Part shown: piece by piece, positions 1 through 32,799 of the stretch
How the letters are laid out: each line of letters starts with the position of its first letter
Position numbering within the stretch: position 1 is the first letter of the stretch
NCBI RefSeq assembly: GCF_000337535.1
Contig: NZ_AOIP01000022.1
Span: forward strand, 1 to 32,799
Direction: 5' to 3'
Source: Natrialba aegyptia DSM 13077
GTDB taxonomy: Archaea > Halobacteriota > Halobacteria > Halobacteriales > Natrialbaceae
Length of the DNA stretch: 32,799 nt
The notes under the pieces: generated by a model
Databases searched by the model: none
The model's input: only the letters and a program-made list of their open reading frames with translations
What the model was told of the DNA's origin: nothing
Program-made: the position numbers and the translations under genes

Positions 1-262
1 GGTGTGGTCAGTGTTCTCTACTCCCGCATCAGTCCGACTAGATTTAAGTCGGTTAGGCTTGAACGTCTGCATGCTATCCTTGTCTCCAAACGGGGTAGCG
101 CCGAACACTGCGCCCATAACGCAGTGTTTTCCGTGACTCAGTTACCGGAGAGCCACTGGTTCAGCGCTTGATTACTCTATATGATTGATACCACTTATAG
201 ATTCGGTATTATCCGCTTATCAGGAATAGCCTTTTAAGCTACTATTCCGTAAAGGCGAATAG
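1..262. promoter_or_regulatory. Upstream region with hairpin and TATA-like box before the 263 gene
   Basis: No gene is recognised here. A perfect 9-bp inverted repeat (AACACTGCG at 104-112, CGCAGTGTT at 120-128, 7-nt loop) is followed by a short T run, so it could end a transcript entering from the left or act as an operator. A TATA-like CTTTTAAG (231-238) lies about 28 bp before the ATG at 263, the spacing of a leaderless haloarchaeal promoter. Confidence 0.45.
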
Positions 263-1096
263 ATGGATTCCGAGTTAGTTGCGGTGACCTACAAACACGC
301 ACCAAGCGAACGGCAAACAGTATGGAAACAACGTGCTATTGGGACCGCCCTCGAGAAGTGGGAACATGAGCATCCGAGTGACTTTGAAGAGGTGTTCTAC
401 GAGTACGATACGAACTGGCTCGTCGACATTCGCGTTCGAACGAATGGTCTCGGTCAATACGGATGGGATACTGGTTTCGAGTTATCAGTCGAGATCGATG
501 ACGAACTACTGTCCCAGGTCGACGTGTCTGACACCTACCTCAAGTCATTGGAACAGTTTGTGAGCGCCGTCCAAGACGAACTTGTCGCTGTTGTCGAAAG
601 CGAACAGGAACAATCGCAGTTCTCGTCGAAAGAGTTCGCGGCGTTGATGCTCTATAAACGAGAGATGGTCAGCGAGAACGAGGCCGCCGATGCACTCGAC
701 GTGACGGTTGGGACCTACCGTGGGAAACTGGGTCGTATCCGCGAGAAGATCGCCGCAGCCGAGCTGACCGAGCAATTACTTGGGGAATTTGAAGCGCATA
801 ACGAACGCGTGCGCGAGTCGAGCGGCTATCGGGCCTATGGCGATCTTGTTTCCATTCACGACGCAGAGGATTACCCTGTTTCAGAGTCAGATCACGGCAA
901 CCAAGTTCGTCACCATATCCAGAATATTATCGACCTACTCGAGCATGATAACGATGCCGCGTATTACGATAGTGTGATTGAACGGGCACAAGACCGACTC
1001 GAGATTAGCTACTACCGAGCGCGATACGAACTCGAACGGGCGATCGACAAAGACCTCGTTGTCCGTGACGGAAATACGGTTACGCGGCCAGAATAG
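263..1096 (+). CDS. HTH-containing protein of unknown function
   Basis: 277-aa acidic soluble protein with no signal peptide or membrane segment. Residues about 120-165 (KEFAALMLYKREMVSENEAA, then ALDVTVGTYRGKLGRIREKI) read like a sigma-type or LuxR-type helix-turn-helix: a helix, an 'xxAADALDVTxGTxRGKLxRI' recognition unit and a basic end. The C-terminal 80 residues (many Glu/Arg/Tyr, ending in a 'DLVVRDGNTVTR' wing-like strand pair) could be a second winged helix. I do not recognise the family. It converges with the 1620-2990 gene across a dyad cluster, so it may bind those sites. The start at 263 is supported by the TATA-like box about 28 bp upstream and the lack of a Shine-Dalgarno site. 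Confidence 0.75.
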   Translation: MDSELVAVTYKHAPSERQTVWKQRAIGTALEKWEHEHPSDFEEVFYEYDTNWLVDIRVRTNGLGQYGWDTGFELSVEIDDELLSQVDVSDTYLKSLEQFVSAVQDELVAVVESEQEQSQFSSKEFAALMLYKREMVSENEAADALDVTVGTYRGKLGRIREKIAAAELTEQLLGEFEAHNERVRESSGYRAYGDLVSIHDAEDYPVSESDHGNQVRHHIQNIIDLLEHDNDAAYYDSVIERAQDRLEISYYRARYELERAIDKDLVVRDGNTVTRPE

Positions 1097-1619
1097 AGAA
1101 GTTAAAGCAGCCTGACTAAGTCTACGACCCGTCGATCGGCTACGGACGGCACAACTTCGAACATCATAACACGTCTGTTATCACAGTGTTATGAGATCCT
1201 ATAACAGCAGTAGAAGGTCAGAGAGTAGCGTCTATCTGGAAAGCGCCGGTTCTGATAACACCTGTTGTTATGAGATTCGTCGTACTGTTCTGACCTCGAC
1301 CAGGGAGTTCTAATGAGAGATCAATGCCGAGAACAAGTATAGTGTCCGATAATCGGGGAATCAGAGTTTGAGTCTACTGAATGGATCTCATAACACCGTT
1401 GTTATGGAAAGCGAGGGTCTGTTGTTGTGAGATTCCGCCGAATCAAGGGTTGCTTTCACTTTCTCATAACAGTGAGAGAACAGTGAGAGAATAGACCTGC
1501 TAGTAGAGAAGTGTTGTTTACAACCGTGTTCTGTGTGGTTTGTTTAGGTTGGTGTAGCCGAGTGGGTCTGAATGGGGGCTAGCCATAACACCGGACCTTC
1601 GAATCCCATAACAACGGTG
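1097..1619. repeat. Iteron-like cluster of ATAACA...TGTTAT dyads (candidate origin, centromere or operator array)
   Basis: Non-coding gap between two convergent genes. Four dyads share the half site ATAACA/TGTTAT: 1166-1181, 1255-1271, 1390-1405 (ATAACACCGTTGTTAT) and 1608-1623 (its exact reverse complement, reaching the stop codon of the leftward gene). Extra half sites lie at 1186-1192, 1201-1206, 1466-1471 and 1585-1592. Several copies continue into GAGAT on one side (GTTATGAGAT near 1188, 1267 and 1618; ATCTCATAAC near 1385), so the true unit is longer than the dyad and has direction. Such clusters usually bind a replication initiator, a partition protein or an autoregulator. Nothing in the sequence decides which. 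Confidence 0.75.
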
Positions 1620-2990
1620 TTATGAGATTTCGTCCATCGCGATCGGGCTCACCCCCTCCGTTCCATCCGATCCTTCGCGGGATCGGAACTGTGGGCAACA
1701 CTCGTCCTGAATGTCTTCAACGTCGCCACGCAGGCAGCTACGTCCTTTCTTGTCGAGTTCTTTCGTGAGTGCGCCGTTAGTCCAGTCTTCGAAGCGATCC
1801 ATCACACGGTTCGCTGTCGTGTCCATGCCGCTGGCTGAGGCATTGAACTGTGCATACTCGAGGATAGTTTCGCGAACATCCTCTCCGGATATCTGAAGCG
1901 TGTCACCTTGATCGTCGCCGACCAGGTACTTGTTTCGCCAGATCACGAGTGCGCGGTACTTGTTCCGTCCACCACGCTCGTTCAGCAGATCCTGTTTTGA
2001 TTTGACCTTATAGTTGAGTTTCAGCAACTCCGCTTCGAGGTCGCAGTACTTATCGAAATCAGGGATCTCAGTCACGGAACCTCCGCCACCGCTCTCCTCG
2101 GTGTCGGGGTTCATCAGTCGGATGTGGTTGTTATCGTCGCCAACGATCGCGAGGTTGTCACCGAACTCGTCTTTGAGTACGTTTTCGTCGACGCCGTCGC
2201 GGCTGACAACCTTCCCTTCTTGAAGCCGTTCCATCTGGATTTCCGTCACACCGACGCGCTGGCGACGGTTCTCCTTAAAGAACTTATTTGCCTGTTCTTC
2301 TTGCCGGTCCTGGCGTTCTTCGACGGCGTCGAGGCGGTCGAGCACGTCAGTCAGCAAGCCTTCGAGCTGGCCGACGTATTCCTCTAGGTCATCGGACCCT
2401 TTGCGCAGCGCCTCGAGTTCTGGCCGTGTCGTCTCGTCGGCCGTTTCGACAGGGTCATCGGTCGTCGAAGTCGCCGTGTCTGTGGTGGACTGATCGAGTG
2501 CGTCGGCGAGATACAGTCCGCTTTGCCCCGCAGAACTCGTGATGACCCCGTGGTCGAGTGCGTCTTCCACGAGTTCGTCGGCCTCGTCCTCGTTTGCAAG
2601 GTCGAGTTCGAACATGATACCGAGGTTCCGCTTCCCTTCCGGTGGAAGCGGCTGTTCGACACCGCCGGCCACTTCTTCAAACACGGCGTGCCAGTCGACG
2701 TCGGTCACGTCAATCCTGTCGCCGCCATCGACTGGGACGTAATAGTCACCATTGCGCTCGTCGATGTGTCCCTGTTCGGCGGCGTCGACCAGTAGCGCCG
2801 AGGCTTGCCGGCTATTCTCGATCCCGTCGATAGATGTGGTGAGTGCGTCAGTCCGGTGGGATGCATCCAGCAGACCGTCACTCGAGGCGTGTTCGGCACC
2901 GATTGCCGCCCAGTCGACCTCGGCCGGGTCGACGGTGTGCGTTTCTGGGACCGACTCCTCGAACGTCGCTGATTCCCCCTCCACGCTCAT
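1620..2990 (-). CDS. Large acidic coiled-coil protein with duplicated N-terminal unit (possible dyad-binding plasmid maintenance protein)
   Basis: 456 aa. The N-terminal part carries two copies of a unit beginning VDW (VDWAAIGAEHA near residue 25 and VDWHAVFEEVA near 100). Each is followed by helices and a short strand pair ending in 'GDYYVPVD' or 'GLYLADA', the pattern of two small winged-helix-like domains. A Thr/Asp/Glu linker leads into a coiled coil (about 200-245, LEEYVGQLEGLLTDVLDRLD and on). After it come a mixed alpha/beta segment, a Gly-rich hinge (SGGGGS) and a helical C-terminal domain with three cysteines. The ATG overlaps the stop of the 2987-3298 gene (ATGA), so the two are translationally coupled. 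The 3' end runs into the dyad cluster, which suggests a DNA-binding maintenance role. That is inference; no family is recognised. Confidence 0.75.
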   Translation of the reverse strand: MSVEGESATFEESVPETHTVDPAEVDWAAIGAEHASSDGLLDASHRTDALTTSIDGIENSRQASALLVDAAEQGHIDERNGDYYVPVDGGDRIDVTDVDWHAVFEEVAGGVEQPLPPEGKRNLGIMFELDLANEDEADELVEDALDHGVITSSAGQSGLYLADALDQSTTDTATSTTDDPVETADETTRPELEALRKGSDDLEEYVGQLEGLLTDVLDRLDAVEERQDRQEEQANKFFKENRRQRVGVTEIQMERLQEGKVVSRDGVDENVLKDEFGDNLAIVGDDNNHIRLMNPDTEESGGGGSVTEIPDFDKYCDLEAELLKLNYKVKSKQDLLNERGGRNKYRALVIWRNKYLVGDDQGDTLQISGEDVRETILEYAQFNASASGMDTTANRVMDRFEDWTNGALTKELDKKGRSCLRGDVEDIQDECCPQFRSREGSDGTEGVSPIAMDEIS

Positions 2991-3298
2991 TCGCCGACCT
3001 CCGCGTGCTCGTGCTGGATGAACTCGAGGGTCGTCTCGAGGTCAGTCAATCGTTCTTCGACCGTCGCGAGCGCCTCGCGATTTTGTCCAGGGTCGGCGTC
3101 GAAATCAACGTCGCCTTCCTCCCCCGTGAGCGTCTGAATCAGGATATTCACGACTGATTCGTTCACGGCCGCTTGGTCGACGCGCTCGATGTGTTCGCGA
3201 AGCTCGTCAATCTCGGCTTCGATACGGTCGAGCCGATCGTCGATACTCTCGTTTCCGTCGTCTGGGTGTGTACTCGTATCTTGGTGAGTCGCACTCAT
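2987..3298 (-). CDS. Small coiled-coil protein, operon partner of the 456-aa protein
   Basis: 103 aa, highly acidic. Heptad-like helices occur at about residues 17-45 (IDDRLDRIEAEIDELREHIE) and 80-97 (LATVEERLTDLETTLEFI), separated by a short Asp/Gly-rich loop. This suggests a parallel or antiparallel coiled-coil dimer, or a hetero-coil with the coiled coil of the downstream 456-aa protein. The stop overlaps the next ATG by 4 nt. A TATA-like AATAAATC on this strand (3371-3378) lies about 75 bp before the ATG, giving a short leader. Family not recognised. Confidence 0.7.
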   Translation of the reverse strand: MSATHQDTSTHPDDGNESIDDRLDRIEAEIDELREHIERVDQAAVNESVVNILIQTLTGEEGDVDFDADPGQNREALATVEERLTDLETTLEFIQHEHAEVGE

Positions 3299-3550
3299 GC
3301 GTGTCTCCGTGCGGCTCGGCGACGCCCGAAGACGCCACTCCGAGAAACAAAGCCACGGCTCACGCCGGTAGATTTATTCTCTCGGAGCAAGAAGGGGAGA
3401 GTGTCCAAGCGCCCCCCTTCTGCCGAGGTTGCATTCTTCAGCGGTGCGTGTGTCCTATCCTTCTCACTGTATGTATGACAGCGGCGTGGCTTAAAACTAG
3501 TAGCCGCGTCAGACGTTTCGCTAGGACTAGACACGTCTGCTGACGTGCCG
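3299..3550. promoter_or_regulatory. Intergenic region with nested inverted repeat and minus-strand TATA-like box
   Basis: Separates two leftward operons. Holds the TATA-like box for the 3298 gene (3371-3378, minus strand) and a nested inverted repeat at 3510-3539. The outer arms are CAGACGT and ACGTCTG, with CTAG-GA-CTAG at 3521-3530 inside. The repeat begins inside a 13-mer, TCAGACGTTTCGC (3509-3521), that recurs at 4154-4166. It may be a terminator for the 3551-3996 operon or an operator. Confidence 0.4.
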
Positions 3551-3688
3551 TCACCACGTGCGATACTGGTCCTCATTCGTGTCTCCAAACGGGATCATGT
3601 TGTTCTCATGTGCGTCAGTGCGCGCGTCGCGGATGGCCTGCCCATAACAGGCGTCGCGACGGGAGTCGATACGTCGGTCGTACTTCAT
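3551..3688 (-). CDS. Small 45-aa charged protein, coupled to the upstream gene
   Basis: Starts at the ATG of an ATGA overlap with the stop of the 3685-3996 gene, which argues for a real coupled cistron. The product (MKYDRRIDSRRDACYGQAIR, then a C-terminal 'MIPFGDTNEDQYRTW') is short, charged, carries one Cys and has no membrane segment. A longer in-frame start exists upstream but would overlap the previous gene extensively, so I prefer the coupled start. Function unknown. Confidence 0.55.
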   Translation of the reverse strand: MKYDRRIDSRRDACYGQAIRDARTDAHENNMIPFGDTNEDQYRTW

Positions 3689-3996
3689 CGCTGAACGCTG
3701 ATCTCCGTCACGTCCATCGATTCGAGCACTTTGTGCATCCATCCGGGCACGCGCTCGGGTTTTGCGGCGTTGCGCTCACCGAAGACGCCGGTGAGTTCAG
3801 CAGTTGAACCGCTGCCCTCGATAATCCAGCGCTTCCCGACGAACCTGATCTCGATAGTGAACGCGCCTGGTTTCCCCCGGAACGTCACCTCACAGGTCGC
3901 GTCGTCGGGCAAGTCGTCGACCGCTTGGCCGATCTCGATCTCGTCGGTCAGCTCGACGCGCGCCGCGCCAGAGTGGTCGGATTGCGTGATTGCCAT
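3685..3996 (-). CDS. Hypothetical acidic beta-rich protein, 103 aa
   Basis: From ATG 3996 the product begins MAITQSDHSGAARVELTDEI and continues with alternating strands ('ATCEVTFRGKPGAFTIEIRF', 'VGKRWIIEGSGSTAELTGVF') and a C-terminal helix. It is a small soluble beta-sheet protein of unknown family. The frame stays open to an ATG at 4221, but that extra N-terminus (Ser/Asn/Thr/Gly-rich, several Cys, not acidic) does not look like a haloarchaeal protein. It would also cover an inverted-repeat region. In contrast, a minus-strand TATA-like AATAAGTT centred near 4022 lies about 27 bp before ATG 3996, ideal for a leaderless transcript. The stop overlaps the 45-aa gene. Confidence 0.65.
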   Translation of the reverse strand: MAITQSDHSGAARVELTDEIEIGQAVDDLPDDATCEVTFRGKPGAFTIEIRFVGKRWIIEGSGSTAELTGVFGERNAAKPERVPGWMHKVLESMDVTEISVQR

Positions 3997-4136
3997 GTTA
4001 ACCGATACGTCGGATGGGAACTTATTCGATGGGGGGTGAGTTCCACCCGTTCCACCCTCGCCTGCTTGCGATTTTGAATTGCCGTTCGCGAGTTGGTGCT
4101 CGTGAGAGCAAGTGGCAGATGACTCGCGCGCGTCGT

Positions 4137-4183
4137 TAAGACAGGTCGCGAAATCAGACGTTTCGCGTGTCATAACTGTCTTA
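4137..4183. repeat. Nested inverted repeat upstream of the 3685-3996 gene
   Basis: Outer arms TAAGACAG (4137-4144) and CTGTCTTA (4176-4183) enclose inner arms CGCGAAA (4147-4153) and TTTCGCG (4161-4167) around a 7-nt loop. All arms are perfect. The loop and right inner arm contain TCAGACGTTTCGC, also present at 3509-3521. Likely a protein-binding site or structured leader. Confidence 0.5.
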
Positions 4184-4239
4184 GGAACGACATTGTTTTG
4201 GGGTTGCGTACCGTCTTTCATGGTAGGGTTGTCAGAATT

Positions 4240-4472
4240 CTAACCCACTGGACGGCGTGTTGAGGCCACGCCCGTCCATCATTTTCACGGACAGGTAGTC
4301 CGTCCAGAGCGTCGTACTTTCTGACACTGCACCTCTTGTTAGGCTATCACTATAAATCTTGGCACTATTCAGTGCCACAAATTACAGGGATATGTGCATA
4401 GTAGCATTCATTAATGACTAATGACATTGTATGGTATGGAACTAAGACGAGAAAATTGCTATTGCGGGATAG
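4240..4472. promoter_or_regulatory. Operator-rich promoter region of the phiH1-like repressor operon
   Basis: Three dyads crowd this gap. TGGACGGCGTG (about 4249-4259) faces CACGCCCGTCCA (about 4267-4278), with one inserted base. ACGGAC-AGGTA-GTCCGT is a perfect dyad at about 4287-4303 sharing the GGACGG/CCGTCC motif. TGGCACT-ATTC-AGTGCCA (4360-4377) is also perfect. A TATA box, CTATAAATC (near 4350-4358), sits directly upstream of the last dyad, so a bound repressor would block initiation. The transcript would carry a leader of about 90 nt before ATG 4473. Confidence 0.6.
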
Positions 4473-4769
4473 ATGCGCCCGCGTGTTTCGTGGATGACTG
4501 GGAATGATGACTCCATTTTGGAGTACCTCGCTGAGCGTGATGTGGCGCTCTCACCGCGCGGACTCGATATCAATCTTGAGCGTGAAGGTATCGGGATCTC
4601 CTATCGGACAATCAATAGACGTCTCAAACAGCTACATGAGAAGGGGCTGGTCGAAAAGGGGGATGGTGATAAAGGATGGTACATAATTTCAGACAAGGGC
4701 CACAAGTACCTCGAGGGCGACCTCGACGCAAGCGAACTCGAGGATGACGGGGACAACGATGGGCAATAG
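4473..4769 (+). CDS. PhiH1 repressor-like winged-helix transcriptional regulator
   Basis: 98 aa. The start MRPRVSWMTGNDDSILEYLA is the typical opening of haloarchaeal phiH1-repressor-like proteins. It is followed by 'LSPRGLDINLEREGIGISYR', the recognition helix 'TINRRLKQLHEKGLVEKGD' and a wing 'DKGWYIISDKGHKYL', giving one winged helix-turn-helix over residues 10-80 and an acidic tail. In the family these proteins repress plasmid or provirus promoters. The dyads in the upstream gap, especially 4360-4377 next to a TATA box, are natural autoregulatory sites. The stop overlaps the downstream small gene by 11 bases, suggesting coupled expression. Confidence 0.88.
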   Translation: MRPRVSWMTGNDDSILEYLAERDVALSPRGLDINLEREGIGISYRTINRRLKQLHEKGLVEKGDGDKGWYIISDKGHKYLEGDLDASELEDDGDNDGQ

Positions 4770-4980
4770 CCCCGACGCCCCGTCTCGACTTGCCGAACTC
4801 ACAGGCGAACCACGCGAGAAATTCGAGTTCACGGGTGAGATCCGCGACCTCTCGGAGATGGAATCAACGCCGATCGACAACAGCGGCGGTGTCGATGTCG
4901 GGTCTGGCCCGTTCGATGCGCTGGCTCACCACCATCACGAGTCCGACGCGAGCAAACCAAAGGATAATCATTCACGCTAA
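4759..4980 (+). CDS. Small acidic hypothetical protein downstream of the phiH1-like repressor
   Basis: 73 aa from ATG 4759, inside the end of the repressor gene; an alternative in-frame ATG at 4744 would add five residues. I prefer 4759 because a GAGG lies about 15 nt upstream, whereas it abuts 4744. The product is acidic and low-complexity at the C-terminus (a run of four His, then Asp/Ser/Lys) with no membrane segment. It may be a partner or modulator of the regulator. Family not recognised. Confidence 0.55.
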   Translation: MGNSPDAPSRLAELTGEPREKFEFTGEIRDLSEMESTPIDNSGGVDVGSGPFDALAHHHHESDASKPKDNHSR

Positions 4981-4989
4981 ATGGATCCA

Positions 4990-5010
4990 ACCGGTAATTT
5001 TTTATAAATA
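4990..5010 (+). terminator. Oligo-T terminator after the repressor operon
   Basis: A run of six T (4998-5003) within an AT-rich stretch begins about 18 bp after the stop at 4980, matching the oligo-T terminators common in archaea. The same AT-rich stretch could also be an unwinding element, since ORB-like repeats follow at once. Confidence 0.45.
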
Positions 5011-5027
5011 GAAGGCCTCAACCCAAA

Positions 5028-5440
5028 TGCTAAGTGTGGACGAAGGGGTCCCAATTTGTAGGACCCAGTCCTCTATTGCTCTTGAGCGTATGCTGTTCGC
5101 TACTGTTCAAGCACTCAGTACTGAAATACAACCGTCCTTTCTCTCTAAAGGGGAAGATTCCCCTCCCGTTCAGAAGGCGATACCAACGGACCGCACCTAG
5201 ACGCTCAACCCAATTCCGACGAAATCCGCCACGACCTGGGCTGCCAGGAGCGTGAGGTTCGCAATCGTCATCTTCCGGTCGAACTCCCGATTACCGGCAG
5301 TGTCTAAACAACACTGCGGACACGGGCGTCTATCTGCGGCCCACCGCCGTCGACAGTTCTGACAGTGGGTCAAGATTATCGTACTTGCCCACGGCTCACG
5401 TCCGTCGGAGCCTCCGTCACGTGCTAAGTGTGGACGAAGG
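5028..5440. repeat. 19-bp direct repeats near the Orc1/Cdc6 gene (ORB-like), with hairpins between
   Basis: TGCTAAGTGTGGACGAAGG occurs identically at 5028-5046 and 5422-5440, same orientation, 394 bp apart. The 'TGGACGAAGGGGT' part of the first copy resembles the haloarchaeal origin recognition box core (TGGAAACGAAGGGG-like) with two bases missing. Just after the first copy is a dyad GGGTCC (5046-5051)/GGACCC (5061-5066). A second dyad, AGGGGAA-GA-TTCCCCT, lies at 5149-5164. Together with the AT-rich stretch at 4996-5010 and the initiator gene at 5635, this is a candidate replication origin. The ORB resemblance is partial. Confidence 0.5.
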
Positions 5441-5451
5441 AATCCCGATCT
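5197..5451 (-). pseudogene. Possible zinc-ribbon gene remnant
   Basis: An open frame on the minus strand ends at a TAG at 5197-5199. It encodes 'LTHCQNCRRRWAADRRPCPQ' followed by 'CCLDTAGNREFDRKMTIANL' and a hydrophobic end (TLLAAQVVADFVGIGLSV). The CxxC-x10-CxxC spacing is a small zinc ribbon followed by a possible membrane or amphipathic helix. No ATG precedes the ribbon in frame and a TGA interrupts about 5452. The 19-bp direct repeat falls inside its 5' part. It may start at TTG/GTG, or be a decayed gene fragment. Confidence 0.3.
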
Positions 5452-5634
5452 TCAGCGGCAGTGGGTCTTGTCGCCGACCCGTCTCCAGACCGGCTTATTC
5501 ACTAGTACTGACTGATCAGGAATAAGTATTACCAACGCGCGCGAGCGTTGAAATGCTGGTGAGTGACAGACTTGGCGTACTGGAATGGCTAGTCGAATCT
5601 CTGACGATATTATGGCAATAACAGTTCTTCTAAT

Positions 5635-6669
5635 CTACACCGTAACCCCCAGCTCCTCGATCACAACCTCGCGAACCTCATACACTGGCTCGTAATCTGG
5701 CCCCGACACCGTCACGAGTTCATATTTCTTGAATTTCGGTAGCCAGCCCCGCATTGTCCGATCGCGAACCGGCGATGCTGACCGCTTGTTGTAACACTCG
5801 TAGATCGGGCCACTGGTCGCCGGACCGACGTCGGCCAGACATTCAAGAGCGAGCCGCTGTTCGCGAGAGAGCGACGACAGTCGCGACCGGATAACGTGCC
5901 GGGTGGCATCGGGTTTCGATCGATCGATAACTGCTTTCGTGAGCGTTTCCTGTCCGTCCTGGTCGGCGTTCCGAACGCTGTGGTACAAATGCGCAATTGC
6001 CTCTCGTGCATCGTTGTCGGCCTGTCGAGCGATATATTCCAAATCCGACTGCGAGACAACACCGGGCTTGATACCGACGCTTGCGCGCTTATCGAGGATT
6101 GACACGAGTTCACTATCGGTATAGGCTGAGAACGGAATTTCACCGAGTGAGCCGATGCGTGAATCCAGGCGGGGGTGTGATTCGACATCTCGTAGGTCGA
6201 ACTCCCGCCACGGCTCGTTCGAAATAAGCACGAGTGTCAGTTCTGGGATGCCATAGAGTTCGTGCACGACGCGCAACTCATCGAGCTGGTCGGCCTCGTC
6301 GAGCACCACGACCGTCGGTGTGTCGATCGTCCGCCGAATCCGTGCCGACAGATCATCAGTTGAAACCGACCGCCGTCCAAGAGAGTTGCCCTCACCAAGC
6401 CCTTCGAGGACACGGTTCAGCACCGAGCGTCGCGCGTGTGATCCAAGACAGTCGATAAAGATCACGTTCTCAAGTTCGTCGCAGACACACCGTACTGCAC
6501 AGGTTTTCCCCGCACCGGGCGGGCCGTAGACGAACGCGCCATTCGGTGCCACACCGTGGGTGATCGGCTCGAGGACGGCCGTGAGATGGTCAATCTTCCC
6601 ATCTCGCTGCATGATGACCTCCCGATCGGGCTGAATCTCCGTTTGTAACACAGCGTAATCGGTAATCAT
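5635..6669 (-). CDS. orc/cdc6: Orc1/Cdc6-family replication initiator (AAA+ ATPase)
   Basis: 344 aa. Origin-binding AAA+ ATPase that loads the replicative helicase in archaea. The start at ATG 6669 gives MITDYAVLQTEIQPDREVIM, matching the usual 'vl...f.P......R' opening of the family; an in-frame extension to 6747 is not typical. Walker A GPPGAGKT is at 49-56, Walker B LDEAD at 123-127, and the sensor-1 region LVLISNEP at about 147-153. The 'RLDSRIGSL' segment matches the usual Arg-finger area, and 'NDAREAIAHLYHS' holds the sensor-2 Arg. A C-terminal winged helix covers about 275-344. It is slightly shorter than chromosomal Orc1 proteins, as expected for plasmid copies. ORB-like repeats lie 200-600 bp beyond its 3' end. 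The associated MCM-like gene at 30.5 kb lacks a motor, so the host MCM is probably recruited. Confidence 0.92.
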   Translation of the reverse strand: MITDYAVLQTEIQPDREVIMQRDGKIDHLTAVLEPITHGVAPNGAFVYGPPGAGKTCAVRCVCDELENVIFIDCLGSHARRSVLNRVLEGLGEGNSLGRRSVSTDDLSARIRRTIDTPTVVVLDEADQLDELRVVHELYGIPELTLVLISNEPWREFDLRDVESHPRLDSRIGSLGEIPFSAYTDSELVSILDKRASVGIKPGVVSQSDLEYIARQADNDAREAIAHLYHSVRNADQDGQETLTKAVIDRSKPDATRHVIRSRLSSLSREQRLALECLADVGPATSGPIYECYNKRSASPVRDRTMRGWLPKFKKYELVTVSGPDYEPVYEVREVVIEELGVTV

Positions 6670-6764
6670 ACTACACCTATCAGACGGCGTGAGCATAATA
6701 GCAGTGGCTGTAGTGGCATTTACTGTCAATAACTTACAGAAAAACAATCGTATTGATTCGACTG

Positions 6765-7103
6765 CTATTCTCCGCGCGGCGTTACGCTACCGTTGTAGAC
6801 GATCGGCTCGACGATGACGTTCTCGTGTGCGAGCACTGGCTTTTTCGACCGTCCATTCTGCTCGTAGTCGATGATATCCGCTTCGAACAGGATATCGAGA
6901 TCGCGACTGACGACACTGACGTTCCGATCGACGCGCCGTGCGAGGTCGCGCATTGAACTACTCTCTGCTGTTGCGATTGTTTCGAGCAGGCGCTCCCGTT
7001 CGGGGGTGAGCACTCGCTCGGCTGTTTCGCGCCGAATGATGTGGATGTCCTCGAGTTCGGTTTTCGAAAGGTCGCGGACAAACTCCATTTGTGATGGATA
7101 CAT
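6765..7103 (-). CDS. MarR-like winged-helix regulator (HVO_A0114-like)
   Basis: 112 aa, single winged helix-turn-helix. A first segment 'LTPERERLLETIATAESSSM' is followed by the HTH 'RDLARRVDRNVSVVSRDLDI' and a wing 'DIIDYEQNGRSKKPVLAHEN'. This order matches the haloarchaeal HVO_A0114-type DNA-binding proteins, often found beside toxin-antitoxin or plasmid maintenance genes. A second possible start, MEFV at 7088, would drop five residues. The gene diverges from the PadR-like gene at 7132 with only 28 bp between starts, so both promoters share the dyad at 7112-7129. Confidence 0.8.
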   Translation of the reverse strand: MYPSQMEFVRDLSKTELEDIHIIRRETAERVLTPERERLLETIATAESSSMRDLARRVDRNVSVVSRDLDILFEADIIDYEQNGRSKKPVLAHENVIVEPIVYNGSVTPRGE

Positions 7104-7111
7104 TTATTTGG

Positions 7112-7129
7112 AGATATGTAATCATATCT
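7112..7129. promoter_or_regulatory. Palindromic operator between divergent regulators
   Basis: Perfect dyad AGATATG-TAAT-CATATCT occupies nearly all of the 28-bp space between the starts at 7103 (minus) and 7132 (plus). AT-rich elements for both leaderless promoters overlap it. PadR proteins bind AT-rich dyads like this; either flanking regulator could use it. Confidence 0.65.
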
Positions 7130-7131
7130 GT

Positions 7132-7410
7132 ATGTACGATCTTACGGGCTTCCAGCGCGACTTATTGTATACAGTTGCTGGACAGGACGATCCACATGGC
7201 CTGGCAGTCAAAGATGAACTCGAAGAGTATTATGAGACAGAAGTCCATCACGGCCGTCTCTATCCGAATCTCGATACACTTGTAGACAAAGGTCTCGTTG
7301 AGAAAGGCCAAGAAGATCGCCGGACGAACTTCTACTCGGTTACACGTCGCGGAACTCGTGAGATTGAAGCACGGCGTGAATGGGAAAACCAGTACATCGA
7401 CGGTAGCTAG
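7132..7410 (+). CDS. PadR-family transcriptional regulator
   Basis: 92 aa, the short PadR form without a long C-terminal dimerisation domain. The sequence follows the family plan: 'LTGFQRDLLYTVAGQDDPHG' start, 'AVKDELEEYYETEVHHGRLY' with the diagnostic G-R-L-Y-P-N-L recognition helix, 'LDTLVDKGLVEKG' and the wing 'DRRTNFYSVTRRGTREI'. The ATG at 7132 is preferred because it lies immediately after the shared palindrome. A much longer open frame starting at 6871 runs through the opposite gene and is not credible. Likely autoregulated through 7112-7129. Confidence 0.87.
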   Translation: MYDLTGFQRDLLYTVAGQDDPHGLAVKDELEEYYETEVHHGRLYPNLDTLVDKGLVEKGQEDRRTNFYSVTRRGTREIEARREWENQYIDGS

Positions 7411-7663
7411 GATTGGTTTCCTTTCCCTGAATCGAGGCGCTAAGCCCTCTTCTTCAGCGAGTGCCGAAGGCGTGAGCAAAATCTTCGTTTTCTGATGTGC
7501 GAACGAGATGCGGAGCGTCTCGTCAACGCTGCTCGTGTTTCTTGGAACGACCTCCGAAATCCACATCCAGACAGATGCGTCGCAGTGCACTCTAGTTCCA
7601 CTCTCTGAAAGCAGGTATGAAAATACGCGTAATACCTATTAGGCATTACATCTTAGTAAAGAT
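7411..7663. promoter_or_regulatory. Intergenic region with VapB-type operator
   Basis: No gene is recognised in the first 200 bp. An imperfect 21-bp palindrome at 7629-7649 (GTAAT-A-CCTA-T-TAGG-C-ATTAC, one mismatched pair) ends 14 bp before the antitoxin ATG at 7664. It overlaps the expected TATA position, so it is the likely autorepression operator of the antitoxin-toxin pair. Confidence 0.55.
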
Positions 7664-7945
7664 ATGCCGCGCGTTACCACTAAAGGCCAGGTCACTATCC
7701 CGAAGGAAATTCGGGATACGCTCGGAATCGAACCCGGTGACGAAATCGCGTTCGAAGAGGCTGAGGCTGGCTACAAGATCCGAAAAAAAGAACCGACTAC
7801 CGCAGACGGAGAAGATCCCTTCGAAAAATACCGTGGCAGTGCCGAAAGCGATGAGACAATGCCGGATCGAATGCGTCGGCTCCGCAGCGAGTACCCCCGT
7901 GATGTCGGTAACGATGAAGACGATGAGTCGGAGGGAGAGGCGTGA
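7664..7945 (+). CDS. vapB: AbrB/SpoVT-type antitoxin (VapB-like)
   Basis: 93 aa. The N-terminal 45 residues are a classic swapped-hairpin AbrB domain: MPRVTTKGQVTIPKEIRDTL, then GIEPGDEIAFEEAEAGYKIR. The acidic C-terminal tail (about 50-93, ending in DDESEGEA) would occupy and inhibit the toxin active site. In such modules the antitoxin represses its own promoter; the palindrome at 7629-7649 suits this. Its TGA overlaps the GTG start of the PIN-domain gene by four bases (GTGA), the usual coupling of antitoxin and toxin. Confidence 0.9.
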   Translation: MPRVTTKGQVTIPKEIRDTLGIEPGDEIAFEEAEAGYKIRKKEPTTADGEDPFEKYRGSAESDETMPDRMRRLRSEYPRDVGNDEDDESEGEA

Positions 7946-8418
7946 TCACGGCAGTCGATACAAACGCTCTTCTCGCACTTTTGTACGAAGACGAACACAC
8001 CACGAAAAGTGAAGCGGAACTTCGGCGCGTCTACAGAGAGGGGCGGGGTGTTATTACACCACTGGTGTACGCTGAACTCGCAGCAGATGGCCACTTCGAT
8101 ACCCCATCGGAACTCGATCAGTTTCTTGAGGACTTCAGTATTCAGCTCGTTGAACCATCACGAGAGGCATTGTTCCGAGCAGGTGAGCAATTCCAGCAGT
8201 ATACTGTTCGGCGGCCAGATGGGCTTCAATGTCCATCTTGTGGGACGAAACAGACCGTCCGTTGCGAGGAGTGTAGTGAGGATCTTGCACCGCGTCAGCA
8301 TATTGCTGCGGACTTTGTCATTGGTGGACACGCGGCTGTCGACGGAGATGCGTTGGTCAGCTTCGATAACGCCTTCTACGAGACATATTTTCCAGCATTG
8401 ACTGTATATCCTGAGTGA
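7942..8418 (+). CDS. vapC: PIN-domain ribonuclease toxin (VapC-like) with zinc-ribbon insert
   Basis: 158 aa with a GTG start overlapping the antitoxin stop. PIN-domain metal ligands are visible: D6 (AVDTNALL), E45 (YAELAAD), D124 (AADFVIGGHA) and D142 (SFDNAFYETYF). The protein should be an RNase of the VapC type. Between the helical half and the third acidic residue it carries an extra C97-x2-C100-x7-C108-x2-C111 module, a compact zinc knuckle that most VapC toxins lack. This could bind the target RNA or stabilise the fold. It forms a toxin-antitoxin pair with 7664-7945, probably for plasmid stability. Confidence 0.9.
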   Translation: MITAVDTNALLALLYEDEHTTKSEAELRRVYREGRGVITPLVYAELAADGHFDTPSELDQFLEDFSIQLVEPSREALFRAGEQFQQYTVRRPDGLQCPSCGTKQTVRCEECSEDLAPRQHIAADFVIGGHAAVDGDALVSFDNAFYETYFPALTVYPE

Positions 8419-8480
8419 AATGACCTGGGCAGGAACTGATTCGTCTACTGTCTGTTGTGAACTCAAAACCCGTATGTCGA

Positions 8481-8822
8481 TTAGCTCTCCCCGAGGCGAT
8501 TTACTTTCTCGAATCGACTCCAATCGTAGTGGTCGCTCGTCTGGGTAACGACGACAGCTCGAGTTCCGTCGTCGACGATCGAGACGATAATCACGATCTT
8601 CTCGTCTTGCCCGTGATTCCAGTTCTCCTTGTGGACCTCGCGATAGACAGGAATCAGGTACTGGTCCCGCTGCGGGTTGTAGTACACCGTGTTGGGATCG
8701 TGGATGTGTTCCTCGATTTCCCAGGCTTTGAGGTAGCGAAATTCCTTCGACTTGGCAGTGTGGCTCATCGTTACCTCGTACTGGTCGATCTTATCCGACT
8801 GCTCGTCACCCATCGGCGTCAC
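8481..8822 (-). CDS. Hypothetical small protein convergent with the VapBC pair
   Basis: 113 aa from ATG 8822; a second plausible start (MSHTAKSKEF, 19th codon) would give a compact alpha/beta protein of about 95 aa. Features are 'YLKAWEIEEHIHDPNTVYYN', strands 'DQYLIPVYREVHKENWNHGQ', 'EKIVIIVSIVDDGTRAVVVT' and a C-terminal aromatic/Arg segment (HYDWSRFEKVNRL). The layout of helix plus sheet recalls small DUF4258/RelE-like folds, but I cannot support that assignment. Next to a toxin-antitoxin pair, a stability role is possible. Unknown function. Confidence 0.6.
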   Translation of the reverse strand: MTPMGDEQSDKIDQYEVTMSHTAKSKEFRYLKAWEIEEHIHDPNTVYYNPQRDQYLIPVYREVHKENWNHGQDEKIVIIVSIVDDGTRAVVVTQTSDHYDWSRFEKVNRLGES

Positions 8823-9256
8823 CGGGTCTGGTTCCCGATCGACTGTCCGTGACCTGCTGACTCTGTCGGCACGCCATACGAACCAATACGCGAGACGGTC
8901 ACATAACTAGTAGGGTCACTACCGCCGAATCGTTGTTGTGTGGTTACTCTCTGTCGCTCCGACCGGTGGGACGATGGACACTATGGAGTCGCGCGTATGG
9001 TCATTCTCGGCGTCCAATCGGTCAGCACGAACACGCCACTATCGAACTGTAACAAAATCATCTCTATTCTGGTAGGTTGTTCTGAAATAGGCACTACGTA
9101 TACTGATTTTATGATAGTCAGAAAATAGAGATGAATGCGTATCTTTATAATGAATGCGCCCTAGAGATGTACCTAGGAAGTTCGAGGGTTGTCGGGAAGA
9201 ATCCCGGCCCGCTGTTCCAGCAGCGGACCTCGAAGCTTCCGGAGGCTCCAGAAGCT
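8823..9256. promoter_or_regulatory. Intergenic region with long-range inverted repeat and TATA box
   Basis: CATCTCTATT (9059-9068) and AATAGAGATG (9124-9133) form a perfect 10-bp inverted repeat 55 bp apart; the match extends outward imperfectly. A TATA-like CTTTATAAT (about 9142-9150) follows, then short in-frame ATGs. The right end probably includes the promoter and leader of the 9257 gene. The rest (8823-9050) shows nothing recognisable. Confidence 0.4.
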
Positions 9257-9751
9257 ATGAGCAAATCAGAGACGACTCCTCAAAAGCGTACCGACGACCG
9301 ACCGATCCGTCACGAACGATCTATCCACCCCGTCCCTGCCGACTGGGTCCGTCTCGGTCGCGACGAACACATTCTGGCGGGCTACTCTCGATTTGTCGCT
9401 GAGAAAGTCTGCTACGAGTATCGCCTCGAGCGCGACCCCCACGCCGTCGGCGGCCACGTCGAGAAACACCTGCTCTTTGTCGCCTATCGGCAGCCCGAAA
9501 CCGATGAAGTGATCGAACGGCGCTATCAGGCGTCAGTCACTGAAACTGATGCTGAGTCGCTGTCAGTCCCGACCAGCGATCGCGACGGCGACCTTGGTCC
9601 CGAGGATTGGGGCCGGGTCGATTACCAGGCGATCGTGCCGACCGACTCACTGGCCGTGATTCCGAAATGTGTCCGGAACGGCGAACCACGCAACTTCCGT
9701 GCATCCGTGGCCGTTCGACCCGACGAGCCCCGAATCGGAGGCGAGGAATGA
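9257..9751 (+). CDS. Hypothetical haloarchaeal protein, 164 aa
   Basis: The open frame begins at 9131, but I choose ATG 9257 (MSKSETTPQKRTDDRPIRHE). It is preceded by GGAGG at 9240-9244, and the upstream residues are uncharacteristic; a leaderless start at 9169 is also possible because of the TATA-like box near 9146. The protein looks beta-rich: 'VPADWVRLGRDEHILAGYSR', 'KVCYEYRLERDP', 'KHLLFVAYRQPETDEVIERR', then an Asp-rich middle and a final 'RNFRASVAVRPDEPRIGG'. No membrane segment. Function unknown. Its TGA overlaps the next ATG. Confidence 0.65.
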   Translation: MSKSETTPQKRTDDRPIRHERSIHPVPADWVRLGRDEHILAGYSRFVAEKVCYEYRLERDPHAVGGHVEKHLLFVAYRQPETDEVIERRYQASVTETDAESLSVPTSDRDGDLGPEDWGRVDYQAIVPTDSLAVIPKCVRNGEPRNFRASVAVRPDEPRIGGEE

Positions 9752-9864
9752 ACGTTGACGCGGCCCTCGCGAGTGGGCTGCCCGTTGGGATCGGCCAGCG
9801 AGTTCATTTCGATGTGTGTTCGAAGGAACTTGCCCCCCAACGACCATGTTGTGGGTTCAAATGA
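9748..9864 (+). CDS. 38-aa Cys-containing small protein, coupled to the upstream gene
   Basis: ATG 9748 lies in an ATGA overlap with the preceding stop and is preceded by GAGG. The product starts MNVDAALASGLPVGIGQRVH and ends 'PQRPCCGFK', with three Cys and one His that could bind a metal. Translational coupling is the main support; the size is near the limit of what can be called by eye. Confidence 0.45.
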   Translation: MNVDAALASGLPVGIGQRVHFDVCSKELAPQRPCCGFK

Positions 9865-9889
9865 TGGATAGCACTAATCACCTATTATT

Positions 9890-9925
9890 AATAATAACTC
9901 CTACTGAATAAAAGGAGTATGTCGA
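9890..9925. terminator. AT-rich hairpin between convergent genes
   Basis: ACTCCT (9897-9902) and AGGAGT (9913-9918) form a 6-bp stem flanked by AT-rich sequence, between the end of the 9748-9864 gene and the end of the leftward pilin gene. It may serve as a weak bidirectional terminator. Confidence 0.35.
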
Positions 9926-9931
9926 CGGTCG

Positions 9932-10495
9932 TTATGTGTATGCGGGAAGCTCAACCTCGGCGTCAACAACCGTTGTGTCGGAAGAGGTATCGACAACTTG
10001 AGCTTGGATAGTTGCCTCGTTAGATAGATCAGTATCTTCAACTCCAATTGAGTCAACGAGTTCAACAGTTATTGTCGAACCTGCACCGAAATCTTCAGCA
10101 GGACCTGCTTCTAGAGTCACGTCCTTACTTCCTCCGGCCCCGTCATCAACGCTTGCGGTGCTTTGCTCGCCAAGTCCCATTGATGCTATCGTCGCTCCGT
10201 CGTCGTTTCGCAGAACAACATTGATGTTATCTTGGCTAATCGAGTCTCCAGAGCCATGGCTAATATACACGACATCTTGGTTCGAACTAGAGTTATCATA
10301 GTCTGAATTAACGTTCACATCTGCGTTGACGGTTGGGGATGTGTCTCCAAGTCCGTCTCCCATTCCCATCACAGCAGCTGCAATCACAGCAGCAAGAATC
10401 ACAGTGACAGCAACCATTAATATGACTCCAATGACAGGCGATACAGCGCGTTCGTCCTCGTTCCCGAGGAGTTTCGTATTGAGTTTGTCGAACAT
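9932..10495 (-). CDS. Archaeal type IV pilin-like protein (class III signal)
   Basis: 187 aa. N-terminus MFDKLNTKLLGNEDERAVSP, followed by a long hydrophobic helix (VIGVILMVAVTVILAAVIAA). This is the haloarchaeal pilin N-domain (Pilin_N/DUF1628-type), normally cleaved by PibD before the hydrophobic helix, which then forms the pilus core. The rest is a Ser/Thr/Asp-rich beta domain (about 50-187) exposed outside. No assembly ATPase (PilB) or PilC platform is in the window, so a host system would assemble it. The pilus may mediate adhesion or cell-cell contact for the downstream membrane system. A strong TATA-like TATATATA (10641-10648) could drive it with a leader of about 120 nt. Confidence 0.88.
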   Translation of the reverse strand: MFDKLNTKLLGNEDERAVSPVIGVILMVAVTVILAAVIAAAVMGMGDGLGDTSPTVNADVNVNSDYDNSSSNQDVVYISHGSGDSISQDNINVVLRNDDGATIASMGLGEQSTASVDDGAGGSKDVTLEAGPAEDFGAGSTITVELVDSIGVEDTDLSNEATIQAQVVDTSSDTTVVDAEVELPAYT

Positions 10496-10823
10496 GTATG
10501 ATCGGTCGCACCCACGACAGCCGAAGGATTATACATTGGACCGTGGTACGGCCACCCGTGCGGATGGGGGCTCTACACCGACCCACCTGCACACCCTCTC
10601 CGTGTCGCGTTGGTGCTGATAGCAACCAGTGGAGTACCGGTATATATAACTAATCGATAGTGTACGGTTTTGGGTCACATCAGGTTCTGCATGGGTTTCA
10701 CATCTGATAATCAGGGGGGCACAGAAGACTTACAGCACTCTCTTGAACCGACGCCATCTTGCGATTTACTAATCTAATCCTGAAACGGCAATACCCAAGC
10801 CAGTTCAACGACACGAATCACAT
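10496..10823. promoter_or_regulatory. Divergent promoter region between pilin and the 10824 gene
   Basis: Contains TATATATAAC at 10641-10650, readable as a TATA box on both strands. It is about 145 bp from the pilin start and 175 bp from the 10824 start. No convincing gene was found; the short frames here have unlikely composition. Confidence 0.45.
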
Positions 10824-11612
10824 ATGAGCGAGATCGAGTTCGTGACTGCGCGCGATCTCGCGCGCACCTACGACGGCGGGTCCTATCGCGATGCTTGGGA
10901 GGTCGTCGAACAGTATCGTGAGGCGACCAAATATGCAAACACTCACGATGCTGGCTCAAGTGCAGCCGCATCGGCGCTGGACCTTCCCCGAAGCCGACTC
11001 CGAACGTGGATTGATGACGGCGGCAAGCCAGACGTAGTCCATGGTATCGACACGGCCCGCAAGCACGGTTGGCTCGAGTGCACGACTGACGATGATGTGT
11101 TCACCGCGCTGAACGCGCTCGTCGCGAACGTTTTCGCGGGCGGCGCGATCGCCGAGCAATACTATCGACCCTCGTTCGCGCTGAACCATCTCGGTGAGGA
11201 CTCGCACGTGATCGACGCGCTCGAACTGGCCGGCGTCGACTGCCAGATTGTCGACGATCGCGATGGCCGGGCCGACGAAGTCCGCCCGACTGAGGACGGA
11301 ACCGTTCTCGGGCGTGTACTAGCTGTCCTTGGCGCTCCCGTTGGCCCGAAGGCTGACCAAGATATCTCGTTACCGACGTATCTCGTGACTGGACCCGATG
11401 TTCGAGAGACGTTCGTCTATGCGTATCTCGAGAACCGTGCAGTCAAACATGATGGCAAAGATACGCTCACAGTTCGTGAGAAGCGTAACGACGACTATCT
11501 CGCGGGGTTAGCTGCAGTAATCAATGACGTTGCAGGTGGGGGTGTCGAGCGTGGTGAGGGGTCCATCACGATCTCCGCTGAGGCTGCTCGATCGCTTGGA
11601 ACAGTGCGCTGA
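10824..11612 (+). CDS. HTH plus LAGLIDADG-like DNA-binding candidate
   Basis: 262 aa. The N-terminal region (about 1-75) contains helices and a HTH-like segment (SSAAASALDLPRSRLRTWID). The middle and C-terminal parts resemble the LAGLIDADG fold used by homing endonucleases and WhiA-like regulators: 'TALNALVANVFAGGAIAEQY', then 'EDGTVLGRVLAVLGAPVGPK', 'ISLPTYL' and 'FVYAYLENRA'. The phrase 'LGRVLAVLGAPVGxK...LPTYL' is the clearest signal. Family knowledge suggests binding of a long asymmetric DNA site; whether it cuts is unclear, as catalytic acids are not obvious. It is not inside an intron or intein. It stands alone, convergent with the 11686 gene. Confidence 0.6.
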   Translation: MSEIEFVTARDLARTYDGGSYRDAWEVVEQYREATKYANTHDAGSSAAASALDLPRSRLRTWIDDGGKPDVVHGIDTARKHGWLECTTDDDVFTALNALVANVFAGGAIAEQYYRPSFALNHLGEDSHVIDALELAGVDCQIVDDRDGRADEVRPTEDGTVLGRVLAVLGAPVGPKADQDISLPTYLVTGPDVRETFVYAYLENRAVKHDGKDTLTVREKRNDDYLAGLAAVINDVAGGGVERGEGSITISAEAARSLGTVR

Positions 11613-11685
11613 CCGAATCGGTTTTCACGACAGAGAGTGTAGCCACTGGCTGTACCCCGGCACCTGCCACAGTCCTCGGGGGTTC

Positions 11686-11886
11686 TTATTCCGATTCGTT
11701 TTCGTCGACGTCGAAGTCGATCGTCAGTGACGACGCATTGTTCACGAGCCATGCCGCCCGACGCAACCGAGCAGCGTTGTTATACTCGTCGCCGAATCGA
11801 TCTCCAAGCTTCTCGAGTTCAGATTTCGGCATCTTGACCGTCACCGACACATCTTCGTCTTCGTCGCCGACGGGCTCCTCGCCCAT
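11686..11886 (-). CDS. Small RHH-like or antitoxin-like protein
   Basis: 66 aa from ATG 11886 (MGEEPVGDEDEDVSVTVKMP); the frame extends to a TTG at 11913 but the ATG is preferred. A short strand 'VSVTVKMPKSE' followed by two helices (LEKLGDRFGDEY, NNAARLRRAAWLVNN) and an acidic tail is the order of ribbon-helix-helix DNA-binding proteins. Family not confirmed. No toxin partner is adjacent. It probably regulates its own or the neighbouring rightward operon promoter. Confidence 0.6.
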   Translation of the reverse strand: MGEEPVGDEDEDVSVTVKMPKSELEKLGDRFGDEYNNAARLRRAAWLVNNASSLTIDFDVDENESE

Positions 11887-12186
11887 GCGTACCCACTGAC
11901 GGCGACGGGGCAAAAAGTGTAGGAGTTCACGAATGCGACCATTGAATTTTCAGGACAATTCAGAACTTGGTCTAGCTGTCTTTGAATTGTATAAACAGTA
12001 GTTAGCGGTAGTTTCATATGACTAGGAATCTATTCATTTGATAACAAGGTCATCGTCACGGTAATCGTCCCGCACGGCCCGTATTGGATCGGTGCCGGGG
12101 TTTGGGCAGCACCCTCATGGGTGGCCGGTTGACGGGGCCGGGCCGTCTTAGTCGACGGTCCTGAGTAGCCGTTTCTATCGACAACC
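11887..12186. promoter_or_regulatory. Probable promoter/leader of the long rightward block
   Basis: A TATA-like TTGTATAAAC (about 11985-11994) lies about 190 bp before the first gene of the block at 12187. The leader between them is rich in short GC inverted repeats (12090-12160, for example GGCC/GGCC-containing segments). No other gene is seen. Confidence 0.4.
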
Positions 12187-12837
12187 ATGAGTCAGTCACA
12201 ACAGTCTGAGCACCAGCAGTCGGGAGCACAGTATGCCGATCACGATTGGTGGGGGAACAATGATGTTGACGACGAATCGACAACCGGTCACGACCCGGCA
12301 GAGTTTCACTACAAGCGCGAGCGAGCGCAGTGGGTCGCACACGATATCCTCAAGCAAGCGGCCACGCTTGCCTGCCCGATCGCGCTGAATGCTGACCCAA
12401 ATCGCCTTGCATCACTGTTCGAGTGGCTTGAGAACGGCACCGCACGGACAGGGCACGACCCAGATGCGATGCACACGGATAACGAGGTCGTTGAGCTGAC
12501 TGATCCTGAGATATACATGCCGTTGCAGACAAGCGAGGACTATGGCGGCCGTCCACTCGAGTATGGCCAGCGTCCGAGCCGGTCGCGGATCAACCCTGAA
12601 CACGGATACATCGTCGGCCCGCAGATTCTCGACATGGCAGAGGACGAGTTCCTTGCGATTATCGATATGGTGCTCGATCACCTCGTCGCTGATTCCGCTA
12701 TCGGCCTGTCAAAACGTGAACGCGACAAACTTGCTCGTGATTCGCGGCGACTGAAACAGGCCGGCGATCGACGTGATACGGACGTGCTGGCAACGATAAT
12801 CCACGATGCAACGTCGGACGGACCTATTATCGAGTAA
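12187..12837 (+). CDS. Hypothetical acidic protein, first gene of the surface/ATPase block
   Basis: 216 aa soluble protein with a Gln/Ser/His-rich start (MSQSQQSEHQQSGAQYADHD). A helical region follows (RAQWVAHDILKQAATLACPI, with Arg/Leu-rich helices), then a Pro/Tyr/Arg-rich middle. The C-terminal helical domain contains 'GPQILDMAEDEFLAIIDMVL' and 'LSKRERDKLARDSRRLKQAG'. No membrane segment or signal. The next gene starts 10 bp downstream, so they are probably co-transcribed. Family not recognised; it may be a regulatory or scaffolding subunit. Confidence 0.65.
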   Translation: MSQSQQSEHQQSGAQYADHDWWGNNDVDDESTTGHDPAEFHYKRERAQWVAHDILKQAATLACPIALNADPNRLASLFEWLENGTARTGHDPDAMHTDNEVVELTDPEIYMPLQTSEDYGGRPLEYGQRPSRSRINPEHGYIVGPQILDMAEDEFLAIIDMVLDHLVADSAIGLSKRERDKLARDSRRLKQAGDRRDTDVLATIIHDATSDGPIIE

Positions 12838-12847
12838 CGGATTCTCT

Positions 12848-15800
12848 ATGAGACGCAAACGCACCCAGAGCGACGCGGATAGCCGCTGGTTTCGGCTGAC
12901 CAGTGCGATCACCTCATCTTTGCCGTCTATCACACGCGGCCAGGCTCGAGCGCTGTTGTTCGTGCTTGTGATGGTCTCGTCGATCGTGGCAATGCCGTTG
13001 ATTGATGGGTTCGATAGCGGAACGGCCGCGGCAACGTCAGACAACACACTCCCGAAACTGACAGCCCAGGATAGCACGGATGACGATATCTCCTATTCGG
13101 GAGGAACTAATAACGCGGTCACAGCGACAAATGCGGAGACTGGCGAACTCATATGGAATTTTACTGGGCACTCGGATAACGTCCTATCAGTTGCCCCGTC
13201 TCCGTCGGGAGATGTCGTGTATAGTAGCTCATCGGACACAACGGTAAAAGCAATCGACGCGGCGACGGGAGACGAAATATGGGAGTCGACGGTCTTCTCG
13301 ACTGGAGTCCAAACGGTTGCCCCTGCTCCCTCTGGAGATTACGTTTTCGCTGGCGGTGATGGGGTAGTCCGCGCACTTGATCCGGATACAGGCGATGAGG
13401 TCTGGAATTTTACCGGGCATACATCCTGGGTACAGTCGATAGGTCCATCCCCCTCGGGTGCCACCGTCTACACTGGATCGGGAGATAACACAGTCCGCGC
13501 GCTCGATGCGGAAACGGGCGACCAGGTTTGGGAGTTTGCTGGTCACTCAAGTACGGTCCGGACAGTTGCACCGTCGCCATCGGGTGACGTTATTTACAGT
13601 GGCTCATCAGACGCCACAATAAAGGCTGTAGACGCATCGACAGGCGATCTTGCATGGGAAATCGACAATCCTGGAACCACTGCATACTCTCTCTATCCGA
13701 CGCCATCGGGCGAATCACTTGTTACTGCATTTGGCGATGACACCATCCGGAAACTAGACTCGGATACAGGCGATGAAATATGGAACTCAACTGCACACAC
13801 AGATGCGGCATATGCTGTTGTTGCATCTCCATCGGGAGACTATGTCTTTAGTGGAGCACAGGATGGGACAGTTCGCGCACTTGACCCAGATACAGGCGAT
13901 GAAATACGGACACTTGTCGAGAATGCAGGCAACGTTCAGTCAGTTGCGGCAGCAGGGATGTACGCACCGCCGACAGAGCCAATCACTGGCCAAGTCACCG
14001 ACCAACATGGAGACCCAGTCTCGAACGCAACAGTCGAAGTTTGGGGGACCAACCCACCGAACTTCGATGAATCGTCTCTCTCCGACTTGAACTCAACGAT
14101 AGCTGACCTTGAATCTCAGGTTGAAAACCCACTTCCAGAGGATTTCGAAGAGTTCCGCGACGAGTTCGAAACCGGAGATGGACATCTCGACTCTGAGACG
14201 TTCTCAAGTGATATCGACGGAACCTATCCGCTCGTGCATCAAGAAGACGACTGGGGGAGCGGGGCTACTACAATCCTGAGCCAAGAGGTTGATGACCCGC
14301 GTCTAACCGTCGACAGCGGAGAAACTATTGTCCTTACGCTGTGGGATGCGACTGAACAGTCGGGGTTCTTGAGCGCAGATGGCCCGATCGATAATTCCCA
14401 CCCTGGAGAGGTGACTGGAGGTACAATTGTCGTTGAACAGATCGATCCGATGGGAGATGGAATCGATCGTCAAGAGTTCGATACCCAACCAACCTACAAA
14501 ACGACCACGAGCCTGTCCGAAGGATGGGGTGGCGACGAGTATCATGCAGTTCAGACAACCCTGCAGACGGGCGTCTATCGCGTCTACCCCGAAGACCATC
14601 CAGAACGGGCATATTCGTTCACTGTCGGCTCGCCAACCGATATCGCGGACTCGATCGTGAACGATTTCGAGGACAAGATTGTTAGTCTGGAAGGCCAGCA
14701 AGAGCGAATCAGCGACCTGCTCAACGACGAGCGAATCGTTCGCAAAACCGTCCAGGCGAACGAAACTGGCGAGTTCAGCGTCGATATGCCGTCGGGAGTT
14801 GAAGACGCAAATGTCCACGCCATGCGCGCGAACGGGTCGATTTTGCAGGGACTGGAAGATCCGTCGATGGACGATCTTCGCGATGCCCAACTCGGTGACT
14901 ATAACGGTAGTTTCTACCTTCCCTCACCGGAACCGAATGTCGTCTCACCACCTGCCCAGGATGTCGACGTGACAGTTTACCGAAGCCCTGAACTCCCGTA
15001 CGGTGATATTGAGTCGTTCTCGGATCTCATGTCGTTCCTTGACGAGCAGCGCTTGAACGAGACGGTCGAGGAACTTCGAAATGAGTACGATCAACGATTC
15101 AGTGAAATGGAACGTTCGACTCTTGAGCGCGTCTACGACAGCCACCGAACCTTGGTTGAAACCGTTCCGGGCGCGGAAAGACGCTATCTCGACCGGTCCG
15201 AGTTCGAGGAGATCCAGAACGCATCGGACCTCTCGGAAGACGAGCTGTCGACCGAGACGAATCACATGCAGCTCGCACTTGCAGGAATCGGAGAGATCGA
15301 CCCTCCCGACCTCGGCGACGAGAACCCGATCGACATCGGCGATGACGGCCTCAACCTCGAATATCCGCTTCCCGACGGCGTCAATCCTGACTCAATCGCT
15401 CCCGAGATCCACTGGACCGATGGAACCGTTGAGCCGATCGGCGAGGAATACTGGTCAGTCGAGTCCGGCGGCATCCTTGGAAGCGATACGCTCGTTATCG
15501 AGGACCTGCCGATCGACAACTCCGATCCAGCCGCGTTCGACGTTCGCGTCCAGGCTGCGTCAGATGATGGCGTGCTTGACGACCGCGTGTCCGGTACGAA
15601 CCCGGCGTTCGGTGGTTCGCTACCCGAGATCGATGCGGTTGACTTTTCGACGCTGGCTCCCGGTCCAAGCGAGCGCGTCTACGTCGGCCTCGATGCCGCA
15701 GACGGCACAGGCTACGACTCGCTCGTCAGCGCCGAAGCGTGGGCTGCCGACGGCACCGAGTTGAATGCAACCATCGACGAATCACGCGATCGGGCGACCT

Positions 15801-16498
15801 TCAGAACCGACGGCGAAGGCACGCACACGGTCCGACTTACGTTCGAGACTCAGCAGGGAGAGCAGATTGTGGTCTCTGAACGCGTCCGCGCGCACGAACA
15901 ATCTCGGTCGGACCCAGCGACAGTACGAGCCGCCGACGGGACGCTCGGGACCTACGCAGTCACGGGCGAACGCTTGGATTCGGCACGAATCGAATCGAGC
16001 GCTGGCACACTCCGCGTCGACGTGATTGCTGACGACAGCGACGGTCCGGGTGAGTTGCATATCAAGCCAGCAAACGCGATGACCGGCACCGAACACCGGT
16101 TCGAGGTCAACGTGCTCCATGGTAGCTCCGAAGAACAGGTGTCTGCTCAAGTTCCCGTCCGACTCCACCTCGAAGGACTGGAAGAAGAGGGCGCGCTGTT
16201 CTGGCGCTCTGACGATGGCTTCGGCGGCGACCCGATCACGTGGGATGGCTCAACGAGATATGGAGAAGTATCGTGGCAGGGCGACGGTAAGGCCGTGCTT
16301 CGGACCTACACAACTCCGTCCGGAACCCTTGACGTGACGACCATCCAGTCGGCCGGTTATCTGGACCGACTCACACATCGCATCGCTCGCACGCTCACGG
16401 GCCTGCCGTCCCCACTGATGGTGTTCCCATCGGGTAGGTTCGTCGGTCTGCTCGGACTCGCCGGTATCGTTCGCCGTCGACGGAGGTTTTCCCAATGA
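12848..16498 (+). CDS. Giant surface protein: seven-bladed propeller, Ig-like and coiled-coil regions, C-terminal anchor
   Basis: 1216 aa. Start ATG 12848 places a basic tail and one hydrophobic segment (ARALLFVLVMVSSIVAMPLI, about 37-56) as a Sec signal or anchor. Residues about 80-370 hold seven PQQ/WD40-like repeats of about 41 residues; each ends in a 'DxxTGDxxW'-type turn and contains 'PSPSGD-VxxSGS'. Next come a carboxypeptidase-regulatory-like strand set (ITGQVTDQHGDPVSNATVEV), a coiled coil, long extracellular beta regions with a second coiled coil (SFLDEQRLNETVEELRNEYD), and a C-terminal hydrophobic segment ending in RRRRRF. The stop-transfer/basic end suggests the bulk lies outside the cell. 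It overlaps the protease gene by ATGA. Likely an adhesin, spike or scaffold of the apparatus; no known homologue is recognised. Confidence 0.82.
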   Translation: MRRKRTQSDADSRWFRLTSAITSSLPSITRGQARALLFVLVMVSSIVAMPLIDGFDSGTAAATSDNTLPKLTAQDSTDDDISYSGGTNNAVTATNAETGELIWNFTGHSDNVLSVAPSPSGDVVYSSSSDTTVKAIDAATGDEIWESTVFSTGVQTVAPAPSGDYVFAGGDGVVRALDPDTGDEVWNFTGHTSWVQSIGPSPSGATVYTGSGDNTVRALDAETGDQVWEFAGHSSTVRTVAPSPSGDVIYSGSSDATIKAVDASTGDLAWEIDNPGTTAYSLYPTPSGESLVTAFGDDTIRKLDSDTGDEIWNSTAHTDAAYAVVASPSGDYVFSGAQDGTVRALDPDTGDEIRTLVENAGNVQSVAAAGMYAPPTEPITGQVTDQHGDPVSNATVEVWGTNPPNFDESSLSDLNSTIADLESQVENPLPEDFEEFRDEFETGDGHLDSETFSSDIDGTYPLVHQEDDWGSGATTILSQEVDDPRLTVDSGETIVLTLWDATEQSGFLSADGPIDNSHPGEVTGGTIVVEQIDPMGDGIDRQEFDTQPTYKTTTSLSEGWGGDEYHAVQTTLQTGVYRVYPEDHPERAYSFTVGSPTDIADSIVNDFEDKIVSLEGQQERISDLLNDERIVRKTVQANETGEFSVDMPSGVEDANVHAMRANGSILQGLEDPSMDDLRDAQLGDYNGSFYLPSPEPNVVSPPAQDVDVTVYRSPELPYGDIESFSDLMSFLDEQRLNETVEELRNEYDQRFSEMERSTLERVYDSHRTLVETVPGAERRYLDRSEFEEIQNASDLSEDELSTETNHMQLALAGIGEIDPPDLGDENPIDIGDDGLNLEYPLPDGVNPDSIAPEIHWTDGTVEPIGEEYWSVESGGILGSDTLVIEDLPIDNSDPAAFDVRVQAASDDGVLDDRVSGTNPAFGGSLPEIDAVDFSTLAPGPSERVYVGLDAADGTGYDSLVSAEAWAADGTELNATIDESRDRATFRTDGEGTHTVRLTFETQQGEQIVVSERVRAHEQSRSDPATVRAADGTLGTYAVTGERLDSARIESSAGTLRVDVIADDSDGPGELHIKPANAMTGTEHRFEVNVLHGSSEEQVSAQVPVRLHLEGLEEEGALFWRSDDGFGGDPITWDGSTRYGEVSWQGDGKAVLRTYTTPSGTLDVTTIQSAGYLDRLTHRIARTLTGLPSPLMVFPSGRFVGLLGLAGIVRRRRRFSQ

Positions 16499-18036
16499 CA
16501 CGACACACACGACGTGAATATCTGTACGGCATCGGTGCGACTGGTATGGCGGTCGCAAGCCTTGCTCCGACAACCGAACCGGGACTGCTCGGCTGGGATC
16601 GGCCCGACGATGCAATCGTGCACAGTGACGATCGGCCGAGTTGGATCGTCTCGGTTGAGGGCGACGACGCCGACGAGCGGGCGGACAATCTAAGCGCACT
16701 GCGCGACTGGGTTGCGTCAGCGAATAACCGTGAGCTCATTCCCGAGCGCGAGCACGAGGGCAGTGGCGTGGCGACGATAATTTCGTCACCCAGCGATATC
16801 GGTGCCCGAAACCGTGAACGCTGGCTCGGTGACGGTCTTCAGTCCCTCTCCTATATCGATTCGATTGAACTGAATCGGTCGGTCTCGCTGGCCGATCCGC
16901 TGACCCCAGAGAGTTCATCGGCCTGGTCCTCACCAGGACCCATGCAGTCGCTGTTACTCTCGACGTTTGCTGATGGCTCTCCGGGCTCAAGCGGTGTGGC
17001 CTTCGATTCCGATATGGACGGCGGGGAGATGACCAACGCTCGCGAAGCCACGTCCGCAACCGCAACCGACCTCACACTGCCTGATACGTCGTCGGTGACG
17101 GTCGCGGTGGTCGATACCGGAGTCAGCGCCAACGGCTATCTCGAGGACGATAGCGGCAACACACGACTCCTCGATTCATCGACGAACTTCGTTGAAGATG
17201 GTGATCCCTCAGGTGTCGGCGAAACCCGAGACGGAAACGGACACGGGGACTGGGTTGCGGCGTGCTATGCAGCAAATACCGACGATCGGCTGCGTGGCTT
17301 CCTCCCCGAAGCGAACGTCCTCGCGTGCAAGGCGCTCTCGGATGCCGGCAGCGGCTCGTTATCGGATATTGCAGCGGCAATCCGTCACGCTGCCGATGAA
17401 GGTGCTGATCTCATCAACCTCTCGCTCGGCTCACCCCAGTTCAGCCAGTCGATCGAGGATGCGCTATCATACGCGGTCAAACAGGGCTCAATCCCCGTTG
17501 CCGCGAACGGAAACGACCGGCAAGCGACCCGCTGGCTTGCGTTCCCTGCATCAAGCGAGAACGCGATTGCTGTCGGTTCGACGACGGTTGATCCGCCCGA
17601 GGACGCTCGAAGCGCCTATTACTCGAACGTTGGGCCGCACAACGGCTATACTGACCTATCGGAGGGTGCAACGGCTGGCGCAGAACCGGACGTTGGCGCG
17701 CCGGGCTGCAAACTCGAGTCCGCTTCGGGCGACACTCTCACAGGCACGAGCATGGCCGGACCGGTCGCGGGCGGGGTGATCGGGCTCTATGTCGCGGACA
17801 CTGGCACGACGGATCTTGAAACAGTCCGCGACGAGCTGACCGCGACTGCTGAACCGATTCCGAACGCAGCCAGCGAGGAGATCGGCGCTGGAATGCCGAA
17901 CGCTGAAAACCTGCTTTCGGGAACGGAACCCGACGAACCACAAGAGGACGCTGTTACGACCGAGGCAGCATCCCGTGGCGCGGCCTACGACTTCTTGTCT
18001 GGAAGTCGCTATACCCGCCTCATCGCGAACTTTTAG
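16495..18036 (+). CDS. Tat-exported subtilisin-like serine protease (S8 family, halolysin-like)
   Basis: 513 aa. The N-terminus TRREYLYGIGATGMAVASLA is a twin-arginine signal, as in halolysins. After a prodomain-like region (to about 195) the catalytic triad is clear: D207 in VAVVDTGVS, H250 in GNGHGDWVA and S419 in LTGTSMAGPVAGG. The oxyanion Asn lies in VAANGND. The C-terminal tail (about 465-513) is acidic and ends in a short basic/aromatic segment. Enzyme class is well supported: an extracellular endopeptidase. Its ATG overlaps the stop of the giant surface protein, so the likely substrate is that protein or another exported product of the block. Confidence 0.93.
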   Translation: MTRHTRREYLYGIGATGMAVASLAPTTEPGLLGWDRPDDAIVHSDDRPSWIVSVEGDDADERADNLSALRDWVASANNRELIPEREHEGSGVATIISSPSDIGARNRERWLGDGLQSLSYIDSIELNRSVSLADPLTPESSSAWSSPGPMQSLLLSTFADGSPGSSGVAFDSDMDGGEMTNAREATSATATDLTLPDTSSVTVAVVDTGVSANGYLEDDSGNTRLLDSSTNFVEDGDPSGVGETRDGNGHGDWVAACYAANTDDRLRGFLPEANVLACKALSDAGSGSLSDIAAAIRHAADEGADLINLSLGSPQFSQSIEDALSYAVKQGSIPVAANGNDRQATRWLAFPASSENAIAVGSTTVDPPEDARSAYYSNVGPHNGYTDLSEGATAGAEPDVGAPGCKLESASGDTLTGTSMAGPVAGGVIGLYVADTGTTDLETVRDELTATAEPIPNAASEEIGAGMPNAENLLSGTEPDEPQEDAVTTEAASRGAAYDFLSGSRYTRLIANF

Positions 18037-18039
18037 ACC

Positions 18040-18813
18040 ATGTTCTCACGACGCCAGTTCATCGTCTCGGCGAGTGCCACGGCCGCCGCTATCGCTGTAC
18101 CGGGGCTTGTCAGTGCGGAGACGCCCGAGTGGTCGCCCGATCACATCACGATGACCGGCGACGATGAAGACGAACTCCGGCGCTACCAACCCTATCTCGA
18201 TATCCCGTGGGCAGACCAGCAGTCACTCATCGGCGTCTACGGGTGGTTCGCAGAGAGCGAGGATTATGATACTCGCGCGTACTACTACTGGGCAAAATAT
18301 AATTCGCAGAACTCGCTGTTCGACGCACTTCCGCTCATTGGCGGCCTATTCAGCGAGGACGCCCATTTCGGAGATCACGAACCCGTGATCGTCCTTGCGG
18401 ACCCCGACAGCGGCGAAGTTCAACGAGTGCTCTACTCGGGCTACCATCACTTCGCTGTCGACATTTCGGGAGAGGACATGACGCTCGTCGAGGACGCTGA
18501 GTCCTACCCGACTCATCCCTCGTTGCAAGTTGCGGTGCCCCATCACCACTTCCGGCACCAACGTGACGACTCGCGCACGATTGCTGCGTCGTCGATCTCG
18601 GGCGCGGAGTTCGGTTCGTTTCTGGACCAGCGGTCCAGTTGGGAGCAAAACGGCGTGTTCGACTCATCGAGCGACACGGCTATCGCAGACCCGTGGGCTA
18701 TGTCGGACCGTGGAACCTGGTGGGACGAGAGCACGACCGACTACCAGTTCGCTCGCATCCGGGTCTTGCTGAATTGGCGAGATAGCGACCACGACGAGTT
18801 GATTCGCGAATGA
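18040..18813 (+). CDS. Tat-exported hypothetical protein
   Basis: 257 aa. Starts MFSRRQFIVSASATAAAIAV with a Tat signal and a probable cleavage near PGLVSAE. The mature part is rich in Tyr/Trp/His: 'YDTRAYYYWAKYNSQNS', 'FGDHEPVIVLADPDSGEVQR', 'VLYSGYHHFAVDI', 'LQVAVPHHHFRHQR'. The 'Y-Y-W ... H-E-P/W ... His-rich' order loosely recalls NPP1/Vps62-type beta-sandwich proteins, but this is a weak impression. It follows the protease by 3 bp and is clearly in the same operon. Likely extracellular; possibly metal-binding via the His cluster. Confidence 0.72.
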   Translation: MFSRRQFIVSASATAAAIAVPGLVSAETPEWSPDHITMTGDDEDELRRYQPYLDIPWADQQSLIGVYGWFAESEDYDTRAYYYWAKYNSQNSLFDALPLIGGLFSEDAHFGDHEPVIVLADPDSGEVQRVLYSGYHHFAVDISGEDMTLVEDAESYPTHPSLQVAVPHHHFRHQRDDSRTIAASSISGAEFGSFLDQRSSWEQNGVFDSSSDTAIADPWAMSDRGTWWDESTTDYQFARIRVLLNWRDSDHDELIRE

Positions 18814-18921
18814 TCCGCTACCAATCAGGAGGGGTGCCACCGCCCCCATCGGTGCCACCTCCGTCAGTTCTTCCAAGCTGTACCGCTCGACAACTAACCC
18901 ATCCAATAACACATCAACACA
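18814..18921 (+). promoter_or_regulatory. Intercistronic leader with hairpin and short direct repeat
   Basis: GGGG-TGCCACCG-CCCC (18831-18847) can form a hairpin. GTGCCACC is directly repeated at 18834-18841 and 18852-18859, and GGAGG/CCTCC bracket them. In this otherwise packed block, such a leader suggests separate control of the secreted product that follows. Confidence 0.35.
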
Positions 18922-19956
18922 ATGAGACCCATCTTTCGCAAGTTCGCAACGCTGTTCCTCGTCCTAGCTGTCGTCACGTCCGGCCTCGGTGCTTTCGCCG
19001 GGGGCGTGGCCGCCGAGACAACGACGCTGGCCGGCGACGGCACTGATGAGGTTACAGACTTCAACGCATCGGCTTCTGACCACATCGAATACAACCTAAC
19101 TGCAGATGACGGAACGAATGGTTTTGATGGCGATGGGACGACAACGGCACGTCTGAACATCACCTACGACGGCAATGAGTACGTCTCAGTCACGGACTCC
19201 ATCGATGATACCACAGCCACGAGCTACATCATCAACGTGAGCCAGGACGAACTTGAGAAGCTTCCTGGCGACGCAACGGAGTCGACGGCTGTCAACGTGA
19301 CTGCATGGGGCGAGGACTCAGAGGGTAACGAGACGACGACGGCTGACTCGTTCAGTGCCGACGTAACGTTCAACGAGTTCCGTTCTGTTCGGACCGTCCA
19401 CACGACGAACGACTCGATCGTCAACAACTTCGAGGCCGCTGACGACGATGGCGGTCTGTTCGCGTCGCTGTCGAGTTTCAACGTGTTCTCGTCGACGCTC
19501 GATAGTTCGGCTGAACTCGAGGACACTGTCGGTGTCTCCGGCACGACTACCGACATCCAGGTCTATAGCGAGGATTCTGATCTGACTGACGCCTTTGACG
19601 CAGCCGCAGAGGACGCTAACTCTGGCGACCGACTCGGCTACCTCATGACCTCAACGCTTGACGGGCAGATCCTGCGCGTCTACAACGAGGAGCCCGGTGC
19701 GAAGTACCCTGGCGGCGATAACGTCACAGAGACTGACGACACCTACGCTGTCTACGACGGGAACGGACAGCTCACGGTCAACCTCGGCGAGGACCGCTAC
19801 GACGCTGACACGACTGAGGTTGACATGACGATCGTCTCCGGTGAGGACGTTGGCTCGTCGGCCCTGCAGGAGGATCTGGACTACAGCATCTTCCAGGCGT
19901 GGGGTCTGAGCTTCGGCTCGCTGTCTGAGACCCTGAGCGACCTGCTGCCGTTCTAA
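18922..19956 (+). CDS. Secreted, heavily glycosylatable surface protein
   Basis: 344 aa. A Sec signal peptide (MRPIFRKFATLFLVLAVVTS..., cleavage near GGVAAET) is followed by an acidic Thr/Asp/Ser-rich beta protein. It holds at least eight N-glycosylation sequons (for example NAS, NLT, NIT, NVS, NVT, NET). The C-terminal 30 residues (DYSIFQAWGLSFGSLSETLS then DLLPF) are more hydrophobic and could be a membrane-interacting or sorting tail. No LPXTG/PGF-type anchor is seen. Its own leader and regular codon use are consistent with high expression: a candidate major structural or spike-type protein of the apparatus. The 3' end (CTGCTGCCGTTCT) is repeated at the end of the next gene, followed by a tRNA-like hairpin. 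Confidence 0.75.
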   Translation: MRPIFRKFATLFLVLAVVTSGLGAFAGGVAAETTTLAGDGTDEVTDFNASASDHIEYNLTADDGTNGFDGDGTTTARLNITYDGNEYVSVTDSIDDTTATSYIINVSQDELEKLPGDATESTAVNVTAWGEDSEGNETTTADSFSADVTFNEFRSVRTVHTTNDSIVNNFEAADDDGGLFASLSSFNVFSSTLDSSAELEDTVGVSGTTTDIQVYSEDSDLTDAFDAAAEDANSGDRLGYLMTSTLDGQILRVYNEEPGAKYPGGDNVTETDDTYAVYDGNGQLTVNLGEDRYDADTTEVDMTIVSGEDVGSSALQEDLDYSIFQAWGLSFGSLSETLSDLLPF

Positions 19957-19990
19957 CGCGACGCTGTTCACTTTCGATTCTCTCGCTATC

Positions 19991-20037
19991 GCCCGCTCAC
20001 GTAGGCGTGAGTGTCCGGTTCGATTCCGGCAGCGGGC
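19991..20037 (+). other. tRNA-like structure 1 (acceptor stem plus D-like and T-like arms, no anticodon arm)
   Basis: GCCCGCT (19991-19997) pairs perfectly with AGCGGGC (20031-20037), like a 7-bp acceptor stem. Inside are a 4-bp hairpin CACG-TAGG-CGTG (19998-20009) and a T-arm-like hairpin CCGG-TTCGATT-CCGG (20015-20029). The loop of the latter fits the T-loop consensus TTCRANN. The 3' strand follows the T arm with one intervening base, as in a tRNA with a single mismatch. The 47-nt length and absent anticodon arm rule out a normal tRNA. It ends 7 nt before the ATG of the 20045 gene. It could be a processing signal (RNase Z/P), a relict attachment site or a recombination structure. Confidence 0.55.
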
Positions 20038-20044
20038 CTGCCTT

Positions 20045-20293
20045 ATGGCAACCAGACAGACTCATCCGACTCACGAGACCGTGTCATCCCCGACCGAGAT
20101 TGTGCTCTGGACCGGGATGCTCACCGTATCGCTGCTCACGAGCGCCATCCTGTTCGCGAGCATTGCATTCGACTGGGGTGTCGTCGCCGTCGGCGGCACG
20201 ACCGAGCCGATCACGGTCGCGACCGTCGCCGTTGGCCTCCCAGTGTGGATTGGCGTGATGTTCGCGAGCGAATACGATCTGCTGCCGTTCTGA
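20045..20293 (+). CDS. Small membrane protein, two TM segments, flanked by tRNA-like elements
   Basis: 82 aa. Hydrophobic segments at about 18-42 (EIVLWTGMLTVSLLTSAILF) and 57-75 (TVATVAVGLPVWIGVMFAS). It ends in EYDLLPF; the last five residues match the end of the upstream secreted protein (SDLLPF), and the DNA over the stop is nearly identical. The ATG at 20045 follows the first tRNA-like element after 7 nt. The gene and its 3' element look like a small module placed, or duplicated, between the 18922 and 20448 genes. Function unknown. Confidence 0.65.
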   Translation: MATRQTHPTHETVSSPTEIVLWTGMLTVSLLTSAILFASIAFDWGVVAVGGTTEPITVATVAVGLPVWIGVMFASEYDLLPF

Positions 20294-20333
20294 CCCGCGT
20301 TGGCGTACCGTCGGTTCGATTCCGACGGGCGGG
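20294..20333 (+). other. tRNA-like structure 2 (degenerate copy of the 19991 element)
   Basis: Begins right after the stop codon of the 20045 gene. The T-arm-like hairpin CCGTCGG-TTCGATT-CCGACGG (20308-20328) has the same 7-nt loop as element 1. CCCGC (20294-20298) pairs with GCGGG (20329-20333) as a short outer stem. Flanking bases also match element 1: GGCGT before, and CC, CTT-like bases after the GGGC. No D-like arm remains. Confidence 0.5.
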
Positions 20334-20447
20334 CGTCGCCTTGGTTCAGGGCATTGTACTGAACTCGGTAGGTGTGGGGCGCTTTCCTCGCCCTATCACC
20401 GCACTCCCCCTCTCACCCACCATACCCCTACCCTTTCAGTACAAACT
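20334..20447 (+). promoter_or_regulatory. Leader of the 20448 gene with a hairpin
   Basis: GTTCAG (20344-20349) and CTGAAC (20359-20364) form a 6-bp hairpin. It is followed by a pyrimidine-rich stretch up to the ATG at 20448. No gene is seen and no clear TATA box. Confidence 0.35.
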
Positions 20448-21095
20448 ATGACAGAATCTGATCCCGACGAGCGTCGCGTCTCCCGGCGGGCGTTCGTCAC
20501 GACAACGGTCGCGTCGGTTGCGGCCGCAACCGTGCCGGCGAGCGCGGCCGCAGAGACGCAGATCGAAGAGAGCAACCGGATTACGCTCCTCTTAGCGTCG
20601 GTCAACGGCAAGCGAAAGAGTGTCTGGGAACGATACGTGTGGCGGCAGTTCACGGGCGTTCCAGACGCCGAACAGACAGCACGTGACGCCAAAGCAGAGT
20701 TCAATCAGAACGCCGACGCGTGGGTCGACTACGTCAACGAGTATTCGAGTCTCGACGGCTCGATTCAAACACTCTCGCTCGAGTTCGTTCCCGCGGCTGA
20801 TGAGGAGACGGACGTCGGCGACGTTGACTCGCATACCGTCTATCTCGTCAGTGAGCATGACGGCGAGGGATACACCAGCGCCGAAATCGTCGACGAGACA
20901 GATCGCGATATCGACGAGCTGGTACAGTTCAAGTCGATCGCCGCGGACAACGCCGTCGACGAAATCGAATACGCCTACAAGAACTTCGTCGAACCGGACG
21001 AACCACCCTCGGAATCACATCTTGCCCATCTCGGTGCGAAGTACCGCTTTGGCACTCAGCACGTCACGAGCACAATTCTCGGAGACGAGTTCTGA
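20448..21095 (+). CDS. Tat-exported hypothetical protein
   Basis: 215 aa. A twin-arginine motif lies in SRRAFVTTTVASVAAATVPA, with probable cleavage after ASAAAE. The mature part is acidic and helical/beta mixed ('KRKSVWERYVWRQFTGVPDA', 'ADAWVDYVNEYSSLDGSIQT', then 'DVDSHTVYLVSEHDGEGYTS'). It is the third Tat-exported product of this block besides the protease and the 18040 protein. No anchor, no lipobox Cys and no recognised family; likely extracellular or surface-associated. The next gene starts 2 bp after its stop. Confidence 0.72.
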   Translation: MTESDPDERRVSRRAFVTTTVASVAAATVPASAAAETQIEESNRITLLLASVNGKRKSVWERYVWRQFTGVPDAEQTARDAKAEFNQNADAWVDYVNEYSSLDGSIQTLSLEFVPAADEETDVGDVDSHTVYLVSEHDGEGYTSAEIVDETDRDIDELVQFKSIAADNAVDEIEYAYKNFVEPDEPPSESHLAHLGAKYRFGTQHVTSTILGDEF

Positions 21096-21097
21096 CC

Positions 21098-21301
21098 ATG
21101 CCCTGGAAACGAGACACTGACGACTACAGCGACAAGCCGTATGGCAACCCGCGACGGGCGGCGAATATCCGCTGGGAATCCCGTTCCCGACGAACGCTCA
21201 GGCGAACTCGAGAGGGCCTCGGATCGGTCTTCCGATTGCTCACGTGGCCGTTCCGGGCGGCCACAAGCCGGATTACTGGCTATACCGGGCGGGGGCGATA
21301 A
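21098..21301 (+). CDS. Small basic protein
   Basis: 67 aa, strikingly Arg-rich for a halophile: MPWKRDTDDYSDKPYGNPRR, then 'SRSRRTLRRTREGLG' and 'LLTWPFRAATSRITGYTGRG'. No clear transmembrane helix, though an amphipathic stretch (VFRLLTWPFRAA) might lie on the membrane. It is squeezed between neighbours with 2-bp gaps, so it is probably translated as part of the operon. It could bind nucleic acid or the acidic cytoplasmic face of the complex. Unknown family. Confidence 0.55.
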   Translation: MPWKRDTDDYSDKPYGNPRRAANIRWESRSRRTLRRTREGLGSVFRLLTWPFRAATSRITGYTGRGR

Positions 21302-21303
21302 CT

Positions 21304-21759
21304 ATGTCCAACCTTCGAAAAGCACCACGGCGAGCTGGTCGGCTACTCCTCTCCGGCGCTCGAGCATTCGTCATGCTCCCGGTGTCGATCGGCCGGGCTA
21401 TCGCCTCGCAGACGCGTGGCACGTGGGCAAACGTCCGCGGGTTCGCCGGATGGCTCTCGATCGATCGGGCACTGCCACCCGCCGTTGCGTCGACACTCAA
21501 GTGGCTCGGTGGCATCCTGCCACAGGCACTCGGATCGGGTTCGTCGTACGAACAGACCGCGGCGTCGGGCGTCCTGATTCTCGGGGCTATCTCGGCAACC
21601 GTCCTGACATTCGGACTGACAGCGGCGATCGTCGTCGCCATGATCCCGTTCCTGTTCATCGGGATGTGGCGGTTCGTTCCGGTAGTGAACACGTTCTGGA
21701 AACGCGGGCGACGGAAAATCACGTCTCGTGACGGTTCACTTCCTCGGTGGGATCGATGA
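21304..21759 (+). CDS. Membrane protein with basic N-terminus
   Basis: 151 aa. A basic, possibly amphipathic N-terminal half (MSNLRKAPRRAGRLLLSGAR) is followed by two hydrophobic segments at about 86-122 (SGVLILGAISATVLTFGLTA and IVVAMIPFLFIGM). A basic tail (FWKRGRRKITSR) probably faces the cytoplasm. The ATG of the next gene overlaps its stop (ATGA). Family not recognised; likely a structural membrane subunit. Confidence 0.68.
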   Translation: MSNLRKAPRRAGRLLLSGARAFVMLPVSIGRAIASQTRGTWANVRGFAGWLSIDRALPPAVASTLKWLGGILPQALGSGSSYEQTAASGVLILGAISATVLTFGLTAAIVVAMIPFLFIGMWRFVPVVNTFWKRGRRKITSRDGSLPRWDR

Positions 21760-22697
21760 GAATTCTCGCCCTATGCCTGTTGCTCGTGCTTACGCCGATC
21801 GCGGCCGCGACACCCGCTACGGCCAGTGCGGTGACTGACGAGCAACCGCAGTGTGAGACGACGGTCACGCACGACGCGTTCCGGACGGACAATGCGACGG
21901 TTTCTGACGCCACCAACGGCACAGCGACGAGTTCTGTCGACAATACGGAGGTGTCGGTCGATACAAACGTCGCGTTCGTCCACCTGAACGCGAAGAATCC
22001 GAACGGCTACTGCGTTCGGTACGTCGTCGAGATCGGTCCTGAAGTGATTGATCCGGCCGACCTCGGTCATATCGATGCGAACAACGGGAGCGAAGAAGCG
22101 ACGTGGCGGGCGCTGCACGATTTCGATGTCGACGAGACGTACACGCAGGTCGAGTTCGTGCTTGAGGGCGGCGAGGAAGCTACATTCGCGCCCTCGAAGC
22201 TCCGGGTTACGTCGCTCAAATGGACAGGAACGGCAAAGAACGCCACCTCTGGTTTGCTCCCCGATATCGGACTGGGGTCAATCTTCGGTGGCGGCGACCT
22301 TGAGCAACGTACCTACACGTTGACGGCCGAGAACAGCTCGGAAAGTGTCTCGGTCGCGCTCTCGAATGAGAGTCTGGACAAAGAAGTGGGCGAGTACCAG
22401 GCGGTCTACCGGACCGATGACCGCGGCTGGACGCCCGTCGAGACGGATTCAGACGATGCGGTATTCCTCCGCGAAGCCGACGGCGGCGACGTCGTCGAGT
22501 TCACGTTCAACGATCCGGATGCAGAGGTCGAGTTCACAGCCAATCCATCGGCCCTGGACAAGGCTCGCCACCAGTACCGATCCTATCTGAGCGGGGCCGA
22601 CTGGATTCGAGACCTAATCCCCGGCTTTGCTGGCGTCACAGCGGCGCTCCATGCGGCCCCCCTTCCGTTTGCAGTGGGGGTGAGACACCACTCATGA
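21756..22697 (+). CDS. Secreted glycoprotein-like protein
   Basis: 313 aa from ATG 21756 in an ATGA overlap with the previous gene; an earlier in-frame ATG at 21747 is less likely. The Sec signal is MRILALCLLLVLTPIAAATP, with cleavage near ATASA. The mature region is acidic and beta-rich with two Cys (QCETT, GYCVRY) that could form a disulfide. It holds about six N-glycosylation sequons (NAT, NGT, NGS, NSS, NES). The C-terminal region (ADWIRDLIPGFAGVTAALHA then APLPFAVGV) is hydrophobic enough for a weak membrane anchor. Probably a surface subunit. Its stop overlaps the next ATG. Confidence 0.72.
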   Translation: MRILALCLLLVLTPIAAATPATASAVTDEQPQCETTVTHDAFRTDNATVSDATNGTATSSVDNTEVSVDTNVAFVHLNAKNPNGYCVRYVVEIGPEVIDPADLGHIDANNGSEEATWRALHDFDVDETYTQVEFVLEGGEEATFAPSKLRVTSLKWTGTAKNATSGLLPDIGLGSIFGGGDLEQRTYTLTAENSSESVSVALSNESLDKEVGEYQAVYRTDDRGWTPVETDSDDAVFLREADGGDVVEFTFNDPDAEVEFTANPSALDKARHQYRSYLSGADWIRDLIPGFAGVTAALHAAPLPFAVGVRHHS

Positions 22698-22930
22698 ACT
22701 GGTTCAACACAATCGTTGTCGTCGGTATCGCACTCATCGCACTCCCGGCGATCATCGCCGGCGGATGGCTGATCGCCCTGCTCTTAGGCGGTGCGTGGCT
22801 GGTCGTCACGTTTGGTACCAAGGGCGGGGGGGAAGTCTTTAAAGAACGCCAGAGCGGTGCAACAGCGGCAAAATACAAGTCCCGGTCGCTCACGAGCGAG
22901 CGTGACGAGGGTCAACGGTGGGACCGATGA
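22694..22930 (+). CDS. Small membrane protein (two TM segments)
   Basis: 78 aa. A hydrophobic N-terminal half (MNWFNTIVVVGIALIALPAI, then IAGGWLIALLLGGAWLVVTF) forms a hairpin in the membrane. A charged tail follows (KERQSGATAAKYKSRSLTSE). Start and stop both overlap neighbours by 4 nt, typical of tightly coupled subunits. In size and layout it resembles small membrane proteins of pleomorphic virus or secretion clusters, but no homology is claimed. Confidence 0.68.
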   Translation: MNWFNTIVVVGIALIALPAIIAGGWLIALLLGGAWLVVTFGTKGGGEVFKERQSGATAAKYKSRSLTSERDEGQRWDR

Positions 22931-23217
22931 ACGGGCTCTTACTCGGTCTGCTGGCTATCGGTATCGCCGTCTTCCTGAGCGGGACACTGTTCGAGCGCCG
23001 TGGCGACCAGTCAATCACCGTGTCAGCCGTCACAGGACTCACGTCGAACGTCATCTGGTCGGCGGCGGCTGTCTTCCTGATCCTGGGGAGTTCCGGCGTC
23101 GGCGCACAGGCGCTTATCGGCGTGCTCTGGCTGACGCTGATGTTGTATCTCGCTCGTGGAAATCTCCAACTCTTGAGAGAATCTGAGGTGCGGGCGAAAA
23201 TCGCGGGGCAAACGTGA
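22927..23217 (+). CDS. Small membrane protein (three TM segments)
   Basis: 96 aa from ATG 22927 within an ATGA overlap; an in-frame GTG at 22918 is disfavoured. Hydrophobic segments: MNGLLLGLLAIGIAVFLSGT, SNVIWSAAAVFLILGSSGVG and ALIGVLWLTLMLYLARGN. A polar C-terminus (LLRESEVRAKIAGQT) follows. The gene ends the first transcriptional section of the block, because a hairpin/oligo-T terminator follows at once. Confidence 0.68.
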   Translation: MNGLLLGLLAIGIAVFLSGTLFERRGDQSITVSAVTGLTSNVIWSAAAVFLILGSSGVGAQALIGVLWLTLMLYLARGNLQLLRESEVRAKIAGQT

Positions 23218-23231
23218 TCGACGTGGCTCGA

Positions 23232-23258
23232 GGGCCGTCTCCCGGCCCGCCCATTTTT
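23232..23258 (+). terminator. Hairpin plus T-run terminator within the block
   Basis: GGGCCG (23232-23237), loop TCTCC and CGGCCC (23243-23248) form a strong GC stem, followed by TTTTT at 23254-23258. It begins 15 bp after the stop at 23217. It would separate the surface-protein section from the cytoplasmic/ATPase section. Confidence 0.65.
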
Positions 23259-23304
23259 CTGTCGACCCCGATTGCAACGACGCTACAATCTGATTGAAAC
23301 CTGC

Positions 23305-23377
23305 TCTCAACACCAGAGACAATGCTTAAACCCACCTTTCAACTCCAGAGACGAATCACTATCTCGCGACGCGGAGG
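23305..23377 (+). promoter_or_regulatory. Promoter with direct repeats spaced 32 bp, and Shine-Dalgarno
   Basis: TCAACACCAGAGAC (23307-23320) and TCAACTCCAGAGAC (23339-23352) are direct repeats with one mismatch, 32 bp apart (three helical turns). A TATA-like GCTTAAAC (about 23324-23331) lies between them. A Shine-Dalgarno GGAGG (23373-23377) precedes the ATG at 23387 by 9 nt. Together this is a convincing regulated internal promoter for the second half of the block. Confidence 0.6.
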
Positions 23378-23386
23378 GCCGGCGTG

Positions 23387-23602
23387 ATGGCGCTCCAATT
23401 CGCGGATACGTTCGACAATCCTTCCGAATCGACTGCTCGGGTCTACATTCCGGCCGAGATCGTCACAGACTCAGCGTTCCCCTTCGGACCAGGCGACTCC
23501 TACGTTCTGCGTGTCGCTCGTCACGAGGGCTTTGCCGTCACGCCGCCGGATTCTGACCGCGAGACCATCGACCTGCCGCCAATCAACGAGGAGATCCTAT
23601 GA
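23387..23602 (+). CDS. Small beta-rich protein, first gene of the second transcription unit
   Basis: 71 aa. MALQFADTFDNPSESTARVY, then 'IPAEIVTDSAFPFGPGDSYV', 'LRVARHEGFAVTPPDSDR' and an acidic end. The 'VYIPAEIVTDSAFPFxPGDxYxLRV' stretch looks like a small beta-barrel (AbrB-like swapped-hairpin or similar), the fold of DNA-binding or adaptor proteins. That is an impression only. It has a good Shine-Dalgarno at 23373-23377 and an ATGA overlap with the next gene. A regulator of its own promoter is plausible. Confidence 0.65.
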   Translation: MALQFADTFDNPSESTARVYIPAEIVTDSAFPFGPGDSYVLRVARHEGFAVTPPDSDRETIDLPPINEEIL

Positions 23603-24183
23603 GACCAGAGAAACGCGTTGACGAAGCGCAACAGCGACGAAAACGGATCGATCGGCTATACGAACACTTCGACGACGTGGTTGGGCTGATAACCGAGAAT
23701 GACCTGCAAGACGCCGTGCTCGACTGGATGGATGACGCCGACCAGGTGCCGGCGACATCGATTTTGACCCATATCGAGACGATGCTCGCCGAGTTTGAAA
23801 CTGAACACGACATGTACGCCGTCGACGTGAACGGGGCTGACCACTTCCCCGATGACTGCTCGGACTGCGAGCACTACGGCGTTGCTTGCCCCGTAATCAC
23901 GAATCGGTACGAGGAGATCGAGCGCGAGCGCCTACAAAAGCGCTTGCGCGGGGCCGGTGAGGACGAAGTGAAACGCGAACTTCGGCGGTATGCCGGTCGA
24001 AACGGCTGCGAGGCGATGATTAACGAAATCGACGAGTGGGAAAGCGACTACCGAGAACTGCTCACGGAAGGCCGTGAACTCCGTCGGAAGACCTTCCACT
24101 ATCTTCGCCAGGCCGACGATCGCGAACAGGCCGATACCGCAATCGGTGAATCAGTCGCTGACGCCACGGAGGGACTACCGTGA
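23599..24183 (+). CDS. Helical protein with Cys cluster (possible metal-binding)
   Basis: 194 aa, soluble. Long charged helices: 'DEAQQRRKRIDRLYEHFDDV', 'ERERLQKRLRGAGEDEVKRE' and 'ESDYRELLTEGRELRRKTFH'. A central 'DDCSDCEHYGVACPVITNRY' supplies three clustered Cys plus His, suiting a zinc or iron-sulfur site; one more Cys lies downstream (GRNGCEAM). Start and stop are coupled to both neighbours by 4-nt overlaps. Unknown family; probably a cytoplasmic subunit joining the membrane proteins and the ATPase. Confidence 0.68.
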   Translation: MRPEKRVDEAQQRRKRIDRLYEHFDDVVGLITENDLQDAVLDWMDDADQVPATSILTHIETMLAEFETEHDMYAVDVNGADHFPDDCSDCEHYGVACPVITNRYEEIERERLQKRLRGAGEDEVKRELRRYAGRNGCEAMINEIDEWESDYRELLTEGRELRRKTFHYLRQADDREQADTAIGESVADATEGLP

Positions 24184-25208
24184 ACTGGAATTACGTCCTT
24201 ATCGGTGCAGTGGCTATCGGTGTCCTGCTCGTCATCGGATATCTCGTCGAACGCTGGGGTGTCTTCGAGGACTCCCGCGCAGCGACGGGGGCCAACCGTG
24301 TCGATCGGTCCGAGACAGGACCCGAAACACGGCCTCGAATCCCGGTTCGAGACAAACCCCGGCAACTCCCGTTCGAACTCAAGGTCATTTCTTTTTGTCT
24401 CATCGGAATTGCCGGCATCGTGGCGTTCTACACCTACCAGTTCCTCAAAAACGGCAGTCCGGCCGAGTTCCAGTACACGACACAACTACAATTCGCGGCC
24501 ACAGCCTTACTCGGCGTCGGGGCCGGCGTTGCCTATCGTGGCTACAAGGACGGCGATGTCGGGGAGATTCACCTGATCAACGAGTCCGAGAACGGCGATA
24601 TCACGAGCGAACGGACGATTCCCTTCGACCGGGCGTCGGCTGAACGGCTCGATGATGGACGCATGCTCATCAAAGAGCTTCGCGATGAGCGTATCTTCGG
24701 CCTCTTCCGACGGTTCAAACTCGTGGGTCACGACCGGAAACTTCGGTCCGACCGGCCCCTCGGCGATATCGTCACTCACGAAATCCACTCCGATGCGGTG
24801 CAGCTCGACGAGGGCAAGTGGGTCATGCGAACGCAGGGACAGATCACCGTCGACGGTGGCACGAACAAACCTGCTGACTACCGCTACCACCCACCGCTGC
24901 GGCTTCCGTATGAGAAACAGGTCAAACAGCAAGAGCAGATGCGGAAAATGAGGATTGAAACCAAATCGATTCGAGCGCAACTCGCGGAGGCACACAACCA
25001 GATCGGCGATCTCGTCCGGATTCTCGAGAACAGCGAGCACCGTCAGCGCGAGGAACTGAAAGACGACCTGCGGGACATCAAGGAACTCGTCGGTCCGTCG
25101 CAAGAACACGTCACAGTCCAACAGAGCCGTGGCCAGCAGCGCCGTCAGGTGCGTAGCCAACGCGATATCTCGAATCACGAGAACGGTTCCGCGGGAGGTG
25201 AGGCATGA
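24180..25208 (+). CDS. Membrane protein with large cytoplasmic coiled-coil domain
   Basis: 342 aa, GTG start in a GTGA overlap. Transmembrane segments at about 5-22 (YVLIGAVAIGVLLVIGYL), 67-87 (LKVISFCLIGIAGIVAFYTY) and 102-118 (QLQFAATALLGVGAGVAY). The rest is cytoplasmic: a beta-rich region (about 125-235) with many Arg/Asp, then a coiled coil (about 240-305, 'MRIETKSIRAQLAEAHNQIG' onward) and a Gln/Arg-rich tail. This could be a docking platform for the ATPase encoded three genes downstream. Family not recognised. Confidence 0.72.
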   Translation: MNWNYVLIGAVAIGVLLVIGYLVERWGVFEDSRAATGANRVDRSETGPETRPRIPVRDKPRQLPFELKVISFCLIGIAGIVAFYTYQFLKNGSPAEFQYTTQLQFAATALLGVGAGVAYRGYKDGDVGEIHLINESENGDITSERTIPFDRASAERLDDGRMLIKELRDERIFGLFRRFKLVGHDRKLRSDRPLGDIVTHEIHSDAVQLDEGKWVMRTQGQITVDGGTNKPADYRYHPPLRLPYEKQVKQQEQMRKMRIETKSIRAQLAEAHNQIGDLVRILENSEHRQREELKDDLRDIKELVGPSQEHVTVQQSRGQQRRQVRSQRDISNHENGSAGGEA

Positions 25209-26443
25209 ACCGACGCGTCGCGATACTGGCGGTCTGTCTCATCCTCGTGAGTGCCGTTATGCCAGCCGCTGCGGCGGTGGGTCCATCAGCCGACGCTGGG
25301 GCCGCCGACACCGCAACACCGTCCTACGCGGTGCAAGAAGCAAACGAGACGGACGGCAATGCACCGACGAGTGCTGAACAGGTCCGCATTAATCCCGTCT
25401 CTCTCGATGTGGATTACCAGGCCGTCGAGGTCGCGGAAGACGACTCGACGTTCAACACGACCGGCGAGTTCGTTCTGTTTTCGACAACTGAGCCCGTCGA
25501 TGCGGTCCGTATCTCACAGTCCAAGGCGACAGCACGAGTGCTCGAAGGGGGCCAGACGGTCCGCGTCGAGTACGCCGATGATGCTGCCCCGCCGGACGAA
25601 CAGTCGCTCTACACGCTTGAGGTGTTCTTCGAGGACGGCTCGTCGAAAGACGTGACACTGTACGCGTCGGCAACGGAGCAAAGCGTCAATGCGGCATCGC
25701 TCGAACGCTGGGAACCGGTCATCTCGACCCTACAGGACTTCGCAGAGGAGAACGGCTACGAGACCGATCCCGACAGCGTCGAATCCTACATCACGTGGGT
25801 CGACGATCGTGCTCAACTCGTCGACGGGTTCCTGACTGAACTCGCGGCCCAGACGATTGCCTGGCTCATTGCTGGTGTGATGAATCCGCTGAACGTGATT
25901 CTCGCACTCGCACTCGGCGCGCTCGCGATGTGGCGGCGGCGCTCGAAACATGGCGATCTCGTCGACGCACTTTCGAGCATGGCCGGCCGGTACGAACAGG
26001 AACTCGCCAAACTGCGGAACAACCGCCAGCAGGCGAAGCGTACTGCCGACGACGATAACCTCTCCGAGGTGCCAGCGATCGGTAGCTACGCCGACTACTA
26101 CGAGGATGCATTCGGTGTCAAGTCACCGGCCCAACTCGCTCACCTTGTTGCAGCGGGTGAAGCTCGAGCGACCAACGACGGTCTCGAAATGGTTCACAAC
26201 GGCGTTGACGACCTCGATTCCGAGGACCTACATGGGACGTGGCTCGAACCCGTGCTCCGCCATATCCCCAACGAACGGCAGGTCCTGAATCACCTCTTGC
26301 AGACGATCAAATACATGGAAACGGAACATCAACTCGGGTCGGTTTACCGCGAGACGCGCAACGACCTCGAAGTGATGCTTGACGATATCGAGCGCAAACA
26401 GACTCGGATAACCGGAACGCCGGCGGCGACGGGGGACGACTAG
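25205..26443 (+). CDS. Single-pass membrane protein: extracellular beta domain, TM, cytoplasmic helical domain
   Basis: 412 aa. Sec signal MNRRVAILAVCLILVSAVMP with cleavage near AAAA. The extracellular part (about 25-210) is acidic and beta-rich ('SLDVDYQAVEVAEDDSTFNT', 'EFVLFSTTEPVDAVRISQSK', 'TVRVEYADDAAPPDEQSLYT'). A long hydrophobic segment at about 213-241 ends in WRRRSK, the stop-transfer signal. The cytoplasmic part (about 245-412) is helical ('MAGRYEQELAKLRNNRQQAK', 'NHLLQTIKYMETEHQLGSVY'). It links outside and inside, like a coupling protein of a membrane-spanning machine. Its ATG overlaps the previous stop and the next gene abuts its stop directly. Confidence 0.75.
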   Translation: MNRRVAILAVCLILVSAVMPAAAAVGPSADAGAADTATPSYAVQEANETDGNAPTSAEQVRINPVSLDVDYQAVEVAEDDSTFNTTGEFVLFSTTEPVDAVRISQSKATARVLEGGQTVRVEYADDAAPPDEQSLYTLEVFFEDGSSKDVTLYASATEQSVNAASLERWEPVISTLQDFAEENGYETDPDSVESYITWVDDRAQLVDGFLTELAAQTIAWLIAGVMNPLNVILALALGALAMWRRRSKHGDLVDALSSMAGRYEQELAKLRNNRQQAKRTADDDNLSEVPAIGSYADYYEDAFGVKSPAQLAHLVAAGEARATNDGLEMVHNGVDDLDSEDLHGTWLEPVLRHIPNERQVLNHLLQTIKYMETEHQLGSVYRETRNDLEVMLDDIERKQTRITGTPAATGDD

Positions 26444-28075
26444 ATGGAGCAACTTCTCTACATCGCGACCGGCCTTGTGCTACTGGGACTCGCTGCCGTC
26501 GCTGGGTTGTTCTGGCGAGAGATACTCGATGTGAGCCGATCGGTTGCGACGACGGCTCGCTACCGGTTCAAACAGGGTATTGTAGGCTTTCTCATGGGCT
26601 CTCACCCGAATACGTCTCGACTCCTCGCGACGGTCGTCATCGGAAGCGGACTCGTCGCCGGGGCTGGCGTAATCGGGCTCATGGTCAATCAGGCTGAGAC
26701 AAGCACGTCGTCCGCCCCGATCGTGACGACAGTACTCGGGTTCGCAACGAGCCCGTGGGTGTGGGCGCTCGCGATCATCCTGCTCTGCCGGCAGTTGCTC
26801 TTTTTCGGCGACCGACTCCTCGCCAGGATTACGGCACGGAGATCCGGCTTCAGCTACAAGACGATTCGCCGACTCGCCGAGGAAGCCAAGCAACCGGACT
26901 TGGACCGCTGTGAACGCGTGTTGGTTCAGTCGGGTGACAGCGCCGAGCAAATCGCTGAGTGGGTCCGTGCGGCTTTCGACGGCGACGGTCATGGGACGCC
27001 AACGTTCACGCCGGCGGATGTAGACGACGACCCCGACGAACAGGGCGCTGGTCCGTCGGCCACTGAACCCACTGACCTTGCCCGCCGAGACCCGAACAGG
27101 CCGATCGACGTGGCTCCGAACTCCGAAGACGAGTCGGACCCGGACTTTTGGACGCAACTCCGACTGTTCCGTCTTGAGCTAGCGTCGGCAGTCGACCTGA
27201 ACGGTGTCCTCTGGCGGTTCCTCGTGCCAGCAGGACTCACGTTCGTTGGCGTGATGCTCTGGCTTCGCATTTGGATTCAACTGTGGTTCTTGCCAGTCGT
27301 CGTCGCGATTTCGGTGTTCGTCGGCGGGACCTACTACTGGGCCGTTGACCTCCGTCACCGTCGCCGACTGCGGGCGCTGCGGGCCGACGATGATCCGACA
27401 CGCTGGACCGATCTGGCGATCCTCACGAAGACCGTCGACGTACCCGAGACCACGATGTACTACGGCTATCTCGACGGGAACGTGTACGCGAGCGAGGACA
27501 AGTATGAACTCGCGGAGACACTCGCTGATCGGGCGATCGACCGGCTTGAGGGCCGCCAACCCGCTCCGGCAATCGAGGAGACCAACGCCTATCTGCTCAA
27601 ACGATACCTGCCGATGCTCGAAGCGTGGGTCCAAGAACACGAACGCAAGGCGATTATGGACCAACTCATCGATATGGTCGCTGACGCGCCGGAAGGACTC
27701 CTTCCGCGGGATATCCTCATCGATGAGGTAATCGAGTACGACCGCCGGTATGCTGCATGGGGCTTGATCTTCATCGGCCGAGGGCGAGATCCCGATCTCG
27801 TTCGCGAGGTCTACTGCGATCTTGTCGAGATCCACGCGCTCGCGGAGACGCCCGTGACGGTCTCCGACACCGAAACTGGCGACGAACGCGAGCTGGTCGC
27901 TGTCTCGAAAGGTGATGAGTCGTTCCCGCCGAACGTCGTGCAACTCCGTGGCGAGTTCTCATCGCTATTCGGTAAGCAAGCCTTCGAGACGCGGTACGAT
28001 CCCCCAGAGATTGAGACCGACATGTCACCAGCCCCGTTCGTGCGACCAGAAACGCATGAGCAAGCCGATAACTGA
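26444..28075 (+). CDS. Multi-pass membrane protein with large cytoplasmic domains, beside the ATPase gene
   Basis: 543 aa. Hydrophobic segments at about 5-24, 61-80, 93-120 and two more around 255-300 (LWRFLVPAGLTFVGVMLWLR, then WFLPVVVAISVFVGGTYYWA), so about five TM helices. A charged loop (130-245) lies between the sets. The C-terminal 240 residues are cytoplasmic, with a conserved-looking helical domain ('YGYLDGNVYASEDKYELAET', 'YLLKRYLPMLEAWVQEHERK') and a Pro-rich end. Membrane partner immediately before a P-loop ATPase suggests they act together, as in DNA-transfer or genome-packaging machines. Not recognised as VirB6, VirB8 or TraG-type membrane domain. Confidence 0.75.
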   Translation: MEQLLYIATGLVLLGLAAVAGLFWREILDVSRSVATTARYRFKQGIVGFLMGSHPNTSRLLATVVIGSGLVAGAGVIGLMVNQAETSTSSAPIVTTVLGFATSPWVWALAIILLCRQLLFFGDRLLARITARRSGFSYKTIRRLAEEAKQPDLDRCERVLVQSGDSAEQIAEWVRAAFDGDGHGTPTFTPADVDDDPDEQGAGPSATEPTDLARRDPNRPIDVAPNSEDESDPDFWTQLRLFRLELASAVDLNGVLWRFLVPAGLTFVGVMLWLRIWIQLWFLPVVVAISVFVGGTYYWAVDLRHRRRLRALRADDDPTRWTDLAILTKTVDVPETTMYYGYLDGNVYASEDKYELAETLADRAIDRLEGRQPAPAIEETNAYLLKRYLPMLEAWVQEHERKAIMDQLIDMVADAPEGLLPRDILIDEVIEYDRRYAAWGLIFIGRGRDPDLVREVYCDLVEIHALAETPVTVSDTETGDERELVAVSKGDESFPPNVVQLRGEFSSLFGKQAFETRYDPPEIETDMSPAPFVRPETHEQADN

Positions 28076-28089
28076 CTGATTCAGTACTT

Positions 28090-30459
28090 ATGAGTTCAGA
28101 AACCAGCCTTCACCAGCCGAGTGACAACACTGAAACGAGAGTCGCTGTTCGGAACAAACTCTCCTCTCGAATCGAACAGCAACGGCGCAAAGAGGAGCTA
28201 AATACAGAGGCTTATGTCCGCGAACTAATTCGCGAGGCCGAGAACGCTATCGTCGGCGAAAACGATACTGGCCGCCAACCAGAGGAGATTCTTGAGGAAC
28301 TACACCTCTACCTCTGGCATGACCCGGATCGGCCGGTAGCTACCACTGAGGCAGACGTAGAACCGGACATGATCTACCGGTTCAATCAGATTCATCGTCG
28401 ATTCGAAACAGGCCACGATATCGATGCCGCCACGTGGTTCGAGATTCTGGTCGCCGTCGCGAAGGGCCTTGGGATCGTTGAAGCGTTCTCGGATCTCACG
28501 CAGTATGCACCGGTCAGACTGGAAACACTGGACGAACAGGGCCGCCAGAGTAACGTCGAGACGGCGACGCCGATCGGTCGGCGTCGGATCGGTGCCGACG
28601 ACGCGGCCGACCTGGAAGACCGCGCCGTCGAAATCACGCACTCGTCGTGTGACCACATTCTCGCGGTCGCACTCCCGCGCTCGGGCAAGGACTCGACGAT
28701 CACCAGTATCGGGATGAACCTCTGGAACGAGCACAACTACTCGTATTTCAGCATCCTCGACGACGGACGGATGGAAACGCCGATGATCTCGATTCCGAAT
28801 GACGAGAAAGCGATTCGGGAGAATCTCGATCGGATGGGACAGGAACCAGCGGCGTTCAACGCCGAGGTACTTGTCCCTGCAATGGATGGAATCCCGGCGA
28901 AGCTACCGGCGAACTTCCGCCCGTTCACGATTGGAATTGATGATCTGACGCCCCACCTAATCCTTCGTCTCGCTGGGATTACCAAGTCCGATGCGAACAC
29001 CGAGCAGCGGATCAAACAGGCGTTGGATAAGACGCTTGAACGGACTGGTGAAGTCACGGAGTTGGTATCGCGATTGCAGGTATACGCCGAGGAAATGGAC
29101 GCGACAATCGAGTGGACCGAAAAGCGCGACAGCAGTGCCAGCGACGGCAACGGCGTACAGACCAAAAGCGTTCAGTACCACATGGAAGCGGAGGACGCGC
29201 TGAATAAGGCGGCTCAGCGGCTCGCACACCTCGCTGGTGAGGGTCTGGTTGCTTCGCCCGAAGCCGAGACGAACATCAACATGCAGTCGGTAATTGCAAA
29301 CCAGGACCAGGCGAGCGTTCTGTGCTGCAATTTCCTCTCGCAGGGCCAAGAGGCGCTGAAATATACGATCATGGACCTCTGGCTGCGGCTGATCTACAAG
29401 GCTCGCGACCAGAACAGTCGTCTCCCGCGAGTCTGTCTCGAAATTCGAGAACTGAAGAATATCGCCCCGAGTAAACTGGCCGACGTCCGGTACAAAGACA
29501 CGATCAAAACGCTCCGACAGACGATATTCTTCATCTCGACACAGGGTGGGAGTCGACGGATTCTGATGCTCGGATCGACGCAGAAACTGAACGACGTGTA
29601 CAAGCCCGTCCGATCGAACATGGCGACGAAGATCCTGCTCCGTCTCGGCGAGGAAGAGATCGAGACGCTGGATCGGTCGTACAATTTCAGTAACGAGCAG
29701 ATGGACCAGCTCTCAGAGTTCAACATCGGGCAGGGAATGATCCTTGCCGGTGGTGACGCGTTCTGGCCGCTCGAGTTCCGCGGTGCGCCGTGTGGTCTCG
29801 GTCTCGGCGATCGTCATTGGCTCGATCGCTATGGCATCGCGTGGGGGGCTCGCGTCCGCGAAACCGAGTACGACGGTTGGCACTCGAAACACGGCGACTG
29901 CGAGTACTGGGTGGATCTCACCGAGCATACAGTCGTCACTGACGAGTCGGTTCCCGAAGTTGGGACGTGGCACTTGCTTCCCGAGGATTTCGACGACGAT
30001 CTGGCTCCCGCTGACGTGGACCAAGACGCGATTGATGCAGCCCTACAGCGCCGTCGTGACTATCCCGTTCCGGCAGACCTCTCGTTGCAATCGACCGGGT
30101 TCGGTGATCGGCAGCGTGAACTCTCCCTTCAACAGCAAGACCGCGATACGACGCTTTCGGAGGTCGTCGAGCGCCACAACATCCCCGAGTCAATCGCACC
30201 GTGGCTTTCGAAAGAGGCCCCGACGCGCAAGCAGTTGGTCGCGACCTGTCGGGCCGTCGACGAGCATGATGACCTCAAACGGCAGGAAGATATTGCTGAG
30301 AATATCGGTTGGACACGTAGTACGCTCTCTAGGCACCTTGGAAAAAGCGACAGTCTCGAGAAGTGTATCACGCAAAACGGGAAGTACTACGAACTCACGC
30401 CGATCGGCAAGCGAGCGGCTAAGATCAGGTGGGATGTTGTGATGGAGGAGCTGAAATAG
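28090..30459 (+). CDS. P-loop ATPase of the FtsK/HerA/VirD4-like type with C-terminal winged helix
   Basis: 789 aa, no membrane segment. The N-terminal 180 residues are helical. A Walker A-like loop HILAVALPRSGKDSTITSIG has GK at 199-200, with Ala in place of the first Gly and D201 after the Lys. The Walker B-like strand RVCLEIRELKNIAPSKL has E451 and E454 instead of a DE pair. 'RQTIFFISTQGGSRRILMLG' (about 475-495) then 'TQKLNDVYKPVRSNMATKIL' match the 'Q/N near P-loop partner strand' of HerA/VirD4 coupling ATPases. Residues about 735-789 form a winged HTH (RQEDIAENIGWTRSTLSRHL then a 'GKYYELTPIGKRAAKI' wing). It is a likely DNA-pumping or DNA-sorting motor that docks to the membrane proteins upstream. 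The atypical motifs lower certainty. Confidence 0.75.
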   Translation: MSSETSLHQPSDNTETRVAVRNKLSSRIEQQRRKEELNTEAYVRELIREAENAIVGENDTGRQPEEILEELHLYLWHDPDRPVATTEADVEPDMIYRFNQIHRRFETGHDIDAATWFEILVAVAKGLGIVEAFSDLTQYAPVRLETLDEQGRQSNVETATPIGRRRIGADDAADLEDRAVEITHSSCDHILAVALPRSGKDSTITSIGMNLWNEHNYSYFSILDDGRMETPMISIPNDEKAIRENLDRMGQEPAAFNAEVLVPAMDGIPAKLPANFRPFTIGIDDLTPHLILRLAGITKSDANTEQRIKQALDKTLERTGEVTELVSRLQVYAEEMDATIEWTEKRDSSASDGNGVQTKSVQYHMEAEDALNKAAQRLAHLAGEGLVASPEAETNINMQSVIANQDQASVLCCNFLSQGQEALKYTIMDLWLRLIYKARDQNSRLPRVCLEIRELKNIAPSKLADVRYKDTIKTLRQTIFFISTQGGSRRILMLGSTQKLNDVYKPVRSNMATKILLRLGEEEIETLDRSYNFSNEQMDQLSEFNIGQGMILAGGDAFWPLEFRGAPCGLGLGDRHWLDRYGIAWGARVRETEYDGWHSKHGDCEYWVDLTEHTVVTDESVPEVGTWHLLPEDFDDDLAPADVDQDAIDAALQRRRDYPVPADLSLQSTGFGDRQRELSLQQQDRDTTLSEVVERHNIPESIAPWLSKEAPTRKQLVATCRAVDEHDDLKRQEDIAENIGWTRSTLSRHLGKSDSLEKCITQNGKYYELTPIGKRAAKIRWDVVMEELK

Positions 30460-30471
30460 GGGTTTTCGAGT

Positions 30472-31419
30472 ATGGGGCAACACGATGACCCGATGAAAGC
30501 GTTCACCGAGTTTTTCACCGGACCATACCGTGCTGAAGTGCAGAGACTCGATAATGAATATCCTGACGAGCAATCGCTTCGAATCGATTGGCACACCCTC
30601 GAGTCGTGGGACGGCTCGGTCGCCGACGAGATCCTCCGGAAGCCTGCTCGCATGCGGCAATTTGCAACGAACGCACTGAACCGTCTCGACGACGCCTCAC
30701 TACTCGGCGTCAATGTCCGCGTCTACAATCTTCCCGATCGACAAACTGTTCGCGTCGGGAAGTACCGAACGCGGCAACTCGGCCAGCTACTCTCCGTTCG
30801 CGGAAAGGTTGTCGATATGGAGGGTGTGAAACCGTATGCGGAGGAAGCGGCGTTTGAATGCCCGCTCTGTGGAACCCTCTCGAGAATGCCACAGAGCTAC
30901 GGCGACCTCATGAAACCGAACGAATGCATGGGTTGTGAGCACTCAAAGCCCGGGTTCATATTCAAACGAGAACAGTCTGAACTCGTCGATCTCCAAAAGA
31001 TCGTCATTATCCCACCGGATAGCAATCTCGACGAACCGCCGGCGACGATCGCGTTTCTAAAAAACGATCTCGTCGACATGGTCGGCCCCGGTGACTTCGT
31101 GACCATCAACGGGATCTACGAGACGTTTGCTGGCCAAAGTGAGTCAACGCTCTCAACGTATATTGAAGTACTCGACCTCGATATCGAAGAACGGATCGAG
31201 ATCGACACCTACGGCGCAAGTGAGATTCAAGAGTTCATCATGGAGACGCTCACTGATCGAATCGAAGTGACTGACGACTGGGCTGTTCCACGAGCCGAAG
31301 TTGTTGACGCAGTCGTCGATGCACATGGTGTTCGTCGCGAAGAGATTGATGACCAGATCAACGCGTTGATTGACGAGAATAAGATTGGAAATGAAGGGGC
31401 GAAACTATTCGATATTTGA
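30472..31419 (+). CDS. MCM-like protein lacking the AAA+ motor: N-terminal OB/zinc domain fused to winged helix
   Basis: 315 aa. Residues 1-80 match the MCM A-domain pattern ('FTEFFTGPYRAEVQRL', 'LRIDWHTLESWDGSVADEIL', 'PARMRQFATNALNRL'). Next come 'VRVYNLPDRQTVRVGKYRTR' and 'LGQLLSVRGKVVDMEGVKPY', the MCM OB-fold hallmark. A zinc ribbon follows with C130-x2-C133-x18-C152-x2-C155. A second OB part, 'LVDLQKIVIIPP', ends in 'DMVGPGDFVTINGIYETF'. In a helicase the AAA+ core would follow; instead the protein passes directly to a C-terminal winged helix (about 245-315, 'EIQEFIMETLTDRIEV' to 'LIDENKIGNEGAKLFDI'). No Walker motifs are present. It may bind or regulate host MCM, or act as ssDNA-binding protein with the ATPase 12 bp upstream. 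Confidence 0.85.
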   Translation: MGQHDDPMKAFTEFFTGPYRAEVQRLDNEYPDEQSLRIDWHTLESWDGSVADEILRKPARMRQFATNALNRLDDASLLGVNVRVYNLPDRQTVRVGKYRTRQLGQLLSVRGKVVDMEGVKPYAEEAAFECPLCGTLSRMPQSYGDLMKPNECMGCEHSKPGFIFKREQSELVDLQKIVIIPPDSNLDEPPATIAFLKNDLVDMVGPGDFVTINGIYETFAGQSESTLSTYIEVLDLDIEERIEIDTYGASEIQEFIMETLTDRIEVTDDWAVPRAEVVDAVVDAHGVRREEIDDQINALIDENKIGNEGAKLFDI

Positions 31420-31698
31420 GTTCTTCCTATCTGGCATATGTGTTCCAATGTTCGTGGTGATCGGTTGGTCGATGAACACGGAAAATACGGCCTCTAGCCG
31501 ACTATGTTCCTGTTTATACCGTTTAAGAAGTTATTGTGCACGTGTGCACCGCGTTCGCGACAGGTACGCCATACACACTAGAGTCCATCTGAACTAGAAC
31601 AATGGTTTTGTCGAACAGACACCACGGCGTCCAGGGGGCAGCGGTTGTTAGAAGGACACCGGACGAATAGAGCTGAAGATCCGAACTCGAGTTCAGTT
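31420..31698 (+). promoter_or_regulatory. Promoter/operator region before the Toprim gene
   Basis: TATA-like TGTTTATACC (31511-31520) is followed at 31536-31549 by GTGCAC-GT-GTGCAC, an inverted repeat overlapping the expected transcription start. The leader to the ATG at 31699 would be about 150 nt. A 22-codon frame at 31602-31670 is too short to call. Confidence 0.5.
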
Positions 31699-32799
31699 AT
31701 GCCACCAAATCACGATCGCGAGCCGCAGCACCAGTCACCGCGCGAGCAGATCGATGCACTCGCCGAGCAGTATGGCGTCGACGTTGACGACCTCCTTATC
31801 CAGAGCCGTCGACGTGACCCGATGTACAAGGGGACAGACGCCGATCACGCGAAAGCCGAGTGGTTCGCCCAACTCTGGCAGCAAGCCGTTGAGCAGCGCG
31901 AGAGCGACCGTATCCACGTCCGCGGTGTCCACTACACCGTCTACATGTCCGATATGGACGTGGAACCACCGACTGACTGCTCGTGGGACACCTACGACAA
32001 CACCCAGCGGTGTTACGGCTATCTTGAGGAATGTGCCGTCCTCGCCCGTATTCTCGGCTACATTCCGCTGGACGGAATTATCGACAAACGCGCCGACACC
32101 CGAACCGTCACCGAGTACGGAACTCACACTGTCCAGCCTGATCCCGAGAGTCTCCCCACGCCAACCGGGGTTCGAACGCCACAGATACCCAATCCGGAGT
32201 CCCGTGCTGAACTCGTGTTCAATCCCGTGGAGACAGATTACTCTGAGTGGGTCGCCGATCGCGTCGCGTCACGTGCACGCGAGCAACTATCGTTCGATAA
32301 GGCCCGACAGTCGCCGTATCACATCGAACTGTGGTCCGAGAAGACGCTGCCCGATTACATCCGCGGCCGGGGCGGGTTGGCCGCCAAATATGGGTGTAAC
32401 GTTGTGGTAGAGGGCGAGGGCGACCTCTCGTTGACCGTCGCGAACGAGCTGGCACAGCGGATCGACGACGCCGGCAAACCCGCGGTGATTCTGTATCTAG
32501 CCGATTTCGACGTGAAAGGCTACGATATGCCGGCGAACATGGCGGGGAAACTCGCCTGGTTGCATCAACGTGGCGACCTCGAACAACGCGTCGTGATCAA
32601 GCGGCTAGCCGTGACGACCGATCAAATCGAGAACCTAGACCTCCCGCGAAAACCCATCGAAGAGAGTTCAGCGACAGGAACCGGCGGCGTTGCGTACAAT
32701 CGTCGTATCACCGAGTGGGAGCAGGAACACGGGGCCGGCGCGACCGAGTTGAACGCGCTCGAGCAACACCCTGACGAGTTCCGCCGCATCGTTCGCGAT
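31699..32799 (+). CDS. Toprim protein of the Spo11/Topo VI-A (Mini-A-like) type, partial
   Basis: 367 codons are visible from ATG 31699; the frame stays open to the right edge, so the 3' end is missing. A disordered start (MPPNHDREPQHQSPREQIDA) leads to 'RIHVRGVHYTVYMSD' (R75-G-V-H-Y79-T-V-Y82), at the place of the catalytic R-x-x-Y-Y of Spo11/Topo VI-A. The segment 'NTQRCYGYLEECAVLARILG' then 'YIPLDGIIDKRADTRTV' is typical of plasmid/phage relatives of this family. The Toprim site is clear: E237 in NVVVEGEGDLS and D269-F-D271 in LYLADFDVKGYDM. Known members cleave or bind DNA; small MGE versions (Mini-A) lack well-defined function. It could act in plasmid replication, resolution or transfer. 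Confidence 0.75.
   Translation, partial: MPPNHDREPQHQSPREQIDALAEQYGVDVDDLLIQSRRRDPMYKGTDADHAKAEWFAQLWQQAVEQRESDRIHVRGVHYTVYMSDMDVEPPTDCSWDTYDNTQRCYGYLEECAVLARILGYIPLDGIIDKRADTRTVTEYGTHTVQPDPESLPTPTGVRTPQIPNPESRAELVFNPVETDYSEWVADRVASRAREQLSFDKARQSPYHIELWSEKTLPDYIRGRGGLAAKYGCNVVVEGEGDLSLTVANELAQRIDDAGKPAVILYLADFDVKGYDMPANMAGKLAWLHQRGDLEQRVVIKRLAVTTDQIENLDLPRKPIEESSATGTGGVAYNRRITEWEQEHGAGATELNALEQHPDEFRRIVRD

Follow-up and report, generated by a model that had tools for sequence, protein, structure and literature searches.

A pR1SE-type plasmid-vesicle core in Natrialba aegyptia and its diverged relatives among haloarchaeal plasmids

The window analyzed here, 32,799 nucleotides from Natrialba aegyptia DSM 13077 (NZ_AOIP01000022.1), carries a block of co-oriented genes that, judged from homology, represents a single and already known system: the core of the plasmid pR1SE and related plasmid-vesicle elements (apHPVs), known from the work of Erdmann et al. 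(2017, cited through PMC10818511) and of Lucking et al. (2023; PMC10818511). In our view, the block is likely to form the dissemination core of a plasmid of the pR1SE type, in which the surface cluster would make the vesicle and target it, and the membrane/ATPase cluster would load plasmid DNA. Comparison with relatives also indicates that some of these plasmids, regarded so far as degraded remnants, are whole, combining interchangeable surface parts with a second and strongly different half for DNA handling. The first-pass annotation had proposed one surface-to-DNA apparatus, possibly a novel system. The apparatus is borne out as one of plasmid-vesicle type, collinear with pR1SE and with both halves co-occurring, and the novelty is not, so that this interpretation is partly supported overall; for this copy, the proposed roles as adhesin and in DNA transfer are putative.

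Gene content of the block and its match to pR1SE

Inspection of the open reading frames of the window indicates about 17 genuine genes at 12187-31419, all on the + strand. Cluster 1 (12187-19956) encodes surface proteins and cluster 2 (21747-31419) a membrane complex and an ATPase (percentages are identities):

12187..12837, +, preORF6, small conserved gene 5' of ORF6 (34% to pR1SE WP_088901255 over 153 aa)
12806..16498, +, ORF6 homolog, giant exported surface protein (27% to pR1SE ORF6 over 1216 aa)
16495..18036, +, ORF7 homolog, Tat-exported subtilase, S8 (32% to pR1SE ORF7; PF00082)
18040..18813, +, ORF8 homolog, Tat-exported, H-x2-D-x-E motif (HFGDHEP; 33% to pR1SE ORF8)
18922..19956, +, ORF9 homolog, Sec-exported surface/coat protein (25% to pR1SE ORF9)
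20448..21095, +, cl4 family, Tat-exported, 215 aa (pR1SE counterpart at KX687704 16713-17450)
21098..21301, +, basic protein, 67 aa (67-73% in three plasmids)
21747..22697, +, ORF17 homolog, Sec-exported, C-terminal TM, opens cluster 2 (33% to pR1SE ORF17)
22694..22930, +, ORF18 homolog, TM, 78 aa (32% to pR1SE; 61-73% to three plasmids)
22918..23217, +, ORF19 homolog, TM, 99 aa (33% to pR1SE)
23384..23602, +, ORF20 homolog, 72 aa, GTG start (44% to pR1SE ORF20)
23599..24183, +, ORF21 homolog, soluble (33% to pR1SE ORF21)
24180..25208, +, ORF22 homolog, TM (25% to pR1SE; class II counterpart cl9)
25205..26443, +, ORF23 homolog, exported domain, TM and cytoplasmic tail (32% to pR1SE)
26444..28075, +, ORF24 homolog, multi-TM, cytoplasmic C-terminal domain (29% to pR1SE)
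28090..30459, +, ORF25 homolog, HerA/FtsK-like P-loop ATPase (41% to pR1SE ORF25 over 823 aa)
30472..31419, +, MCM N-terminal/OB-domain protein, 315 aa, zinc Cys4 motif, adjoins ORF25 (Pfam MCM_OB/MCM_N only)

The co-orientation of the block is confirmed. Three frames (18810-19046, 20011-20451 and 21141-21731) are spurious; they overlap other frames and have low GC3. The repeated 4-nt overlaps are present as ATGA at 16495/16498, 22694/22697, 23599/23602, 24180/24183 and 25205/25208. Three Tat signals are likewise visible, in the subtilase (MTRHTRREYLYG), the 18040 gene (MFSRRQFIV) and the 20448 gene (RRVSRRAFV), and Sec-type N-termini occur at 18922, 21747 and 25205. TM segments can be seen in several block proteins. 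Pfam recognized the WD40/PQQ propeller (E 6.5e-59), the subtilase (6.4e-35) and the MCM OB domain (1.2e-15), and gave no match for most other block proteins.

Homologues of pR1SE ORF6-9 and ORF17-25 keep their order and orientation in the window. All six proteins used to recognize apHPVs (ORF6, 8, 17, 21, 23 and 24, at least five of which are required) were recovered by tblastn against pR1SE, with E-values from 1e-22 to 1e-113. The layout is that of an apHPV, with syntenic clusters ORF6-9 and ORF17, 21, 23-25 on either side of a variable region, and the host is a haloarchaeon (Halobacteria). With pR1SE (Halorubrum lacusprofundi, KX687704) and the apHPVs the window thus shares the published core, ORF18-20 and ORF22. 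However, its surface cassette is just 25-33% identical to that of pR1SE, the replication genes differ, and pR1SE lacks the short MCM-like gene beside ORF25. In comparison with G186, a near relative, dN/dS was 0.006-0.19 in the ten genes for which it could be computed, indicating purifying selection that is strongest in ORF22 (0.006). Since the block is collinear with pR1SE and other haloarchaeal plasmids and is under such selection, it is more than a chance arrangement. The contig (58,646 bp) also carries ParA, integrase and Cdc6-like genes; its ends do not overlap and it is not closed, so the element is a putative plasmid.

In cluster 1, the ORF6 homologue has an N-terminal propeller (Pfam WD40/PQQ_2) and ends in a TM segment and a basic tail. 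As noted in the first pass, a protease adjoins it, the ORF7 subtilase, with visible D/H/S motifs. Subtilases of Bacillus phages match ORF7; these are ordinary subtilases and uninformative on virus origin. The ORF8 motif (H109/D112/E114) is invariant in our alignment A5 and present in 36 of 44 homologues. For this protein, alignment-free AlphaFold reached a pLDDT of 34, without a usable model, and a profile search against PDB sequences returned nothing credible.

The ORF25 homologue displays ALPRSGKDS, a RELK-type Walker B, GSTQK and a winged-helix C-terminus, its Walker A and STQ motifs being conserved among homologues (alignment A1). The proposed HerA/VirD4-like ATPase stands on motifs and weak matches, and not on a Pfam family match, none exceeding the curated cut-off. 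Superfamily matches were weak and came from members of a second class of elements described below (DUF87/HerA, best 2.8e-4; FtsK, 8.4e-4), and a PADLOC scan gave a mad8 match at 8e-4. Alignment-free AlphaFold yielded no usable model (pLDDT 36.5). Profiles of ORF25, of its class II counterpart and of ORF23 found nothing credible among PDB sequences; 8qyd matches ORF25 at E 0.0018, outside the P-loop.

These features could also suit a cell-contact conjugation machine of the archaeal T4SS/Ced type, with ORF25 as coupling ATPase and ORF24 as a VirB6/CedA-like channel: a HerA-superfamily-like ATPase adjoins multi-TM proteins, class II members give the HerA and FtsK matches just cited, and class II ORF24 has 10-12 TM segments. 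We regard this as unlikely. Families of VirB4, VirD4/TraG and relaxases were unmatched by the block proteins in Pfam, NCBIfam and PHROGs, in agreement with the absence of T4SS hallmarks noted earlier, and all 15 ATPase-carrying plasmids typed with MOB-suite were non-mobilizable. Moreover, pR1SE is reported to move between cells without cell contact (PMC10818511).

Co-occurrence of the two halves and a second class of elements

A core of propeller, subtilase, membrane and ATPase genes conserved together across haloarchaea was the check proposed for a single system, and it came out positive. In 391 haloarchaeal genomes, an ORF25-family ATPase occurs in 39 of the 41 with the ORF8 surface gene, which is itself found in 39 of the 40 with the ATPase (Fisher p ~4e-50). 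The alternative, two unrelated operons placed side by side, one for surface or adhesion functions and one for DNA processing, had been raised by 15 genomes with ORF8 and without ORF25. It agrees with the literature, where cluster 1 is described as standing alone in many elements (34 'incomplete' ones, possibly remnants; PMC10818511) and with the sharp recombination boundary between the halves. However, 13 of the 15 cluster-1-only genomes hold a diverged cluster 2, the other two having decayed or single-gene loci. The two-operon reading was dropped once this class II was found; it is largely refuted by the co-occurrence, and we judge it extremely unlikely.

Class II is thus a highly diverged second cluster present in nearly all of the 'cluster-1-only' elements of our sample. 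One-to-one hhalign comparisons with class I gave 99.1% for the ATPase (E 1e-18, 519 columns), 97.5% for ORF17 (cl6), 97.6% for ORF22 (cl9), 96% for ORF23 (cl7) and 95% for ORF24 (cl14, whose longer members have 10-12 TM segments), the remaining pairings staying at or below 35%. Examples are found in Salinigranum rubrum (NZ_CP026314), Halomontanus rarus (NZ_CP135527), Natrinema pallidum (NZ_CP040639) and Natronorubrum daqingense (NZ_CP019330), and the class II cluster occurs on a circular plasmid of 39 kb. These elements share the ORF25-type ATPase with the window, and those of S. rubrum and N. daqingense combine its cluster 1 families with the remote ORF17, 22, 23 and 24 homologues. Unlike in the window, the class II ATPase has a canonical Walker A (GGTGxGKS in most) and lies 5' of ORF22-24; a MoxR-VWA pair is sometimes present, and no short MCM was seen. 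Profiles of preORF6 match in loci of both classes. The cl4 gene, located between the two clusters and absent from the core list of the apHPV paper (PMC10818511), is shared by the class I loci and by most of the class II loci that were examined.

Exchange of surface cassettes

Between 19933 and 32118, the window and G186 are 95.7-96.4% identical at the DNA level, whereas their proteins from preORF6 to ORF9 share just 41-49% identity; the swapped cassette ends at about 19933, within the ORF9 homologue. Similarly, pHTUR05 (Haloterrigena turkmenica) and pHALXA03 (Halopiger xanaduensis) are mostly 67-85% identical to the window in cluster 2, short MCM included, but mostly 27-45% in cluster 1, and so carry another surface cassette. 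In the ORF8 tree, classes I and II intermingle, with at least ten class changes on supported branches, and class II as a single clade is rejected (p-AU 3e-69). The classes mix likewise in the trees of ORF7, ORF9 and cl4. The surface cassette is therefore interchangeable, recombining between near-identical backbones and between class I and class II pump types.

Pleolipoviruses exchange their structural genes in a modular fashion. This resemblance, and the virus-like dissemination of pR1SE, would fit a divergent, pleolipovirus-like membrane virus instead of a plasmid, a reading that we hold very unlikely. PHROG matches were limited to the MCM and the subtilase among the proteins scanned, relatives of ORF25 are absent from phage records and IMG/VR and those of ORF8 from IMG/VR, and the PHROG matches included no spike or capsid family, as the first pass had also noted, nor a Pleolipoviridae membrane protein.

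The short MCM-like protein and a model for vesicle loading

The first-pass annotation had an MCM-like DNA-binding protein next to the ATPase. Its N-terminal and OB domains are present (PDB 1ltl matched at 2.4e-34), and we correct this assignment in one respect: Pfam detects no AAA+ helicase domain. The protein shares the N-terminal A/OB domains and zinc motif of archaeal and eukaryotic MCM helicases, and differs in lacking the helicase domain that defines a replicative MCM. In 15 of 27 genomes, an open frame for such a short MCM (238-466 aa) lies 3' of ORF25, and the short forms make up one clade (100/99), separate from all full-length MCMs sampled. From the missing domain and the single clade, we take the short MCM to be a probable partner of the pump that binds DNA, and not a replicative helicase. 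It is not essential, as pR1SE itself lacks it.

In the plasmid-vesicle model that we favor, the exported proteins of cluster 1 would shape, coat and target a membrane vesicle carrying the plasmid. In favor of it, pR1SE travels in vesicles, in which every core protein except ORF25 was detected; experiments on apHPVs, including the production of plasmid vesicles that infect cells free of the plasmid, concern pR1SE alone (PMC10818511). The giant propeller protein ORF6 and the coat-like ORF9 would be components of its surface, the ORF7 subtilase would process particle proteins, and ORF8 may act on membranes. The membrane complex of ORF17-24 would form a docking platform for the HerA/FtsK-like ATPase ORF25, which would load plasmid DNA into the budding vesicle, aided by the helicase-less MCM N-terminal ring gripping the DNA. 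As to direction, transport by the pump could be of DNA outward to particles, of DNA inward on entry, or of proteins.

More broadly, the data point, with fairly good confidence, to two anciently diverged DNA-loading machines drawing on one pool of freely exchanged surface cassettes, the 'incomplete' elements being a second complete lineage, and to an MCM ring recruited from replication, with which the pump is paired in many elements of class I. In the 391-genome sample, the number of species having both halves rises from 26 to 39. Three points become testable in this way: surface and DNA-loading halves as separate exchangeable modules, the completeness and possible activity of elements of the type published as 'incomplete', and a frequent role in DNA loading, instead of 'replication', for the MCM gene reported earlier. 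Plasmid vesicles are intermediate between plasmids and viruses, and the window adds one member.

The block and its relation to pR1SE

The block at 12187-31419 (plus strand), which lies in the window, the initial 32.8 kb of the 58.6-kb contig C21, had been described in the first-pass annotation as about 18 co-oriented genes with 4-nt overlaps and Tat and Sec exports. Our reading of the open frames keeps this layout, with several 4-base overlaps and three Tat and several Sec signals, and lowers the count to about 17 genuine genes. Pfam searches matched a WD40/PQQ propeller, a subtilase and MCM N-terminal/OB domains, and gave nothing convincing for the block's other proteins.

A tblastn search of plasmids with the 789-aa ATPase (homologous to ORF25 of pR1SE) retrieved 15 records, all haloarchaeal (15/15) and pR1SE among them. 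This plasmid spreads in self-encoded vesicles, in which every core product but ORF25 was detected, and belongs to the family named apHPV, defined by two clusters, ORF6-9 and ORF17/21/23-25, that are conserved among its members (Lucking et al., 2023; PMC10818511). Compared gene by gene, the window has homologues of ORF6, 7, 8, 9, 17, 18, 19, 20, 21, 22, 23, 24 and 25, in the order and strand of pR1SE and at 25-44% protein identity. Cluster 2 (ORF17-25) of pHTUR05 and pHALXA03 is closer, mostly at 67-85%, with one small protein down to 51%. Given this shared homology and gene order, the block is not a novel system, which the first-pass annotation had considered possible, but a further member of a known plasmid-vesicle kind (PMC10818511), most of whose parts have no assigned function. 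Two other genes lie outside the core:

5635-6747, minus strand: Cdc6/Orc1-like AAA protein, likely the replication initiator of the window's replicon
9932-10495, minus strand: archaeal type IV pilin-domain gene near the core (Pfam 1.4e-23; GC3 unusually low, 0.42)

Pilin-domain genes also occur near the elements at loci L004, L015 and L127. Positions 31645-32799 (to 33279 on C21) encode a conserved protein of ~500 aa with no Pfam match, found downstream of the core, on either strand, in most examined plasmids with the pR1SE-type cluster 2 (class I).

Co-occurrence of surface genes and ATPase, and a diverged second cluster

We searched 391 haloarchaeal genomes for ORF25, ORF23 and ORF8. ORF25 is present in 27. 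ORF23 has the same distribution, with two fragments in addition, and ORF8 is present in 41, 15 of them without ORF25. At most of these 15 loci cluster 1 (ORF6-9) is followed by another conserved gene set, here called class II: an exported protein of about the size of ORF17, small TM proteins and a P-loop ATPase of 670-770 aa, then ORF22-sized, ORF23-sized and 10-12 TM proteins. Direct BLAST between the classes did not link the ORF17-, 22-, 23- and 24-type proteins. Profile-profile comparison paired the class II ATPase with ORF25 (99.1%, E 1e-18) and families cl6 with ORF17 (97.5%), cl9 with ORF22 (97.6%), cl7 with ORF23 (96.0%) and cl14 with ORF24 (95.0%); all remaining pairings reached at most 35%, so the correspondence is one to one. 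For the ATPase, ORF24 and ORF23 the pairing was repeated on alignments built separately. Class II in Salinigranum rubrum is not remnant-like, since it lies on a complete circular plasmid of 39,196 bp that also encodes ParA, Cdc6 and an integrase. An insertion behind the ATPase of two genes, for a MoxR-type AAA ATPase and a VWA protein, is confined to some class II elements (L052, L053, L061; e.g. L052 14695-17138).

Strong matches to the class II ATPase occur in 15 genomes of the sample, all of which carry ORF8. Thirteen belong to the set of 15 that lack ORF25, and G090 and G120 hold both classes. An ORF25-family ATPase is thus present in 39/41 ORF8 genomes, and ORF8 in 39/40 ATPase genomes (Fisher p ~4e-50), a co-occurrence that for class II is partly by construction, its profile having been built from loci found through ORF8; independent of this are the absence of class II ATPase copies elsewhere in the sample and the homology to ORF25. 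Two ORF8 genomes have neither ATPase (G298, a decayed locus; G024, a lone ORF8), and in one ATPase genome (G288) cluster 2 genes occur but ORF6-9 do not. These counts bear out the earlier view of surface genes and ATPase as one system.

Exchange of the surface cassette

Classes I and II are mixed in the ORF8 tree (44 rows), where well-supported branches force at least 10 class changes and a single class II clade is rejected (p-AU 3e-69); ORF8 is nearly identical in pHTUR05 (class I) and genome G296 (class II). The trees of ORF7, ORF9 and cl4, the last a newly noted protein of these elements, are likewise mixed, with at least 5-6 class changes. Between the window and its congener G186, DNA identity is 91% over 10356-11626 and 95.7-96.4% over 19933-32118, with an insertion in G186 near window position 23,300. 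The genes between these flanks, from preORF6 (a small gene upstream of ORF6) to ORF9, share 41-49% protein identity and differ in arrangement. This amounts to the exchange of a cassette of ~8 kb that spans cluster 1. A longer ORF8 paralogue stands beside ORF8 in several elements (L004, 6-8 kb; L010, 5.7-7.6 kb; L013; L056), indicating duplication within cassettes.

The short MCM-like protein and a possible mechanism

MCM proteins near 20 elements were previously counted as replication candidates, most likely host-derived (Lucking et al., PMC10818511). The gene downstream of ORF25 in 15 of the 27 ORF25 genomes is a short form (open frames of 238-466 aa) matching the MCM N-terminal half only; it is present in the window, whereas pR1SE lacks it. 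The short forms, the window's included, make up one clade (100/99) separate from every full-length MCM sampled, whether chromosomal or plasmid-borne. Having no AAA+ domain, the short MCM cannot be a helicase; as the neighbour of a DNA ATPase, it may be a ring that binds DNA or an adaptor in loading. The window's genome also holds the remnant of a second class I element (contig C55, 29771-31523, minus strand; L007 14772-16785). There, beside a winged-helix gene, the last ~200 aa of ORF25 continue in frame into a short MCM that is 61% identical to that of the window, by natural fusion or a lost stop. In Natronorubrum daqingense a shorter second ORF25 paralogue lies between ORF25 and the short MCM, forming a tandem ATPase pair (G120 C3:56588-58261, minus strand; L013 22501-24168).

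As to the direction of DNA movement and the role of each protein, we infer that cluster 1 products would build and target the vesicle, with ORF7 maturing surface proteins and ORF8 possibly acting on membranes, and that cluster 2 would load DNA. Homologues of ORF8 were reported to be similar in fold to NEP1-like proteins (PMC10818511). The H-x2-D-x-E motif of ORF8 is invariant in alignment A5 and present in 36/44 homologues. Its spacing is presumably that of the NLP metal site, which serves as a lead only. Cluster 2 is under purifying selection, with dN/dS lowest in ORF22 (0.006) and 0.034 in ORF25.

In the literature covered, which is incomplete, we found no later paper reporting two loading machines, a shared cassette pool or a recruited MCM domain. 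For cluster-1-only elements, of which 34 were published as incomplete and possibly remnants (PMC10818511), the finding of a second, diverged cluster applies to those in the 391-genome sample. The comparison as a whole shows that plasmids of this kind have two diverged machines, putatively for DNA loading, draw their surface cassettes from a common pool, and in part carry an MCM N-terminal domain that was probably recruited.
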